Shown here: positions 1-64,000 of the stretch, one piece after another
Position numbering within the stretch: position 1 is the stretch's first letter
Layout of the letters: every line of letters begins with the position of its first letter
NCBI GenBank assembly: GCA_017461605.1
Contig: JAFTXN010000007.1
Span: forward strand, 62,001-126,000
Direction of reading: 5' to 3'
Origin: Bacteroidaceae bacterium
GTDB taxonomy: Bacteria; Bacteroidota; Bacteroidia; Bacteroidales; Bacteroidaceae
DNA: 64,000 nucleotides
Position numbers and translations under genes: made by a program
Notes under the pieces: model-generated
Seen by the model: only the letters and a program-made list of their open reading frames with translations
Database searches by the model: none
What the model was told of the DNA's origin: nothing

Positions 1-366
1 GATGACTTGCAGCTCCTCGAGGCTTTCCACGTTGAAGCAGGCGATGCTGTGACGCAGGGCGAGGTCGATTTCGCGGTCGCTCTTGCCGACTCCGGCGTAG
101 ACGATGCGCGTGGCGGGGATGCCGGCTGCGATGGCGGCTTCGATTTCGCCTCCGCTCACGCAGTCGGCACCGAGGCCGGCGCGGGCGATGCGTCGGAGGA
201 TGGCGGGATTGGCATTGGCCTTGATGGCATAGTGGACGTGCCAGTGGGGCTCACCGCGCGTGCAGCGGTCGATTTCGGCCAGGGTGGCATCGAGCAGAGC
301 GGTGTCGTAGTAGTAGCAGGGCGTGGGGTGCTGCAGCAGCCTGTCGGCGGGGAAGTGTGTGTGCAT
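1..366 (-). CDS. lysA: Diaminopimelate decarboxylase, N-terminal part (cut by window edge)
   Basis: PLP-dependent decarboxylase that converts meso-diaminopimelate to L-lysine, the last step of lysine synthesis. The 122 visible residues begin at the ATG at 366 and run off the left edge. They show the fold-type III barrel start with YAIKAN, whose Lys is the expected PLP Schiff-base residue, and the stretch RIVYAGVGKSDREI followed by CFNVESLEEL, both typical of LysA. The start lies 12 bp after the aspartokinase stop codon, so the two are probably co-transcribed and form a lysine-pathway pair. The C-terminal half, including the substrate-binding residues, lies outside the window. Confidence 0.9.
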   Translation of the reverse strand, partial: MHTHFPADRLLQHPTPCYYYDTALLDATLAEIDRCTRGEPHWHVHYAIKANANPAILRRIARAGLGADCVSGGEIEAAIAAGIPATRIVYAGVGKSDREIDLALRHSIACFNVESLEELQVI

Positions 367-378
367 GGGGCGGTGGGT

Positions 379-1692
379 TTAGCTGAAGAGCTTGCTGCTG
401 AGTGAGCGGAGGGCGGCTTGCTTGTCGCTCTCCTTGATGAGGAAGGAGATGTTGCGGTTGCTGCCTCCGTAGGATATCATGCGGATGGGGATTTCGGCAA
501 AGGCTTCGGCCACCTTGCTCTCAAAGCCTACGTTGCTCCAGCTGAGGTCGCCCACCACACAGATGATGCACATGTCTTCGTCGACCTCGACGGTGCCGTA
601 TTTCTTCAGTTCGTCGAGAATGGCTGCCAGGCGACTGGTGTTGTCGATGCTGAGCGATACGCCGACTTCGGAGGTGGTGACCATGTCGACGCTGGTGTGG
701 TAGGTCTCGAATATCTCGAATATCTTGCGCATGAAGCCGGTGGCGAGGAGCATGCGGCTGGACACGATCTTGATGACGGTGATGTTGTCCTTGGCGGCGA
801 CGGCCTTGATTTTGCCGCTCTGCATCTCGTTGTTGATGATGGTGCCGGGGGCTGAGGGGTCCATGGTGTTGAGCAGACGCACGGGCACTCCGGCGAAGCG
901 AGCGGGCTGTACGCAGGTGGGGTGGAGGATTTTGGCACCGAAGTAGGCGAGCTCGGCGGCTTCTTCGAAGTTGAGCTGGCGCAGGGGGGTGGTGTTTTCG
1001 ACGAAGCGCGGGTCGTTGTTGTGCATGCCGTCGATGTCGGTCCATATCTGTATCTCCTCGCAGCGGAGCACGGCGCCGATGAGGCTGGCGGTGTAGTCGG
1101 AACCACCACGTTGCAGATTGTCGACGGCGCCTGTGTGGTTGCGGCAGATGAAGCCTTGCGTGATGTAGAGGTCGTAGCCGGGGTGCGTGCTGAGGGTTTC
1201 CTGCAGGTGTTCGCGGATGTGGTTGAGGTCGGGCTCGCCTTCGACGTTGGTGCGCATGAAGTCGAGTGCGGAGATGAGGCATACCTTGATGCCCTGTTCG
1301 CGCAGGTAGTTGGTCATCATGTTGGTACTCATGATTTCGCCTTGTGCGAGGATCACCTTCTCATCGCTGTCCACGAAGTTGCGGTTGGCAAAGGAGTGCA
1401 GGTACATGAACTCGTCCTCGAGGAAGTCGCGTGTGCGCTCTGCCATCTCTTCGGTGGAGTAGAGTTCGCGCACGTGGCCCAGATACTTGGTGCGCAGGGA
1501 GTTGATGATGTTGTTGGCTGCCTCGGGGTTGCGCTTGCGCAGATAGTCGGAGATTTCGACCAGTGAGTTGGTGGTACCCGACATGGCTGAGAGGACCACA
1601 ATCTTGCTTTCGTCATTGGAGATGAGCTGTGCCACTTCCTTTATTCTCTCGGGGGAGCCGACGGATGTGCCGCCGAATTTCAATACTTTCAT
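379..1692 (-). CDS. lysC: Aspartate kinase (monofunctional)
   Basis: Phosphorylates L-aspartate, the first step toward lysine, diaminopimelate, threonine and methionine. At 437 residues it matches monofunctional aspartokinases. It opens with the amino-acid-kinase motif [13 protein letters not shown], has QGFICRN and [11 protein letters not shown] in the catalytic domain, and ends with a regulatory region of ACT-type repeats (from about residue 300, with [16 protein letters not shown]). There is no homoserine dehydrogenase domain, unlike ThrA. It lies between ftsE (67 bp upstream) and lysA (12 bp downstream). Feedback control by lysine is expected from the family but cannot be read from the sequence. 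Confidence 0.95.
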
Positions 1693-1759
1693 GTGTGTGT
1701 ATTATTTATTTTATTGTGTATTTTCTTATTTGTGTCTCGGTGTATCTTTTTCTCTCGTG

Positions 1760-2452
1760 CTACTCTATTTCGATGGGTACGTTGTATTCGTTGGTTACCT
1801 CGCACATCTGCTTGTTCTCGCAGCGATATACGATGCCGGGGAACTGCTGCAGCAGGTTGAGGTTGTGGGTGATCATGATGACGGCGGTGCCCTGTTCGCA
1901 CACCTGCTTGAGGATGGCGACTATCTTCTTGCCGGTCTCTTGGTCAAGGTTGCCGGTGGGCTCGTCGGCCAGGATGATGCGGGGGGTGTTGAGCAGTGCT
2001 CGGGCTATGGAGATGCGTTGCTGTTCGCCACCGCTGAGTTCGTGTGGGTATTTGTCAATTTTTTCGGGCAGCTCGACGAGGTTGAGCACTTCGTCGATGC
2101 GTTGCCGACGCTCAGCCTTGCGCTTCCAGCCGGTGGCTCTGAGTACGAAGTCGAGGTTCTCGCGCACGGTGTGGTCGGCCAGCAGCTGAAAGTCTTGGAA
2201 GATGATGCCCAGCTGCTTGCGCAGTTCGGGGATGTGTTTTCGCTTGAGCTTGCGCAGATTGAAGCCCAGGATTTCGGCGCTGCCGGTGCTGAGGGGCAGT
2301 TCGCCGTAGAGGGTCTTGAGCAGGGAGCTCTTGCCGGAGCCTACCTTGCCGATGATGTAGACGAACTCGCTTTCGTCGACGTGAAATTCAATGTTCTCAA
2401 GCACGGTCTTGTCTTTCTGACAGATGTGTGTGCCGTTGAGTTGTATGAGCAT
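1760..2452 (-). CDS. ftsE: Cell-division ABC transporter ATPase FtsE
   Basis: ATPase that pairs with the membrane protein FtsX to regulate peptidoglycan hydrolysis at the division site. In 230 residues it shows Walker [10 protein letters not shown] (about residue 35), a Q-loop IIFQDFQLL, the ABC signature LSGGEQQR, Walker [14 protein letters not shown] and the switch His in MITHN. Length and the short compact form fit FtsE rather than a nutrient importer, and Bacteroidota FtsE proteins look like this. ftsX is not next to it, so the partner must be encoded elsewhere. Related lipoprotein-export (LolD-like) ATPases share these motifs, which is the main alternative. Confidence 0.8.
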
Positions 2453-2500
2453 GGTGGGTGTGTGTTGAGGTGAGTGAAGTGTTGGGATGTAGGTGAGAAT

Positions 2501-4282
2501 TTAGTCCAATTTGAGTACGGCGAGGAAGGCCTTCTGTGGCACTTGCACGTTGCCGATTTCCTTCATGCGCTTCTTGCCTCGTTTCTGCTTCTCGAGCAAT
2601 TTTCGCTTACGGCTGATGTCGCCACCATAACATTTGGCGGTGACGTCCTTGCGCACTTGTTTCACCGTTTCGCGAGCAATGATTTTGGCTCCGATGGCAG
2701 CTTGTATGGCGATGTCGAACTGTTGGCGTGGTAGCAGCTCCTTGAGTTTCTCACACATGCGGCGGCCGAAGTAGACGGAGTTGTCGACGTGTGTGAGCGT
2801 GGAGAGGGCATCGACCGGCTCGCCATTGAGCAGTATGTCGAGTTTTACGAGCTTGGAGGGGCGGAACTCGATGGGGTGATAGTCGAAGGAGGCATAGCCC
2901 TTGGAGATGGATTTCAGTTTGTCGTAGAAGTCGATGACGATTTCAGCCAGTGGCATGTCGTAGTAGAGTTCCACTCTGTCGCCCGACACGTATTCTTGCT
3001 TGACCAGTTCTCCGCGTTTGCCCAAGCAGAGGGTCATGATGTTGCCGATGTAGTCGGTGCGGGTGATGATGGAGGCGCGGATATAGGGCTCCTCGATGTG
3101 GTCAATCTCTGTAGCATCGGGCATTCCGGCAGGGTTGTGCACCTCTTTCATCTCGCCGTGCTTGTCGTAGATGTGATAGCTCACGTTAGGAACGGTGGTG
3201 ATGACGTTCATGTTGAACTCTCGGTCAAGGCGCTCCTGGATAATCTCCATGTGCAGCAGTCCCAGGAAGCCGCATCTGAAGCCGAAGCCCAAAGCCACGG
3301 ACGACTCGGGGCTGAACGTGAGTGAGGCATCATTGAGCTGAAGTTTCTCGAGGCTGGCACGGAGTTGCTCGAAGTCTTCTGTCTCAATGGGGTAGACTCC
3401 GGCAAAGACCATGGGCTTCACTTCCTCAAAGCCGGCAATGGCTTCAGAGCAGGGGTTGGAGACGGCTGTAATGGTATCGCCCACTTTCACTTCAGTGGCT
3501 GTCTTGATGCCACTGACGATGTAGCCCACATCACCGCAGTGCAGGCTTTTCTTAGGCGAGAGGTCCATCTTGAGCACACCGATTTCGTCGGCCGAATAGC
3601 GCTTCTTGGTGTTGACAAACAACACTTCCTGTCCCTGCTTGATGCTTCCGTTTACAATCTTGAAGTAAGCAATAATACCTCTGAACGAATTGAAAACGCT
3701 GTCGAAAATCAGGGCTTGCAGCGGTGCGTCTTCATCGCCGACGGGGTGGGGGATGCGTTCGATGACGGCTCGCAGAATGTCGTCAACGCCCTCTCCGGTT
3801 TTTCCGGAGGCGCGGATGATTTCCTCACGCTTACAGCCCAGCAGCTCGATGATTTCGTCCTCCACCTCTTCGGGCATTGAGTTGATCATGTCGCACTTGT
3901 TGAGCACGGGGATGATTTCCAGGTCGTGCTCAATGGCCATGTAGAGATTGGAGATGGTTTGTGCCTGAACGCCTTGTGTGGAGTCGACAACGAGCAAGCA
4001 ACCTTCGCAAGCGGCAATGCTTCGCGACACTTCGTAGGAGAAGTCGACGTGCCCCGGAGTGTCAATGAGGTTGAGCGTATATTCCTCGCCATCGAGTTTG
4101 TATTGCATTTGGATGGCGTGGCTCTTGATGGTGATGCCTCGCTCTTTCTCCAAATCCATGTCGTCGAGCATCTGACCAGCCGTTACGTTGATGGTCTGCG
4201 TGCGTTCCAGCAGTCGGTCAGCCAGGGTGCTCTTGCCGTGGTCGATGTGAGCGATGATGCAGAAATTGCGTATGTGTTTCAT
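2501..4282 (-). CDS. lepA: Elongation factor 4 (back-translocating GTPase)
   Basis: Ribosome-associated GTPase of the EF-G family, involved in ribosome assembly and fidelity. The 593 residues match the family length. G motifs are visible: G1 [10 protein letters not shown] (about residue 11), G3 [12 protein letters not shown] and G4 NKCDM. The C-terminal LepA-specific domain is intact ([20 protein letters not shown], then [13 protein letters not shown] at the end). It lies between rfbC (45 bp) and ftsE (48 bp) on the same strand and appears intact and ordinary. Confidence 0.97.
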
Positions 4283-4327
4283 AAATGGGATAAATGCGTT
4301 GTGAGTGTTGGCAGTGTTGGTCCTCGT

Positions 4328-4882
4328 TTAGAACAATTCGGCCTCAGAGAATGCTACGGCATGCTTCAGGTCTTTCTCGGAGAGCAACATTTCGTCGGGG
4401 TGGCTGATGGGCCATCGGATGTCGAGTGCAGGGTCGTCGAAACGGATGCTGCATTCGGCTTCGGGAGCATAGCGATTGTCAACCTTGTAGGTGAAAACAG
4501 CTTCGTCCGATAAAACCTGAAATCCATGGGCAAAGCCGCGCGGTATGAACAATTGACGATGGTTCTCAGCGCTGAGCTCCACCATGACATGGCGGCCGAA
4601 AGTAGGCGAATTGCGTCGCAAGTCCACAGCCACGTCGACCACAGTTCCATGCAGCACTCGCACCAATTTGGCTTGTGATGTTTCGCCTTTCTGGTAGTGC
4701 AAGCCACGCAAAACACCGCGCGATGACTTCGATTGGTTGTCTTGAATGAAATTCACTTCTTGGCCTATGGCACGGTCAAAATCTTCCTTGCGATAAGTCT
4801 CCATGAAGTAGCCGCGTGCATCTTCGAAGAGGCGAGGCTCCAGGATCCAGACACCTTCTATGTCGGTGGGAATATAATTCAT
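4328..4882 (-). CDS. rfbC: dTDP-4-dehydrorhamnose 3,5-epimerase
   Basis: Third step of dTDP-L-rhamnose synthesis: double epimerisation of dTDP-4-keto-6-deoxy-glucose. The 184 residues match RmlC. The cupin core shows FIQDNQSKSSRGVLRGLHYQ with the catalytic His of LHYQ, VVDVAVDLRRNSPTFG, and IPRGFAHGFQVLSDEA. Unusually, no rfbA, rfbB or rfbD is adjacent; the gene sits alone between clpC (12 bp) and lepA (45 bp). The substrate supply must therefore come from an rml locus elsewhere. The spacing suggests co-transcription with the chaperone gene clpC. Confidence 0.92.
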   Translation of the reverse strand: MNYIPTDIEGVWILEPRLFEDARGYFMETYRKEDFDRAIGQEVNFIQDNQSKSSRGVLRGLHYQKGETSQAKLVRVLHGTVVDVAVDLRRNSPTFGRHVMVELSAENHRQLFIPRGFAHGFQVLSDEAVFTYKVDNRYAPEAECSIRFDDPALDIRWPISHPDEMLLSEKDLKHAVAFSEAELF

Positions 4883-4894
4883 TGTATGTGTGTT

Positions 4895-7405
4895 TTAAGG
4901 TATTGTGATATCAATGTCATGGTCTCTGAGTTCGGCCACCACGCCTTTGGTTTCGGCATGGTGATTTCCGGACATGATGAGGTCGCAAATCAGGTCTTCG
5001 ATGTAGCTCTGCACAGTGCGCTTGAGGGAGCGTGCTCCATATTGTGGTTCGAATCCCTTGTCGGTGACGAGCTGGGCCACCTTGTCGGAGAGGTGCAGGG
5101 TGTAGCCCATTTGTCGTACTCTCTCGGTGAGCGCATTCAGTTCGATGGCTGCAATCTGACGTGCGCTTTCTTTGGAAAGCGGGTCAAACATGATAATGTC
5201 GTCCAGTCGGTTCAGAAATTCGGGCGCGAATTGTTTTTGCAATGCTTTCCTGACGATGCTTTCGGCTTGTGCTGCATCGGCGCTGGCACCGGTGTTGAAA
5301 CCTATGCCGGCTCCGAAGTCCTTCAATTGCCGAGAACCGCTGTTGGAGGTCATTACGATGATGGTATTTCTGAAGTCGACGGTGCGACCATTGCCATCGG
5401 TGAGGCGTCCTTCGTCCATCACTTGCAACAATGTGTTGAAGATGTCGCCGTGTGCCTTCTCGATTTCGTCAAACAACACTACGGAGTAGGGATGGCGACG
5501 TACCTTCTCGGTGAGCTGACCGCCCTCTTCATAACCCACATATCCCGGAGGCGCCCCCACCAATCGGCTGGTGCTGTATTTCTCTCCATATTCCGACATG
5601 TCGACTCGTATTAGCGCATCTGCCGACCCAAACATGTGTTCTGCCAAGAGTTTCACCAGATATGTCTTTCCCACACCGGTAGGTCCGACAAACATGAAGG
5701 TGCCCACAGGTCGGTTGGGGTCTTTGATGCCAAGGCGGCTGCGAGTGATGGCACGCACAAGCTGTTCGATGGCACGATCCTGCGCAATCACTTTGGCTTG
5801 GAGGGTGTTTTTGAGTCCTCTGAGGCGATCGCCTTCGTTCTCAGCCATCTTGCTGACAGGCACACCGCTCATCATGGACACCACGTCGGCAATGGCATCC
5901 TCGTCCACCACTTTGCGGTGTTCGTTCTGCTCAGCTTGCCATGCGGCGATGATTTTGTCGAGTTCCTGCTGGCGCATCTGCATTTCATCGCGGAATTTGG
6001 CAGCTTGTTCGTAGTTCTGATTTTGCGCCGCCTCTGTTTTTTTGTCGCGCAATTGAGCAATTTCTTGCTCCAACTCCTTGATGTTTTCTGGAATGTTGTT
6101 GTTGCTCAAGTGCGAACGGCTGCCGGCTTCATCCAAAGCATCGATGGCTTTGTCGGGCAAAGAGCGTTCGGAGATGTATCTGTGAGTCAGGTCAACGCAG
6201 GCAGCCAGGGCCTTGTCGGTATATTGCACGTGGTGATGCGCTTCGTATTTATCTTTGATGTTTTGCAGAATTTGCAGCGTCTCTTCCGGTGTCGTGGGTT
6301 CGAGCAACACTTTCTGAAAACGACGTTCGAGTGCTCCATCCTTTTCGATGGTCTTGCGGTACTCACCGGTGGTAGTGGCGCCGATGCATTGCACTTCCCC
6401 ACGAGCCAAAGCCGGCTTCAGGATGTTGGCAGCATCAAGGCTTCCCGGTGCAGAACCGGCACCGATGATGGTATGTATTTCGTCGATGAAAAGCACAATT
6501 TCGGGGTGCGAACGGAGTTCCTCAATCAGGCGACGCAGGCGCTCTTCAAATTGTCCGCGATACTGCGTTCCGGCCACGATACTCGTCATCTCCAGTGCCA
6601 CGATACGCTTGTCGCAAAGCAGTCGGGGGGCTTTTTTGTCGGCAATGAGTTGTGCCAATCCCTCGACGATGGCACTCTTTCCCACACCGGGTTCACCGAT
6701 GAGCACGGGATTATTTTTCTTGCGACGACACAAAATTTGTGCTATGCGCTCAATTTCCTTCTGACGCCCTACTACGGGGTCCAAGCAGCCATCGGCCGCA
6801 GCCTTGGTCAGGTCTGTTCCGTAGTTGTCGATGATAGGAGTGTCGCTGTTTGACTTAGCGCTCTTCACACCCACTTGGTTGCGACCGGCATTGCCTGAGG
6901 AAGATGCTCCTTCTTGTGGAAACTCTCCGGCTGTGTCGTCATCGGCAAATCCGAAAGCCGAATGGATGCTGGGCTTGGCATTGAGTACGCCGGCCACCTT
7001 GTCGTAATTGATATCCCATGCATTGAGCTGACGGCGCCCTTCATTGTTGAAGTCGCGCAGCAAGGCCAGGAGCAAATGTTCGCCCAGTGGCTGCTCACTC
7101 TTAGCCCAACGAGCTTCCAGCAGGGTGAGCTTCATGATGCGGTGGCTGTCAGTGCTGAATGAGGGGACATAGTCCTCTGTTTCGGGTACGTGTTCTGTGC
7201 TTTCTGCCTGTTCGAGCGCTTTTATGAATGGCTCGGTTTGCGGCAACAACTGTTGCAGCGCATCGGCAGCACGGCTGTTGCCATCTTTCAGGATGCCTAA
7301 CAGCAAATGGGCTGAGCCAATGGTGCGATTGCGCAGCCTACGGGCTTCGCGGCTGCTGCACTGCACGATGCGTTGTAGTTCTTTGGATATTTCGTTATTG
7401 GTCAT
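4895..7405 (-). CDS. clpC: ClpC-type AAA+ unfoldase of the Clp protease
   Basis: Hexameric unfoldase that feeds substrates to ClpP. From the ATG at 7405 the protein has 836 residues. An in-frame TTG at 7459 would add 18 residues that do not resemble the family N terminus, so the ATG is preferred. Domains: Clp_N repeat region (about 1-150), AAA D1 with Walker A GEPGVGKSA (about 238) and VLFIDEIHTIIGAG, a UVR-type coiled segment (QNYEQAAKFRDEM, about 470), AAA D2 with GPTGVGKTYL (about 576), then the D2-small domain. The UVR motif separates ClpC from ClpA and ClpB. I saw no clear TAnnTTTG box upstream. Confidence 0.93.
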   Translation of the reverse strand: MTNNEISKELQRIVQCSSREARRLRNRTIGSAHLLLGILKDGNSRAADALQQLLPQTEPFIKALEQAESTEHVPETEDYVPSFSTDSHRIMKLTLLEARWAKSEQPLGEHLLLALLRDFNNEGRRQLNAWDINYDKVAGVLNAKPSIHSAFGFADDDTAGEFPQEGASSSGNAGRNQVGVKSAKSNSDTPIIDNYGTDLTKAAADGCLDPVVGRQKEIERIAQILCRRKKNNPVLIGEPGVGKSAIVEGLAQLIADKKAPRLLCDKRIVALEMTSIVAGTQYRGQFEERLRRLIEELRSHPEIVLFIDEIHTIIGAGSAPGSLDAANILKPALARGEVQCIGATTTGEYRKTIEKDGALERRFQKVLLEPTTPEETLQILQNIKDKYEAHHHVQYTDKALAACVDLTHRYISERSLPDKAIDALDEAGSRSHLSNNNIPENIKELEQEIAQLRDKKTEAAQNQNYEQAAKFRDEMQMRQQELDKIIAAWQAEQNEHRKVVDEDAIADVVSMMSGVPVSKMAENEGDRLRGLKNTLQAKVIAQDRAIEQLVRAITRSRLGIKDPNRPVGTFMFVGPTGVGKTYLVKLLAEHMFGSADALIRVDMSEYGEKYSTSRLVGAPPGYVGYEEGGQLTEKVRRHPYSVVLFDEIEKAHGDIFNTLLQVMDEGRLTDGNGRTVDFRNTIIVMTSNSGSRQLKDFGAGIGFNTGASADAAQAESIVRKALQKQFAPEFLNRLDDIIMFDPLSKESARQIAAIELNALTERVRQMGYTLHLSDKVAQLVTDKGFEPQYGARSLKRTVQSYIEDLICDLIMSGNHHAETKGVVAELRDHDIDITIP

Positions 7406-7625
7406 GCGCGTGTGTATATAATGATGTGCGAAAATAACGATATGCCACGTAAAAGCCAAGAAGTGCCCTCCTTTTTGATACTGAAAGCCGCGATTTTTAC
7501 CTAATTCGTAAAGCCTGGTTTACGAATTTGCGGTAATAAAACGTATGAGGGGAGCAAGTAATGCCGCGGTGCATGTAGGGAAACCATTTCTATAACATCA
7601 ATTCTAAGGTGGCTTTGTGAAAAAA

Positions 7626-7690
7626 ACTGCAGTGCTTGTAGAATTTTCTGCAGTGCTTCCGGAAAATTCTGCAGTGCTTGTAGATTTCTG
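7626..7690. repeat. 21-bp phased dyad array, class A (locus 1)
   Basis: CTGCAG/CTGC starts at 7627, 7648 and 7669 are exactly 21 bp apart, with a shortened fourth at 7688. Each unit is a dyad of the form TCTGCA-GTGCT-TGTAGA separated by A/T-rich linkers. It lies between the divergent clpC and the N-acetylglucosamine-kinase-like gene. The same unit recurs at five other intergenic sites in the window. Function unknown. Confidence 0.85.
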
Positions 7691-7795
7691 CGCATTGGGG
7701 TGCGATTTATTCGCTAAAATGCAGAACTTTTATGAATAGGGCGTTTGAAATTGAGATATTGTCGATGAAAAGGGCAAAAAACGTTTCTGATTTAC

Positions 7796-7803
7796 TATCT
7801 TTG
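7796..7803 (+). promoter_or_regulatory. -7 box TATCTTTG for the sugar kinase
   Basis: A perfect TAnnTTTG box. Transcription would begin around 7810, which fits translation from the ATG at 7828 and argues against the upstream ATG at 7732. Confidence 0.7.
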
Positions 7804-7827
7804 TTGCCAAACATTCTAAATCAGATT

Positions 7828-8685
7828 ATGAAAGACAAACTTACTTTGTTGGCCGATGGGGGCAGTACAAAAATAGATTGGGTTCTGTTGAAAAATGATG
7901 CCGAAAGTATGCGATTTTCTACTCCGGGAGTTAATCCATCTTTACTTCAATTAGAGGATGTCATATCATTGTTAGACAAATATATAAAAGATGTACAAAT
8001 AGATTTTCCATCTGTAGGCGAAATTTGCTTCTATGGTGCCGGTTGTCGTGGCAAGGCAGCTGTTGTGATGCACCAGGCATTCACAACTCTCTTTGTCAAT
8101 GCTGAAGTGTATGTACACACTGATTTGCTGGCTGCAGCTCGGGCTTTGTGTGGTGATGCGTGCGGTTTGGTTTGTATACTTGGCACTGGCTCAAATAGTT
8201 GCATGTATGATGGAAAAGAGATAGTCCGCAACGTTTCTCCCTTAGGCTATATCCTCGGTGATGAAGGCAGTGGAGCCGTTTTGGGAAAGCGCTTGGCTGC
8301 CGATGTGTTCAAAGAACAATTACCCGATGACCTTTGCGAAAAATTCAAACAGGAATGCTGTTCCGATATAGACACGCTGGTGCAGCACGTCTACCGCGAA
8401 CCTTTTGCCAACCGCTATTTGGCCGGTTTTACAAAGTTTTTAAGTAGTAATATACAACGATCAGAAATACAAGAACTTGTTATTGGTGAATTTGAGCGTT
8501 TCTTTGCTCGAAACATTCGCACATATCAACGTCCTGAATTGCCTGTAAATTTTGTAGGAAGCATTGCTTGGTTTTTTAGAGCACAACTTGAAAAAGCAGC
8601 TCAAAACACCGGTTTCCGCATAGGCTGTGTGCTGCGTTCACCCATGGAGGGATTGTTGCGTTATCATGGAGCCGAGGCGCAATAA
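7828..8685 (+). CDS. BadF/BadG-family sugar kinase (N-acetylglucosamine kinase-like)
   Basis: ATP-dependent kinase of the ASKHA superfamily; the closest family is eukaryotic-type N-acetylglucosamine kinase as found in Bacteroidota. The 285 residues start at the ATG at 7828, placed by the promoter box just upstream. Visible motifs are the phosphate-1 loop LLADGGSTKIDWVL, FYGAGCRGKA, the phosphate-2 region VCILGTGSNSCMYDGK, and LGYILGDEGSGAVLGK. It likely phosphorylates amino sugars recovered from cell wall or host glycans; the exact substrate is inferred only. It is monocistronic or loosely coupled to the PPi-phosphofructokinase gene, which has its own promoter. Confidence 0.8.
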   Translation: MKDKLTLLADGGSTKIDWVLLKNDAESMRFSTPGVNPSLLQLEDVISLLDKYIKDVQIDFPSVGEICFYGAGCRGKAAVVMHQAFTTLFVNAEVYVHTDLLAAARALCGDACGLVCILGTGSNSCMYDGKEIVRNVSPLGYILGDEGSGAVLGKRLAADVFKEQLPDDLCEKFKQECCSDIDTLVQHVYREPFANRYLAGFTKFLSSNIQRSEIQELVIGEFERFFARNIRTYQRPELPVNFVGSIAWFFRAQLEKAAQNTGFRIGCVLRSPMEGLLRYHGAEAQ

Positions 8686-8718
8686 AGCACTGCAGAGGCA
8701 GAAATGCCCGTTTTTGCT

Positions 8719-8748
8719 TTTGCGTTTCACAATAAAAAATTATTTTTG
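8719..8748 (+). promoter_or_regulatory. Promoter of pfp
   Basis: TTTG at 8719-8722, an 18-bp spacer and TATTTTTG at 8741-8748, matching the Bacteroidota -33/-7 consensus. The ATG is at 8783, about 30 nt after the expected start of transcription. Confidence 0.7.
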
Positions 8749-8782
8749 CAGAACTTTACAAACCCTATAATTAAAACAGATT

Positions 8783-10423
8783 ATGGAAAAAAGTGCATTG
8801 CAAATTGCGCGTGCCGCCTATCAGCCCAAACTTCCCCAGGGATTGCGCGGCAACGTGAGCATCAAAGAGGGTGCTCCCACTGAGAGTGTTGGCGACCAAG
8901 CTGACATTAAAGCATTGTTCCCCAATACATACGGAATGCCGCTTGTGGAATTCGTTCCTACCGACGAAAAGAAGGAATACGCTCCGATGAACATCGGAAT
9001 CATCTTGTCAGGTGGTCAAGCTCCCGGCGGACACAACGTGATTTGCGGTCTGTATGATGAACTCAAGCGTCAGAATCCTGCGAGCAAACTCTATGGTTTC
9101 TTGATGGGTCCCGGTGGACTCGTAGACCATAAGTACATCGAGCTGACCGACGCTGTGATCGACGAATATCGCAACACCGGTGGTTTCGACATGATTGGAT
9201 CCGGCCGCACAAAGCTTGAAGAAGAAAGCCAATTTGAAGAAGGTCTTAAGATTATCCGTGAACTGGGCATCAAGGCCGTAGTTATCATCGGCGGAGACGA
9301 CAGCAACACCAACGCCTGTGTGTTGGCAGAATACTATGCTGCACACAATTATGGCGTACAGGTAATCGGATGTCCCAAGACTATCGATGGAGACTTGAAG
9401 AACGACCAGATTGAAACCAGCTTCGGATTTGACACTGCTTGTAAGACTTATGCAGAAGTGATTGGCAACATCCAGCGTGATGCCAACTCGGCTCGCAAAT
9501 ACTGGCACTTCATCAAGTTGATGGGTCGTTCGGCCAGCCACATCGCTTTGGAGTGTGCGCTTCAGTGCCAACCCAATGTGTGCATCATTAGCGAGGAAGT
9601 GGAAGAAAAGAACATGACTTTGGACGACATCGTAACCTATATCGCAGGTGTTGTAGCCAAGCGTGCAGCCAACGGAAACAACTTCGGAACTGTGCTCATC
9701 CCTGAAGGACTCATCGAGTTTGTTCCTGCAATGAAGAAACTCATTGCCGAACTTAACGACCTCCTCGCTACTCCTGAAGCAGCCCAAGTGGAAGCTGACG
9801 AACAGCGCGCATGGATTCTCGGAAAGCTTTCAGCCGAAAATGCAGCCATCTACGAAAGTCTCCCCCTCGGCGTTGCTAAGCAACTCACTATGGAGCGCGA
9901 CCCGCACGGAAACGTTCAAGTTTCGCTCATCGAGACTGAGAAACTTCTCTCTGAGATGGTAGCTGTTAAGCTTCAGAACTGGAAGCAGGAAGGCAAGTTT
10001 GCAGGTAAGTTTGCTGCCCAGCATCACTTCTTCGGATACGAAGGTCGTTGTGCAGCTCCCTCTAACTATGATGCTGACTACTGCTATGCACTCGGAACAA
10101 GTGCCGCCCAGCTCGTAGCCAATGGAAAGACCGGCTACATGGCTATCGTGAAGAACACTACAGCTCCTGCAGCCGAATGGGTGGCAGGCGGTGTGCCTAT
10201 CACAATGATGATGAACATGGAGCGCAGACACGGTAAGATGAAGCCCGTAATCCGCAAGGCATTGGTGCTCCTCGATGGCGCTCCTTTCAAAGAGTTTGCT
10301 GCACATCGTGAAGAGTGGGCTGAAAATACCAGCTTCGTTTACCCCGGCCCCATTCAGTACTTCGGTCCGACTGAAGTGTGTGACCAGTGCACCATGACGC
10401 TGAAACTCGAACAGAGCAAGTAA
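8783..10423 (+). CDS. pfp: Pyrophosphate--fructose-6-phosphate 1-phosphotransferase
   Basis: Reversible PPi-dependent phosphofructokinase of glycolysis. The 546 residues match the long (plant/Bacteroidota) PFP class. Signature motifs are [25 protein letters not shown] (the second Asp of GGDDS is characteristic of PPi use), [10 protein letters not shown] and [15 protein letters not shown]. The gene has its own promoter and is followed by a strong intrinsic terminator, so it is monocistronic. The sequence is intact. Confidence 0.96.
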
Positions 10424-10465
10424 TTGTGTGAGGCGGAAAGCCGAGCACAAAAATGAAAATATGAC

Positions 10466-10512
10466 TAAGGGGTAGGTGGGGGCAATGCGCCTATCTACCC
10501 CTTTTCTTTTTT
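10466..10512 (+). terminator. Intrinsic terminator of pfp
   Basis: Stem with left arm AAGGGGTAGGTGGGGGC and right arm GCCTATCTACCCCTT, then a T-rich tract (10501-10512). It starts about 45 bp after the pfp stop codon. It overlaps the earliest possible start codon of the following lysozyme gene, which argues for a later start there. Confidence 0.85.
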
Positions 10513-10526
10513 ATAAACCATCAAGC

Positions 10527-11393
10527 GTGACAAGAAACAATAGCAGCTCAACCAAAACCTCCGGAAGGCGGAGAACCTCTGCCGGAAAGAGAGGCAAAAA
10601 ATCAGCAAGCACATCGCCGATGAAGAAACTCTTCGGCACAAAATCTGCTTGGATGAGATGGTTGGGTGGCGTCGCAATTGTGGTTTTCTATATATATGTT
10701 TTCCATGTCTACGTAGTGTCTCCTCTCACTTTGCGTTGGAAAGGGATATATGGAGAGGCCGATTACCCCACCGAATACTCCATCCGAGGCATTGACATAA
10801 GCCACCATCAAGGAACAGTCGACTGGGAAAAATTGCAGACAGCAAAGATCGGAGACGAACCGGTGCGTTTTGTGTTTATCAAAGCCACTGAAGGAAAAAG
10901 CCTATTGGATGAAAATTTCAATAGCAACTTCTACAATGCACGTGAATACGGCTTTATTCGAGGAGCGTACCACTATTTCAAACCCAAAGTACCGGCCCGA
11001 CAGCAAGCAGAGTACTTTCTGAAACAAGTGCATCTGGAGGAGGGAGACCTGCCTCCCGTGCTTGATATTGAAGAAACCGGTGGCCTGTCGCCACAAGCAC
11101 TGCGTGAATGTGCGCTCACGTGGCTGAACATTGTGGAAAAGAAGTGCGGAGTTAAGCCTATACTTTATACTTATTATAAGTTTCGTACGCAATATCTGAA
11201 TACGCCTGAATTCGAAGCTTACCCCTATTGGTTGGCGCATTACTATGTGAAAGAAGTTGCCTACAAGGGAGAGTGGAAATTTTGGCAGCACACCGATTGC
11301 GGAAAACTTCCCGGCATCAAAGGCGATGTCGACTTGAATGTTTACAATGGTTCGATGTATGATTTGCGTCAATTGATGATAGGAGAGGAATGA
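10527..11393 (+). CDS. Membrane-anchored GH25 lysozyme (muramidase)
   Basis: Glycoside hydrolase family 25 muramidase that cleaves the MurNAc-GlcNAc bond of peptidoglycan. From GTG at 10527 the protein has 288 residues: a basic Ser/Thr/Lys/Arg-rich cytoplasmic head, one membrane anchor (WLGGVAIVVFYIYVFHVYVV), then the catalytic domain. That domain shows RGIDISHHQGTVDW, FIKATEG, GAYHYF, the acidic pair VLDIEE, and FWQHTD. The start is uncertain; ATG at 10620 would give 257 residues without the basic head. A start at GTG 10476 falls inside the pfp terminator and is unlikely. It may act in wall remodelling; no phage or toxin context is visible. Confidence 0.88.
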   Translation: MTRNNSSSTKTSGRRRTSAGKRGKKSASTSPMKKLFGTKSAWMRWLGGVAIVVFYIYVFHVYVVSPLTLRWKGIYGEADYPTEYSIRGIDISHHQGTVDWEKLQTAKIGDEPVRFVFIKATEGKSLLDENFNSNFYNAREYGFIRGAYHYFKPKVPARQQAEYFLKQVHLEEGDLPPVLDIEETGGLSPQALRECALTWLNIVEKKCGVKPILYTYYKFRTQYLNTPEFEAYPYWLAHYYVKEVAYKGEWKFWQHTDCGKLPGIKGDVDLNVYNGSMYDLRQLMIGEE

Positions 11394-11487
11394 GGCTTTG
11401 CTGATTTTATAGGTCAAATATCAAACCGTCCCTTAAGCATTGTGAAATTCATAAAGTAATACGTGATATACTCCGAATAGTGGATAC

Positions 11488-11533
11488 AAACAAAAAAGCA
11501 CCATAGCGCGATGGCTATAGTGCTTTTTTGTTT
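11488..11533. terminator. Bidirectional terminator between lysozyme and rpsP
   Basis: Arms AAAAAAGCACCATAGC and GCTATAGTGCTTTTTT flank a short loop, with A/T tracts on both sides. It can end both the plus-strand lysozyme transcript and the minus-strand rpsP transcript. Confidence 0.85.
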
Positions 11534-11550
11534 TGCAAACGTGCAGCCTC

Positions 11551-12111
11551 TTATTCGGCAGCAGTAGCTTCGGTTTCCTCAGCGGGAGCTTCAGTTTCGC
11601 CCTGTGCTTCAGCAGCAGCGGCAGCTTCAGCCTCAGCCTTGGCAGCTGCTTCTGCAGCTTTCTTCTCGGCTACTTTCTCTGCAATCTTCGCGTTTACTTC
11701 CTTCTCGGCAGCGAGGCGAGCTTCGTCAGCTGCTTTCTTGTCAGCAGCCTTTTGGCTGGCGAAAGCAGAAGCCTTAGCTTCTTTCTCCTTCTTCCAAGCC
11801 TCAAACTTGGCCTGTGCTGTTGCTTCGTCGAAAGCGCCCTTGCGAACACCACCATTGAGGTGCTTCATCAACATCACGCCTTCCTGAGAAAGGATGTTGC
11901 GTACTGTGTCAGTGGGCTGTGCGCCTACTTCTACCCAATACAGTGCGCGTTCGAAATTCAAATCTACTGTAGCGGGATTGGTGTTGGGGTTGTAAGTACC
12001 AATCTTCTCAATGAACTTACCGTCACGCGGAGCTCTAACATCTGCGGCCACGATGCTGTAGAAAGCATAGCCTTTACGGCCACGACGTTGCAATCTGATT
12101 TTAGTTGCCAT
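11551..12111 (-). CDS. rpsP: 30S ribosomal protein S16 with long charged tail
   Basis: Small-subunit assembly protein. Residues 1 to about 85 are the conserved S16 body ([51 protein letters not shown]). Residues 100-186 form a low-complexity Ala/Lys/Glu tail ending in a Glu/Ala-rich stretch. The total of 186 residues is about twice the E. coli protein (82), a tail commonly seen in Bacteroidota S16. A perfect promoter (TTTG, 19 bp, TACCTTTG at 12171-12201) precedes it and a bidirectional terminator follows. rimM and trmD are not adjacent, unlike in E. coli. Confidence 0.95.
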
Positions 12112-12170
12112 TTGTTTTAAAAATTTTATTGATAGGTTTGAATTAATGCTGCTATCTCGTAGCAGCGGCG

Positions 12171-12201
12171 CAAAGGTACGAAGTCTTTTTCTTACGGCAA
12201 A
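12171..12201 (-). promoter_or_regulatory. Promoter of rpsP
   Basis: On the minus strand TTTG (12198-12201), a 19-bp spacer and TACCTTTG (12171-12178), a full match to the Bacteroidota vegetative promoter. The leader before the ATG at 12111 is about 50 nt. Confidence 0.8.
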
Positions 12202-12248
12202 GCGAGTTTTGCTTTTTTGTCGTCAAATTGAGGCCGTTGCGTGTAAAA

Positions 12249-13262
12249 TTACAGGAAAAGCACTTCGGGATGCAGGGTTATGTTGAAGCGTTCTGCCACA
12301 TCTTCTTGGATTTTTCTGCTGAGCTGAGCTATTTCTGCACCCGTTGCGTGGCCGAGGTTGATCAGTACAAGGGCTTGTCGGGGATGCACTCCGGCTTGTC
12401 CCAACTGCTTGCCCTTCCACCCGCATTGTTCAATCAGCCATCCGGCAGGAACTTTGATTCCTCCTTTTGCCGGATAGTGAGGGATGTCGGGATTTTGGGA
12501 TTGCAGAGCTTGGAATTGTGATTCGCTAATTACGGGATTCATAAAGAAAGAGCCGGCGCTACCAATCTCTGCAGGGTCGGGCAATTTTTCACGACGTATC
12601 CGTATGACTTTGTTGCGCACTTCTGCGGCTGTGGGAGGCATGTCGTTTTTTTCGGAAAGGTCCTTGAGTGCCCCGTAGGATATTTGTGGGAAAAACTGCT
12701 TGCTTAAGCGATATTGTACATGTGTGACGATGAACTTTCCTTTGTGCTGCTGTTTGAACACACTGGTGCGATAGCCGTATTCGCATTCGTCGTGCAGGAA
12801 AATGCGTGCTTCGCCGGTTTCCACCTTAAGGGTTTCCACTTTTTCAATCAGGCTTTCCACTTCTACGCCATAGGCTCCGATGTTTTGAACGGCACTTGCT
12901 CCGGCTTCACCGGGGATGAGGGAGAGGTTCTCCAAACCGTGTAAACCTTTCTCTACGCACCATTCCACCAACTTGTCCCAATCCTCGGCAGCTCCCACGC
13001 GGAGCAAAACACTTTCGTCGCTTTCCTCGATAATCTCCTTTCCGTAAATGCCGGAATGCAGGATGGTTCCGGGGTAATCCTTGGTAAAGAGGAGATTGCT
13101 GCCGCCTCCGATGTGCAACCATGGTGCTTCTGTGTTTTCCTTGAGCATTTTCAGCGTTTTGCGGAGTTCGTTTTCGTCGTTGTATTCCACGAACTGTCGG
13201 CATTTGACGTCGATGCCGAATGTGTTGTGTCGCAGCAGGGAGTAGTCAGAATGAATTTGCAT
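12249..13262 (-). CDS. murB: UDP-N-acetylenolpyruvoylglucosamine reductase
   Basis: FAD enzyme that reduces UDP-GlcNAc-enolpyruvate to UDP-MurNAc in peptidoglycan synthesis. From ATG 13262 it has 337 residues, like E. coli-type (type I) MurB. Visible are SLLRHNTFGIDVKC at the N terminus, the FAD motif HIGGGSNLLF, SLIPGEAGASAVQNIGAYGVE, the catalytic Ser in GSAGSFFMNPVI, and the C-terminal acidic residue in LHPEVLFL. A longer frame up to 13319 overlaps the upstream gene and is not family-like. It follows the DUF4348 lipoprotein gene by 46 bp and is probably its operon partner. Confidence 0.95.
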   Translation of the reverse strand: MQIHSDYSLLRHNTFGIDVKCRQFVEYNDENELRKTLKMLKENTEAPWLHIGGGSNLLFTKDYPGTILHSGIYGKEIIEESDESVLLRVGAAEDWDKLVEWCVEKGLHGLENLSLIPGEAGASAVQNIGAYGVEVESLIEKVETLKVETGEARIFLHDECEYGYRTSVFKQQHKGKFIVTHVQYRLSKQFFPQISYGALKDLSEKNDMPPTAAEVRNKVIRIRREKLPDPAEIGSAGSFFMNPVISESQFQALQSQNPDIPHYPAKGGIKVPAGWLIEQCGWKGKQLGQAGVHPRQALVLINLGHATGAEIAQLSRKIQEDVAERFNITLHPEVLFL

Positions 13263-13308
13263 GGTTGGGAAGGGTTTGGATGGTTTTTGCGGAGGTATGT
13301 AGTGATAT

Positions 13309-14160
13309 TTAGTTCTCAAAGCAGGTCAAGCGCCAAGTGTCGCCATATTTTACAAAGGTGAGGATGCAGTTCATGCCTTCCGACTGACTGCAAATTATCA
13401 GTAGGCGCTGTTTTGATCCCGGCGCATTGATTCCGTAATTGATGTTTGTGAAATTTCTTATAGGCATTTCGGGGCGGAAGGCAAACCATTGTTCAATGTC
13501 GAGCAGGCCGTCCACGTTGTTGTAGTTGTCAGAGTCGTAAGTGCGAAAGCGCAATGGGTTTTGCGTGTGTTGACGCTGAAAAACTGAATCGGTGGCGAAG
13601 TTGCTATAGAAGGCAAGAAACTCCTGATTGGAATCGTTGTTGAAGTGGTGGATGTGTATGTCCGTGAGTTTCCAGCGTCCGTTTGTCTTCTTGAAATGCA
13701 GTTGCTTGATTTTCTCTTCGCTCATGAAAATGTGCTCCACGCATACTTGGGTCAGCGAAGTGTCGTTTCTGTGTTCAAACGCGGTTTCGTCGTTGAACAG
13801 CATGGTATAGCTATCGTCTTCAGCGAACAATGGGTCATATTTCCAGGCATTGCGTTGCACGAAAGTTGTTTTTCCATTTTCGGTCTGTGCGAGCGGAAAC
13901 TTGATGCGTCCTGTCTGAAAACGTTTCTCCTTCATAAAGGAATAGATGAAATCATCAAAGTTCTCGTCGACGGCTGCTGACAGTTCTTCATCCTCTTTCG
14001 AGAGCGTGCTGTCTGCCATGCCGGTCTCTGTGTTTAGCACACTGTCTGTGGCCGATGCGCTTACGCTTCCCTTGTCGGGCTTGTTGTTGCAAGCCGTGCA
14101 CAGGGATGCAGAAATCGTGAAGCATAGTAAAAGTCTTGTCAACAAATTCAGAATGTTCAT
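13309..14160 (-). CDS. Lipoprotein of the DUF4348 type
   Basis: 283-residue exported protein of unknown function, recognised as resembling Bacteroidota DUF4348. The start at ATG 14160 is chosen because the -7 box (TATTTTTG, minus strand, 14197-14204) lies just upstream. The N terminus is a signal peptide (LLTRLLLCFTISASLCTAC) ending in a weak lipobox with Cys at about residue 24, then a Ser/Asp/Thr-rich linker. The globular part contains FDDFIYSFMKEKRFQTGRIKFP, NGRWKLTDI and EQWFAFRPEMPIRNFTNINY. The context upstream of murB hints at an envelope role, but this is only inference. Confidence 0.75.
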   Translation of the reverse strand: MNILNLLTRLLLCFTISASLCTACNNKPDKGSVSASATDSVLNTETGMADSTLSKEDEELSAAVDENFDDFIYSFMKEKRFQTGRIKFPLAQTENGKTTFVQRNAWKYDPLFAEDDSYTMLFNDETAFEHRNDTSLTQVCVEHIFMSEEKIKQLHFKKTNGRWKLTDIHIHHFNNDSNQEFLAFYSNFATDSVFQRQHTQNPLRFRTYDSDNYNNVDGLLDIEQWFAFRPEMPIRNFTNINYGINAPGSKQRLLIICSQSEGMNCILTFVKYGDTWRLTCFEN

Positions 14161-14196
14161 TATGCCGGTTGGTGATAGGTTAGGCGCATTTGCCGA

Positions 14197-14204
14197 CAAA
14201 AATA
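14197..14204 (-). promoter_or_regulatory. -7 box for the lipoprotein-murB unit
   Basis: TATTTTTG on the minus strand; the leader is about 30 nt to ATG 14160. It is back-to-back with the pheS promoter at 14248. Confidence 0.6.
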
Positions 14205-14247
14205 CGGCTTTTCGTGGTAAGTGGCAGAGATTTTACAAATAAATCTT

Positions 14248-14255
14248 TACCTTTG
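14248..14255 (+). promoter_or_regulatory. -7 box of pheS
   Basis: TACCTTTG, with the ATG of pheS at 14292. No clear TTTG at -33. Confidence 0.65.
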
Positions 14256-14291
14256 CGGCGTTTATAAAACAGACCTACATATAAATATATT

Positions 14292-15311
14292 ATGATAGAG
14301 AAAATCCAGGCCTTGCTTTCGGAAGTTCAGACCCTGAAAGCCGGTGACGAAAAAGAGTGGGAGGCACTCCGCCTCCGCTATATGAGCAAGAAAGGAGCGC
14401 TCAACGAATTGATGAACGACTTTCGCAATGTTCCTGCCGAGCAGAAGCGCGAGGTGGGAATGCGTATCAATGAACTCAAGACGGCTGTGCAGGACAAGCT
14501 CGCGGAGCTGAAGCAGGCATTGGCTGTGAAGGAGGAAGATCACAGCGGTATCGACTTGACGCGCACTCCTTATCCCGTTCGTGTGGGAACACGCCATCCG
14601 CTCACCATCGTGAAGAACGAAATCATAGACATCTTCTCGCGTCTCGGATTCTCCATGGCAGAGGGTCCGGAAGTGGAGGACGATTGGCACGTGTTTGGTT
14701 CGATGAACTTTGCCGATGACCATCCGGCTCGCGACATGCAGGATACATTCTTCATCGAGCAACGTCCGGACATCGTGTTACGTACCCACACCAGCTCGGT
14801 GCAGAGCCGAGTGATGGAAACAGCCGAACCGCCCATCCGCGTCATTTGTCCGGGTCGCGTTTATCGCAACGAAGCCATCTCAGCCCGTGCTCATTGTTTC
14901 TTCCATCAGGTGGAGGGACTCTATATCGACAAGGACGTATCGTTCACAGACCTCAAGCAGGTGTTGCTCACCTTTGCCCGCGAAATGTTTGGTGCTGATA
15001 CAAAGATACGCCTCCGTCCCAGCTACTTCCCCTTCACAGAGCCAAGTGCCGAAATGGACATCTCGTGCAACATCTGTGGCGGAAAGGGTTGCGGATTCTG
15101 CAAGCACACCGGTTGGGTGGAAATCCTGGGTTGCGGAATGGTGGACCCCAATGTGCTCGATGCTAACGGCATTGATAGCAAGACCTACAAGGGATATGCC
15201 TTCGGTATGGGCGTGGAGCGAATCACCAATCTGAAGTATCAGGTAAAGGATTTGCGCCTCTTCTCCGAGAACGACATACGTTTCCTCGACGAGTTTATGG
15301 CTGCCCATTGA
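14292..15311 (+). CDS. pheS: Phenylalanyl-tRNA synthetase alpha subunit
   Basis: Catalytic subunit of the class II alpha2-beta2 PheRS. The 339 residues have an N-terminal coiled-coil tRNA-binding arm (about 1-85), motif 2 around CPGRVYRNEAISARAH followed by HQVEGLYID, a zinc-like cluster CNICGGKGCGFC seen in many bacterial PheS, and motif 3 FGMGVERI. pheT is not adjacent, as is common in Bacteroidota. The gene stands alone between its own promoter and a terminator. Confidence 0.96.
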   Translation: MIEKIQALLSEVQTLKAGDEKEWEALRLRYMSKKGALNELMNDFRNVPAEQKREVGMRINELKTAVQDKLAELKQALAVKEEDHSGIDLTRTPYPVRVGTRHPLTIVKNEIIDIFSRLGFSMAEGPEVEDDWHVFGSMNFADDHPARDMQDTFFIEQRPDIVLRTHTSSVQSRVMETAEPPIRVICPGRVYRNEAISARAHCFFHQVEGLYIDKDVSFTDLKQVLLTFAREMFGADTKIRLRPSYFPFTEPSAEMDISCNICGGKGCGFCKHTGWVEILGCGMVDPNVLDANGIDSKTYKGYAFGMGVERITNLKYQVKDLRLFSENDIRFLDEFMAAH

Positions 15312-15415
15312 GGTGGCGCGTTGATATAAGGCGAGTGGAAGAATACAACAGAATGTGCCATGTGTCCGCAAGGTAAACAGCATTATTCGATGAGCAAGCT
15401 CACCTAAATCACTTT

Positions 15416-15456
15416 GCCCCGCTATTCCCTCTAAGGGATGGCGGGGTTTGTTGTAT
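15416..15456 (+). terminator. Terminator after pheS
   Basis: Hairpin CCCCGCTATTCCC / GGGATGGCGGGG followed by a T-rich stretch (TTTGTTGT). It lies between pheS and the channel gene. Confidence 0.7.
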
Positions 15457-15485
15457 CTGTAGAAAATTATTAAATCACGTTCAGA

Positions 15486-16727
15486 ATGAATGCAGTTCAG
15501 ACTTTCGTAAACAATCAGCTCCTGTCCATCTTCTCGGATGGAACTTCTGCCTTTTTGGGCACAGTGGTGGTGATGCTTTTGATGCTTGCCCTCGTAGCTT
15601 GGTTGGGTGGTGTGTTGTGTCGCAGGTTGTTGGTGCCGATGATCAACAGGTGGGTAGCACATACGCACAACAAGTGGGATGATTACTTCTTCAATCCGCC
15701 GGTGCTGCAAGCCGCCTCTATGCTTGTGCCGGGGTTGCTGTTTGCCATGCTCTTGCCGCATGTGTGGGTGCTGCATGCCGACGGAAGTGTGCCGTCTTTC
15801 TATTCTTTTGTTGCAGTGCTTGCCGATGTTTACATCACAGGCACGGTGATTCATCTTGTCAACACGTTTCTCTCTAACATCATTACGTACACCACGCACC
15901 GGGGTGAGCACCGCAATCTCCATGTGGTGGGCATTGTGCAGTTCCTCAAGATAATAGTCTACGGTTTAGGTACGATTGTGATTATAGCTTTGCTGTTTGG
16001 CAAGAATCCCGTCAGTCTCATTGCGGGCTTGGGAGCAGCGGCTACGGTGTTGATGTTGGTGTTCAAGGACAGCATCCTCGGTTTGGTAGCCGGTATTCAG
16101 CTATCGGTGAACAAGATGCTGAAGCCGGGCGACTGGGTGACGCTGAATAGTCATGGCATCGATGGCGTAGTGGAACACGTTTCGCTCACCACGGTGAAGA
16201 TTCGCAATTTCGACAATACCATTTCCACAGTTCCGCCCTACACGCTAGTAAGCGATTCGTTCCAAAACTGGGATGGCATGGTGCAGAGCGGAGCTCGCCG
16301 TGTGAAGCGCTCTCTCTTCATCGATGTGCACAGCATCACGTTCTGCACTGCCGAGCAAATGGAGAATTTGCAGCGCAGGGGACTCATCCCACCGCGTGAG
16401 ACCGAGCGTTCGGACGAAGGCGTGGTCAATCTCACCCTGTTTCGCGAGTATGCGGAGCACTACCTCACGCATCGTCCTCACATCAGTCATGCCCACTTCT
16501 TGCTGGCACGTCATCTGGAGCCGACGCCCACAGGTCTGCCGGTGGAACTTTGGTTCTTCTTCACGGACACTCGCTTTGTGGCGTTCGAACATCTGGCTGC
16601 CGAGGCCATTGAGCATCTCCTGGCCGTGCTGCCTGCGTTCGGTTTGCGCCACTATCAGCAGCCGAGCGGTAGCGATTTGCAGCATCTGAGTCGGAATTTG
16701 CATAAAGGGCAGGAAGCGGCACAATAA
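15486..16727 (+). CDS. Mechanosensitive channel of the MscS superfamily (YbdG-like)
   Basis: Inner-membrane channel that relieves hypo-osmotic pressure. The 413 residues carry about five hydrophobic segments (roughly 20-45, 75-95, 105-125, 145-168 and 172-192). The pore helix LIAGLGAAATVLMLVFKDSI is followed by the MscS beta domain (LKPGDWVTLN, GVVEHVSLTTVKIRNFDNT). Length and the C-terminal segments RRVKRSLFIDV and HLLAVLPAFGLRHYQQPSG resemble E. coli YbdG, a small-conductance member. It ends 333 bp before the convergent secreted-protein gene, with a 21-bp dyad array in between. Confidence 0.88.
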   Translation: MNAVQTFVNNQLLSIFSDGTSAFLGTVVVMLLMLALVAWLGGVLCRRLLVPMINRWVAHTHNKWDDYFFNPPVLQAASMLVPGLLFAMLLPHVWVLHADGSVPSFYSFVAVLADVYITGTVIHLVNTFLSNIITYTTHRGEHRNLHVVGIVQFLKIIVYGLGTIVIIALLFGKNPVSLIAGLGAAATVLMLVFKDSILGLVAGIQLSVNKMLKPGDWVTLNSHGIDGVVEHVSLTTVKIRNFDNTISTVPPYTLVSDSFQNWDGMVQSGARRVKRSLFIDVHSITFCTAEQMENLQRRGLIPPRETERSDEGVVNLTLFREYAEHYLTHRPHISHAHFLLARHLEPTPTGLPVELWFFFTDTRFVAFEHLAAEAIEHLLAVLPAFGLRHYQQPSGSDLQHLSRNLHKGQEAAQ

Positions 16728-16760
16728 GTCGTCAGATCGCTACATGCCGAGAGGCAACAT

Positions 16761-16905
16761 TCTGCAAGCACAGTAGAAAATTCTGCAGTGCTTGCAGATT
16801 TTTTTGCAGTGCTTGGAAGAAATACTGGCAGGCCTTGCCAAAATACTGGCACGCCTTGCCGATTTTTTGGCAAGGCCTGCCAAAAAAGTGGCAAGGCCTG
16901 CCACT
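16761..16905. repeat. 21-bp phased dyad array, classes A and B in one register (locus 2)
   Basis: Seven units in strict 21-bp register: TGCA cores at 16763, 16784 and 16805 (class A, TCTGCA-N5-TGYAGA type, two of them degenerate), then TGGCA cores at 16826, 16847, 16868 and 16889 (class B, TGGCA-N5-TGCCA). The register is kept across the class switch. It lies between the convergent channel gene and secreted-protein gene, so it is unlikely to be an ordinary operator. Short in-frame runs of LQALQ-type codons here are a by-product of the 21-bp period. Confidence 0.9.
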
Positions 16906-16985
16906 TTTGCTACAATGGGGCACAAAGGGTGGGGAACTTATCTGTATGTTATAACGATGCCGATAGTGCTTTCTACATGGCATAT

Positions 16986-17029
16986 ACAAAAAAACACGGC
17001 TTGAACCCCTAAGGTATTCAAGCCGTGTG
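16986..17029 (-). terminator. Terminator of the secreted repeat protein
   Basis: Arms CACGGCTTGAA (16994) and TTCAAGCCGTG (17017). On the minus strand it is followed by a run of seven T (plus-strand A tract 16987-16993). Confidence 0.85.
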
Positions 17030-17060
17030 GATATTTGGACGATGTATCAGGCCCTATTGC

Positions 17061-19793
17061 TTAACGGCCGATAAACATTTTCTTGCCACCCACGATGTAG
17101 ATGCCGCGCGGGAGCTTCTGCTTGCTCTGAGTTGCCACCTTTGTGCCGGCGAGTGTGAACACCTCGGAAGTGCTTGTGGAAACTGCTGTTGAGATGATGG
17201 ATGTAATTGCAGAGGCAATGTCGGGATCGGAGGCTACGTTGGGATTTTCGCGCAACTGCCATGCAGCTCCGGCATCATCGTTCTGCCATATTCCGATGGG
17301 CCCGTCCGACATCTGTGGTGCAGCACACATGTAGTCGCGTGCTTCGCCGGTGGCGCTGAAAGCCATGCAGCCGTTTTCCAACTCTACAACCGTGAGAGGC
17401 ACTGCTTCGTCTGTGAAGCGGCAAGGGGCCGTGGTGCCTCCACCTGCTGAATAGCCGGGTGTGGTGAGGTACTTGCCGGCTCCCATGTTGTAGAGATACA
17501 CTTTGTCTTCGTAGGGAATAACCATCCAACTGCTTCCGGCATCGGTGATGGCGAGTTCGGACGCGTACGAGTTGTTTGCCAACGGATGATTATCGTCGCC
17601 TATCATTTCGGCCGACCATACCTTGGATTCGGAGGCCGATGCATTGTAAATGGCATAGGCGGTGAAGGTTTCGTTGTAGAGCACATAGGTCTTTTCGATA
17701 CTGATTTCGTCGAGCGAAGTCACGACAGCGCCCAGTGGTTCGGGCAGCGGACCTACCAAAGATTCCACGATGTCGATGTCTGCTTCGTGGAACGGATTTT
17801 CTATCAACTGCCATGCCGAGCCGGCGTCTGAACTGTCCCAACTGGAAACCGGAGTGGAAAGTTGCGGAGACACGCAGATATAGTCTCTTTCCGATCCGCT
17901 GGCTGTGAAAGCATAGTTGTCGTTACCCAGCTCGACAGCTGTAAGTGCCACAGGCTCTTCAGAGAAATAGCTTGCATTGCTCCCTGTATCGATACCGGGG
18001 GAGGAGAGATAGCGTTGCGCTCCCAGGTTGTAGAGATAGTATTTGTCATCTTTTTTCATCAGCATCCATGCACTTCCGGCTTGGGCTACATTCACCGGTT
18101 CTGAATAGGTTTTTGAGCTGACGGCATGTGTGTCATCACCGGTCATACCGGCAGTCCAGAGGTTGGTGTCGGAGTATGTGTCGTTATGGATGGCGTAGGT
18201 GGTGAAGTGCTCGTTGTAGAGCACATAGGTTTTTCGCATATCGACATCCTTGAGCGAAGAGATTTTGTTACCCAGGTCTGCCACAGATGGCAGAGGGTCT
18301 TTGCCCGTCAATTCGCGCACTACGTCGGAATCAGCCTTGATGTTAGGATTCTCTATCAGTTGCCATGCTGCACCTGCATCAGAGCTCTCCCAGTTGGATA
18401 CGGGTATAGGCAGTTGCGGAGACACGCAGATGTAATCCTTCTCCGCTCCGCTGGCAGTGAAAGCAAAGTTGCCATTGCCCAAATCTACCATGGTGAGTGC
18501 TACAGGGCTTTCAGAGAAGTAGCTTGCCTCACTGTGAGTGTCGGCACCGGGAGAAGAGAGATAGCGCTGCGCCTCCATGTTGTAGAGATAGTATTTACCC
18601 TCGTGAGCAATCACCATCCAACTGCTACCGGGCGAAGTGATGTCCACCGGCTCTGTATAGGTGCTCGAACTCACAGCGTGTGTGTCATCACCGGTCATGC
18701 CTGCAGTCCACAAAGCAGTCTCTGAATGCTTGTCGTTGTAGATGGCATAAGTGGTGAAGTGCGCGTTGTAGAGCAGATACGTTTTAAGCATGCTGATTTC
18801 GGCCGGTGACGAAACTTTGTCGCCAACCGACGAACTTGAGGAGGTGCCACCTGCTGCAAATCGTATAGTGTAGACCGTTTGATTCGCGTTGTTGACGCTA
18901 TAGTCGTTGCCTTTCACTGTGATGGTCAGCAGACCGGTTTCGGCATCATAGGTGTGTTCGGCCGTAGCTCCGGCGCCTTTAACGGTATAAGAGAGCTTGG
19001 AATTTTCGAATGCTGTGGTAGAAAGATCGTAACTTGTTTTACTCTCGCTAAAACCGATGTTGGCTCCCTGATAACTGAGGGATGACAGCGTATTGTAGTA
19101 GACAAAATGGATTTCGTCGATTTGCAAATAATCGCCGCTACTTCCTCCTGCGGTGGGGTTGGTGGTCACAGAAGCAAGGAGATACTGCACGGAGGTCTGC
19201 GCCTTGTCATAAGAAAATTTACCTTCGTATTTCACCCAATCGCTTGAAGCGGGAATGGCTACAGAAGCCTTACCGATGCGGTTGCCGGCTTGCTCGCTGA
19301 TTTCGGGGTCACGATAGTCGCAGTCATCATGCAAGATGAATTGTGCCCGACCATTGGGACTTCCGCCGGAAGAGAATTTGGCATAGAACGTAACGGCATC
19401 CGGACGACCTGCGAAGCGTAAAGAATGTGTGGCATCGCTTCTGCGCGTGAAGTTGTAGTTGGCAGAGTTGGCCGGACTCATGTTTCCCATGTTGATGACG
19501 CCCGTAGTGAGGTTGCCATTGGCCTTCTGTCCCAAAATAGACTTAGAATAAATCTGCACGGCGTATTTCGAACCATTCGCACCGGGTGAATAGCTTGAAG
19601 CCTGCGGCGAGTTGCCCTTGAAGTTCGACAAAGAGCCGGTGGCCGAAGCAAATGAGTTCCATCCGTTGCCGGGTTCGTTGCCTGAAGTGTATTGCTCAAA
19701 GCCAGGGTCAGCGAACTGATAAATACCTTCTTGGGCAAAAGTCAGGCCCGTAGAGGCCAGAGAGAGGCAAGTGGCGAGGAGAATTTTTTTCAT
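17061..19793 (-). CDS. Large secreted protein: PCMD-like domain plus three repeated modules
   Basis: 910 residues with a signal peptide (MKKILLATCLSLASTGLTFA). About 25-235 resembles the Bacteroidota PCMD (putative carbohydrate metabolism) domain, starting FADPGFEQYTSGNEPGNGW. About 235-320 looks like an Ig-type domain. Three modules of about 160 residues follow (roughly 330-490, 505-670, 685-850). Each has KTYVLYNEHFTTYAIYN, GSSWMVI, KYYLYNMGAQRYLSSPG and DAGAAWQLIENP. The end (about 870-910, LPRGIYIVGGKKMFIGR) resembles C-terminal sorting tails of Prevotella secreted proteins. It is probably surface-exposed or released. The function is unknown; glycan binding by the modules is inference. 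The gene is monocistronic, with a terminator on each side. Confidence 0.8.
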   Translation of the reverse strand: MKKILLATCLSLASTGLTFAQEGIYQFADPGFEQYTSGNEPGNGWNSFASATGSLSNFKGNSPQASSYSPGANGSKYAVQIYSKSILGQKANGNLTTGVINMGNMSPANSANYNFTRRSDATHSLRFAGRPDAVTFYAKFSSGGSPNGRAQFILHDDCDYRDPEISEQAGNRIGKASVAIPASSDWVKYEGKFSYDKAQTSVQYLLASVTTNPTAGGSSGDYLQIDEIHFVYYNTLSSLSYQGANIGFSESKTSYDLSTTAFENSKLSYTVKGAGATAEHTYDAETGLLTITVKGNDYSVNNANQTVYTIRFAAGGTSSSSSVGDKVSSPAEISMLKTYLLYNAHFTTYAIYNDKHSETALWTAGMTGDDTHAVSSSTYTEPVDITSPGSSWMVIAHEGKYYLYNMEAQRYLSSPGADTHSEASYFSESPVALTMVDLGNGNFAFTASGAEKDYICVSPQLPIPVSNWESSDAGAAWQLIENPNIKADSDVVRELTGKDPLPSVADLGNKISSLKDVDMRKTYVLYNEHFTTYAIHNDTYSDTNLWTAGMTGDDTHAVSSKTYSEPVNVAQAGSAWMLMKKDDKYYLYNLGAQRYLSSPGIDTGSNASYFSEEPVALTAVELGNDNYAFTASGSERDYICVSPQLSTPVSSWDSSDAGSAWQLIENPFHEADIDIVESLVGPLPEPLGAVVTSLDEISIEKTYVLYNETFTAYAIYNASASESKVWSAEMIGDDNHPLANNSYASELAITDAGSSWMVIPYEDKVYLYNMGAGKYLTTPGYSAGGGTTAPCRFTDEAVPLTVVELENGCMAFSATGEARDYMCAAPQMSDGPIGIWQNDDAGAAWQLRENPNVASDPDIASAITSIISTAVSTSTSEVFTLAGTKVATQSKQKLPRGIYIVGGKKMFIGR

Positions 19794-19881
19794 TGTTTGA
19801 TAAATGTTTCAATGAATGAATGTATGGGGGAAAATCGTATGGTGAATTTTGCAGAAGCGATGTGTCCTTTTCGGAAACAAA

Positions 19882-19923
19882 CAAAAAACTTAGGGTAAGC
19901 ACCATTCACTTACCCTAAGTTCT
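19882..19923 (-). terminator. Terminator of rpsA
   Basis: Arms ACTTAGGGTAAG and CTTACCCTAAGT, then a minus-strand T-rich tract (TTTTTTGTTTG). It separates rpsA from the secreted-protein gene. Confidence 0.85.
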
Positions 19924-19985
19924 TATAAAGTTACACTCAGACGTATTGTCGTCATTGTTGTGTCGTGTTCAAATGTGAGGATTGA

Positions 19986-21776
19986 TTACTCACCCTTTTC
20001 CATCTTGGCCTTCAGAGCAGCCAAAGCGTCGATGTCGCCGAGGCTGGTAGAAGCGGCCTGATTCTGGATAGCGGGAGTTTCCTCCTTCTTGGTTGCACGC
20101 TTAGCGGCAGCGGCAGCCTTCTTCTCGGCACGAGCTTCGGCACGCTGAACATCTTCGAATGTGCGGCTGTGGCTCAGGATGATACGCTTGCTGTCCTTGT
20201 TGAACTCAATTACCTTGAATTCCAACTTTTCGTTGAGCTGTGCGTGGCTTCCGTCTTCCTTCACGAGGTGCTTGGGAGTGGCGAAACCTTCAACACCATA
20301 CTGGAGCTGAACTACGGCACCCTTGTCGAGAAGTTCGATGATAGTACCTTCGTGGATGCTGCCTTCAGTGAAAGTAGTTTCGAATACATCCCAAGGATTT
20401 TCTTCGAGCTGCTTGTGACCGAGGCTCAGGCGGCGGTTGTCCTTGTCTATCTCGAGAACTACAACTTCAACGCTTGCGCCAATCTGTGTGAACTCAGACG
20501 GATGCTTGATCTTCTTGGTCCAAGAGAGGTCAGAGATGTGGATGAGACCATCAACGCCTTCTTCCAACTCTACGAACACACCGAAGTTGGTGAAGTTGCG
20601 TACACGAGCTGTGTGCTTGGAGTTAACGGGATACTTTTCCTCGATATCCTTCCAAGGATCCTCTTTGAGCTGCTTGATGCCGAGAGACATTTTGCGCTCA
20701 GTGCGGTCGAGCGTGAGGATAACGGCTTCCACTTCGTCGCCAACCTTGAGGAAATCCTGTGCGCTGCGGAGGTGCTGGCTCCAGCTCATTTCGCTGACGT
20801 GGATAAGGCCTTCAACACCGGCAGCAATCTCTACGAATGCACCGTAGTCGGCCATAACAACAACCTTACCGGTTACCTTGTCGCCTACCTTGAGCTCTGC
20901 ATCGAGAGCATCCCAAGGATGGGGAGTGAGCTGCTTCAGACCGAGAGCGATGCGCTTCTTCTCTTCATCGAAGTCGAGGATAACGACGTTCAGCTTCTGA
21001 TCGAGCTCAACGATTTCGTGCGGATCGTTCACGCGGCCCCAAGAGAGGTCTGTGATGTGGATGAGTCCGTCTACGCCACCGAGGTCGATAAATACGCCGT
21101 ATGTAGTGATATTCTTGACGGTTCCTTCAAGAACTTGTCCTTTCTCAAGCTTGGAGATGATTTCCTGCTTCTGTGCTTCGAGCTCGGCCTCGATGAGAGC
21201 CTTGTGCGAAACAACCACGTTCTTGTACTCCTGGTTGATTTTAACAACCTGGAATTCCATGGTCTTACCAACGAATACGTCGTAGTCGCGGATGGGCTTC
21301 ACGTCAATCTGTGAGCCGGGCAAGAAGGCTTCAATACCGAATACATCTACAATCATACCACCCTTAGTGCGGCACTTGATGTATCCCTTGATGATCTCCT
21401 TGTTTTCGAGAGCCTGGTTCACACGCTCCCATGACTTGCTTGCGCGAGCCTTTTTGTGAGAAAGAACCAGCTGTCCCTTCTTGTCTTCCTGGTTTTCGAT
21501 GTACACTTCTACAGTGTCGCCAACCTGAAGTTCGGGATTGTAACGGAATTCGTTAATGGGGATGATACCGTCGCTCTTGTAGCCGATATTGACAACAACT
21601 TCTCTCTTGTTGATGGCGATAACTGTACCATCAACCACTTCGTGTTCGTTCACGCGGTTGAGTGTTTCGTCATAGGCCTTCTGCAAATCAGACTGGCCTT
21701 CAGCGGCAACTGCATCGTTTTCGAATGCGTCCCAATCGAAATCGGACAGCGGTGCAATGTTCTTTAAATTCTCCAT
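19986..21776 (-). CDS. rpsA: 30S ribosomal protein S1
   Basis: mRNA-binding protein that unwinds and docks messages on the small subunit. The 596 residues contain six S1 (OB-fold) repeats. Successive repeats show DGIIPINEF, GGMIVDVFGIEAFLPGSQID, GVFIDLGGVDGLIHITDLSW, GAFVEIAAGVEGLIHVSEMSW and GVFVELEEGVDGLIHISDLSW. A Lys/Ala-rich C-terminal tail follows. S1 matters for initiation in organisms like this one that lack Shine-Dalgarno pairing. A TATCTTTG box lies upstream at 21838-21845 and a terminator follows. Confidence 0.96.
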   Translation of the reverse strand: MENLKNIAPLSDFDWDAFENDAVAAEGQSDLQKAYDETLNRVNEHEVVDGTVIAINKREVVVNIGYKSDGIIPINEFRYNPELQVGDTVEVYIENQEDKKGQLVLSHKKARASKSWERVNQALENKEIIKGYIKCRTKGGMIVDVFGIEAFLPGSQIDVKPIRDYDVFVGKTMEFQVVKINQEYKNVVVSHKALIEAELEAQKQEIISKLEKGQVLEGTVKNITTYGVFIDLGGVDGLIHITDLSWGRVNDPHEIVELDQKLNVVILDFDEEKKRIALGLKQLTPHPWDALDAELKVGDKVTGKVVVMADYGAFVEIAAGVEGLIHVSEMSWSQHLRSAQDFLKVGDEVEAVILTLDRTERKMSLGIKQLKEDPWKDIEEKYPVNSKHTARVRNFTNFGVFVELEEGVDGLIHISDLSWTKKIKHPSEFTQIGASVEVVVLEIDKDNRRLSLGHKQLEENPWDVFETTFTEGSIHEGTIIELLDKGAVVQLQYGVEGFATPKHLVKEDGSHAQLNEKLEFKVIEFNKDSKRIILSHSRTFEDVQRAEARAEKKAAAAAKRATKKEETPAIQNQAASTSLGDIDALAALKAKMEKGE

Positions 21777-21837
21777 TGAGTTTAATGAAAAGTTTTAATT
21801 AATAATGTTGGACTTTATGTTGTTTGAAAAAACGTTG

Positions 21838-21867
21838 CAAAGATACTCCCAAAATTATTATTGACAA
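21838..21867 (-). promoter_or_regulatory. Promoter of rpsA
   Basis: TTG (21865-21867), a 19-bp spacer, then TATCTTTG (21838-21845) on the minus strand; leader about 55 nt. Confidence 0.7.
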
Positions 21868-22004
21868 TGTTTTAGAGCAGAAAAAGTGCTCCAAAACGCC
21901 TTGCAGGCTGTTAAATTTTCTTTTCTGCGATGTTTATGTGGCTAAATGCCGGATGGAGAACTGAAAATCTGAGACTTTTCGTTCTGTTCTTGAGACTCTT
22001 TCTG

Positions 22005-22012
22005 TATCTTTG
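22005..22012 (+). promoter_or_regulatory. -7 box of the small lipoprotein gene
   Basis: TATCTTTG. The ATG is at 22129, giving an unusually long leader of about 110 nt for this window. Confidence 0.65.
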
Positions 22013-22128
22013 CGCGGAGCGATTGCCACAAGGCAACTGCCGAAATACAAGTGTTGTCCTGAGATGAGTTCATGAGAACGACGGGACGATGGCTGCGGTA
22101 GTGCTAATTACACATTATATATAAATAT

Positions 22129-22617
22129 ATGAAAAAGTATTGGATGGGATTATTCCTGCTTTCTGCATCTTTGATGATGTCGTGTGGAGGAAATAAAACC
22201 GAAAAAGAAAGCAATGCTGACAGTATTGCTGTAAGTGAGGAAGCACAGGAGGTTCGAGACACGACCTTATATGGTGTTTCCGGGCAGTTTGGAATGAGTA
22301 CGTTTACTCTGATTACCGATGCCGGCGATACACTCCACGTTTCCCGCACCGGTGAAGACGGTATCGATGGCTTGGTGGCCGGAAGTTTGGAGGAAGGAAA
22401 GCGTTATGCCATGACGGTTCGCGAAAACGGCGAAACGATTGCCCGACTCATCAACCTCTCACAGCTGGAAGGGATTACCAAGGAGTATAAAATCTGCAAT
22501 GCTCGTCTGATATTGCAGAATGAGGGAAAAGCAGATACCGTTGAGGTGCTGAAACTTACGGATACGGAACTGGTGGCCGAAGGTGCAGAGGGTAAACGTT
22601 ACGAACTGAAGAAGTAA
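22129..22617 (+). CDS. Small lipoprotein of unknown function
   Basis: 162 residues with a signal peptide and lipobox (FLLSASLMMSCGG, Cys at about 19), an acidic Ser/Glu/Asp linker, and a beta-rich domain with two similar halves. The first half reads FTLITDAGDTLHVSRTGEDG and the second ICNARLILQNEGKADTVEVL. I do not recognise the family confidently. It has its own promoter and terminator and so is monocistronic. It probably sits in the outer or inner membrane facing the periplasm. Confidence 0.75.
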   Translation: MKKYWMGLFLLSASLMMSCGGNKTEKESNADSIAVSEEAQEVRDTTLYGVSGQFGMSTFTLITDAGDTLHVSRTGEDGIDGLVAGSLEEGKRYAMTVRENGETIARLINLSQLEGITKEYKICNARLILQNEGKADTVEVLKLTDTELVAEGAEGKRYELKK

Positions 22618-22642
22618 GACGTATCGTCATATTATAAAAATA

Positions 22643-22690
22643 CGCAAGCGAGTATGGAATGAGAATTCCGTATTCGCTTGTTTATTTTTG
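22643..22690 (+). terminator. Terminator of the small lipoprotein gene
   Basis: Arms CAAGCGAGTATGGAAT and ATTCCGTATTCGCTTG around a 4-nt loop, then TTTATTTTT. Confidence 0.85.
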
Positions 22691-22731
22691 CCTTAACCAA
22701 ATTCTTCCCTGGGTTTCTCCAATTTTGGAAA

Positions 22732-22780
22732 TAAAAAAACGAATGTACGAGATAAGGGCCTATCTACGTACATTCGTTTA
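22732..22780 (-). terminator. Terminator of the GGGtGRT operon
   Basis: Arms AACGAATGTACG and CGTACATTCGTT with an inner AGATA/TATCT pairing. On the minus strand a T tract follows (plus-strand A run 22733-22739). Confidence 0.8.
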
Positions 22781-22799
22781 TGAATTTTGTTGCGTAATC

Positions 22800-23819
22800 T
22801 TACTTCTTGTTGAGTACGAGGTCAACGTTTACGGCACAAGCCACAGAGCAACCCACCATCGGGTTGTTACCGATGCCGAGGAAGCCCATCATTTCAACGT
22901 GGGCAGGAACAGAAGAAGAACCTGCGAACTGAGCGTCGCTGTGCATACGGCCCAAAGTGTCAGTCATACCATAAGAAGCAGGACCGGCAGCCATGTTATC
23001 GGGGTGCAAAGTACGACCTGTACCACCGCCTGATGCTACAGAGAAGTAAGGCTTGCCGGCGAGCACGCGTTCCTTCTTGTAAGTTCCGGCAACGGGATGC
23101 TGGAAGCGAGTGGGGTTGGTTGAGTTACCGGTGATAGAAACGTCAACGTCTTCCTTCCACAGGATAGAAACGCCTTCGCGAACGTCATCTGCGCCATAGC
23201 AGTTTACGGCAGCGCGAGGACCATTGCTGTAAGGAGTGCGAGCCACTTCCTTAAGTTCGCCTGTGAAATAGTCAAACTTAGTCTGCACGTAAGTAAAGCC
23301 ATTGATGCGGCTGATAATCATGGCAGCGTCCTTACCCAATCCGCAGAGGATGCAACGGAGCGGTTTGTCGGCAGGTCTTGACTTGTTGGCCATTTGTGCA
23401 ATTTTGATAGCACCTTCGGCAGCAGCGAAACTCTCGTGGCCGGCCAAGAAAGCAAAGCACTTGGTATCTTCAGAGAGAAGACGAGCAGCGAGTTGGCCGT
23501 GGCCGATACCCACCTTACGGTCATCGGCTACAGAACCGGGCACGCAGAAAGCCTGAAGGCCTTCTCCGATGTATTCAGCAGCTTCAACAGCATTCTTAGC
23601 TTTCTCTTTCAATGCGATTGCAGTACCTACTACGTAAGCCCACTTCGCATTTTCGAAGCAGATCATCTGAGTCTCTTCACAAGTCTGATAGGGGTCGAGA
23701 CCTGCCTCTTCGCAGATTTGGTTAGCTTCTTCGATGGATGAAATTCCGTGTGCGTTCAAGCAGGCAAGAATCTGCTTGATACGACGATCCTGACTTTCAA
23801 ATTTAACTTCACGTATCAT
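22800..23819 (-). CDS. GGGtGRT protein
   Basis: 339-residue cytoplasmic protein of the family named for the motif seen here, ASGGGTGRTLHPDNMAAGP (about residue 263). Other conserved-looking parts are GHGQLAARLLSEDTKCFAFLAGHESFAAAEGAIK near residues 110-140 (only sub-motifs are diagnostic) and a C-terminal GIGNNPMVGCSVACAVNV. The family is known in anaerobes and is typically encoded next to a NifU-like protein, as here (19 bp downstream of that gene). The biochemical role is undescribed to my knowledge; a link to Fe-S or metal handling is inferred from the pairing alone. Confidence 0.9.
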   Translation of the reverse strand: MIREVKFESQDRRIKQILACLNAHGISSIEEANQICEEAGLDPYQTCEETQMICFENAKWAYVVGTAIALKEKAKNAVEAAEYIGEGLQAFCVPGSVADDRKVGIGHGQLAARLLSEDTKCFAFLAGHESFAAAEGAIKIAQMANKSRPADKPLRCILCGLGKDAAMIISRINGFTYVQTKFDYFTGELKEVARTPYSNGPRAAVNCYGADDVREGVSILWKEDVDVSITGNSTNPTRFQHPVAGTYKKERVLAGKPYFSVASGGGTGRTLHPDNMAAGPASYGMTDTLGRMHSDAQFAGSSSVPAHVEMMGFLGIGNNPMVGCSVACAVNVDLVLNKK

Positions 23820-23838
23820 ATTCTTGTTCCTCCTTATA

Positions 23839-24540
23839 TTATTCGTGACGCGGGTCGATTGATTTCACTACGCCGTCTTCGGCTTTTGTGCGGCCGTATG
23901 TGCCGGTAACACTCTTGAGAGCTTCGTCTGCAGGAACACCCTTCTTGATGGCATCCATGAACTTGCCCATGTGAACAAATTCGTAACCGCAAACTTGGTC
24001 GTCCTTGTCGAGGAACATCTTAGTGATGTAGCCTTCGGTGAGTTGGAGGTAACGGCTTCCCTTAACCTTTGTACCATAGAGAGTGCCTGTCTGGCTGATG
24101 AGGCCCTTACCAAGGTCTTCGAGGCCGGCACCGATAACGAGTCCGCCTTCAGAGAAAGCCGACTGTGTGCGACCGTAAACAATCTGCAAGAAGAGTTCGC
24201 GCATAGCGGTGTTGATGGCATCGCAAACGAGGTCGGTATTCAACGCTTCGAGGATTGTCTTACCGGGGAGAATTTCACTGGCCATAGCAGCTGAGTGAGT
24301 CATACCGGAGCAACCGATTGTTTCTACCAAGCATTCTTCGATGATACCTTCCTTCACGTTGAGCGTAAGTTTGCAGGCGCCTTGTTGAGGAGCACACCAA
24401 CCCACACCGTGAGTCAGACCGGAGATGTCTTTAATTTCTTTGGCTTGTACCCACTTGCCTTCCTCGGGAATGGGAGCGGGACCATGGTTGGGGCCCTTGG
24501 CTACGCAACACATGTTCTGAACTTCGTGTGAATATTCCAT
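23839..24540 (-). CDS. NifU-like iron-sulfur scaffold protein
   Basis: 233 residues similar to the NifU/IscU N-terminal scaffold. Candidate cluster ligands are Cys49, Cys55, Cys70 and Cys77 (GWCAPQQGACKL, then EECLVETIGCSGMTHSAA), with a further Cys pair at 11-12. About residues 150-230 are an extra C-terminal region not found in IscU. It is upstream of the GGGtGRT gene by 19 bp and they surely form an operon. The promoter is the edge of an inverted repeat (TAACTTTG at 24587-24594), with a leader of about 40 nt. The partner desulfurase is not in the window. Confidence 0.85.
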   Translation of the reverse strand: MEYSHEVQNMCCVAKGPNHGPAPIPEEGKWVQAKEIKDISGLTHGVGWCAPQQGACKLTLNVKEGIIEECLVETIGCSGMTHSAAMASEILPGKTILEALNTDLVCDAINTAMRELFLQIVYGRTQSAFSEGGLVIGAGLEDLGKGLISQTGTLYGTKVKGSRYLQLTEGYITKMFLDKDDQVCGYEFVHMGKFMDAIKKGVPADEALKSVTGTYGRTKAEDGVVKSIDPRHE

Positions 24541-24586
24541 GTCGTTTATTAAAAAGTGAATATTAGGTGTAAATTTATTTTCGTAG

Positions 24587-24617
24587 CAAAGTTAGTGCAA
24601 GGCGAGTGCAAAACAAA
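24587..24617 (-). promoter_or_regulatory. Repeat-borne promoter of the NifU-GGGtGRT operon
   Basis: On the minus strand TTTG (24614-24617), exactly 19 bp, then TAACTTTG (24587-24594). It is formed by the outer edge of the inverted repeat at 24589-24664. Confidence 0.75.
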
Positions 24618-24664
24618 GCAAAAAGCCATTTTTTTGCTTTTTTTGCCGAGCCGCCGCCTAACTT
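24589..24664. repeat. Promoter-bearing inverted repeat (locus A)
   Basis: 76 bp with outer arms AAGTTAG and CTAACTT, subterminal GCAAGGCGAG and CCGAGCCGCCGCC, and an inner self-complementary AAAGCAAAAA/TTTTTTTGCTTT. A degenerate start of a second copy follows (AAGTGTGCAGGGCGAG, 24676-24691). It lies between the kinase-RapZ fusion and the NifU-like gene. Confidence 0.85.
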
Positions 24665-24703
24665 GCGCCTCGCGAAAGTGTGCAGGGCGAGTGTGTCCTG
24701 AAA

Positions 24704-26209
24704 TTATTCTTTAGGTTTTAGCACCTGTTTGATGCCTTGCTCGCGGTGACAGATGGCAACTTCGATGTTGTATTTTTGATGCAGATGTTCTGCCAAATGT
24801 TGTGCGCAGTAAACGCTGCGATGCTGACCTCCGGTACAGCCAAAGCTGAACATCAGATCGGTAAAACCACGTTGCAAATATCGCTCCACGTGTGCTTCCG
24901 CCAAGCGATAGATGCTTTGCAAGAAGAGCAGGATTTCTCCGTCTTCTTCCAAAAAACGGATAACCGGCTCGTCCAATCCTGTAAGTTGCTTGTAGGGGGT
25001 GTATCTACCGGGGTTGTGCGTGCTGCGACAATCGAAAACATATCCACCGCCATTTCCTGATTCGTCTTCGGGTATTCCTTGTTTGTAGCTAAAGCTGAAT
25101 ACTCTTATTTTCAGTTTCTTTGAAATCTCTTCTTCGAGTGAAGGTGTATGTTCTTTGTATGCGGGTTTTTCGTGGTTTGTACTTGTTTCTTGTACATTGC
25201 CTTCCCGCTCCACAAGGCGCGTCAGAACATTTTCCAAATATGGGTAGGGAGCAGCAACACCCACTTGTAAAAGTGTGTTGATGCTTTGTAGCGCAGGCGG
25301 AATGCTGTCAATGAAGTATTGTTTGCGTTCGAAGCGCCCTCTCAGGCCATAAGCGCCCAACACTTGCAGCAAACGGAATAGCACGAAGCGTTGCAAATCT
25401 TGCTTGAATTTCTCGGGATCGATGTCTACCAGTGTGGAAAGTTCAGCTATGTACTCTCCAATGAGTATATGCCGCAGTTTGTCCGAATAACGGGCTGAAG
25501 CCTGCCAAAGGAAAGATGCTACATCATACTGTAACGGACCGCATTTACCTCCTTGAAAATCTATGAAATATGGCATTTGTTCTTTGCCGACGAGCATCAC
25601 ATTGCGGGCCTGGAAATCGCGATACATGAAAGTACATTCTCCCATGGCGGACTTTACGAGGTCATCGGCCAATTGTTCAAAGCAATCTTCCAACTTTGTC
25701 TCGTCGATGGGCAAGTCGGTGGTGCGCAGGAAGCAATACTTGAAGTAGTGTAAATCAAAGAGTGCAGTGCGTTTGTCGAAATGTGTAGGCGAGAGCAGCG
25801 TGTTGAAGTCGAGTGCTTGTGCCCCGGTTACTTGTAAGTGGGGCAGCAGCCGAATGGTGCGTTTCAGCAACTCGATTTCTGCATTATCGTAAGCCCCGTT
25901 ATTGTCGCGTCCGTGGCTGAGAGCCTGATAGAGTGATACACCTCCTAAATCTGTTTGCAAATAGCAGGTTTCATCTGTGCTTACAGCCAGTATTTCGGGC
26001 ACGGGCAATCCTTTGGCGTGGAAATGCCGACTCAGACGGATGAAGCAACGATTTTCGTGCGTGTCAGGACTGATGACACCAATCACATTGCAACCTTCAG
26101 CATCGGTGAGACGTACGTAATGCCGATTGCTGCCGGCTTTTGGCAGGCTTTCTGTGTGTTTGGGTAAACATCCATGCCACTGCTCGTATAATTGTATGAG
26201 TTTCTGCAT
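24704..26209 (-). CDS. Fusion of an AmgK-like sugar kinase domain with a RapZ C-terminal domain
   Basis: 501 residues. The first 340 or so are an aminoglycoside-phosphotransferase-fold kinase: catalytic loop MYRDFQARNVML (about 196) and metal site YFIDFQGGKCGPLQYD (about 218), most like AmgK-type N-acetylmuramate/GlcNAc kinases. From about 365 to 490 is a RapZ-type C-terminal domain: KIRVFSFSYKQGIPED, GGYVFDCRSTHNPGR, FGCTGGQHRSVYCAQHL. In Enterobacteria the RapZ C-terminal domain senses glucosamine-6-phosphate and binds small RNAs; its usual N-terminal P-loop domain is absent here. A role in amino-sugar sensing coupled to salvage is inference. It lies 96 bp after rsmE. Confidence 0.85.
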   Translation of the reverse strand: MQKLIQLYEQWHGCLPKHTESLPKAGSNRHYVRLTDAEGCNVIGVISPDTHENRCFIRLSRHFHAKGLPVPEILAVSTDETCYLQTDLGGVSLYQALSHGRDNNGAYDNAEIELLKRTIRLLPHLQVTGAQALDFNTLLSPTHFDKRTALFDLHYFKYCFLRTTDLPIDETKLEDCFEQLADDLVKSAMGECTFMYRDFQARNVMLVGKEQMPYFIDFQGGKCGPLQYDVASFLWQASARYSDKLRHILIGEYIAELSTLVDIDPEKFKQDLQRFVLFRLLQVLGAYGLRGRFERKQYFIDSIPPALQSINTLLQVGVAAPYPYLENVLTRLVEREGNVQETSTNHEKPAYKEHTPSLEEEISKKLKIRVFSFSYKQGIPEDESGNGGGYVFDCRSTHNPGRYTPYKQLTGLDEPVIRFLEEDGEILLFLQSIYRLAEAHVERYLQRGFTDLMFSFGCTGGQHRSVYCAQHLAEHLHQKYNIEVAICHREQGIKQVLKPKE

Positions 26210-26305
26210 AAGGGATTTAAGGTGTGTTTATTCGATAATAAATATAGTTTATTGCATGTGTGCATATGAGCCCTTGTAGGAGGTTAATGCTGATGCTGTT
26301 TGTCC

Positions 26306-27052
26306 TCATGGCTGTTGGGCCAGATTGGTGATGTGTACTGCAGCCAAGGCTGCAGTCTCTGTACGAAGTCTGCTACGTCCCAAGCTGATCGACTGAAAGC
26401 CCGCAGCTTCAGCCTGGCGTACTTCGTCAAGACTGAAATCGCCTTCCGGTCCGATAAGGATGAGCACTTTTTGATTTTTCACTTTGTTTTGGCGCAACAG
26501 TGTGTCGAGTGAGGGCAAATTGTTGGCCGCTTCGGTATTTTCGCCCATGTTGTGACAATGTGCGATGTAACGTTTCCCATCAAAAGGCCGTGCGATGAAT
26601 TTCTTGAAATCGGTCATTTCGTTCACAGCCGGCAGGTGTGCTTTGTGGCTCTGTTTCATCGCTGAAATCACGATTTTTGTGATGCGTTCTGTCTTCAGCA
26701 CGCGCCGTTCTGAGTTTTGGCAGTTGAGGAACGAAAAGCTGTTGATACCTATCTCTGTTGCTTTTTCGACCAGCCATTCCATGCGGTCCATATTTTTTGT
26801 CGGTGCCACAGCCAGATGTATCTCGCCCATCCACGTTTGTACTCCCGGTGTGGAGCTTACTACGCTGATATGGCACTGTTTGGGTGATGCTATGGTGATT
26901 TCCGCTTCGTGAAAAAAGCCCATTCCATCGGTAACAAATATATGGTCGCCCTCTCTGAGACGCAACACGCGGATGGCGTGTCCGGCTTCTTCGGGGGGCA
27001 GCAATCCGCCGGTGGTAGCTTCGGGAGCATAGAACAAATGTATCTCTTTCAT
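26306..27052 (-). CDS. rsmE: 16S rRNA (uracil1498-N3)-methyltransferase
   Basis: SPOUT-class methyltransferase that modifies U1498 of 16S rRNA. From ATG 27052 there are 248 residues, a family-like length; upstream in-frame codons to 27166 overlap the previous gene. Visible are a PUA-like N-terminal part (HAIRVLRLREGDHIFVTDG), KNMDRMEWLVEKATEIG, the SAM-binding knot LILIGPEGDFSLDEV, and SLGRSRLRTETAALAAV. It lies 49 bp after the BFN-like gene on the same strand. Confidence 0.93.
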   Translation of the reverse strand: MKEIHLFYAPEATTGGLLPPEEAGHAIRVLRLREGDHIFVTDGMGFFHEAEITIASPKQCHISVVSSTPGVQTWMGEIHLAVAPTKNMDRMEWLVEKATEIGINSFSFLNCQNSERRVLKTERITKIVISAMKQSHKAHLPAVNEMTDFKKFIARPFDGKRYIAHCHNMGENTEAANNLPSLDTLLRQNKVKNQKVLILIGPEGDFSLDEVRQAEAAGFQSISLGRSRLRTETAALAAVHITNLAQQP

Positions 27053-27101
27053 ATCAAGATGTTGTATTTTCTGTTGAGGTGTTGGTGCTTCTGTCTTGTT
27101 G

Positions 27102-27680
27102 TTACGGATGTCTGTTGGCTTGTTGGCGCGCCTTGATTTCCTTGTGTAAGGTAGCAGCCAACTCATAGTTCTCTTCCGAGATAGCCACTTGCAGTGCCTC
27201 GTCCAGCAGTTGGTCGGTCATGGCCGGTAGCGGAAAAGCCACCTGACCATTGTCTTTGATCCACCCTTGTTGTTGTACGAAGTCGGAATGCGACATCAGC
27301 AGCGCACAATCCGTTCTTAATGCCAAGCACACGCCTTTGGTTACGCTGCAAGTCATGATGTGCCTTGAGCCTGTGTCTGCGAGCATTATCACGTCGGCAT
27401 GATAATGACCGGGGGCATCGGGCACAATGCGCACACATTCAATGCGAGCTTCCAATGATTTGAGTACTTGTAGCGCCAAGTCAATCTCATCAAAAGTTCC
27501 CACTTCAACGGCATTCTTCAGTGCTTCCACTTCATTATTTGTGATGAGCACCGGCAGATGCACCTCGCTTTCTGCATGCTTCAGCATCAGGATGTGCGCC
27601 TGCTTCAGGTGCGTTCCGCGTGTCAGATAGTGCACCTGCAAAGTGATGTCGTTGTGTATGCTCATGTTTGTGTCTATCAT
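27102..27680 (-). CDS. BFN-like (DUF151) nuclease domain with UVR tail
   Basis: 192 residues; ATG at 27665 is an alternative start five codons later. Residues about 10-140 resemble a divergent bifunctional-nuclease (BFN/DUF151) domain: LPVLITNNEVEALKNAV, a helix with VLKSLEARIECVRI, then CSVTKGVCLALRTDCALLMS. In the BFN family the corresponding positions form the SDALALALR-type acidic site, which here lacks the Asp pattern, so activity is doubtful. Residues 155-185 are a UvrB/UvrC interaction motif (ISEENYELAATLHKEIKARQ). Transcription would start at the repeat promoter at 27731. It heads the likely operon with rsmE. Confidence 0.65.
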   Translation of the reverse strand: MIDTNMSIHNDITLQVHYLTRGTHLKQAHILMLKHAESEVHLPVLITNNEVEALKNAVEVGTFDEIDLALQVLKSLEARIECVRIVPDAPGHYHADVIMLADTGSRHIMTCSVTKGVCLALRTDCALLMSHSDFVQQQGWIKDNGQVAFPLPAMTDQLLDEALQVAISEENYELAATLHKEIKARQQANRHP

Positions 27681-27730
27681 TTATATTTTTAAGCCTGCTA
27701 TACCTAAATGATAATTGCAGGACCACTTTG

Positions 27731-27738
27731 CAAAGATA
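27731..27738 (-). promoter_or_regulatory. -7 box at the edge of the tandem repeat (BFN-rsmE unit)
   Basis: TATCTTTG on the minus strand; no TTTG is present 19 bp upstream in this variant. The second tandem copy keeps the same box at 27815-27822. Confidence 0.6.
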
Positions 27739-27893
27739 GTGAAAGGTGAGCGGAAAGTTTACGAATGAGCTTGCGAAATTTGATAAACTTTCCCGAACCG
27801 CCTCCTATCTTATTCAAAGATAGTGAAAGGTGAGCGGAAAGTTTACGAATGAGCTTGCGAAATTTGATAAACTTTCCCGAACCGCCTTGAGAT
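27733..27893. repeat. Promoter-bearing inverted repeat, two tandem copies (locus B)
   Basis: Copy 1 is 27733-27811, with arms AAGATAG/CTATCTT and inner complement GGAAAGTTTA/TAAACTTTCC. Copy 2 begins at 27817 with an 84-bp period; its right end is degenerate (TTGAGATAATG). Apart from that end, the copies are identical over about 70 bp, implying recent duplication or gene conversion. The GAAAGG variant here differs from GCAAGG at loci A, C, D and E. Confidence 0.85.
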
Positions 27894-28023
27894 AATGATA
27901 AGACAAGCGATGGAACACTCAAAGTGTGATTAGGTAATATCATTATTATATTAGAAAATAGATGAGAAGCACTTTGATGTAGGCTGTTTTGAGGAAAGCG
28001 TTGGCAAAGTGCTTTCATTGAAA

Positions 28024-28085
28024 ATCTGCAGTGCTTGTAGAAAATTCTGCGAGCACTGCAAAAAAATCTGCAAGCACTGTAGAAT
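28024..28085. repeat. 21-bp phased dyad array, class A (locus 3)
   Basis: TGC cores at 28027, 28048 and 28069, exactly 21 bp apart. The first unit is in one orientation (TCTGCAGTGCTTGTAGA) and the next two in the other (CGAGCACTGCA, CAAGCACTGTAGA). Confidence 0.85.
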
Positions 28086-28301
28086 TTGGCCCGGGCCGTG
28101 TCGCGATTGAGGTGATGTGAGTGTGGGTTTGCGTCAGCCGAACAGGAGGACATCTCAACAGTTCGCTCTTCGTGGACATACGACGTGAGTATCGGTGAGG
28201 CAAGGTGGGGTTTTCGCTGTGCATTGCTTCATGATGAAACTCGCGAAAGAAAAAAAGCAAAACGCCACGTTCTTTTTCTTAACAGTATTCCGTATTTTTT
28301 G

Positions 28302-28309
28302 TATTTTTG
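28302..28309 (+). promoter_or_regulatory. -7 box of hpt
   Basis: TATTTTTG, about 85 nt before the hpt ATG at 28394. Confidence 0.55.
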
Positions 28310-28393
28310 CTGCGTGAAAACCTTGCCGCGTGCTGTTTCCTCTGAAATACCGATGGCAATAATGAGTTTCAATCACAAAGCAACCTATCTGAT

Positions 28394-28936
28394 ATGGATA
28401 ACATAAAAGTATTGGACAAAACATTTGCCATCTCTATCCCCGAGAGTCGCATCAGGGAGCGTGTGGCGGAACTTGGAGCAGCCATCAGTCGCGATTTGGA
28501 GGGTAAAAATCCGATATTCCTCGCAGTGCTCAACGGCTCGTTTGTTTTTGCCTCCGACCTGCTGCGAGCAGTCAGTATCCCCTGTGAAATATCTTTCATT
28601 CGCCTGGCTTCCTATGTAGGCACCTCCTCAACAGGAAATGTGAAGGAAGTGATGGGACTGAGCGAGGATTTGGAAGGTCGAACCGTGGTAGTGGTGGAAG
28701 ACATCATTGACTCCGGCCTCACCATGAAGGAGTTGCTCAACACGCTTCAGGCCAAGCATCCGGCTGAAATACGTGTCGCTTCGCTGCTCGTCAAGCCCGA
28801 AAATCTGAAGGTAAACCTCGACATCCCTTATTGTTGCTTCGAGATTCCCAACGACTTTATCGTGGGCTACGGACTCGACTATGATGGCTACGGCCGCAAC
28901 CTCAAGGATATTTATACCGTGGTTGAAGCAAAATAA
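28394..28936 (+). CDS. hpt: Hypoxanthine phosphoribosyltransferase
   Basis: Purine salvage: joins hypoxanthine or guanine to PRPP to give IMP or GMP. The 180 residues match the type I PRTase fold. Visible are the early ISRDLEGKNPIFLAVLNGSF (PPi loop region), the flexible-loop area SYVGTSSTGNVKE, the PRPP motif VVVVEDIIDSGLTMKEL, and the C-terminal FIVGYGLDYDGYGRNL. It is 27 bp upstream of adk, with which it forms a purine-nucleotide pair. Confidence 0.93.
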   Translation: MDNIKVLDKTFAISIPESRIRERVAELGAAISRDLEGKNPIFLAVLNGSFVFASDLLRAVSIPCEISFIRLASYVGTSSTGNVKEVMGLSEDLEGRTVVVVEDIIDSGLTMKELLNTLQAKHPAEIRVASLLVKPENLKVNLDIPYCCFEIPNDFIVGYGLDYDGYGRNLKDIYTVVEAK

Positions 28937-28963
28937 AGAAACGACAATAAAATCATACCATCA

Positions 28964-29533
28964 ATGAAAAACATTGTGATTTTCGGTGCTCCCGGTTCAG
29001 GAAAGGGAACACAGAGTGCTCTCCTCGTTGAGAAATACGGTTTCAAGCATATATCCACCGGCGATGTGCTGCGTGCGGAGATTAAAGCCGGAAGCGACCT
29101 CGGCAAGACCGCCCAAGCCTTCATCGACAAGGGACAGCTCATCCCCGACAGTCTGATGATAGACATCTTGGCAGCCACTTACGATGGCCTGCAGCCTTGT
29201 GACGGAGTGATATTCGACGGATTTCCTCGCACCATCCCGCAAGCCGAAGCCCTCAAGGTGATGTTGGCCGAACGTGGCACCGAGGTAGCTGGAATGTTAG
29301 AGCTCAGCGTGCCCGACGAAATGCTCACAGAGCGACTTATCAACCGTGGCAAGACCAGCGGACGCGCTGACGATAACGAAGAAACCATCAAGAAGCGCCT
29401 TGCCGTATACAACGAGCAGACAGCCCCCCTCATCGAGTGGTACGAAGCCGAAGGCAAGCGCCACGCCGTGAAGGGATATGGCACGTTGGAGGAAATCAAC
29501 GCCGCCCTGTGCGCAGTGATCGACCGGCTATAG
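28964..29533 (+). CDS. adk: Adenylate kinase
   Basis: Equilibrates AMP, ADP and ATP. The 189 residues are the short form lacking the zinc-type LID insertion. P-loop IFGAPGSGKGTQSALL, AMP-binding KHISTGDVLR, the core FDGFPRTIPQAEAL and the LID segment LINRGKTSGRADDNEE are seen. It is followed by a strong hairpin terminator, so hpt-adk is one unit and obg is probably separate. Confidence 0.96.
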   Translation: MKNIVIFGAPGSGKGTQSALLVEKYGFKHISTGDVLRAEIKAGSDLGKTAQAFIDKGQLIPDSLMIDILAATYDGLQPCDGVIFDGFPRTIPQAEALKVMLAERGTEVAGMLELSVPDEMLTERLINRGKTSGRADDNEETIKKRLAVYNEQTAPLIEWYEAEGKRHAVKGYGTLEEINAALCAVIDRL

Positions 29534-29557
29534 GGCACACATTCGCGCCCGACGACA

Positions 29558-29637
29558 TATCGAGACACAAGATATGAGGCAACACATTCGGGGTTGCACC
29601 CCGTCAGCTTATATCTTGTGTTTCGTTTTTTTGTATA
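29558..29637 (+). terminator. Terminator after adk
   Basis: Long stem ACACAAGATAT / ATATCTTGTGT enclosing a second GGGGTTGCACCCC hairpin, then TTTCGTTTTTTTG. Confidence 0.8.
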
Positions 29638-29702
29638 AGGAGCAAAAAGTAATTCTCCGGATTATCCAATCAATAAAATACGAAGAACAAACGCGTTAAG
29701 TT

Positions 29703-30866
29703 ATGGCAGAAAGCAATTTCGTTGACTATGTGAAGATATTTTGTCGCTCCGGCAAGGGCGGTCGAGGCTCAATGCACCTGCATCGTGCTAAATACCAGCC
29801 CAACGGAGGCCCCGATGGCGGTGACGGAGGTCGCGGCGGCCACGTCTATCTGCGTGGCAACCACAACTACTGGACGCTGTTGCACCTGCGCTACGAGCGT
29901 CACGTTTTTGCCGGACACGGAGGCAACGGGTCGAAATGCTGTTCGCATGGTTCCGATGGCGAGGACAAATACATCGACGTGCCTTGTGGCACTGTGGTGT
30001 ATGATGCAGAGACCGGAAAATACATTTGCGATGTCACCGAAGACGGACAAGTGGTGATGCTACTCAAGGGCGGCCGTGGCGGTTTGGGCAATTGGCAATT
30101 TCGTACCTCCACCAATCAGACGCCGCGCTATGCCCAGCCCGGTGAGCCCATGCAGGAGATGATGGTGATCCTCGAGTTGAAACTCTTGGCCGATGTCGGC
30201 TTGGTAGGCTTCCCCAATGCCGGAAAATCAACACTCCTGTCCAGCCTCTCGTCAGCGCGCCCCAAGATAGCCAACTACCCCTTTACCACCCTCGAACCCA
30301 GTTTGGGAATCGTGCCCTATCGCGACGGCAAATCCTTTGTTATGGCTGACATTCCCGGCATCATCGAGGGAGCCAGTGAGGGCCGCGGACTTGGTCTGCG
30401 CTTCCTGCGACACATTGAGCGCAACTCTCTGCTGCTCTTCATGGTGCCCGGCGACACCGACAACATCAAGCGTGAATACGAGATTCTGCTCGGCGAACTC
30501 AGTCGCTTCAATCCCGGCATGCTCGACAAGCACCGCATCCTGGCCGTCACCAAGAGCGACCTCCTGGACGACGAACTCATGGAGATGCTTCGCGAAGAGT
30601 TGCCCCACGACCTGCCTGTGGTGTTCATCTCTGCAGTGACGGGCTACGGACTTCAGCAGCTCAAGGACCTGCTTTGGCAGGAACTCAACAGCGAGAGCAA
30701 CAAACTGCAAGCCATCACCGAAGGCGGTAGCATTGTGCATCGCGATCGCGACGTGGCCGCCTTTGCCGGCGATTTTGCCGATTGGCAGGACGATGATTGG
30801 GAGGATGATGACATCGATGTGGACGACCTCGAAGAATACGATATCGAAGAGCTCGAAGATGAATGA
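29703..30866 (+). CDS. obg: Obg-family GTPase
   Basis: Ribosome-assembly and stress GTPase acting on the large subunit. The 387 residues show the Gly-rich Obg fold (about 1-158, with [14 protein letters not shown] and [13 protein letters not shown]), G1 [12 protein letters not shown]3 [17 protein letters not shown]4 VTKSDL, and a strongly acidic C-terminal tail (about 350-387, Asp/Glu-rich). The tail overlaps the pgeF start by 8 bp, indicating translational coupling. Confidence 0.95.
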
Positions 30867-31692
30867 CACCGTGCAACCCCAATTGCTCGAATATCCACTG
30901 CATGCCGACGTGCGCGCTTTCAGTACCCAGCGAGATGGTGGAGTGGGACAGGGCAACTATGCCACGTTCAACCTCACGCACTATTGTGGTGACCACCCCC
31001 ACAACGTAGCCCGTCACCGTGCAGCCCTGTGTCGTGTGCTGGGCATTGCTGACGAAGCCTTGCACCTGCCACATCAGACCCATGGCACGGGTGTGCTGAA
31101 AATCGACGCTGCACATCTCAGCCGTTCGACAGACGAGCAAGCCCAACGCATGCACGGCATCGACGCCCTCATCACCGATATGCACCACCAATGCATCGGC
31201 GTATCCACGGCCGACTGCATTCCTGTGCTACTCTACGACCCCACCCACCATGCCATAGCTGCCATACATGCCGGGTGGCGTGGCACGGTGGCCGACATTG
31301 TCGGCTGTACCATACGAGCCATGAAGAAGCACTATGGCACACAGTGTCACCACCTCCGCGCTGTGATAGGTCCCGGCATCGGGGTGGAAGCCTTTGAAGT
31401 GGGTGATGAGGTATACGAAGCCTTTACCAAAGCCGGTTTTCCCATGGAGCAAATCGCGCGTCGCATGCCATGCATACTCACCCCCCGATCAGGCCATGCA
31501 GCCGGCACATCCGAAAAGTGGCACATCGACCTATGGGCAGCCAACACCCACCTGCTGCAAGCCTCCGGCCTGCCTCTGCACCACATTATGGTGAGCGGCA
31601 TCTGCACCTATATGCACCACGAAACCTACTTCTCGGCGCGCCGTCTGGGCATCAAGAGCGGACGCATCTTCACCGGCATCATGCTGCGCTGA
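30859..31692 (+). CDS. pgeF: Peptidoglycan editing factor / YfiH-type Cu-oxidase-like protein
   Basis: 277 residues from ATG 30859, which overlaps the last codons of obg by 8 bp. The family (YfiH, DUF152) carries a Cys/His metal site and in E. coli removes mis-incorporated L-Ser from peptidoglycan precursors; homologues also act on purine nucleosides (LACC1/FAMIN). Visible are PHQTHGTGV, the Cys motif [13 protein letters not shown], the His motif [11 protein letters not shown], and [14 protein letters not shown]. It is the last gene of the plus-strand unit and is followed by a 768-bp gene-free stretch. Confidence 0.9.
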
Positions 31693-32460
31693 GCGCATGC
31701 ACCCTACGAACATGTGCCTTGTTGCACAACAAGAACGTAAAAGCCAACCCTTGTTGGCACCGTATAGAGATTTTATTCAACGCAGCGCACGATTGCAGTA
31801 AATGCAAGCCAAAATCTTTCTGCCATACTTCCTGCCATACTACTTCCTTCTGATTTTCAGTGATTACCGGTCCAAAATGGCAGAATGGCAATAAAAATCA
31901 TGAAAACTCATAGTGCGCGCGTGCGCGTGTGTGTTGGACAAGTGCAACAAAGAGGTACAGAAAAAATAAAGAGAAAACAAATAATAAGCACACACCTCAA
32001 ATTGTGCAACGCGTATAGGTACAAAAAATACCCCGTAGAAGGACGAGGCAACCTAATGTTTTCACAACGGAATAATCCTTATTGTGAATTGCTTCAGAAA
32101 AGTAAGGGCAAAACATACTGTCAAGATAGAAGTGCAACAATAGTTCCCCTCTCTCACACCTTTTCGCTACGCTCAAAGTCGTGAGCAAGGGAAACTGTTG
32201 TTGCACTTCTATCTTGACAGTATGCGAATTGTTCTTACCAATGCAAAGATAATAATCTGAAAGCATTTTTGCAGCTGTGGGAGAGGGCTCGTTTTTCTCT
32301 TGTGTAATCGCGTGCTCTCTCTTGTTTCGCTGTGCGTGTCTCCTCCGCTTGGGGCAGAGAGCGAGGGGGAGGGGTGTGCGGCTTCCTCCCCTCGCTCGCT
32401 CACGTTTGGTGTGAGGGGGCACTTTCTTCTTTGTTGTTCTGTCTCTCCGCCGCCTCTCTC
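31693..32460. other. Gene-free convergent region with a 111-bp hairpin
   Basis: 768 bp between convergent pgeF and lpdA. It contains a short partial dyad (TTCACAA...TTGTGAA, 32059-32086), the long hairpin at 32114-32224, and a GC-rich dyad near lpdA (AGCGAGGGGGAGG / CCTCCCCTCGCT, 32367-32400). Open frames here lack family resemblance and cross the hairpin, so I do not call genes. Confidence 0.65.
32114..32224. repeat. Long near-perfect inverted repeat
   Basis: The first 27 bp of each arm are perfectly complementary (CATACTGTCAAGATAGAAG... against ...CTTCTATCTTGACAGTATG). The arms extend to about 36 bp with two mismatches, and the loop itself pairs further (CTCAC/GTGAG). Origin is unclear: terminator, small inverted-repeat element or recent inverted duplication. 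I see no target-site duplication. Confidence 0.85.
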
Positions 32461-33819
32461 TCAAGCTTGGGCTGCTGCGAGCAGGATTTCGCTCAGTGCA
32501 GGATGGGCGTGAATGCAGCGGCTAAGCTCGGTGATGGTGGCATTGGCGTTCATCAGCACTGCCACTTCGTGTATGAGGTCGGCAGCATGCGCTCCCAGGA
32601 TGTGGGCTCCGACGATGTGTCCTTGTTCGTCGCACAGTATCTTTGCCAGTCCGTCGTCGGCTCCCATGGTGAGGGCTTTGCCATTGGCGCGATAGAAGGC
32701 TTTGTGAGTTGTGTAAGCGATTCCGCGTTCGGCAGCTTGTTCTTCGGTGAGTCCTACGCAGGCTGCTTCCGGCACAGTGAATACGGCGGCCGGCACAATG
32801 TCAAGGCGGATTTCGTCGGTCGCTCCACAAATGTGATTGACAGCACGGAATCCTTGGAAGGTGGCGGCATGGGCCAGCTGGCAGAGGCCGTTGATGTCGC
32901 CGATGGCGTATACACCCGGCACATTGGTCTGCATGTTCTCGTCCACTGTGATGCCACGTGGTGTGTATGCCACACCGATATCGTCGAGGTTGAGCGATGT
33001 GAGATGAGCTGCGCGGCCCACAGCCATGAGCACAAGGTCGGCTTCGGTGGAACTCTCTTTACCCTTTTCTTCGTAAAAGACGGAATAGCCTCCGTCTGTG
33101 GGGCGAACTGCCGTTACAGCTGCTCCAGTTTTGAAGGTGATGCCGCGCTTCTTCAATGAGGTGCGCAGGCGTTTGGCTATGTCGCGGTCAAAGTTGGGCA
33201 GAATTTCCTTGCAGTATTCCACCACGGTTACTTCACTGCCAAAACTGCGATAGATTCCTGCAAACTCAAGACCGATAACACCTCCTCCGATGACGCAAAG
33301 ACGTCGAGGTACTTCTGTGAGGTTTAGCATTTCGGTAGAGGTTACCACACCTTCGCAGTGTGCTCCTTCGATGGGCAAAAACTTGGTTTGACTACCGGTG
33401 GCGATAATGATGTTTGGAGCTGTAAAAATTTGCTCCCCCTCGGCTGTTTCGGCAGCTACGGTATGAGCATCGACAAAGTGCGCCTTACCTCTGACAAGCG
33501 TGATGCCCGGAGTTTTCATCAGCATCTCGATACCTCCCACGAGCTTGGCCACCACTTCATTCTTGCGGTCCACGGCTTTTTCGAGCATGAAACTCACTTC
33601 GCCACCTGTTGTGATTCCATAGCGCTCAGCTTCACGTACATCATCCAACACTTCTGCATTTCGGCAGAAGCATTTGGTGGGGATGCATCCGGCGTTGAGG
33701 CACGTTCCACCCAATTCGGCAGCTTCGATGAGCACCACCTGGCGTCCGGCCTTGGCAGCATGCACTGCGGCCTCGTATCCTCCGGGGCCTGCACCTATGA
33801 TGATAATATCTGTTTGCAT
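32461..33819 (-). CDS. lpdA: Dihydrolipoyl dehydrogenase (L protein)
   Basis: FAD flavoenzyme that reoxidises dihydrolipoyl groups; here it is the L protein of glycine cleavage. 452 residues from ATG 33819. It shows FAD motif IIIIGAGPGGYEAAVHAAK, the redox disulfide GGTCLNAGCIPTK, NAD motif VIGGGVIGLEFAGIY, a second FAD site YAIGDINGLCQLAHAA, and the C-terminal catalytic His-Glu in HAHPALSE. It is the last gene of the gcv unit (79 bp after gcvPB). A copy serving 2-oxoacid dehydrogenases may exist elsewhere. Confidence 0.95.
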   Translation of the reverse strand: MQTDIIIIGAGPGGYEAAVHAAKAGRQVVLIEAAELGGTCLNAGCIPTKCFCRNAEVLDDVREAERYGITTGGEVSFMLEKAVDRKNEVVAKLVGGIEMLMKTPGITLVRGKAHFVDAHTVAAETAEGEQIFTAPNIIIATGSQTKFLPIEGAHCEGVVTSTEMLNLTEVPRRLCVIGGGVIGLEFAGIYRSFGSEVTVVEYCKEILPNFDRDIAKRLRTSLKKRGITFKTGAAVTAVRPTDGGYSVFYEEKGKESSTEADLVLMAVGRAAHLTSLNLDDIGVAYTPRGITVDENMQTNVPGVYAIGDINGLCQLAHAATFQGFRAVNHICGATDEIRLDIVPAAVFTVPEAACVGLTEEQAAERGIAYTTHKAFYRANGKALTMGADDGLAKILCDEQGHIVGAHILGAHAADLIHEVAVLMNANATITELSRCIHAHPALSEILLAAAQA

Positions 33820-33898
33820 AGCTTTAGAATGGTTTGTGTGAAAGTTACGGGTCAATCGAACCCTTTGGCGCGATTGACCCGATGTGATTGTAATAATA

Positions 33899-35380
33899 TC
33901 AAAGTGCTGCGTACGTGAACTTGGGTTCTTTCACAGCCTTCACATCGTCCAGGCGACGCACCGGCGTTGTGTGAGGAGCCGTTTTCAGCATTTCGCGGTG
34001 GTCGCGGGCTTCAAGAGCGATGGTGCGCATCACTTCGATAAACTCATCCAAGGTGTCCTTGCTCTCGGTTTCGGTAGGCTCTATCATCATGGCTTCATGG
34101 AAGAGGAGAGGGAAGTAGATGGTAGGAGCATGAAATCCGTAGTCGAGCAAACGTTTGGCTACGTCGAGTGTCGTAACGTGCCCTGCGTCGTGGTGGTCGC
34201 CACCATATTCCTCACGCAATCCGTCGAACACAAATTCGTGCTTGCAGAGTCCGTCGATGGGCAGTTTGTAGTATTCTTTCAAGCACTCTTTGATGTAGTT
34301 CGCATTGAGCACTGAGAGTTTTCCTGCCAAAGGTACATTTTCCTTACCCAGCGACAGCAGGTAGGCATAAGCACGTACGATGACGGCATAGTTGCCGAAG
34401 AGGGGCGACACCGAGCCGAGTGAGTTTTCGTTTGTTCGGATGGAGAAAGAGCCATCGCTGTTTTTCACCACTTGTGGATTGGGCAGATATTCTTCCAAGC
34501 CTTGACGTACACCCACAGGTCCGCTACCGGGACCACCTCCGCCGTGTGGGGTGGCAAAGGTCTTATGCAGATTGATGTGCATCACGTCGAAACCCATATC
34601 GCCGGGACGGCAAACACCCAACATGGGGTTCAGGTTGGCACCATCGTAATACATGAGTCCGCCACATTCGTGTACGAGACGGGCAATCTCAGGTATTTTT
34701 TTCTCGAAGATACCCAGAGTGTTGGGGTTGGTCATCATCATACCGGCGATATCGTCGCCAAGCAGCGGCTTGAGGTCCTCAACGTCCACGGTTCCGTCGG
34801 CCGTACTCTTCACTTGCACAATCTGCAGTCCGCATACAGCGGCCGAGGCCGGATTGGTGCCGTGTGCCGAATCGGGAACGATAATCTTGGTGCGTGCAGT
34901 GTCACCGCGCATCTCGTGATACTTGCGGATCACCATGAGACCGGTCAGTTCGCCATGCGCGCCGGCATAAGGATTCAGAGTGAAAGCACTCAGACCGGCA
35001 ATCTCGGACAGTGTGCGCTGCACCTCCCAATAGAGTTCCAGTGCGCCCTGTGTGGTGCATTCGCACTGTGCCGGATGCAGGTTGGTAAATCCCTTGAGCG
35101 CCGCCATCTCTTCGTTGATTTTCGGGTTATACTTCATTGTGCAGCTTCCCAGAGGGTAGAAACCGGTATCCACTCCGAAGTTGTTGTTGCTCATATTGGT
35201 GTAGTGGCGCACTACGGTGAGTTCGTCCACCTCGGGAAGCCCCAAAGGCTTTTCGCGCAACAATGCAGAGGGCAGTTCGTCCATGCTGTGGTTTTTCATG
35301 GTGCTCTCGGGCAATGAATAACCGGTACGTCCGGATTTTGAAAGTTCGAATATCAACTTTCCGTAATATGTTTTGTTCAT
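33899..35380 (-). CDS. gcvPB: Glycine dehydrogenase (decarboxylating) subunit 2
   Basis: PLP-bearing half of the split P protein. 493 residues; the PLP Lys is in INLHKTFATPHGGGGPG, preceded by MYYDGANLNPMLG. Also seen are FYPLGSCTMKYNPK and the C-terminal FHAPTIYFPL. P protein decarboxylates glycine and passes the aminomethyl group to GcvH. It follows gcvPA by 33 bp, so the two halves are made together. Confidence 0.96.
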   Translation of the reverse strand: MNKTYYGKLIFELSKSGRTGYSLPESTMKNHSMDELPSALLREKPLGLPEVDELTVVRHYTNMSNNNFGVDTGFYPLGSCTMKYNPKINEEMAALKGFTNLHPAQCECTTQGALELYWEVQRTLSEIAGLSAFTLNPYAGAHGELTGLMVIRKYHEMRGDTARTKIIVPDSAHGTNPASAAVCGLQIVQVKSTADGTVDVEDLKPLLGDDIAGMMMTNPNTLGIFEKKIPEIARLVHECGGLMYYDGANLNPMLGVCRPGDMGFDVMHINLHKTFATPHGGGGPGSGPVGVRQGLEEYLPNPQVVKNSDGSFSIRTNENSLGSVSPLFGNYAVIVRAYAYLLSLGKENVPLAGKLSVLNANYIKECLKEYYKLPIDGLCKHEFVFDGLREEYGGDHHDAGHVTTLDVAKRLLDYGFHAPTIYFPLLFHEAMMIEPTETESKDTLDEFIEVMRTIALEARDHREMLKTAPHTTPVRRLDDVKAVKEPKFTYAAL

Positions 35381-35413
35381 TGTTCTGACTTTAGGATGTT
35401 TTCTACCATGTTC

Positions 35414-36751
35414 TTACGCTCGTTGGGACACTGTAGCGACAAAGGCGTCTATTTGTGTCTTGCTGTTTTGCTCGGTGGCGGCAAAGATGACAAGTTGTTC
35501 CTTCTCATCTGCTACGACTCCGGCAAGATATCCTTCGGCAGTCAGTTGCTTGCGTAGCTCGTGCAGCGGTGTGGCTCCGGTATATCGGAGGGTGAACTCG
35601 TTGAGATATGGACTCTCATACACGTCTTCAAACAAACCCGTATCTACCAGTGCGTCGTGGAGATAGTGTGCTGCTTCGTAGGACAGGCTGTTCACCTTGT
35701 GCAAGCCTTTCGGGCCCATCAGTGACAGGTAGGAGGCTACATAGAGGCACATGAAACCTTGTGCCGTGCAGATGTTGGAAGTGGCTTTCTCACGACGAAT
35801 GTGCTGCTCGCGTGCTTGCATTGTCAGTACGAAGCAACGTTTGCCCTCGGCATCAGTGGTGGCACCTACCAATCGGCCCGGCATCTTTCGGATCAGTGCC
35901 GAGTTGGTGCAGAGGTAGCCTATGTACGGACCGCCATATCCCATCGGGATGCCCAGGCTCTGTGCGTCACCACACGCGATGTCTGCTCCCCATTCGCCGG
36001 GCGACTTAAGCACGCCCAGTGCAGAAGCCACAGAGTTGATAACCAAGAGCGATTTTTGTGCATGGCATGCATCGGCCAATCCGCTGAAGTCCTCAATGCA
36101 ACCATAGTAGTTGGGTTGAGCTACCATCACGCCGGCCACGTCGCCGGCTGCGAGTAGTGTTTCGATGGCAGCCTTGTCGGTAGCACCATTCTTGGCCGGA
36201 ACTTCCACCAAGTCAACGCCGTGATATTTGGCATAGGTGCGCACCACTTGGAGCACAGCCGGGTTGAATGTGGCCGAGATCAGCACTTTTCTGCGCTTCT
36301 TGGCGGCAGCCACACACATCATCATGGCTTCTGCAGTGGCTGTGGCGCCATCGTACATACTGGCGTTCGAAATTTCCATACCCGTCAGTTCGGCCATCAT
36401 GCTTTGGTATTCGAAGATGTACTGCAAGGTGCCTTGCGATATCTCGGCTTGATAGGGAGTGTAGGACGTGGAGAATTCGGAGCGCGATGCGATGTAGGGG
36501 ATGACGCTCGGTGTGTAGTGATTGTAAGTGCCGCATCCGGCAAAGCACACCAGCTGCTTGTTGCGAGCTGCCATGCCTTCGATGATTTCGCGCACTTCGA
36601 TTTCGGATTTTTCGGAAGGAATGTTGAGTTCACGAGCGAACTTCAGCTCCTCGGGAACTTCTGCATAGAGTTCATCCAACGAACCCACGCCAATCACTTT
36701 CAGCATTTCGCTGATGTCTTGTTCGGTGTGGGGAAAATACTTATAGGACAT
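35414..36751 (-). CDS. gcvPA: Glycine dehydrogenase (decarboxylating) subunit 1
   Basis: Structural half of the split P protein, 445 residues, with typical YKYFPHTEQDISEML at the start, CGTYNHYTPSVI, YTPYQAEISQGTLQ, and SLGIPMGYGGPYIGYL. It pairs with GcvPB. A 116-bp spacer containing a hairpin (36795-36843) separates it from gcvH upstream. Confidence 0.96.
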   Translation of the reverse strand: MSYKYFPHTEQDISEMLKVIGVGSLDELYAEVPEELKFARELNIPSEKSEIEVREIIEGMAARNKQLVCFAGCGTYNHYTPSVIPYIASRSEFSTSYTPYQAEISQGTLQYIFEYQSMMAELTGMEISNASMYDGATATAEAMMMCVAAAKKRRKVLISATFNPAVLQVVRTYAKYHGVDLVEVPAKNGATDKAAIETLLAAGDVAGVMVAQPNYYGCIEDFSGLADACHAQKSLLVINSVASALGVLKSPGEWGADIACGDAQSLGIPMGYGGPYIGYLCTNSALIRKMPGRLVGATTDAEGKRCFVLTMQAREQHIRREKATSNICTAQGFMCLYVASYLSLMGPKGLHKVNSLSYEAAHYLHDALVDTGLFEDVYESPYLNEFTLRYTGATPLHELRKQLTAEGYLAGVVADEKEQLVIFAATEQNSKTQIDAFVATVSQRA

Positions 36752-36794
36752 AGTTTTTTGATTTGTTGGTTAGTGAAAATGTGTCCTTAAACTC

Positions 36795-36843
36795 AAAATG
36801 TGTCAATGGCCAGATGGGTTTCACCGGCGCACTGACACATTTT
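36795..36843. promoter_or_regulatory. Intra-operon hairpin between gcvH and gcvPA
   Basis: Arms AAAATGTGTCA (36795-36805) and TGACACATTTT (36833-36843) with a 27-bp loop. It lacks a downstream T run, so an mRNA processing or stability element is more likely than a terminator. Confidence 0.55.
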
Positions 36844-36867
36844 GTAGGGCACACTGCCTATGTTTCT

Positions 36868-37245
36868 TTAGTGGCAGCTGGCTTCGTAGGCTGCGGCATC
36901 CATCAGTGCATCCACTTCGGAGGGATCGCTGAGCTTTACCTTCATGATCCAGTTGGCGAAGGCATCTTTGTTCACAAGCTCAGGAGCGTCTTCCAGTGCC
37001 TCGTTGATTTCGACTACCGTGCCGCTGACGGGTGAAATCAAGTCGCTGGCGGCTTTCACGCTCTCAACGGCACCAAATTCTTCGCCGGCAGTTACTTCGT
37101 CGTCCACTTCGGGCATATCTACATATACCACGTTGCCGAGCTGGTCCTGCGCATAGTCGGTGATGCCGACGTATCCATATTCGCCTTCAATCTTTACGTA
37201 TTCGTGGCTCTCGCTGTAGTAGAGTCCTTCAATCACTTTTGCCAT
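36868..37245 (-). CDS. gcvH: Glycine cleavage system H protein
   Basis: 125-residue lipoyl carrier of the glycine cleavage complex. The lipoylated Lys is in GAVESVKAASDLISPVSG. GITDYAQDQLGNVVYVDMP at the front is family-typical. It lies 34 bp after gcvT; the lipoate ligase encoded at the head of the operon likely modifies it. Confidence 0.97.
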   Translation of the reverse strand: MAKVIEGLYYSESHEYVKIEGEYGYVGITDYAQDQLGNVVYVDMPEVDDEVTAGEEFGAVESVKAASDLISPVSGTVVEINEALEDAPELVNKDAFANWIMKVKLSDPSEVDALMDAAAYEASCH

Positions 37246-37279
37246 TTTTGTTGTGTTTTTAGATTGTTATTAAATAGTA

Positions 37280-38371
37280 TTATTTCTTGTAATTCTTCTC
37301 GTAGAAACGTTTCTTGGTCACAACGCCGTCTTGCAGCTTGCGGTGTATGCGTACCTGGACGGGGGTGCCGAGTTTGGCGTAGGCAATGTCGATCAACGCC
37401 ATGCAGACGCTCTTGCCGGTAGATATGGAGTTGTAGCCTGTTGTTACGGTGCCAATCACTTTACCATCGGCTTCGACATCATATCCGTGGCGAGGAATGG
37501 CGCGGCCGGCCAGTTCGATGCCCACAATCTTTCGGCTGACACCTTCGGCCTTCTGCTTGGCAACGGCTTCCTTGCCGATAAATTCTTCTTTGTCGAGTTT
37601 TACAAACATGCCAAGGCCTGCTTCGATGGGCGAGAGCTCATCGGTAAGTTCGTCGCCATAGAGCGGAAGTCCCACTTCGAAGCGGAGTGTGTCGCGACAG
37701 CCCAGGCCGCAGGGTTTCACCTCTCCGGAATTCACCAGGATGTCCCAAGCCTTTTGGATATAGGCGTGGCTTCCGTATATCTCAAATCCGTCTTCGCCCG
37801 TATAGCCTGTACGGCTTACGATGAGGGTTTCGCCTTCGGCCTCAATGGTCTTGAAGGTGTAGAAAGCCAATTCGGCGCATTCCAGACCGAGGAGCTTCTC
37901 TGTCAGAGCTTCGGCCTGAGGACCTTGCACGGCCAGCTGACCATACTGCTCGCTTTGGTTGATCACCGAAACGTCCATGCCGTCGGTCTGCGCCAACATC
38001 CAGGCATAGTCCTTGTCGATGTTGGCTGCGTTGATGACGAGGAAGAATTTTTGCTCGGCCATTTTGTAAACCAACAGGTCGTCCACGGTTCCGCCATGCG
38101 GGTGCAGCATCATGCCGTAGTATATTTTTCCGATGGGCGCACCGGCTACGTCGTTGGTGAAGATGTGCTGAACATAGCGCTCGGCATCCGGGCCTTCCAC
38201 CAGCACTTCGCCCATGTGGCTCACATCGAACACGCCGCAGGCTTGTCGCACGGCGTTGTGCTCGTCTGCGATGTCGGTGTATTGAATGGGCATTTCAAAT
38301 CCGCCGAACGGCACCATCTTGGCTCCGAGTGCGACGTGTTTTTCGTAAAGACAGGTTCTTTTTTCAGACAT
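37280..38371 (-). CDS. gcvT: Glycine cleavage system T protein (aminomethyltransferase)
   Basis: Transfers the methylene group from GcvH to tetrahydrofolate and releases ammonia. 363 residues with GGFEMPIQYTDIADEHNAVR, the catalytic region CGVFDVSHMGEV, LLVYKMAEQKFFLVINAAN, SRTGYTGEDGFEIY, and LGLGCRDTLRFEVGL-like substrate site (CGLGCRDTLRFE). It lies between lplA (47 bp) and gcvH (34 bp). No glycine riboswitch was recognised upstream. Confidence 0.96.
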   Translation of the reverse strand: MSEKRTCLYEKHVALGAKMVPFGGFEMPIQYTDIADEHNAVRQACGVFDVSHMGEVLVEGPDAERYVQHIFTNDVAGAPIGKIYYGMMLHPHGGTVDDLLVYKMAEQKFFLVINAANIDKDYAWMLAQTDGMDVSVINQSEQYGQLAVQGPQAEALTEKLLGLECAELAFYTFKTIEAEGETLIVSRTGYTGEDGFEIYGSHAYIQKAWDILVNSGEVKPCGLGCRDTLRFEVGLPLYGDELTDELSPIEAGLGMFVKLDKEEFIGKEAVAKQKAEGVSRKIVGIELAGRAIPRHGYDVEADGKVIGTVTTGYNSISTGKSVCMALIDIAYAKLGTPVQVRIHRKLQDGVVTKKRFYEKNYKK

Positions 38372-38418
38372 TGTCGTATAGATTTTGTTTGGTTAGTATT
38401 TTTCAGTTTCAGAATGTG

Positions 38419-39453
38419 TCATTCAGTTTGCGGCTCACCGGAAAGGAGGTCGAGCAGTGCTGTTTCGCTAAGCCGGCGTATGCTCTGTTCCGGATGGTGT
38501 GTTCGTACGGCGTCACGCAGACTTTCGATGGTGTAGGTCGTTCCGACAAAAGTTTGTCGGAAGGCTTCGGTGGCATCTCCGCATTCGAAGAAATCGCCCG
38601 TGAGTTGCACTTCTTCAATGGTGCTGCCGCGTAGCGAGAAGCGTATTTCCACCTTGCCACATCCCTCGATGCGCCGGGCATGCACCAGGGCGGTGCGGAT
38701 GTTGTTGCCATAGAGGTGCTCGTGAGTGAGATAGCTCTTTTCGATTTCCTCAATGTGCTTCACATCGTCGTTCGTGAGCTTCACGTTTCGGTTGCACAAA
38801 TTGTTGCAAATGGCTGAGCGAAGCGTTTTTATATCGACCGAAAGCACTTGATTGAGCAGGCCTATCCGGCTTTTCACGCTGGCCACTCCGGCCTTCTGCA
38901 GTTTGCTCTTGTCCGGCGTGATGGCAGCTTGCATATTGGCAGCGTCGGTGTCATAGAGCATGGTGCCGTGCACGATGTTGCGGTGTGGCAGATGATAGAA
39001 GGCATTGCCGCACACCTTTCCGCCCTCTGCCAGGCAGATATCATTGCGTCCGCTCACCATCACCGATGCGCCGAGCCGGCAGAGCGTTTCGGCCACGCTG
39101 TGGGCGTATTCGGCAAAGAGCGGTTCGACGGCGCCTTTCGGAGTGATGAGACTCAGCATCAGGTTGCCACGATCGGCGTAGATGCATCCGCCACCGCTCT
39201 TGCGGCGTATCACGTCTATGTGGTGACGTTGGCAGTAGTCCAAGTTGATTTCTCTGTGAGCCACTTGGTTTCGCCCCATCACCACGGTGGGGTTCAGCTG
39301 CCAGGTGAAGAAATAATGGTCCTCGGGAAGCGCTTCCGCCACATACTCTTCGGCCGCCAGATAGAAGGAGGCGCGTCTGTGTTCGGTGCCTTGCGGCAGG
39401 AGCACATGGCAGGCCGGAAAGGCCGCAGTGGGAGTGGATGGCTTTATGTCCAT
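38419..39453 (-). CDS. lplA: Lipoate--protein ligase A-like protein
   Basis: Adenylates and attaches free lipoate to carrier proteins. 344 residues from ATG 39453 (a TTG at 39462 lies close to the expected transcription start). Motifs include VIRRKSGGGCIYADRGN (the RRxGGG loop) and KVCGNAFYHLPHRNIVHGTML, whose Lys activates lipoate. The C-terminal accessory domain (about 245-344) is present. Leading the gcv genes, it probably lipoylates the GcvH encoded next door. Octanoyl transfer is the alternative activity in this fold. Confidence 0.88.
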   Translation of the reverse strand: MDIKPSTPTAAFPACHVLLPQGTEHRRASFYLAAEEYVAEALPEDHYFFTWQLNPTVVMGRNQVAHREINLDYCQRHHIDVIRRKSGGGCIYADRGNLMLSLITPKGAVEPLFAEYAHSVAETLCRLGASVMVSGRNDICLAEGGKVCGNAFYHLPHRNIVHGTMLYDTDAANMQAAITPDKSKLQKAGVASVKSRIGLLNQVLSVDIKTLRSAICNNLCNRNVKLTNDDVKHIEEIEKSYLTHEHLYGNNIRTALVHARRIEGCGKVEIRFSLRGSTIEEVQLTGDFFECGDATEAFRQTFVGTTYTIESLRDAVRTHHPEQSIRRLSETALLDLLSGEPQTE

Positions 39454-39479
39454 TGAAGACAATTACAGTTTATCACCGC

Positions 39480-39487
39480 CAAAATTA
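39480..39487 (-). promoter_or_regulatory. -7 box of the lplA-gcv operon
   Basis: TAATTTTG on the minus strand; leader about 20 nt to ATG 39453. Confidence 0.6.
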
Positions 39488-39549
39488 AGGAAAGGTGGGC
39501 TAACTCACAACATCCCTCGCAGATTTTTTCTCGGGCTTTGCAGGATTTA

Positions 39550-39614
39550 CTGGCAGGCCTTGCCAGTTTTTTGGCAAGCGGTGCCACTTTTTTGGCAAGG
39601 CCTGCCAGTTTTTG
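39550..39614. repeat. 21-bp phased dyad array, class B (locus 4)
   Basis: TGGCA cores at 39551, 39572 and 39593, exactly 21 bp apart. Units are TGGCAGGCCTTGCCA, TGGCAAGCGGTGCCA and TGGCAAGGCCTGCCA with T-rich linkers. It lies in the 278-bp gap between the menaquinone and glycine-cleavage operons; the rest of that gap holds only the lplA promoter. Confidence 0.88.
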
Positions 39615-39731
39615 CATCTCGGCATGCGGATTTACCTACAACCGGTGTGGCTATTCTTCCATGCCGTGGTGGATGTTGCTGGATGCTTTGTGGAAAATTG
39701 TGTGAGGGAAGGAGAGAGGGCCGTTTCGGCA

Positions 39732-41774
39732 TCAGTTATTTGAAAGTGCCTCCGCTGCCATTCGGCGTGCTTCGACGCGTGCCGGCTTACCTGTGTCGGT
39801 GAAGGGCAGATGCTTCACGCAGAGATAGTGTTTGGGGCGCTCGTGCGATGCAAGCCTTTCGTGGCAGAGGGCTTGCAGTGTCGGCAATTGTTCGGGCATG
39901 TCGGTGATGAGCGTGAGGGCTTCGCCAAATTTTGCATCGGGCACGGCAGTGAGCTGAAAGCGACCTGCATCGGCAAGTCGTGCTTCTAAAGTCTCGATTT
40001 GCAGCTTCAGTCCTCCCGAACATACCACGTTGTCGCGGCGTCCAAGCACTTCGAAGGTGCCGTCGGGCAGCCATCGGGCGCGGTCGTTGGTGTGGAGCGT
40101 TTCGGGGCAAACTTCGGGGGCTTTGATGACGATGCAGTCGTCTTCGTCAAGGCTGATGCTGACATTGGGCAAGGGGCGATAGCCGGTGGGAGTGGGGGTG
40201 TTGATGCGCCGCAGAGCGATGTGTGATAGCGTCTCGGTCATGCCGTAAGTGCTCCATACGTTGTGCGGAAACTGCTGAAGCCGGGCTTCCAGTTCTGCAC
40301 TTACGGCACCGCCTCCGATGATGAGTTGTCGCACTTGGCGCAGCATTTCGGCTTCGCGTGGAACGCTTAAAGTTTCCCACACCTGCATTGGTGTCATGGC
40401 TGCAAACACCGGCGGTCGATGCAGACCGGCCATGGGGTGGGCCGAAGGGCGCACGGGGATGAGCCGCAGGCCGTGGGTGAAGGCTCGCACGGCCATCATC
40501 ATGCCGGCGATGTGGTGCAGGGGTAGGCAGAGCAGCGCGGTGTCGCCGGGCTTCAGGTTCAGAATTTTGCAAGTTGCCTTTGCGCTGTTTTGCATCCTGC
40601 GTTTTTCCACCACAATGGGTTTCGGCGTTCCGGTAGAGCCGGAGGTGTGCACCGTGAGGGTGGGGCACGCATCTTCCCATTGCAGTCGGAAATCACGGAG
40701 TTGCATGTTGAAATCACGCACTTCCCTTTTGTCAATCCACAAGTGCTCTCCCTCGATTTGCAGACTTGTTTCCTCGAAATTGTCGGTAAAGAGCTGTCCC
40801 GTGCCCAGTCCTTGTGGTAGCATCGAGCTGTGGGGCTCGATGTGCGAGGTCCATTGTGCGATAGCGTTCAGCCCCACGTTGCTCTCGAGTGCACTGGTTA
40901 TCCAATGTCCGATGCCGCGTTTGTCGGCTTCGGCAATCCATTCCTCAGCTCCCGAAAGGCCTCCGTGCAGCGATGGCTTGAGGATGATGAATTGCGGACG
41001 GATGGTGTCGAGCAGTCGCTGCTTATCCGCCGGCGTATAGATGCCGATCAGCTCTTCGTCGAGTGCGATGGGCAGTGGTGAGGTGCGGCATAGCTTTGCC
41101 ATATCGTCCCACCGGCCGGCACGAATAGGCTGCTCAATGCTGTGGATGCCCAGTGCAGCCAAACGCTCCAGGCGTTCGGGAGCTTCGTCGGGCGCGAAAG
41201 CTCCGTTGGCATCCACCCTGAGCTGCACCTGTTGGGGGGTGAAGCGTTGGCGCAGGCGTTGCAGAAGGTCCATCTCGCGTTCGAAGTCGATGGCGCCTAT
41301 CTTCAGCTTTATGCACTTGAAGCCCGCATTCAGTTTCTCCTCCATGCGCAAAAGCATCTCCTCGTGGCTGCCCATCCAGACAAGCCCGTTGATGGGGATG
41401 CCGTGCTCTCCGCGTGTGAATGGTGTGTTGAAGAGTTTCAGATAATGCCCTTCGAGAGATGCGCGAAACGACAATATTGCCGTCTCAAAGCCGAAGAGCA
41501 CAGAGGGAAGGGCGCGTAGCGTTTCGTAGTCGATGCTTTGACGCTCTTCGAAGTCGGCAGCTAAACGTAGTAGCCTGCTTTCGTAATCCTCCGAAGCATC
41601 GCAGCTCAGGTCGGGCAGGGGAGCACATTCGCCCAGTCCCAAGGCATAAGGGTCGGCCGGCGAGGTGAGGCGAACGTACCACGAGCGTCGGATATGATAA
41701 ATGCCGCGCGACGTTCCTGCTGGTTGCTTGAAGTGGAACGTGCGCGGCTCTATGTTTACTTTGAACGGTATCAT
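39732..41774 (-). CDS. menC-menE: Fused o-succinylbenzoate synthase and o-succinylbenzoyl-CoA ligase
   Basis: One 680-residue frame carrying two consecutive menaquinone enzymes. About 1-345 is MenC (enolase superfamily): KLKIG, metal ligands in RVDANGAF, SIEQPI and ALDEEL, and the second Lys in ILKPSLHGGLSG. About 350-680 is a short MenE of the AMP-forming ligase family: TVHTSGSTGTPKPIVVEK (about 377), CLPLHHIAGMMMAVR, STYGMTETLSH, GRRDNVVCSGG, and the C-terminal Lys region TDTGKPARVEA. There is no stop or gap between domains. It follows menB by 17 bp and ends the operon. Confidence 0.93.
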   Translation of the reverse strand: MIPFKVNIEPRTFHFKQPAGTSRGIYHIRRSWYVRLTSPADPYALGLGECAPLPDLSCDASEDYESRLLRLAADFEERQSIDYETLRALPSVLFGFETAILSFRASLEGHYLKLFNTPFTRGEHGIPINGLVWMGSHEEMLLRMEEKLNAGFKCIKLKIGAIDFEREMDLLQRLRQRFTPQQVQLRVDANGAFAPDEAPERLERLAALGIHSIEQPIRAGRWDDMAKLCRTSPLPIALDEELIGIYTPADKQRLLDTIRPQFIILKPSLHGGLSGAEEWIAEADKRGIGHWITSALESNVGLNAIAQWTSHIEPHSSMLPQGLGTGQLFTDNFEETSLQIEGEHLWIDKREVRDFNMQLRDFRLQWEDACPTLTVHTSGSTGTPKPIVVEKRRMQNSAKATCKILNLKPGDTALLCLPLHHIAGMMMAVRAFTHGLRLIPVRPSAHPMAGLHRPPVFAAMTPMQVWETLSVPREAEMLRQVRQLIIGGGAVSAELEARLQQFPHNVWSTYGMTETLSHIALRRINTPTPTGYRPLPNVSISLDEDDCIVIKAPEVCPETLHTNDRARWLPDGTFEVLGRRDNVVCSGGLKLQIETLEARLADAGRFQLTAVPDAKFGEALTLITDMPEQLPTLQALCHERLASHERPKHYLCVKHLPFTDTGKPARVEARRMAAEALSNN

Positions 41775-41791
41775 GTGGTGGCTAAATCCCG

Positions 41792-42610
41792 TTAGGGCAG
41801 TTTGGGATACTTCTTGAAGTCGGGCTTGCGCTTTTCCAGGAATGCACGACCGCCTTCGTGGGCTTCGTCCAGCATGTAGTAGAGCATCGTAGCATCACCG
41901 GCCAATTCCTGGATGCCGGCCTGACCATCCAGCTCGGCATTCAGTCCGGCCTTGATCATACGTAGCGCGAGCGGCGAGAGCTCCATCATTTGCTCTGCCC
42001 AAGCCACGGTTTCGTTCTCCAATTCCTCGAGAGACACCACCTTGTTGACCATTCCCATACGTTCGGCTTCGGCGGCTGTGTATTTGCGACAGAGAAACCA
42101 GATTTCGCGGGCCTTCTTTTGACCTACGATACGTGCCAAATACGAAGCACCAAATCCGGCATCAAAACTGCCGACACGAGGACCTGTCTGCCCAAAGATG
42201 GCATTGTCGGAGGCTATGGTGAGATCGCACATCAGGTGCAGCACGTGGCCGCCGCCGATGGCAAAACCATTCACCATGGCTATGACGGGCTTCGGCAAGG
42301 AGCGGATTTGCTTCTGCACGTCCAGCACATTGAGACGCGGAACCCCATCTCCGCCCACGTATCCCCCGCGTCCCTTGACGTGCATGTCGCCGCCGGCGCA
42401 GAAGGCCTTGTCGCCCGCTCCGGTAAGTACGACGATGCACACTTCCTGCGCCTCTCGGCAATAGCGCAGTGCATCGCTCATCTCGGCCACGGTGAGCGGC
42501 GTGAAGGCGTTGCGGTAACGCGGACGGTTAATGGTGATACGGGCTATGCCGTTCCAAAAGTCGAACAATATCTCTTCATATTGCTTGATGCATTCCCAGT
42601 TTCTTTCCAT
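41792..42610 (-). CDS. menB: 1,4-Dihydroxy-2-naphthoyl-CoA synthase
   Basis: Crotonase-fold enzyme that closes the naphthoquinone ring. 272 residues from ATG 42610. Visible are [16 protein letters not shown], the oxyanion segment [55 protein letters not shown], and the C-terminal [13 protein letters not shown]. Genes before and behind are menD and menC-menE, matching the pathway order. Confidence 0.97.
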
Positions 42611-42632
42611 AATATATATAAATGTGTGTTTG

Positions 42633-44225
42633 TTACGTAAGAACTTCCACAAGCACCGGGCGAGTGGCTTCGTCTTGTGTCAAAAATTGGATGGCGGCCT
42701 CAAGACTCTCGCCGGGGGCAACCGCCATATAGTGCAAGCCGTAGGTATCTGCCAAACCTTGGGCTCGGAATGTGTGGCCGGCAGCGATGTATTTGGGCAG
42801 GGCGGCTGAGGCTCTCAGCCCCGGCAGTTGGTGAAAAATGGCTCCCCCGCCGTTGTTGATGAGCAGGATGCGCAGATTGCCGGATAGCTCCGGATTGCAC
42901 AAAGCATTGCTGTCGTAGAAAAAGCTGAGGTCGCCCAAAATCACAAACGTGCGTCCCGGCGATGCCAGAGAGTGTCCGGCAGCTGTCGAGAGCGTTCCCT
43001 CGATGCCGTTGGTGCCTCGGTTGCAGTATACAGGATATTCTCCGCCTTCGATGAAGCGCGAAGCCATGCGCACAGTGGTGCTGTTGGCCAGATGCAGGGA
43101 GGCGCATTCCTGCTGAAGCACTGCCGAGCAACACAGTTGCACCGCGCGGAGTGCTGTGGGGTCTTCGGGTGAAAGGAGGCTGAGCTGACGGGCTTCGATC
43201 TTGTGTGCTTCGAGCATTTCCTTCCATCGTACAACTTCCGGCTTGGCAGTGGTGAGGTTGCAGAGTTGTTGCACCACTTCGGGCAAACCGGCTCGCACCA
43301 CGGTCTGCACTCGGCAGAAAGTGTCGGGGCATTGTCCGTATTCGTCAATGCGGACGACGGGACACGACGCGGCTTGCCGAAGCATCAGCTTGGTACGCTT
43401 GTGAACGAAGTTGCCGCCAGCGTGTAGAATGAGGTCGGGCTGAAATTCGGTCAGTGTATCGGTGTATTCCATGACGGCAGTGCGCCATGCGCCGGGTGTA
43501 TTCGAGAGGTGCTCCGGCAGTATTAGCACGTGATGCGCGGCTTCCAGTTCTTCGATGTATGGAAGGGGCTTTTCATATTGTCCGATAACGAGTACCGGCA
43601 AGCGGGCCGCTTCAATCTGCTGCATGATTTCATCGCTCAGCGGGCTTTGCGTTGCGGGCTGATACTCGGTGAAAATTCTTTCCTGCGGCAGTTGTGTTTC
43701 TGTGAATTCGAAGAGCGGTTCGCTCAATGGCAGGTTGATGTGTACAGGTTTGTTGCGCGAAAGCTCCACCAGTGCTTCGTTGGCTTGTCGGTTGGCGTAC
43801 CAATGTTCGGACGGCGTTTCAATTTCCGGCACCACAAAGGTCGAAGCATAGGGTTGGAGAGCACCAATTTGGGGTAGCGTCTGTCCGTCCTGTTGCCCAA
43901 TCCATTCGGCCGGGCGATCGGCGGAGATAATCAGCAACGGCAGGTGGCGCATGGCAGCTTCGGCAACGGCCGGCAGCGTGCCCAGCACGGCAGAACCGGA
44001 TGTGACGCACACGGCCACGGGGTGCTTGGTGGCTTCGATGATACCGATGGCCACAAATGCCGCACTGCGCTCGTCGGTTACGGCATGGCAGCAGAAGTCC
44101 GGGCACTCGTTGAAGTTGTGCACCAAAGCGCCATTGCGCGAACCGGGACACACCACCACATCGCGCAGCCCGTGTCGGGCCATCACGGCAGTGAGCAGGT
44201 TGACATTTTTCTTGTGGCTATACAT
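42633..44225 (-). CDS. menD: SEPHCHC synthase (ThDP-dependent)
   Basis: First committed menaquinone step: adds a succinyl-semialdehyde unit from 2-oxoglutarate to isochorismate. 530 residues; [35 protein letters not shown] and the ThDP-binding region [15 protein letters not shown]...[18 protein letters not shown] (split motifs) are clear. It lies 15 bp after menF and 22 bp before menB. Confidence 0.96.
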
Positions 44226-44240
44226 GGCTGGAGTGTTGTT

Positions 44241-45335
44241 TCATGATTGTATCAAGGGATGGAGCACTTGCAAGATGGTTTGCAACTTTCGCTCGGTCTC
44301 TTCCCATTCTTCGGCTTCGTTGCTGGAGCGCAGCAGACCGCCTCCGGCATAGAGCGTGATGGTATCTGCGTTCACGGAGAGGCAACGGAGCGATACGTAG
44401 AAGTGGGTGTGGCCTTCCGGCGTCAGCATGCCGCTATAGCCGGCATAGTATCTGCGGGGTTCGGCTTCGGCTTGCAGAATGGTGGCGAGGGCTTTCTGCC
44501 GAGGCACGCCGCACACGGCCGGTGTGGGATGCAGGTCGGTGATGATGTCGAGGGGAGTGGCAGATGCACGGAGGCCGAAGCTGAAATCGGTGCGCAGGTG
44601 CACCACGTTGCCGGCCCGACAGGGATAAGTGGGCGAGGTCTCAAGATGATCGGCATAGGGATGCAGGCGTTGTGCCACTTCGTCGGCCACCAGCTGTTGC
44701 TCACGGCGGTTTTTCTCATTCCATTGCTCGATGTCGATTACGGAGTGCTCGCCATTCCAGGCCTCAGTACCGGCCAAGGCCATGGTGTGCCAACGATGTC
44801 CGTCGCTCTCGAGCAGCACTTCGGGAGTGGCCACGAGCCACAAACCGGTTTCGGCCGTCCACCATAGGGCTACATAGTGGTTAGGGTGTGCGATGCAGGC
44901 ATTCTGAAACAGCACCACAGGATTGGGGGTGCCTTCTGCGTTGAGGTGCATGCGACGTGAGAGCACTATCTTCTCACAAGTGCCGTCGTTCAGCAACTCT
45001 CGGCACATGGAGAAGGCCTTGGCATACTGTTCGCGGCCGTTGTCGGAAATGGTGGCGGTGACGGGGTGAGGCGTAACGCTTTGCGGCGTCGTGCAGGTTT
45101 CGTGGAGGTCGGGCACAATCAGTAATGCCGGGGTGGAGGGATGAGGGTGAAAAGGTGCCACCACATACCCCGACTTTCCGCTCCAAGAGTGAAGCGTGTC
45201 GAGGTGCTCAGGCATTCCTGCTTGCGCCAAGTAGTGATAGACCGAAGCACCCGGTAGGCGGCAGAATGCGTATCCGCCACCATCGAAACAGCCTTCGGCC
45301 ACAGCCCGGATGCTGATGTTCTTCTCTCTTTGCAT
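44241..45335 (-). CDS. menF: Isochorismate synthase
   Basis: Chorismate-binding enzyme that isomerises chorismate to isochorismate. 364 residues. The conserved C-terminal half has EKIVLSRRMHL, TPAVCGVPRQKA, EPRRYYAGYSGML, VSLRCLSVNADTITLYAGGG and SNEAEEWEETERKL. It is the first men gene, 15 bp after mazG. Confidence 0.93.
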   Translation of the reverse strand: MQREKNISIRAVAEGCFDGGGYAFCRLPGASVYHYLAQAGMPEHLDTLHSWSGKSGYVVAPFHPHPSTPALLIVPDLHETCTTPQSVTPHPVTATISDNGREQYAKAFSMCRELLNDGTCEKIVLSRRMHLNAEGTPNPVVLFQNACIAHPNHYVALWWTAETGLWLVATPEVLLESDGHRWHTMALAGTEAWNGEHSVIDIEQWNEKNRREQQLVADEVAQRLHPYADHLETSPTYPCRAGNVVHLRTDFSFGLRASATPLDIITDLHPTPAVCGVPRQKALATILQAEAEPRRYYAGYSGMLTPEGHTHFYVSLRCLSVNADTITLYAGGGLLRSSNEAEEWEETERKLQTILQVLHPLIQS

Positions 45336-45350
45336 GCTGCGTTTCTGCCT

Positions 45351-46178
45351 TTACTGTTCGCCTTGACGCTCTGCCCGTTTGGCTTCGTCCCAAATGGCAT
45401 CCATCTCGGCCAGCGTCATATCGGTGAGTTTGCGTCCCTGCTTCAGGGTTCGTTCCTCCAAGTAGCTGAAACGGCGGATGAACTTCCGGTTGGTCCGCTC
45501 CAAAGCGTTGTCGGGATTGATCTTGTAGAGGCGTGCCGCGTTGATGAGCGAGAACATTACGTCGCCAAATTCGGATTCTGCCTTGTCGCTGTCCATGTTT
45601 TCCACTTCGGCTTCAAATTCCGAAATCTCCTCTTTCACTTTCTCCCACACCTGCGAGCGTTCTTCCCAGTCGAAGCCCACGTTTCGGGCCTTGTCCTGTA
45701 TGCGGTAGGCCTTGATGAGCGAGGGCAGGGCTGCTGGAACGCCGCTCAGCACCGTCTTGTTGCCATCTTTCTCGCGTTGCTTGATTTGTTCCCATTGTTC
45801 GCTCACTTGTTGCGCTGTCTTAACAGACTTCTCCGGACCGTCGTTGCCGGTCTCTTGTTGGGGAGGGAAAACGTGTGGGTGGCGGAATATGAGTTTGTCG
45901 CAGAGTTTGTGGCAAACGTCAGCGATGTCGAAGTCGCCCTTCTCCGAACCTATCTTTGCGTAGAAGCACACGTGCAGCAGCACATCGCCCAGCTCTTTGC
46001 AGATGTCGGCTTTGTCGTCATTGATGAGCGCATCGCAGAGTTCGTAAGTCTCCTCGATGGTGTTCGGGCGCAGGCTCTCGTTGGTTTGCTTGCGGTCCCA
46101 GGGACATTTTTCTCGCAGTTCGTCGAGCACGTCCAGCAGTCGGCCGAATGCTTCCAGTTGTTCTTCGCGTGTATGCAT
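45351..46178 (-). CDS. mazG: Nucleoside triphosphate pyrophosphohydrolase MazG
   Basis: House-cleaning NTP pyrophosphatase that hydrolyses non-canonical NTPs. 275 residues from ATG 46178; an in-frame TTG at 46202 lies upstream of the predicted transcription start. Two MazG domains show KCPWDRKQTNESLRPNTIEE, KADICKELGDVLLHVCFYAK, and in the second half SEFGDVMFSLINAARLYKI. It heads the menaquinone operon. The promoter is the edge of an inverted repeat (46205-46235). Confidence 0.95.
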   Translation of the reverse strand: MHTREEQLEAFGRLLDVLDELREKCPWDRKQTNESLRPNTIEETYELCDALINDDKADICKELGDVLLHVCFYAKIGSEKGDFDIADVCHKLCDKLIFRHPHVFPPQQETGNDGPEKSVKTAQQVSEQWEQIKQREKDGNKTVLSGVPAALPSLIKAYRIQDKARNVGFDWEERSQVWEKVKEEISEFEAEVENMDSDKAESEFGDVMFSLINAARLYKINPDNALERTNRKFIRRFSYLEERTLKQGRKLTDMTLAEMDAIWDEAKRAERQGEQ

Positions 46179-46204
46179 TATATATTCATTTCTCAATAAC
46201 AAGG

Positions 46205-46235
46205 CAAAGTTAGTGCAAGGCGAGCGGAGAACAAA
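46205..46235 (-). promoter_or_regulatory. Repeat-borne promoter of mazG-men operon
   Basis: TTTG (46232-46235), 19 bp, TAACTTTG (46205-46212) on the minus strand; leader about 20 nt. Confidence 0.75.
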
Positions 46236-46398
46236 GCGAAAACGCAGTTTTCAGCTTTTTCTCCCGAGCCGCAGCCTAACTTGGGCACAGCGAAAGTGTG
46301 CAAGGCGAGCGGAGAACAAAGCGAAAACGCAGTTTTCAGCTTTTTCTCCCGAGCCGCAGCGTCACTTATACGCAGACCAAAGTCGTGCAAGGCGAGAG
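46207..46398. repeat. Promoter-bearing inverted repeat, 2+ tandem copies (locus C)
   Basis: Copy 1 is 46207-46282 (AAGTTAG...CTAACTT; inner GAGAACAAAGCGAAAAC against GTTTTCAGCTTTTTCTC). Copy 2 starts near 46292 (period 85 bp) with the edge changed to AAAGTGTG, so its -7 box is lost. A third, partial copy starts near 46379. Copies within the locus share the same inner stem. Confidence 0.88.
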
Positions 46399-46489
46399 AG
46401 CGTTCAAGCACCGGTCCCGGATTTTGTTCCTGTCCTTGGGTGTGTGGCTTACACTTTGTTCGAAAAACGACCTCTGTATGTGCAAGAAT

Positions 46490-46556
46490 TTACAGTGCTT
46501 GCAGAATTTTCTACGAGCACTGCAGAAAATTCTACAAGCACTGCAGATTTTCGCAG
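46490..46556. repeat. 21-bp phased dyad array, class A (locus 5)
   Basis: TACA/TACG/TACA cores at 46491, 46512 and 46533, 21 bp apart, with a degenerate fourth near 46553. The first unit reads CAGTGCTTGCAGA; the next two read in the other orientation (GAGCACTGCAGA, CAAGCACTGCAGA). Confidence 0.85.
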
Positions 46557-46628
46557 AATGCTCGGCTGATTTTCAGGCCTTCGTCAGCTATCCTCGGCCG
46601 ACCCTTTTCTGTTTCCGTTTTAATTATA

Positions 46629-46636
46629 TAAATTTG
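46629..46636 (+). promoter_or_regulatory. -7 box of rnz
   Basis: TAAATTTG, about 50 nt before the rnz ATG at 46689. Confidence 0.5.
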
Positions 46637-46688
46637 CACAAACGGTATCCGAGCAATTGGTGCTGCGGGTGCGGAATACGTAGATGGT

Positions 46689-47603
46689 ATGGAAAAGTTT
46701 GAGGTACATGTTTTAGGTTGTGGCAGTGCACTGCCCACGACGCGCCACAATCCTTCGGCACAGGTGGTAAGCCTGCGCGAGAAGCTGTATATGGTTGATT
46801 GCGGTGAAGGAGTGCAGCTGCAATTACGCCGTTCGCGGTTGCGCTTTTCGCGGTTGACTCACATCTTCATCACACACCTGCATGGCGATCATTGCTTCGG
46901 TTTGCCGGGGCTTGTGTCCACTTTTGCTTTGCTGGGACGCACCGCCGATATGCACGTGTATGGTCCGGCAGATTTGGAGAAGGTGATGCGACCATTGTTG
47001 GACTACTTCTGTTCGGGCAGCCCCTTTGATGTGATTTTCCATACAGTGGACACCACGGTGAGCGGAACGGTTTACGAAGATCGCAGCGTGCTTGTCGAAG
47101 CCTTCCCGTTGCAGCACCGCAAGCCCTGTGTGGGTTATCTGTTTCGCGAAAAGCCCACGTTGCCCCACATCAAGCGTGACATGATTGACTTCCTGGGAAT
47201 TCCGCATTTTGCCATCAATGATATCAAATCCGGAGGTGGATGGACAACGGCCGAAGGGGTGTTCTATCCCCACGAGCGGCTGGTTACGCCGGCCGAACCG
47301 CCACGCAGTTATGCCTATTGCAGCGATACGCGTTTCGTTCCCGAATTGGCAGAAACGCTGCGTGGCGTCGATTTGCTCTTCCACGAAGCCACATTTTCAG
47401 AAGCCGATGCCGCTCGTGCTGCCGAGACGATGCACAGCACGGCTGCCCAAGCTGCCACGATGGCCAAGCTGGCTGAGGTGCGGCGCTTGTTGATTGGGCA
47501 CTTCTCGGCACGTTATGAAGACGAAGGGGTGCTGCTGAAAGAGGCGAAAGCGGTATTCGAAAACACACTGATGGCACGCGAAGGGCTCTGTGTGAGTATA
47601 TAG
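46689..47603 (+). CDS. rnz: Ribonuclease Z
   Basis: Metallo-beta-lactamase-fold endonuclease that trims tRNA 3' ends. 304 residues with the zinc motif FITHLHGDHCFGLPGL (about residue 60), LGCGSALPTTRHNPSAQ at the N terminus, YCSDTRFVPELAE, LFHEATFSE and LLIGHFSARYED. It has its own promoter and a bidirectional terminator follows. Confidence 0.95.
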   Translation: MEKFEVHVLGCGSALPTTRHNPSAQVVSLREKLYMVDCGEGVQLQLRRSRLRFSRLTHIFITHLHGDHCFGLPGLVSTFALLGRTADMHVYGPADLEKVMRPLLDYFCSGSPFDVIFHTVDTTVSGTVYEDRSVLVEAFPLQHRKPCVGYLFREKPTLPHIKRDMIDFLGIPHFAINDIKSGGGWTTAEGVFYPHERLVTPAEPPRSYAYCSDTRFVPELAETLRGVDLLFHEATFSEADAARAAETMHSTAAQAATMAKLAEVRRLLIGHFSARYEDEGVLLKEAKAVFENTLMAREGLCVSI

Positions 47604-47629
47604 GAAATTGCGCGAAGCGTCGGGATATA

Positions 47630-47700
47630 AGAAAAGCGCCGGATTTGTTTTCCTGAAAGTGTTGTTGCTTTCGTCGAAACAAATCCGGCGCTTTGTGTGT
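47630..47700. terminator. Bidirectional terminator between rnz and yggS
   Basis: Arms AAAGCGCCGGATTTGTTT and AAACAAATCCGGCGCTTT, perfectly complementary over 18 bp, with a 27-bp loop. The A/T-rich stem ends suit both directions. Confidence 0.8.
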
Positions 47701-47722
47701 GGGCTGATGAGTGCTCCAAGTG

Positions 47723-48391
47723 CTATCCTCGAACTCCGAAAATGCGCGAACCGATGCGCACCATGTTGCTGCTCTCGTCGATGGCCAAAGGATAATCGTC
47801 GCTCATGCCCCATGAGCGTATGGCAAAGGAGGGTTCGTTGGCAAAATAGGTTTGCTTGATTTCGTCGAACAACTGTGCAGCCGTGCGGAAATCCTGCCGG
47901 ATGCGCTCCTCGTCGTCGGTGTTTGTGGCCATGCACATCACACCGCAAATGCGTACATGCTGCATCTCGCGCCATTCGCCGTCGGAGAGCAACGCGCGGC
48001 ATTCGTCAGGACTGAAACCGAACTTGGTTTCTTCGGCTGCCACATGCACTTGCAACAGGCAGTCGATGCAGCGTCCGGCCTTGGCTGCCTGCTTTTCGAT
48101 TTCGCGCAGCAGTTTGGCTGAATCGACTGCATGAATGAGCGCAACGAAGGGGGCGAAGTATTTCACCTTGTTAGGTTGCAGGTGTCCGATGAAGTGCCAT
48201 TCGATGTCGGCAGGCAGAACTTCCTGCTTGGCACACAGCTCCTGTGCCCGGCTTTCGCCAAAAATGCGTTGGCCGGCATCATAGGCCTCCTGCAGCCGCT
48301 CGACCGGATGAAACTTGGAGACGGCTACCAACCGAACGTGTGGGGGCAAGGTGGAACGCACTTCCTGAAGATTGAGCGTGATTTCGTTCAT
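47723..48391 (-). CDS. PLP homeostasis protein (YggS/PROSC family)
   Basis: Single-domain fold-type III PLP-binding protein without known catalysis, involved in vitamin B6 balance. 222 residues from ATG 48391. The PLP Lys is in RLVAVSKFHPVE; FGESRAQELCAKQ, WHFIGHLQPNKVKY and FGFSPDECRALL are family-typical. It lies 50 bp after the DUF4494 gene, probably in one unit. Confidence 0.93.
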   Translation of the reverse strand: MNEITLNLQEVRSTLPPHVRLVAVSKFHPVERLQEAYDAGQRIFGESRAQELCAKQEVLPADIEWHFIGHLQPNKVKYFAPFVALIHAVDSAKLLREIEKQAAKAGRCIDCLLQVHVAAEETKFGFSPDECRALLSDGEWREMQHVRICGVMCMATNTDDEERIRQDFRTAAQLFDEIKQTYFANEPSFAIRSWGMSDDYPLAIDESSNMVRIGSRIFGVRG

Positions 48392-48441
48392 GGGATGTGG
48401 TGCTTGTGGGATGGGATGCAAGGGAGTGGGGAATGTGTGGA

Positions 48442-48912
48442 CTACTCTTCCACCTTCTTGGCAAACTCGGGCGCGGCTTCTTGATACTTGTAGACATCCA
48501 CAATCTGCGTCTCGGCCACTGAGGCAATGACATAATCCATCATCGAATCCTTCATGCCTTCGTCCAAACGCTTCACGGCAGAACGTAAGTCGGCTGCCTG
48601 AACAAGTACATTCTGCGATGTCTTCTTCTCAGCACCGCTCTTCTCATCGAGCGTGATGAATACAAGTTTCACCTTGAACCAACGGTCGGCAGACTCCTCG
48701 GGTGTCTCGAACAACTCGGCGTAGCGAGCACGCTTGATGTCGCTTACCTCGAACTCGCCCGTCATGAAGGGTGTTATCTCCTCGATGATTCGTTTTTCTG
48801 CTTCGGTGAAGCTGATGGCATCTACCAAGTAGGGTTCTGTAACCTTCTTGACAGCTCCGTTCTCCAGTGTTTTCTCGTACTTGATTTTGGTTTCAAACCA
48901 TTCGTGCATCAT
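48442..48912 (-). CDS. DUF4494 protein
   Basis: 156 residues, recognised as the Bacteroidota DUF4494 family. Sequence features are MHEWFETKIKYEKTLENG, VTEPYLVDAISFTEAE, and a C-terminal DSMMDYVIASVAETQIVDVY. There is no signal peptide, so it is probably cytoplasmic; the function is unknown. The upstream start Met-Met offers 48909 as an alternative. Its promoter is a repeat edge (48974-49004). Confidence 0.85.
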   Translation of the reverse strand: MMHEWFETKIKYEKTLENGAVKKVTEPYLVDAISFTEAEKRIIEEITPFMTGEFEVSDIKRARYAELFETPEESADRWFKVKLVFITLDEKSGAEKKTSQNVLVQAADLRSAVKRLDEGMKDSMMDYVIASVAETQIVDVYKYQEAAPEFAKKVEE

Positions 48913-48973
48913 GTGTGTATAATTTTATATTGTTTCTGAATATATTCCTAAGCCATCTTGCAATTTGGCGAAG

Positions 48974-49004
48974 CAAAGTTAGTGCAAGGCGAGCGCAGCG
49001 CAAA
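48974..49004 (-). promoter_or_regulatory. Repeat-borne promoter of DUF4494-yggS
   Basis: TTTG (49001-49004), 19 bp, TAACTTTG (48974-48981) on the minus strand; leader about 55 nt. Confidence 0.75.
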
Positions 49005-49087
49005 AGGAAAATACCTTTTTCTTTTGCACGGCCGAGCCGCAGCCTAACTTGCGCAAGGCGAAAGTGCACAAGGCGAGCGCAGCGCAA
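48976..49087. repeat. Promoter-bearing inverted repeat, one full and one partial copy (locus D)
   Basis: Copy 1 is 48976-49050 (AAGTTAG...CTAACTT; inner GCAAAAGGAAAA against TTTTTCTTTTGC). The partial second copy (from about 49060) has AAAGTGCACAAGGCGAG at its edge, without a -7 box. Confidence 0.85.
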
Positions 49088-49167
49088 TATAGATGAGTTG
49101 CTTATAAGGAACCAAACGGTATGATTAGAAAAATCAGTACGGCCATCGGTGGTATCAAAATAATCTT

Positions 49168-49212
49168 TACATTTGTGAGCATCAATTATATATGTGAGCA
49201 TCAATTATATAA
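49168..49212 (+). promoter_or_regulatory. SDR promoter and tandem direct repeat in the leader
   Basis: TACATTTG at 49168-49175, immediately followed by two copies of GTGAGCATCAATTATATA at 49175 and 49194 (19-bp period). The repeat would lie at the start of the mRNA. Confidence 0.55.
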
Positions 49213-49243
49213 TAGTATAAAACCTTAAATCAAAGATGTGAGT

Positions 49244-50014
49244 ATGAAGAATTATTTTGACCTGACAGGGCGTGTAGCTGTAGTTACCGGAGCGTCAACC
49301 GGCTTGGGACTTCAGATGGCAAAGGCATTCGCTAACCAGGGTGCCAACTTGGTTTTGCTGGCTCGCAGAATGAATCTCCTAGAAGAGAACGCCAAGGCTA
49401 TCAATGAGGAGTATAGAGTGGAAGTTCTTCCCGTTGCATGCGACATAACAATTACCGAGCAGGTGGTGAATGCTGTCAATGCCACCATGGAACGTTTCGG
49501 GCGTGTAGATATTTTGGTAAACAATGCCGGTACGGGCGCAGTGGCTCCGGCAGAGGAAATCACCGATGAACAGTTCAAGCACGAGATGAGTATAGATCTC
49601 TTTGGCACTTTCGTGTGTGCCCGAGAGTTTGGCAAAAAGATGATAGAGGCCCGTTTCGGACGCATCATCAATATCGCATCAATGTATGGGCTTGTGGGAA
49701 ATATGATTGTGGGCAGTTCACCTTATCACGCTGCCAAGGGTGGAGTCGTAAATCTCACCCGTGCATTGGCGGCAGAGTGGGGCAAACACGGCATTACCGT
49801 TAACAGTATTTGCCCGGGTTACTTCTATACTGACCTTACCACGGAGACACTCGATAGTGACTTCTTCCAAGATATAGCAAAGCGTAGCATACCATTGGCA
49901 CGCTATGGCCGTTCGGGCGAACTCGATACCTGCGCCCTCTTCTTGGCATCGCCCAACAGCAGTTATGTAAATGGACAAAACATCGCAGTAGACGGAGGTT
50001 ACACCTGTGTTTAG
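49244..50014 (+). CDS. Short-chain dehydrogenase/reductase
   Basis: 256 residues from ATG 49244 (an in-frame GTG two codons earlier is less likely). Rossmann motif VVTGASTGLGLQMAK, NNAGTG, catalytic Ser in IINIASMYG, YHAAKGG (Tyr and Lys of YxxxK), then CPGYFYTDL. Closest classes are gluconate 5-dehydrogenase and 3-ketoacyl-ACP reductase-like sugar dehydrogenases; the substrate cannot be told. No sugar-acid operon is adjacent. Confidence 0.88.
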   Translation: MKNYFDLTGRVAVVTGASTGLGLQMAKAFANQGANLVLLARRMNLLEENAKAINEEYRVEVLPVACDITITEQVVNAVNATMERFGRVDILVNNAGTGAVAPAEEITDEQFKHEMSIDLFGTFVCAREFGKKMIEARFGRIINIASMYGLVGNMIVGSSPYHAAKGGVVNLTRALAAEWGKHGITVNSICPGYFYTDLTTETLDSDFFQDIAKRSIPLARYGRSGELDTCALFLASPNSSYVNGQNIAVDGGYTCV

Positions 50015-50147
50015 CCGTTTCTGTATTGCTCTTCAAGGCGGATAAAGTAAGCATCAGCACACTTTCCTACGGCTTTCTTTCGCTCAGAAATCGCAGGTAA
50101 CATGATAATGCCATCTGCGCCGGCGACGAGAGATGGGATTGGGGAAG

Positions 50148-52523
50148 TTATCGGATGCTTCTCACAAGTTCCTCGAAGCGGTTGAGGTCGCGTGGATCGG
50201 CGTTCACTTCAAGCAGGTGGCCGTTGCGGTCGATGAGATAGTACGAGGGGTACTTGTTTACCTTGAGGAAAAGTTCCACAGCGCGTTGTTGCTCCGCGGG
50301 AAGGTTGTAGTGGACCACGTTATCGCCCAGCACATTGTTTTCCTTGATGACATTCTGCCACGACTCGCGGTCGGAACGATTGGCGAGATAGAGGAAGATC
50401 ATGTCGTAAGGTGCCAGACGTTCGTACTCCTCTTGGCTGTCCGCCAAAGCTTGCTTGCAAGGACCGCACCATGTGCCCCACACATCGATGAGCACGAGTT
50501 TTCCTTCGTAGGGAGCTATGAGTTTTCTCAAGATTTGTTCACCGTCGCTCATGCCTGCCACGTCGTCGGCTGAGCGAAGGGAGTGAGAATTTGAGATGTC
50601 GCGACGGGCTATGGCTTCATACTTTTCGTTCAGTGCAAGCACCTGCTGACGAAATGCCGGAACTTTCAGCTCGCGGTTCGTCCACTCCACCATACTTTGA
50701 GGAAGCGCACGGCGATTGTTGTCAATGTTTTGATAGAGTTCTCGAGCCATTTGCAATTGATGCAGAAGGCTGTCGGAAGCCACGCTGTCGAGAGCGTGAG
50801 GCAACGCTATGCGCAACAGTTCGGTGGAAATCTCATACTGATATTTGGCAACGACTCCGTTGATGGTGGCAATGAATTCGCTACTATTGAAATCCTGTAT
50901 CAGCGCGTTTATCTCCGTTTCGTCGTTTGTGGCATCAATAGCCCGATCCAGTTTCTCCTTTTCCTCTTCAATGCGACTCAGAGCATCGATTTCTTTGTCG
51001 GAGAGTGGAAGTTCGCCGCGCCGTGCCATTGTTTCTATCATGGAGAGCACGTCCATCTTCTTCTCTTGGTTGCTTTCGGTACGCACGTCGATGTAGTCTC
51101 GCATCAACGTGCTGAAATCACGATGAAGCGTATAGGGACGGCGTTGTTGCAACCATAGTTCTTGAGAGACGTAGTCCACATACGCTTTGGGGAGTTGAAA
51201 TTTCTTTACATAAAAGCGAGCCTGCATCAATTCGAGTCCTAATTGCACCCGACGGCTGTCGCGCATGAAGTTGATGTATCGCTGTGACAGATCAGGATGT
51301 GCGGAGAGTAGCGAATCGAGTCGGGCATTTTCTTCGCCCAACCAAGCCTTTCCTTCTTCAAGGTAAGCCATGGCCTCTTCGGCTGTGGCATGTTCTTTGT
51401 GGAATATAGGAAAAGCAGAAGCGTCTTCGTGCGTCAGCAGTTCGTTCTGAAAACGTACATCTCTGCCCATAAAGAATTGCTGCCCCGTTTTGCAATCGTA
51501 CAGATAGAAGTACGTTTCGCCCGGTTCGAGTACTGTGTGGCAGATAAACTCTCTGTTATGTCCGGCCATGTGGACTTGTGAAGTGTTGAGCAAAGGCACT
51601 TTTATGCAGAAGCGACCCAAGGAGTCGGTGGGGGTGTTGAAAACTTCCTGCTCGTCGGATACAAAGTTCTCAATGAAGACTTCAAAAGAGCCATCCGCTT
51701 GCGCAGGTTTTGCCAAAGCCGGAAAATCTTTTATCCAGCCCACGATGGTAGCGCTGTCGCCGGCTTGATAGCCGTTGTCTTTGAAATCCGGACGAAGGTC
51801 GCGTGTGGGATAATCGGGCAAGGTCGCTGTCTGGATGGGACTGCAGACCACAGCCTTCTCCTCGCCGATGCGGATTTTTCGCACGCCTTTCTTCATTTTG
51901 CTCACGCTCACTGTGAGTTCATCTTTGCGGTTTCGAGCCACGAAGGTTGTAGTTGTTTTCTTCTCTGTTCGTGAGAGAATTTCCCACATACAATTATTAT
52001 ATATAACATACTGCTCGGTAAATCCGATGAACCAGTCGCCCGTCGCTTCGTTGCGCCAATAGGTATCCATGAGGCCTTGGGGCAGAACGTTGCCGGGACG
52101 GATGTTAAAGATCTGCCAACCGGCGGGTTCTATCAAGTCGAAGTGCGTGGTTCCTCTCGGCAGAGGGTCGAACACCATCGTGAAGTCCACTTCTCCGCTT
52201 TTGGGCATGAAGAACTGCTCATCGGGCATGAGGAGCGTAGTGCCCACTGCCGGCCACTGAGGCATCTCCTTTCGCATGGCGAAACGCCTGTCGCCCACTT
52301 GCAGATAGGACGTCGATGCCATCCTGATCCAATGGTTGGGCCGGTAGCTGACGTGGAAAGTAATCTCCGTGCGGTCGTCGCCCATGGCTACTCGATTTAT
52401 GCTGAACACGTGGCTGTGCGAGCTGTAACCGGTTGCCGGCTTCTCCCAAATTTCGTTGGGTGTTTGTGCATGTGCGACCAATGCGAGAAGTGAAAAGAGG
52501 AGTGCGGAGAATCTTGCTTTCAT
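50148..52523 (-). CDS. TlpA-like thioredoxin-domain protein, secreted, long N-terminal region
   Basis: 791 residues: signal peptide (MKARFSALLFSLLALVAHA), a beta-rich N-terminal region of unclear family (about 20-330), a helical middle (about 340-650), and a C-terminal TlpA/ResA-like domain with DVWGTWCGPCKQAL (CxxC near residue 685) and the cis-Pro segment NKYPSYYLIDRNG. It is probably periplasmic and acts in thiol-disulfide exchange. Such large TlpA proteins are frequent in Bacteroidota. The promoter box TACATTTG lies at 52607-52614. Confidence 0.83.
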   Translation of the reverse strand: MKARFSALLFSLLALVAHAQTPNEIWEKPATGYSSHSHVFSINRVAMGDDRTEITFHVSYRPNHWIRMASTSYLQVGDRRFAMRKEMPQWPAVGTTLLMPDEQFFMPKSGEVDFTMVFDPLPRGTTHFDLIEPAGWQIFNIRPGNVLPQGLMDTYWRNEATGDWFIGFTEQYVIYNNCMWEILSRTEKKTTTTFVARNRKDELTVSVSKMKKGVRKIRIGEEKAVVCSPIQTATLPDYPTRDLRPDFKDNGYQAGDSATIVGWIKDFPALAKPAQADGSFEVFIENFVSDEQEVFNTPTDSLGRFCIKVPLLNTSQVHMAGHNREFICHTVLEPGETYFYLYDCKTGQQFFMGRDVRFQNELLTHEDASAFPIFHKEHATAEEAMAYLEEGKAWLGEENARLDSLLSAHPDLSQRYINFMRDSRRVQLGLELMQARFYVKKFQLPKAYVDYVSQELWLQQRRPYTLHRDFSTLMRDYIDVRTESNQEKKMDVLSMIETMARRGELPLSDKEIDALSRIEEEKEKLDRAIDATNDETEINALIQDFNSSEFIATINGVVAKYQYEISTELLRIALPHALDSVASDSLLHQLQMARELYQNIDNNRRALPQSMVEWTNRELKVPAFRQQVLALNEKYEAIARRDISNSHSLRSADDVAGMSDGEQILRKLIAPYEGKLVLIDVWGTWCGPCKQALADSQEEYERLAPYDMIFLYLANRSDRESWQNVIKENNVLGDNVVHYNLPAEQQRAVELFLKVNKYPSYYLIDRNGHLLEVNADPRDLNRFEELVRSIR

Positions 52524-52606
52524 TGTGGTGTGTTTGTTTTATGCTTCTTATTGTTTCATTAGTGTGTAGTAACCGTTGATGATGGGGACTATCGCGATGT
52601 GCGTCG

Positions 52607-52614
52607 CAAATGTA
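52607..52614 (-). promoter_or_regulatory. -7 box of the TlpA-like gene
   Basis: TACATTTG on the minus strand, about 80 nt before the ATG at 52523. Confidence 0.55.
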
Positions 52615-52730
52615 TTTCTTTTGTGTGGTTTTTACCCCCCCCCAAATTATAATTTATGTTAAACCCCCAAGCACTCTGCTTTCTTTGAAATACGGCTGCC
52701 TGAGTCGTTGATGGTAGTCGGGCGATGATA

Positions 52731-52764
52731 GCTGCCTCCCGTTAAGTATTAACGCATGAGGCAG
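52731..52764. promoter_or_regulatory. Strong hairpin, possible small-RNA element
   Basis: Arms GCTGCCTC and GAGGCAGC with an inner GTTAA/TTAAC pairing. No T run follows directly. Role unknown. Confidence 0.5.
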
Positions 52765-52919
52765 CGTTTCGTTACATGGAGAGGGGCATTTTTAAAGTTT
52801 TTTTAGAAAAGTCGTCGGGCTTATTGGCTTTCATCACCGGCGATGTGGGAGTTACGCAGGTGCGCAGAGAGACGTTGTGATAAGGCTTTCAACGGTAATC
52901 GAACCGGCATCTCGTTGAA

Positions 52920-52981
52920 TTATCATTATAGTGATACGTTCTTATCATTATAGTGATAAGTTCTTATCATGCGCATGATAA
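52920..52981. repeat. Three dyads at 22-bp spacing
   Basis: TTATCATTATAGTGATAC, TTATCATTATAGTGATAA and TTATCATGCGCATGATAA start at 52920, 52942 and 52964, separated by GTTC. Arms are TTATCA/TGATAA with a 6-bp centre; the third is a perfect palindrome. This looks like a cluster of protein-binding sites. Confidence 0.85.
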
Positions 52982-53043
52982 TTTACCTGCAAGCCGTTTC
53001 GATAGGTCTTGGAGTGCTTTTTGATATCGCTTACTTGCCGAGT

Positions 53044-53087
53044 CAAAAAAAAATACTCGGCGAATAGATTTCTCTAAACGCCGAGTA
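53044..53087 (-). terminator. Terminator of the 111-residue protein gene
   Basis: On the minus strand CTCGGCG...CGCCGAG, then a tract of nine T (plus-strand A run 53045-53053). The left arm can also pair with a second GCCGAG just beyond. Confidence 0.85.
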
Positions 53088-53212
53088 GCTATTTGTGCAC
53101 CTGACACCTAAGTTATGTGATGGTGTGTCGTGTCATACCACCCGGGCTGCTCGCGTGCAGCCGAGCACTTCTTGGGTGGTGTCTGCCGTTGTGAGAGGGC
53201 GTGGAGTGCTTC

Positions 53213-53548
53213 TTAATTCTCTTCCTGCTCAAGTCCGTAGTCGAGCTCAGCTTGCACAACGAAGAGGAGGTCTTCGGGAGAAAATTTGCCTACACCTTCT
53301 TTGGCCGCCTTGGCCGACAGGTGGTTGGCAATGGCTTCGGTGTCGATTTCCACGAAACCGTCTTTGTCGGGAGTGGCATCCAGAACACCGCTCTCGGCAT
53401 AGTAGTCTACGATGAGGTCGAGGAAATAGTAGAGCTCGTCTTCTGTGATTTTCTCCTGGAGCTCTGAAGGAAGGTGGGTCTTGATGTATTCGACGATGCG
53501 TGCGTCTTCGGCTGCGTCTTGCAGGAGTTCTTCTTCGAATGATGCCAT
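53213..53548 (-). CDS. Small acidic protein of unknown function
   Basis: 111 residues from ATG 53548, strongly acidic. It starts MASFEEELLQDAAEDARIVE, continues with KITEDELYYFLDLIVDYY, and ends FVVQAELDYGLEQEEN. It appears all-helical with no signal peptide or metal motif. I recognise it only as a conserved Bacteroidales type, not a named family. It lies after trxA with a hairpin terminator between, so it may be transcribed separately. Confidence 0.75.
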   Translation of the reverse strand: MASFEEELLQDAAEDARIVEYIKTHLPSELQEKITEDELYYFLDLIVDYYAESGVLDATPDKDGFVEIDTEAIANHLSAKAAKEGVGKFSPEDLLFVVQAELDYGLEQEEN

Positions 53549-53599
53549 GTTGTAAGATGATTTTGGGGTGTGATGATGGTTGTTGTGCTTCTCGGAATA

Positions 53600-53652
53600 C
53601 GAAAATGCCGCAACCATTTTCCAGCAGTTAGGAATGAGGTTTGCGGCATTGT
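53600..53652 (-). terminator. Hairpin after trxA
   Basis: Arms AATGCCGCAA and TTGCGGCATT about 25 bp apart, followed on the minus strand by TTTTCG. It is a weak intrinsic terminator or partial attenuator. Confidence 0.6.
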
Positions 53653-53667
53653 TCGTGTAGGATTGTG

Positions 53668-53985
53668 TTATGCGAGCAGCGCTTCGATTTTCTCAACGAA
53701 GACATTCTTGGTTGCGGCTCCGACGTGCTTGTCGACCACTTCGCCATTCTTGATGAAGAGTACGGTGGGCACGTTGCGGATGCCGTATTTGCTGGTGAGG
53801 TCGTCGTTGTCGTCGACGTCGCATTTTCCGATGTTCACCTTGCCTGCATATTCTTCAGCAAGCTCTTCGATGATGGGAGCAATCTTCTTGCAAGGGCCAC
53901 ACCATGTGGCGGAGAAATCGAGCACGATGGGGAGTCCTTCTGCTACCCATGCTTCATAATTTTGGTCAGTTACAATCTTTTCCAT
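53668..53985 (-). CDS. trxA: Thioredoxin
   Basis: 105-residue cytoplasmic thiol-disulfide reductase. The active site is ATWCGPCKKIAPI (Cys29 and Cys32), with the cis-Pro segment GIRNVPTVLFIKNGE. Length is that of canonical thioredoxin. The gene is preceded by three copies of the promoter-bearing repeat; the nearest gives a perfect promoter at 54043-54073. Confidence 0.96.
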   Translation of the reverse strand: MEKIVTDQNYEAWVAEGLPIVLDFSATWCGPCKKIAPIIEELAEEYAGKVNIGKCDVDDNDDLTSKYGIRNVPTVLFIKNGEVVDKHVGAATKNVFVEKIEALLA

Positions 53986-54042
53986 GTTTCGGTTGTGTTT
54001 TTGGTTAGTACTATTGTGTTTGTTTTACATTCGTTTCCTTTG

Positions 54043-54073
54043 CAAAGATAGTGCAAGGCGAGTGCAGGACAAA
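54043..54073 (-). promoter_or_regulatory. Repeat-borne promoter of trxA
   Basis: TTTG (54070-54073), 19 bp, TATCTTTG (54043-54050) on the minus strand; leader about 50 nt. Confidence 0.78.
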
Positions 54074-54298
54074 AGGAAAACGTGTTTTTCTTTTTCATGC
54101 CGAGCCGCTGCCTATCTTGGGCGGAAGCCAAAGTGTGCAAGGCGAGTGCAGGACAAAAGGAAAACGTGTTTTTCTTTTTCATGCCGAGCCGCCGCCTATC
54201 TTGGGCGAAAGCCAAAGTGTGCAAGGTGAGTGCAGGACAAAAGGAAAACGTTTTTTTCTTTTGCATGCCGAGCCGCTGCCTATCTTGGGCGGAAGCCA
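54045..54298. repeat. Promoter-bearing inverted repeat, three tandem copies (locus E)
   Basis: GCAAGG markers at 54053, 54137 and 54221 give an 84-bp period. Copy 1 (54045-54118) has AAGATAG...CTATCTT; copies 2 and 3 begin AAAGTGTG and so lack the -7 box. The inner stem (GGAAAACGTGTTTTTC) is common to all copies at this locus but differs from other loci. It fills most of the 324 bp between dnaE and trxA. Confidence 0.9.
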
Positions 54299-54309
54299 TG
54301 CAAAGCGGT

Positions 54310-57300
54310 TTAGCTCTCTTCCGGTTCCTCTGTCAATTTCTTGACATTGCTTTCTTCGACCTTCTTGTCGTTGATGTAGATGGTTGCGCCCGGCTTCCGC
54401 GTGACGAAATTCATAAAGTCCTTGTTTACATTTACCTTGCAGCCTTTAGCATCCAGGGAAATCGTTGTTGCGCTTTCGATATCGATGATTCCGATGCTGA
54501 GGTTGGTGCTTCCAGGGTTTTGTTCAATTATTTCACAAAGGTCGGAGCAGAACGAAGCATCGAGGTTCTCAAGTGGAAGTTCGATACTGATTTTTTCAAT
54601 CTTCTGTTCCTTGATGTCTGCCAGAAACTCCACATTTTGCACCGTGAGTCGCAAGTCGTCGGCATTCCATCGGCCGGGCTGTACGGCTCCTGTGAAGAAG
54701 AGGAAATTGCCTTCGTGCATGTAGCCGCTCCATTTTGCCCAATCTTCACCGAAGAACGCAATTTCACCGGGCCCTTCGTAATCTTCAATCTTGACGATAC
54801 CGTACGCCTTACCGTTTTTGCTTTGTCCGGTGCGGATGCCTGTTACGATTCCGCCAAAGTTGAGCGTTTTGCCCAGCAGGGGCTGCAGATTGTCGCGGTC
54901 GCCCACCTTTGGCATGCTGGCGTTGCAAACATATTTGATGATGCTCTCGTATTCGTCCAATGGGTGGCCGGAAATGTAGATGCCGATGAGCTCGCGCTCC
55001 TTGTTGAGACGCTCAAGCTCCGTCCATTGCTGATATACTGTCGGTGGCTGCGGTTTCACGATTTCCACACAGTCCATATCTCCAAACAGCGTGTTGACGG
55101 ACGACTGACGGTCTTGCTGGAATCGGATGCCGTATTTCATCAGGACATCAAGGAATGTTTCGCCCTTCTCATTGGTCGCGGCATATTGGTCGCGCTTTAT
55201 CTCAGGGAAGCAATCGAGTGCACCTGCGATGGCGAGGCTTTCGAGACTCTTCTTGTTGCAGGCATTCAGGTTGATGCGTTCCACGAAGTCGTAGATACTC
55301 TTGAAGGGACCGTTCGCGTCGCGCTCTTCCAAAATCGCATCTACGGCGGCGTCGGACACGTTCTTGACGGCGCTCAATCCGAAACGAATGTCGCCCACGT
55401 GGTTTACACCGAATTTTCTGAAACTCTCGTTGACGCAAGGACCTAAAGTCTGTACGTCCATGGCACGGCATTCGTCCATGAGTTTTGAGATTTCGGTGAT
55501 ATTATTCTTGTTGCGGCTCATGTCTGCCGCCATATATTGTGCGGGATAGTTGGCCTTGAGGTAAGCCGTCTGATAGGCCACCCAGGAATAGCAGGTGGCA
55601 TGGCTCTTGTTGAAAGCGTACGAAGCAAATGCCCGCCAGTCGTTCCAGATTTTCTCCAGCATTTTCGGGTCGTGTCCGTTGGCTCTTCCGCCTTCGACAA
55701 ACTTGGGGTACATTTGGTTCAGCTTGTCGATGAGCTTTTTACCCATGGCTTTGCGCAACGCATCACTCTCTCCGCGAGTGAAGTCAGCGATGACGCGCGA
55801 CAGCAGCATGACTTGCTCCTGATACACAGTGATGCCATACGTGTCCTTCAAGTATTTCTCCATGCACGGAAGGTCGTATGTGATTTTCTCCCTACCATGT
55901 TTGCGAGCGATAAATTTCGGGATGTATTGCATGGGTCCCGGGCGGTAGAGCGCATTCATGGCGATGAGATCCTCGAATGTGGAGGGCTGAAGTTCGCGTA
56001 GGTATTTCTGCATTCCGGGTGACTCGAACTGGAACGTACCTATGGTTTTGCCATCGCAGTAGAGCTGGTAGGTGGCTGCGTCCTCGATGCTGATTTCGTC
56101 AATATCGAGTTCAATGCCGAGAGAAAGCCTGATGTTTTCCACGGCCTCACGGATGATGGACAGTGTCTTCAGTCCCAAAAAGTCCATCTTGATTAGGCCG
56201 GTTTCTTCAATCACGCTGCCTTCGTATTGTGTGCAACGCAGCTTTTCGCCGGTGGTCTTGTCGTCTGCTGTCGAGATGGGTACCCAATCAGAGATGTCGT
56301 CGCGACAAATGATAGTACCACAGGCGTGAACACCGGTGTTACGCACATTTCCCTCCAGCATTTTGGCATAGCGGATAGTGTCATGTAATAGAGGGTCGGG
56401 ACTCGACTCTGCAGCTTGCAGTTCGGGAATGGCGGCAATGGCATTGGGCAGATTCATCTTGGGCACCTTTCCGTCTTTTCCTTCGGGCAGTTTGTCCGGA
56501 ATGAGCTTGCAGAGTTTGTTACTGATGTCCAGAGGCAGCTTCTGTACGCGTGCCACATCCTTGAGCGCCATCTTGGTGGCCATTGTTCCGTATGTGATGA
56601 TGTGGGCCACCTTCTCCGCTCCATATTTTTGAGTAACCCAGTTGAGCACTCTGCCTCGGCCGTCATCGTCGAAATCGACGTCGATATCAGGCAGCGAGAT
56701 ACGGTCGGGATTTAGGAAACGCTCGAACAGCAAATCGTACTTAATGGGGTCGATTTGTGTGATGCCCAAGCAATAGGCCACGGCACTGCCGGCTGCCGAG
56801 CCACGGCCGGGACCTACGGAAACGTCGAGTTCTTTGCGAGCTACGTTGATATAGTCCTGCACAATGAGGAAGTAACCCGGAAAACCCATGGTCTTCATGA
56901 TGTGCAACTCGAAGTTGATGCGCTCTTTCACCTCATCACTGAGCGGATTTCCATATCGGCGTTCAGCTCCTTCGTAAGCCAGTTTGGACAAGTAGTCGGC
57001 TTCGAGCTTGATGCGGTAAAGCTTGTCGTAACCTCCCAGTTTCTTTATCTTATCGTGCGCATCCTCTTCCGATAGTACCACATTGCCGTTCTCATCGCGT
57101 GTAAACTCGTTGAAAAGATCTTCTTCGCTCAGCCGTTTGCGATACTCCTCTTCTGTTCCAAATTCTTCGGGGATGTCGAAGTTGGGCATGATGGGCCCAT
57201 GATCTATGCTGTAGGTCTCAATTTTGTCAGCGATTTCACAAGTGTTGGAAAGGGCTTCCGGAATGTCGGCAAAGATTTCGTTCATCTCCGCCTGTGTTTT

Positions 57301-58224
57301 GAACCACTCCTGCTTGGTGTAGAGCATTCGGTTCGGGTCATTCAAGTCTCTTCCGGTCGACAGGCAGATGAGCCGGTCGTGTGCCTCAGCATTTTCTTCG
57401 TCAACGAAGTGAACGTCGTTGGTGCAGATGAGTTTTACGTTGTGCTTACGCGCAAATTCGATGATGACGTTGTTGCATCTCTCTTGCAATGCATACGTTT
57501 CGTGATTGGCACGTTGGGCCGGGTCCGGTACTTTGTGGCGTTGCAGCTCCAGGTAGTAGTCGTCCCCAAACAGATTCTTAAACCACTGTACAGTCTGTTC
57601 GGCAGCTTCGACGTTGTCTTCCAAAATCTTTCTGGGCACTTCACCGCCAAGACACGCCGAACTCACGATGAGTCCTTCGTGATATTTCTCCAAGTCAGCA
57701 TGGTCGGTGCGTGGACGCATATAGTATCCGTCTACCCATGCTCGCGACACGAGTTTTATCAGATTGTGATAGCCCTTTTCGTTCTTGGCAAGCACCACGA
57801 GGTGCCATCCCGACTGGTCTTGTCGCCCTTCCTTCAAGTGTTTGCCACGTCGTGCTACGTACATTTCACACCCAAAGATGGGCTTGAAATCAACAATTCG
57901 CTGTTGTTCGGCCAGCTCTTTGCGTGTAGCTGCAGCAATGTCTTCCGGACTTTTGTTAGCTTCCTTATCTTTGTCAGGCTCATAGCTACCTTCGTTGATG
58001 GCTTGCAGCTTTTCGTTGAGTCTTTTTACAGCCTTCTTGGCGTTAGCCTTGATTTTATTGGTATAGTTGAAAAACTCCTTGATGCCCATCATGTTTCCAT
58101 GGTCGGTCAGCGCCATGCCACGCATGCCGTCGCGCAAGGCTTTGTCCACCAACTTGGAGATGGAGGCCTGTCCGTCGAGAATGGAGTATTGGGAGTGAAC
58201 GTGTATGTGTATGAAGTCGTGCAT
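54310..58224 (-). CDS. dnaE: DNA polymerase III alpha subunit
   Basis: Replicative polymerase, 1304 residues. PHP domain at the N terminus (HIHVHSQYSILDGQASI, ALTDHGNMMGI), polymerase core with GPGRGSAAGSAVAYCLGI and the catalytic Asp pair in LPDIDVDFDDDGRG (about residue 510), NALYRPGPMQYIPKFIARKHG (split), a helix-hairpin-helix and an OB-fold near 1060-1160 (FGGIVTGIRT). It is a DnaE1-like single-subunit enzyme with no PolC exonuclease insertion. A -7 box lies at 58260. Confidence 0.97.
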   Translation of the reverse strand: MHDFIHIHVHSQYSILDGQASISKLVDKALRDGMRGMALTDHGNMMGIKEFFNYTNKIKANAKKAVKRLNEKLQAINEGSYEPDKDKEANKSPEDIAAATRKELAEQQRIVDFKPIFGCEMYVARRGKHLKEGRQDQSGWHLVVLAKNEKGYHNLIKLVSRAWVDGYYMRPRTDHADLEKYHEGLIVSSACLGGEVPRKILEDNVEAAEQTVQWFKNLFGDDYYLELQRHKVPDPAQRANHETYALQERCNNVIIEFARKHNVKLICTNDVHFVDEENAEAHDRLICLSTGRDLNDPNRMLYTKQEWFKTQAEMNEIFADIPEALSNTCEIADKIETYSIDHGPIMPNFDIPEEFGTEEEYRKRLSEEDLFNEFTRDENGNVVLSEEDAHDKIKKLGGYDKLYRIKLEADYLSKLAYEGAERRYGNPLSDEVKERINFELHIMKTMGFPGYFLIVQDYINVARKELDVSVGPGRGSAAGSAVAYCLGITQIDPIKYDLLFERFLNPDRISLPDIDVDFDDDGRGRVLNWVTQKYGAEKVAHIITYGTMATKMALKDVARVQKLPLDISNKLCKLIPDKLPEGKDGKVPKMNLPNAIAAIPELQAAESSPDPLLHDTIRYAKMLEGNVRNTGVHACGTIICRDDISDWVPISTADDKTTGEKLRCTQYEGSVIEETGLIKMDFLGLKTLSIIREAVENIRLSLGIELDIDEISIEDAATYQLYCDGKTIGTFQFESPGMQKYLRELQPSTFEDLIAMNALYRPGPMQYIPKFIARKHGREKITYDLPCMEKYLKDTYGITVYQEQVMLLSRVIADFTRGESDALRKAMGKKLIDKLNQMYPKFVEGGRANGHDPKMLEKIWNDWRAFASYAFNKSHATCYSWVAYQTAYLKANYPAQYMAADMSRNKNNITEISKLMDECRAMDVQTLGPCVNESFRKFGVNHVGDIRFGLSAVKNVSDAAVDAILEERDANGPFKSIYDFVERINLNACNKKSLESLAIAGALDCFPEIKRDQYAATNEKGETFLDVLMKYGIRFQQDRQSSVNTLFGDMDCVEIVKPQPPTVYQQWTELERLNKERELIGIYISGHPLDEYESIIKYVCNASMPKVGDRDNLQPLLGKTLNFGGIVTGIRTGQSKNGKAYGIVKIEDYEGPGEIAFFGEDWAKWSGYMHEGNFLFFTGAVQPGRWNADDLRLTVQNVEFLADIKEQKIEKISIELPLENLDASFCSDLCEIIEQNPGSTNLSIGIIDIESATTISLDAKGCKVNVNKDFMNFVTRKPGATIYINDKKVEESNVKKLTEEPEES

Positions 58225-58259
58225 TGTCTATGGGGTGTTTGTCTGTGTGAGGTTGAGAC

Positions 58260-58267
58260 AAAGATAT
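58260..58267 (-). promoter_or_regulatory. -7 box of dnaE
   Basis: TATCTTTG on the minus strand, about 28 nt leader to ATG 58224. Confidence 0.65.
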
Positions 58268-58306
58268 GCTCAATGTTTGTGGGGATGTGATATGTAGGAG
58301 GGGAAT

Positions 58307-60430
58307 CTAATTGTAGAAATTCCAAGAAAGTCCGAACCGTATTACCAAACCGTTGGCAGGGTAGTGGGGGGTGATAAAATAGTTTCCTCCTTTGCTGCTG
58401 CGGTTGATGTGTGAGCCCATGACGTAGAAGCGGAAATTGCGCAGGTGCAGGTTGGCATATACATTGATGAAAGGATAATTGCCAATCTTCACACGTTGTT
58501 CTGCATCTTGTACGCAGAATTGTCCGACCATGGGAGAATAGGCCGGAGCATAATAGCGGGTGAAGTAACGCATATCCGCACCAATCTCCGTGGTAAGTAC
58601 CTTCGCAATCTTGAAGCCTAAATACACGTTGGTATAGGCGTTGAAGGCCGGCAATGGGAGTACGTCTTTGTCTGAGGTGGCTTGATAAGTGAGTTCGTTT
58701 TCCCAATTAAAGATACCCCAATGGAAATCCTGTCGCAATGTAGCTCCAATGAGTTGTATGTTCTTGTTGTGTTGTTGTGGCGATACGCCGAAGTGTGCCA
58801 ATGGTACTCCGGCTGCAGAGGTATAGGGTGTTTGTTTTTCCTGAAAGTAGAGATAGTTTTGCAGGGTCTCCACGAATACGTTCAGACGGGTGTCGCGATA
58901 GCGCAGTGTGCCACCGATACGTGAGCGCATCACTTTCTTGAAATCGTTGTCCCACCATGCGTTGCGTCCGTGGTAGTGGTTATAGTAGAACATGGGTGAC
59001 TCGTTGCGAATATAGCCTTCGGCCTTGATCAGCAGGGAGTCGCGGCGCAACGGAATGTTGAAACTGAGGTTTCCTTCCACGTTGAATTCTCCCCAATCGC
59101 TTCCGGTGGTTCGCAGCTCGCCCAGCACGTTGTAGTGGAAGATTTTTCCTTGTTGCTTCATCAGTTGCGCACCCACGGTGAAGTAGTTGTAGCTGTATGC
59201 CGTGGCAATCTTGTTTTCGTTGGGCAGTGTGAAGCGATTGAATTCGTGCCGTGCGAAAAGTCGCATACCCGATTTCACCCATCGGTTGAAGCCTTCGCGC
59301 AGTTCGAAAGCCAAAGTGTTGGTCACATAAATGTTCTTGGTGAAATCGTTGGCCGTGTCTCCGGGCAGATAATAGTCTGCAAAATAGTTGTCAAGCAGGG
59401 CATTGCTCACCAAGCGGCGATTGTTGTGGTCTACGCGCAATGTGTGGAGAAATCCGGCCACAGGCACAAAGGTCGACTTCAGTGCAACAGAGTCGGTGTT
59501 TGTGCTGTCGGCTTGGGCGGTGGTGCTGTCGGCTTGCACTTCCACTCCGGGTAAATTCAGCCGGTTTCTCGATTCTCGTTTTACCACATTACCATCGCTG
59601 TCGGTGTAGCGGAGAAATCCCACGTCGTAGCGCTGAGTGAAATAGAGGTAGTTCACATTCAGACGATTCCATGTCTTGCTGAGTCGGGTCGGCATGTCGG
59701 CCGTTCCATATTTCTCGGGAAAACTTTGGGGGTCGGTGATGTAGAGGTCGCTCTCGAGTCCGCCGTTTTCGGCAGTCTTCAGGTGATTCGCCGAATAGGC
59801 CAGGTGCATCTTGTAGCGCTCATCCAGATAGGATGCAAACACCGTACCGCCAAACTGCGATGTGCTCTGACTGGGGTAATAGCCTCGTCCGTATAGATAG
59901 TCCAAACGGAAACCCATGCCCAGCTTTTTACCGGCATTTACGGCAAAGATTGCGTTGATGCGGTCCTCGCCATTGGTTTTGTTGCCGCACTTCTGATAGG
60001 TGATGTTTGTGATCGGCGATTTGGTGTTGGTGAACACAAGGTTGCCGGGCTGCTGTATGAAGAAATCGTAGGGGCGTTCGAAGATGAACTGGTTGCCTCC
60101 ACCTTTCTCCCAGCGGTCATAGAAGATGCGACTCTGACGAGGCGAACCCAAATTGCCGAGTGTGTTGTATCTGAACGTACTTCCTTCAGTGAAATTGCTG
60201 TTCTGAAAACCATGCAGCAGTGTGTCGGGAGTTGTCGGGTGAATGTCTCCAAAACGCTCATCGATGTTCCACATGTAAAAGCCTGTGGGCACATCCTCCT
60301 TCTCCGTGCTGTCATTGTCAGCCCAGCTGCTTCTGATCTTATTATCAGACGTTATGATGTTCTGTGCTGTAGTGTTGATGGAAACCGACAGCACAGCAAA
60401 AAATCCGATGATTGCTCTTATTCTTTTCAT
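58307..60430 (-). CDS. Putative outer-membrane porin (Bacteroidota family)
   Basis: 707 residues with a signal peptide (IIGFFAVLSVSINTTAQ) and many alternating aromatic beta strands of the kind forming a large barrel. Recognisable pieces are TGFYMWNIDERFGDIHP, GNLGSPRQSRIFYDR, YDFFIQQPGNLVFTNTKSPI, and a C-terminal strand ending in LSWNFYN (aromatic near the end, as in outer-membrane proteins). The family is annotated 'putative porin'; the cargo is unknown. The ATG is only 8 bp from the nearest -7 box. Confidence 0.85.
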   Translation of the reverse strand: MKRIRAIIGFFAVLSVSINTTAQNIITSDNKIRSSWADNDSTEKEDVPTGFYMWNIDERFGDIHPTTPDTLLHGFQNSNFTEGSTFRYNTLGNLGSPRQSRIFYDRWEKGGGNQFIFERPYDFFIQQPGNLVFTNTKSPITNITYQKCGNKTNGEDRINAIFAVNAGKKLGMGFRLDYLYGRGYYPSQSTSQFGGTVFASYLDERYKMHLAYSANHLKTAENGGLESDLYITDPQSFPEKYGTADMPTRLSKTWNRLNVNYLYFTQRYDVGFLRYTDSDGNVVKRESRNRLNLPGVEVQADSTTAQADSTNTDSVALKSTFVPVAGFLHTLRVDHNNRRLVSNALLDNYFADYYLPGDTANDFTKNIYVTNTLAFELREGFNRWVKSGMRLFARHEFNRFTLPNENKIATAYSYNYFTVGAQLMKQQGKIFHYNVLGELRTTGSDWGEFNVEGNLSFNIPLRRDSLLIKAEGYIRNESPMFYYNHYHGRNAWWDNDFKKVMRSRIGGTLRYRDTRLNVFVETLQNYLYFQEKQTPYTSAAGVPLAHFGVSPQQHNKNIQLIGATLRQDFHWGIFNWENELTYQATSDKDVLPLPAFNAYTNVYLGFKIAKVLTTEIGADMRYFTRYYAPAYSPMVGQFCVQDAEQRVKIGNYPFINVYANLHLRNFRFYVMGSHINRSSKGGNYFITPHYPANGLVIRFGLSWNFYN

Positions 60431-60438
60431 TCCGACGA

Positions 60439-60446
60439 CAAAGATA
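60439..60446 (-). promoter_or_regulatory. Repeat-borne -7 box next to the porin ATG
   Basis: TATCTTTG only 8 bp from the ATG; transcription from it would be nearly leaderless. A second intact box at 60523-60530 would give a leader of about 85 nt. Confidence 0.55.
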
Positions 60447-60603
60447 GTGAAAGGCGAGCGTAAAGTTTGAAAGTGAGCTTGCGAATTTTCAAAAACTTTG
60501 CCGAGCCGCCTCCTATCTTATTCAAAGATAGTGAAAGGCGAGCGTAAAGTTTGAAAGTGAGCTTGCGAATTTTCAAAAACTTTGCCGAGCCGCCTCTTTT
60601 ACT
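60441..60603. repeat. Promoter-bearing inverted repeat, two tandem copies (locus F)
   Basis: Copy 1 is 60441-60519 (AAGATAG...CTATCTT; inner AAAGTTTGAAAG against TTTTCAAAAACTTT). Copy 2 starts at 60525 (period 84 bp), its right edge degenerate. Both keep TATCTTTG. It shares the GAAAGG variant with locus B. Confidence 0.88.
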
Positions 60604-60608
60604 TATTG

Positions 60609-60685
60609 AGAGATAATGCAAGACGAGCGGAATACTAAGAAAGGCCGCAGGCTTTTATCGGTATTCCGAAGCTGCGACCTTTCTG
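60609..60685. repeat. Degenerate repeat copy with a hairpin
   Basis: AGATAATGCAAGACGAGCGG resembles the repeat left edge. It is followed by GGAATAC...GTATTCC and AGAAAGGCCGCAG / GCTGCGACCTTTCT pairings. It may also work as the mlaF terminator. Confidence 0.6.
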
Positions 60686-60855
60686 GTGATATGAGAAAAT
60701 GTGAATGGTGAACGGGAAAAAGAAAACGCCGAAACGATTTTTCAGAAGTCTTCTTGATTTACACCAATTGTGTTGCTTGTTGTGCGGAAAGCATTGTGCA
60801 TCATGTCAATACGGATTTACACCTGTTGCATGTTGCTTGTAGCAGACAAAGGTTC

Positions 60856-61614
60856 CTACATCGAATTTTCCTTCATCTTTTTGGCAATGTCTGAGGCGAA
60901 GATGAAGGAGTTGAGACGCTCGTTGTTGGCAGTGAGCACTTCCTCTTTAGATCCCTCCCATTCGGCCAGGCCTTCATAAATATAGAGGATGTGTTCGCCG
61001 ATGCCCATCACGGAGTTCATGTCGTGCGTATTGATGATGGTCGTGGTGTTATACTCTTTGGTGATGCCGTGGATGAGTTCGTCAATCACGAGCGAGGTCT
61101 TGGGATCGAGACCGCTGTTTGGCTCGTCGCAAAACAGGTATTTGGGATTGAGGGCTATGGCACGTGCAATGGCTACGCGCTTTTGCATACCTCCACTGAT
61201 TTCGCCCGGAAACTTCTGCCAGGCTTCGCCCAAGTTGACGCGTTCCAAGCACTCCATGGCTCGGCGGCGACGGTCCTTGTAGTTGTCGTCCGAGAACATG
61301 TCGAGGGGAAACATCACGTTATCGAGCACCGACATTGAGTCGAAGAGGGCTGCGCTTTGGAATATCATTCCCATTTCACGGCGCAGGAGTGTGCGTTCGC
61401 GTTTGCTCATCGTCACAAAGTTGCGTCCATCGTAGAGCACTTGGCCAAGCGTAGGGTCAAATAGGCCTACAAGGCACTTCATCAGCACCGTCTTTCCCGA
61501 ACCACTCTGTCCGATGATGAGATTGGTTTTGCCGTTTTCAAATATCGACGAAATGCCTTTGAGCACTGTCTTTCCGTCGTCGAAAGTTTTCTGAAGGTCT
61601 TTGATTTCTATCAT
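60856..61614 (-). CDS. mlaF: Lipid-transport ABC ATPase (MlaF-like)
   Basis: ATPase of the Mla phospholipid-transport complex at the inner membrane. 252 residues: Walker A IIGQSGSGKTVLMK, Q-loop MIFQSAALFDS, signature EISGGMQKRVAIARA, Walker B YLFCDEPNSGLDP (Asn where Thr is usual), switch His in NTHDMNS. The gene starts 3 bp after mlaE, indicating translational coupling. No mlaD follows; the porin gene is next. Confidence 0.92.
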   Translation of the reverse strand: MIEIKDLQKTFDDGKTVLKGISSIFENGKTNLIIGQSGSGKTVLMKCLVGLFDPTLGQVLYDGRNFVTMSKRERTLLRREMGMIFQSAALFDSMSVLDNVMFPLDMFSDDNYKDRRRRAMECLERVNLGEAWQKFPGEISGGMQKRVAIARAIALNPKYLFCDEPNSGLDPKTSLVIDELIHGITKEYNTTTIINTHDMNSVMGIGEHILYIYEGLAEWEGSKEEVLTANNERLNSFIFASDIAKKMKENSM

Positions 61615-61617
61615 CGC

Positions 61618-62364
61618 TTAGGAGAGTAGTTGTGTGAGGAAGAGGTCAGAGAACAGAATCAGCATCGAGCAAGCCACCACAGCATTGGTGCTGGCTTTAC
61701 CCACTTCGACAGAGCCGCCTTCAACGGTGTAGCCATAGAAGGATGCCACACTAGAGATGATGAAAGCGAAGAAGAGGGATTTGATGATGCCCATCCAGAA
61801 GAACCACTGCGTGAAGTCGTGTTGCAGACCGGCTGTGAGATCAGACGGAGTGATGATGTGGCCGATGTAGGCGGTGGCGTATGCACCAATCAGTCCGGCG
61901 AAGGTGCTGAAGACTACCAGCAGAGGGATGATGGTGATGAAGCCCAAAATTTTGGGCAGGATGAGGTAAGAGGCAGAGTTGACGCCCATGATTTCGAGAG
62001 CATCAATCTGTTGCGTAACACGCATCGTGCCTATTTCGGTAGCGATGTTCGAACCCACCTTACCGCTCAAAATCAGACACATGATGGAGCTGGAAAATTC
62101 CAAGAGCATGATTTCGCGTGTCACATAGCCCGATACCCAAAACGGCATCCACGCGCTCTGCACGTTCAGTTTAATCTGAATGCATATCACCGCACCGATG
62201 AAAAAGGAGATGAGCAGCACGATGCCGATAGAGTCGACGCCGAGTCCCACCATCTCTTTGGTGTATTGCCGGAAGAACATGCGCATTCGTTCCGGTCGCG
62301 AGAAGGTACGCCCCATCAGGCAGATGTAGCGTCCCAAAGCGTTAAGTTGTGATTGTAGCAACAT
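61618..62364 (-). CDS. mlaE: Lipid-transport ABC permease (MlaE-like)
   Basis: Integral membrane partner of MlaF. From ATG 62364 there are 248 residues; the promoter box at 62467-62474 excludes the longer frame that reaches 62688 through the dyad array. Visible are IGIVLLISFFIGAVICIQIK, YVTREIMLLEFSSSIMCLILSGK, the coupling region SNIATEIGTMRVTQQIDALE, and MGVNSASYLILPKILGFI. About five to six membrane segments. Confidence 0.92.
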   Translation of the reverse strand: MLLQSQLNALGRYICLMGRTFSRPERMRMFFRQYTKEMVGLGVDSIGIVLLISFFIGAVICIQIKLNVQSAWMPFWVSGYVTREIMLLEFSSSIMCLILSGKVGSNIATEIGTMRVTQQIDALEIMGVNSASYLILPKILGFITIIPLLVVFSTFAGLIGAYATAYIGHIITPSDLTAGLQHDFTQWFFWMGIIKSLFFAFIISSVASFYGYTVEGGSVEVGKASTNAVVACSMLILFSDLFLTQLLS

Positions 62365-62466
62365 AAGGAGAAATTCGGTTTTGTCTGTAGCGTATCCTCC
62401 TGCCGTCTCCCGAAGGTACTCATGGCTGAGGAGAAAACTTTTTGTTCGTTTTTGGTTTTGATGTGG

Positions 62467-62498
62467 CAAAAGTACAAAAATCCTCTCAACGTTTGCAA
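62467..62498 (-). promoter_or_regulatory. Promoter of mlaE-mlaF
   Basis: TTG (62496-62498) and TACTTTTG (62467-62474) on the minus strand, about 21 bp apart; leader about 95 nt. Confidence 0.6.
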
Positions 62499-62585
62499 GG
62501 TTTTTGTGGTCAAGTTTGGGCTTACTTTGTGGCGTTTTCACTTTTAGAGTCCCATGGTTGACATTTTGGCAAGGCTTCGTGTGAA

Positions 62586-62650
62586 ATCTGCAAGCACTGC
62601 AGAATTTTCCGCAAGCACTGCAGAAAATTCTAAACGCCTTGCAGATTTCA
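62586..62650. repeat. 21-bp phased dyad array, class A (locus 6)
   Basis: Units begin TGCA at 62589, CGCA at 62610 and TAAA at 62631, exactly 21 bp apart. The first is the full dyad TCTGCAAGCACTGCAGA; the third is degenerate on its left arm (TCTAAACGCCTTGCAGA). Confidence 0.85.
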
Positions 62651-62764
62651 GCGCCGTGCTTTCTGTTTTTCGTTGGCTGAAAGTGCAAAGATCAGGGTGC
62701 TTGTCGGCAGTGTTTACGCTTACAATTTCAGGAGACAGATTGCACTTGACTCGTTCTTAATGCC

Positions 62765-62772
62765 TACTTTTG
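62765..62772 (+). promoter_or_regulatory. -7 box of the flavoprotein gene
   Basis: TACTTTTG, about 60 nt before ATG 62838. Confidence 0.55.
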
Positions 62773-62837
62773 TAACGTCAAGAGTGCCACTCGACTTCGT
62801 CCCTGCGATCCGGGTGTGCCACAATCAGTAGCAGACA

Positions 62838-64000
62838 ATGAAGATAGCAGTTGTGGGCGGCGGTGCCGCAGGTTTTTTTCTTTCCGGCAGGCTGAAACGG
62901 CTTTTGCCGGAGGCTCGGGTGGTGCTGATAGAGCGTTCGTCGCGTGTGCTTGCCAAGGTGAAAGTGTCGGGAGGCGGGCGTTGCAACCTGACCAACAGTT
63001 TTGCCGAAGTGAGCGACCTGTGCCACGTTTATCCGCGTGGGCACAAACTGATGAAGCGCTTGTTGCGCGAATTCAGCCATGAGGATGCCTATCGTTGGTT
63101 TGAAGCGCATGGTGTTCCGCTTACCACGCAGGACGACGAATGCGTGTTTCCGCAGTCGCAGAATTCGGAGTCGGTCATCTTGTGTCTGAGGAGAGAAGCC
63201 GAGGCTGCAGGTGTCGAGGTACGCACGGGTTGCCCTGTGATTGCCGTCCGACGTCGTGAGGGCGAAGGTTTGCTCTTGGTTTATGACGAAACCGGTGAGC
63301 GTAACGAACTATTCGATCGGGTAGCGATTACTACCGGTGGCGCACCGCGAGGTGAGGGGCACAATTGGTTATCGGCCTTGGGGCATAAAATAGAGAAGCC
63401 CTGCCCATCGCTCTATACATTTAATATAAATACGCGTGCGCTAACGTTATTGATGGGCATCGTGGTGGAAAATGCCATGGTGGGCATTGCCGGCACCAAG
63501 TATCGCGCAGAGGGAGCACTGCTCATTACACATTGGGGGCTGAGTGGCCCGGCCGTGCTTCGGCTCTCGTCGTATGCAGCTCGTCACATGGATGAAAACA
63601 ATTACAATGTGCCTTTGCTTGTAAACTGGACCGGTGAAACCAATGTCGAGAAGGTGGCTGAGCAGCTGCGTGTGTGCCTCCGCGATGCGCAGCGCCGACA
63701 GATGAGCAATCTGCATCCCTTTGGTCTGCAAAATCGCTTGTGGCTCTATTTGCTCGAAAGGGCCGGCATTGCATCGGACAAGACTTGCTGCGAACTGGGG
63801 AGCAAAGGACTCAATCGCTTGGTGCATGTGCTCACTTCCGACAGCTACGAAGTGGCCGGCAAGGGTGCTTTCCGCGAAGAGTTCGTCACATGTGGTGGCG
63901 TCAGCTTGGAGAGTGTGTCGATGCGGACGCTGGAGAGCAAAGTGTGCCCCGGCCTCTATTTTGCCGGCGAGGTGCTCGACATCGATGCCGTTACGGGCGG
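62838..64000 (+). CDS. HI0933-family NAD(P)/FAD-dependent oxidoreductase (3' end cut by window)
   Basis: About 387 residues are visible from ATG 62838. They show FAD motif IAVVGGGAAGFFLSGRL, the family signature KVSGGGRCNLTN, FPQSQNSESVILCL, TTGGAPRGEG, LITHWGLSGPAVLRLS, and near the edge FYFAGEVLD-like LYFAGEVLDIDAVTGG. This is the HI0933/BaiN-like flavoprotein family (YhiN type), whose substrates are mostly unknown. Only the last few residues are missing. Confidence 0.92.
   Translation, partial: MKIAVVGGGAAGFFLSGRLKRLLPEARVVLIERSSRVLAKVKVSGGGRCNLTNSFAEVSDLCHVYPRGHKLMKRLLREFSHEDAYRWFEAHGVPLTTQDDECVFPQSQNSESVILCLRREAEAAGVEVRTGCPVIAVRRREGEGLLLVYDETGERNELFDRVAITTGGAPRGEGHNWLSALGHKIEKPCPSLYTFNINTRALTLLMGIVVENAMVGIAGTKYRAEGALLITHWGLSGPAVLRLSSYAARHMDENNYNVPLLVNWTGETNVEKVAEQLRVCLRDAQRRQMSNLHPFGLQNRLWLYLLERAGIASDKTCCELGSKGLNRLVHVLTSDSYEVAGKGAFREEFVTCGGVSLESVSMRTLESKVCPGLYFAGEVLDIDAVTG

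Follow-up and report, generated by a model that had tools for sequence, protein, structure and literature searches.

What is the inverted repeat that stands immediately upstream of six functionally different genes in this stretch of DNA, and does it bring them their promoters? The window, i.e. the whole stretch that was analysed (64,000 nucleotides), covers positions 62001-126000 of C4 in assembly G000, a Bacteroidales MAG of 2,062,558 bases that is 81% complete. A first-pass annotation had described a repeat at six loci, each ahead of a minus-strand gene, and had read it as a portable promoter that may co-regulate unrelated genes. The six copies are present: a covariance model, R1, finds the gene-proximal unit of each of them, all on the minus strand and at E≤5.2e-20 (Table 1), and a check made without the model finds the edge motif 8 times in the window, where shuffles predict 0.04 matches. 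R1 was built from 22 units, all of them carrying the promoter box described below and the units of the six window copies among them; box-less units may have been missed because the model was built from box-bearing ones. At loci A, C, D and E the sequence reads TTTG exactly 19 nt before TAnnTTTG, as had been claimed. The names given to the downstream genes are backed by Pfam for BFN, MazG, DUF4494, thioredoxin and Porin_10, whereas the NifU_N match falls under the Pfam cut-off. The repeat is inverted, as described, but the palindrome is imperfect and its mismatches are conserved; the six loci are real, but the element occurs genome-wide on both strands, and its restriction to the minus strand is a local accident. 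Moreover, units are repeated in tandem at four of these loci, a feature that had been overlooked; the extra units are the upstream copies in Table 1, and TRF reports arrays with a period of 84-85 bp at four of the six loci.

Table 1. Repeat units in the window. Coordinates are window positions; the last column gives the downstream gene and the distance to its ATG.
Unit	Place and type	Coordinates	Strand	R1 score (bits)	-7 box	Gene, distance to ATG
A	gene-proximal	24587..24664	-	92.3	TAACTTTG at 24587-24594	NifU-like gene, 46 nt
B1	gene-proximal, TTTCAC subtype	27731..27811	-	76.5	TATCTTTG	BFN-domain gene, 50 nt
B2	upstream tandem copy (84 bp)	27815..27888	-	41.2	intact	
C1	gene-proximal	46205..46282	-	93.8	TAACTTTG	mazG, 26 nt
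C2	upstream copy	46292..46367	-	67.9	broken, CACACTTTCG	
D	gene-proximal	48974..49050	-	84	TAACTTTG	DUF4494 gene, 61 nt
E1	gene-proximal	54043..54118	-	86.3	TATCTTTG	trxA, 57 nt
E2	upstream copy	54129..54202	-	65.7	broken, CACACTTTGG	
E3	upstream copy	54213..54286	-	54.7	broken, CACACTTTGG	
F1	gene-proximal, TTTCAC subtype	60439..60519	-	78.2	TATCTTTG	Porin_10 gene, 8 nt
F2	upstream copy	60523..60604	-	54.4	intact	
F3	upstream diverged copy	60608..60685	-	36.5	broken, TATCTCTC	

By the model, a unit is about 61-83 nt long. It opens with AAGnnTAG, the left arm; the core, which varies in sequence but is self-complementary, is flanked by two GC blocks, GGCTCGG before it and CRCTCGCC, followed by TTGCAC or TTTCAC, after it; and the unit closes with TAnnTTTG, the -7 box. 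The sigmaA promoter of Bacteroidota has a -33 element, TTG or TTTG, about 19 nt upstream of this box. In the repeat, a TTTG is often present 19-20 nt before the box, in the 3' part of the core; this distance is 19 or 20 nt in 55 of 80 gene-proximal units and 23 or 24 nt in 12 more. The -7 consensus of Flavobacterium is given as TAnnTTTG at -12 to -5 in PMC9723704, and the same sequence lies just upstream of the gene in 75 of the 80 gene-proximal units, at a median of 31 nt from the ATG. We infer that the gene-side edge of the unit is a working sigmaA promoter.

The palindrome is well supported by pairing. In an alignment of 150 units (149 distinct), 92.0% of the cells pair, against 78.5% in shuffles and 38-50% in slid copies; the same alignment holds 365 double changes (123 in shuffles) and reaches a covariation score of 0.341 (0.122), values that are favoured by an alignment fitted to that structure and inflated by the relatedness of the units. 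The central regions form more stable folds than their shuffles do (mean z -2.9, with 88 of 143 below -2), and the 80 gene-proximal cores fall into 22 clusters at 0.75 likeness, most of which are self-complementary. The left arm pairs with the local box at 509 of 560 positions, where the best of 5000 shuffles gives 463, and pairing is full in 47 of the 80 units; part of this match is due to the descent of two or three subfamilies. Conserved mismatches are kept inside the stem. Outer units do not fold significantly worse than inner ones, with -18.6 kcal/mol for the proximal and -17.2 for the most distal full unit in 45 arrays (p 0.10).

In the 2.06 Mb of G000 there are at least 147 R1 matches at E≤0.005 and at least 149 at E≤0.5, both being lower bounds, as 150 of 957 candidates were scored, and one palindrome entered on both strands. 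Cores that are exact or have one mismatch number 99 (38 on the plus and 61 on the minus strand). The G000 unit set was defined as the R1 matches together with the cores having at most one mismatch, and these merge into 86 clusters. The window and 68 further stretches (257 kb) hold 159 R1 matches at E≤1e-4, a few of which are the opposite strand of the same palindrome. The genes behind the arrays are functionally mixed and include genes of replication, translation and tRNA. Three paralogous genes (MKLRILL...) that have the same leader each stand behind an array, at G000 C4:15111, C9:160576 and C9:325010.

Placement relative to genes was the point on which the promoter reading had been staked, random placement being named as the contrary outcome, and enrichment upstream of starts is what was found: for 78 of the 86 gene-side edges in G000, an ORF that starts with ATG and encodes at least 100 aa begins no more than 150 nt away (median 31 nt), against 17 of 86 on the mirror side. 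In the genome collection (114 loci), among the matches listed, the same holds for 78 of 85 unit edges, at a median distance of 30 nt, and for 12 of 71 on the mirror side, a count that includes loci of the sister genome G019 and of the genus and leaves out four edges near locus ends. Core-bearing edges in which no unit was recognised behave in the same way among the matches listed for the collection (23 of 28; mirror 9 of 22). The eight remaining G000 edges were inspected. Three precede shorter ORFs of 71, 98 and 81 aa; one lies 16 nt before a tRNA-Arg gene (C9:32684; L199 1110-1201) and one is separated by 9 nt from a TPP riboswitch aptamer, which a thiS-like ORF follows (C7:50321; L188 1336-1438). 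At another, an aminotransferase-like start follows after a further unit, and at the next the start comes after a long leader (gene names read by eye). The eighth, at C10:152897 (L163), has no box, and a plain TATCTTTG promoter is found about 200 nt on; this boxless unit looks like a fossil. At the other extreme, the box is 8, 7 and 7 nt from the ATG at window 60430-60439, G000 C9:346730 and C9:80995, respectively, and, provided that the ATG is correctly assigned, these three messages would have almost no leader.

Within the arrays, the state of the box depends on the position of the unit. In the 80 G000 arrays (143 units, model coordinates), TAnnTTTG is intact in 10 of 63 upstream units, against the 75 of 80 gene-proximal ones; in multi-unit arrays the gene-proximal box is intact in 43 of 45. 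Disarming of the upstream box is not obligatory, because these 10 units stay intact, and 6 of them belong to the TTTCAC subtype. The upstream lesions are of several kinds. Among the 63 G000 units (one of the 143 units was unparsed), TA or its spacing is lost with TTTG kept in 22, both are lost in 14, the G is lost in 13 and TTT in 4. For 27 upstream units of G019 the corresponding numbers are 16, 4, 6 and 0, with 1 intact, and for 41 units of other genomes 14, 6, 10 and 8, with 3 intact; the loci of G019 and of the collection were picked by exact core, so that their proximal boxes tend to be intact through this choice. Loss of the upstream box through different lesions would be the sequence signature of selection against extra promoters. 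Of 23 adjacent pairs of units with like cores and an intact proximal box, 19 differ in the box, and the per-base change in these pairs is 0.228 in the box, 0.174 in the left arm, 0.076 in the left GC block, 0.023 in the core and 0.016 in the right GC block. The ratio between the box and the 14 bases adjoining it (0.228 against 0.016) may be taken as the strongest sign of selection that the sequences offer. Among upstream boxes whose next spacer has G as its first base, the usual lesion is loss of TA or of its spacing, which suggests selection against extra promoters.

Comparison with the sister genome G019 bears on the exchange of units. An orthologous site was found there for 37 of the 86 G000 arrays (48 regions and three gene loci were searched), with a mean of 84.5% identity downstream. 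In the 35 site pairs that could be parsed, the box agrees in 27; the cores are alike (≥0.8) in 10 and dissimilar (<0.65) in 19. The box was misparsed at C10:141559/L362 and perhaps at C9:34196/L350. The mean likeness of the proximal cores is 0.68, against 0.61 for random pairs, 9% of which reach 0.8. Array positions persist at many sister promoters, and the proximal hairpin is often different; some of these pairs may not be one array by descent, because their likeness is just modestly above random. Three loci were read for the order of arrival. At C10:181945 the proximal core of G000 is identical to that of unit 2 in G019, whose box, behind another unit, is TAACTTTT; at recA the distal unit is common to both genomes (0.84) and the proximal units differ; at leuS, where G000 carries an additional unit, G019 shows no more than the right arm and TACCTTTG. 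All three could also have come about through slippage, recombination or loss. The unit at leuS has a right arm on either side, which would suit a target duplication but also a tandem duplication.

Orthologs of recA, leuS and ychF are present in 35, 38 and 41 of 41 genus genomes, and 30 loci of each were read. At ychF, arrays are found in G000, G019, G033, G014 and G016; TAnnTTTG lies near the same place with no array in G001, G062, G061, G010, G004 and G022, and the other loci have no clear box. Several genomes likewise have a box and no array at leuS. At such genes, the position of the promoter is older than the array or independent of it. The notion that the unit is simply the promoter is not supported by this comparison, in which several relatives have TAnnTTTG at the ortholog without the unit, nor by the finding that most upstream boxes are broken.

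Exact cores were found in 20 of 61 genomes, including that of the window. Within its genus 19 of 37 genomes have them, each with between 1 and 51 copies; outside the genus they occur in 1 of 24. R1 matches occur in at least 19 of 197 Bacteroidales genomes and in at least 16 of 148 genera, with stricter filters and 24 candidates per genome scored. Units from other families follow the same plan, and 10 of the 13 examined precede an ATG-ORF of more than 100 aa within 150 nt. Core matches in Limisphaerales and Verrucomicrobiales MAGs (L070, L105), which have no unit match or a weak one (L105, E 9e-5), may be due to chance or to a binning error.

We propose that these are promoter-bound palindromic repeats that rebuild the promoter and are probably mobile. 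Copies of a unit would spread among promoters, either through ectopic recombination between the arms that units share or through a putative transposase; a unit would arrive at or beside the -7 box, each arrival would rebuild the promoter, and the older promoter would be pushed upstream, where a second live promoter would be selected against. As the host promoter would be left unbroken, the repeat could live at promoters. Upstream boxes that end in TTT and another base would be accounted for if units arrived immediately in front of the final G of the box. In a more specific form, a single-stranded hairpin, imperfect and with conserved mismatches, would enter the melted transcription bubble just before the last G of the box or beside the box, its arm would rebuild the box, and arrays would grow on the gene side as an ordered record of arrivals, with the outermost unit the oldest; we give this form a low probability. 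The mode of copying, and any effect on expression, are inferred. The earlier idea of a portable or copied module is retained in so far as the edge is a sigmaA-type -7 box and sister units differ at the same promoters, which fits copying, but the unit is not simply a promoter. No transposase, target duplication or insertion event was shown for the units, and genes for Y1 transposases, the one type searched for, do not track copy number. The fast change of the left arm between adjacent units (0.174) counts against the proposed model, which does not predict it, and arrays may just as well have stayed at shared promoters because their function is selected. The repeats front dozens of genes in G000 and would be a natural experiment in how promoters can be occupied without harm; in Bacteroidales they would have consequences for annotation and for the prediction of promoters. 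Units are also present in a cultured carrier, Prevotellamassilia timonensis Marseille-P2831T (loci L099 and L124), which makes the question testable.

The main rival is a cis-regulatory array, in which the unit is the site of a putative DNA-binding protein that recognises the GGCTCGG and CTCGCC blocks, upstream units act on one promoter and are kept by selection on expression, and movement is secondary. We regard it as a serious possibility, although a doubtful one. It would account for the conservation of the GC blocks and of pairing in upstream units that have lost the box, and for the persistence of arrays at the 37 orthologous sites of G000 and G019; the functional mixture of the genes, the free variation of cores between sisters, and the near relatives that have no array at the same genes, with counts from 0 to 51 exact cores within the genus, speak against it. 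The spacing of units, which in G000 are often tandem, points both ways: it is tight in that genome, at 84-86 bp and also at 73-75 bp, near 8 and 7 helical turns, but the spacings of other genomes include 77-80 and 82-83 bp, which are not whole turns, so that strict helical phasing is suggested in G000 and not elsewhere. The genes downstream of arrays in other genomes resemble the G000 set in 10 of 83 cases, against 17 of 595 background ORFs, two of the ten being actually from G019 (L130, L142), and this enrichment may merely reflect the conserved first genes of operons. A conserved regulon is weakly indicated by these numbers, and so is the co-regulation of unrelated genes suggested by the first-pass annotation.

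Two other explanations were considered. Neutral palindromes could arise at promoters, and stay paired, through slippage, template switching and gene conversion, with no agent or function, the box lesions being simple decay. Local duplication would produce the near-identity that like units of one array show, and palindrome correction can keep arms complementary; however, a box that changes 14 times as often as the adjoining 14 bases is not what decay would produce, the conserved mismatches of the stem are kept, and proximal units at sister sites come from different core families, and we find this explanation very improbable. The strong covariation of the stem would also be expected of a structured RNA that acts in transcripts as a leader, attenuator or terminator. 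Such an RNA is, in our opinion, extremely improbable: no Rfam family matches window 24000-61500 at E≤1, the unit lies upstream of the expected start, and three of the six window arrays appear, from the ORF list, between divergent genes, where readthrough across them would not be expected.

The proposed promoter-rebuilding repeat is akin to mobile promoters in its action and to REPs or MITEs in its form, and it matches no known kind tested. Bacteroidales are known for invertible promoters, which combine inverted repeats with a TAnnTTTG-type promoter; here the box lies in an arm and not between the arms, and the orientation to the gene is nearly constant, and an invertible promoter was rejected on the position of the box and on the 78 of 86 edges that face a gene. 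Matus-Garcia et al. reportedly described putative mobile promoters in 2012 (Promoter propagation in prokaryotes). With these the repeat shares a promoter-bearing sequence that recurs ahead of unrelated genes and is missing from the corresponding sites of relatives, and like promoter sequences do stand before mixed genes in the 86 clusters. It differs in that the unit is a covarying palindrome, in its tandem arrays with one live box, and in that the position of the promoter can predate the unit: six relatives have TAnnTTTG but no array at ychF. At some loci, though, the box does change with the unit. Terminal inverted repeats, as in MITEs, are present, the arms pairing at the 509 of 560 positions given above.

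REPs, as described in PMC3733652, are of 20-40 bp and carry a GTAG or CGTC tag; REP/RAYT elements resemble the repeat as high-copy imperfect intergenic palindromes that possibly spread as hairpins (same source). The units studied here, in contrast, are of 61-83 nt, have no constant tag, do not occur beside Y1 genes and are placed at promoters. The foot AAGnnTAG yields GTAG just in the AAGGTAG type, and 7 of 80 units have the full match. No unit was found at E≤1 in four Y1 transposase loci, and Y1 genes are carried by 6 of the 12 genomes of the genus that have 6 or more cores and by 12 of the 25 that have fewer, the genomes being incomplete. Mobilisation by a RAYT was rejected, as Y1 genes do not track cores and no unit lies beside the Y1 loci. 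A lone Y1-type transposase gene is located behind typA in G000 C10 (L376 2400-2864), in a stretch that has no unit of the family at E≤1.

BrickBuilt, a MITE of Porphyromonas gingivalis, is according to PMC4596501 composed of 23-nt repeats without spacers, has 19 copies at 49-591 nt from genes and fires both ways. It is similar as an intergenic repeat of Bacteroidales with tandem structure and inverted ends, the promoter activity being BrickBuilt's (PMC4596501), whereas the units described here are 84-bp palindromes that face one gene at about 30 nt. A published description of this repeat was not recognised in the literature searched, whose reach left out most subscription papers.

The window also holds other repeats. 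A second palindromic family with 21-nt units (TGCAGTGCTTGTAGAA...) is found at 7615-7681, 28023-28090 and 46487-46554, and also beside arrays of G000 and G019; a third 21-nt palindromic repeat (GGCAGGCCTGCCA) is intergenic at 16820-16903 and 39546-39613. Finally, a 50-nt inverted repeat, 88% complementary and with an 11-nt loop, lies at 32114-32224, and a short tandem array with a 22-nt unit at 52920-52981.
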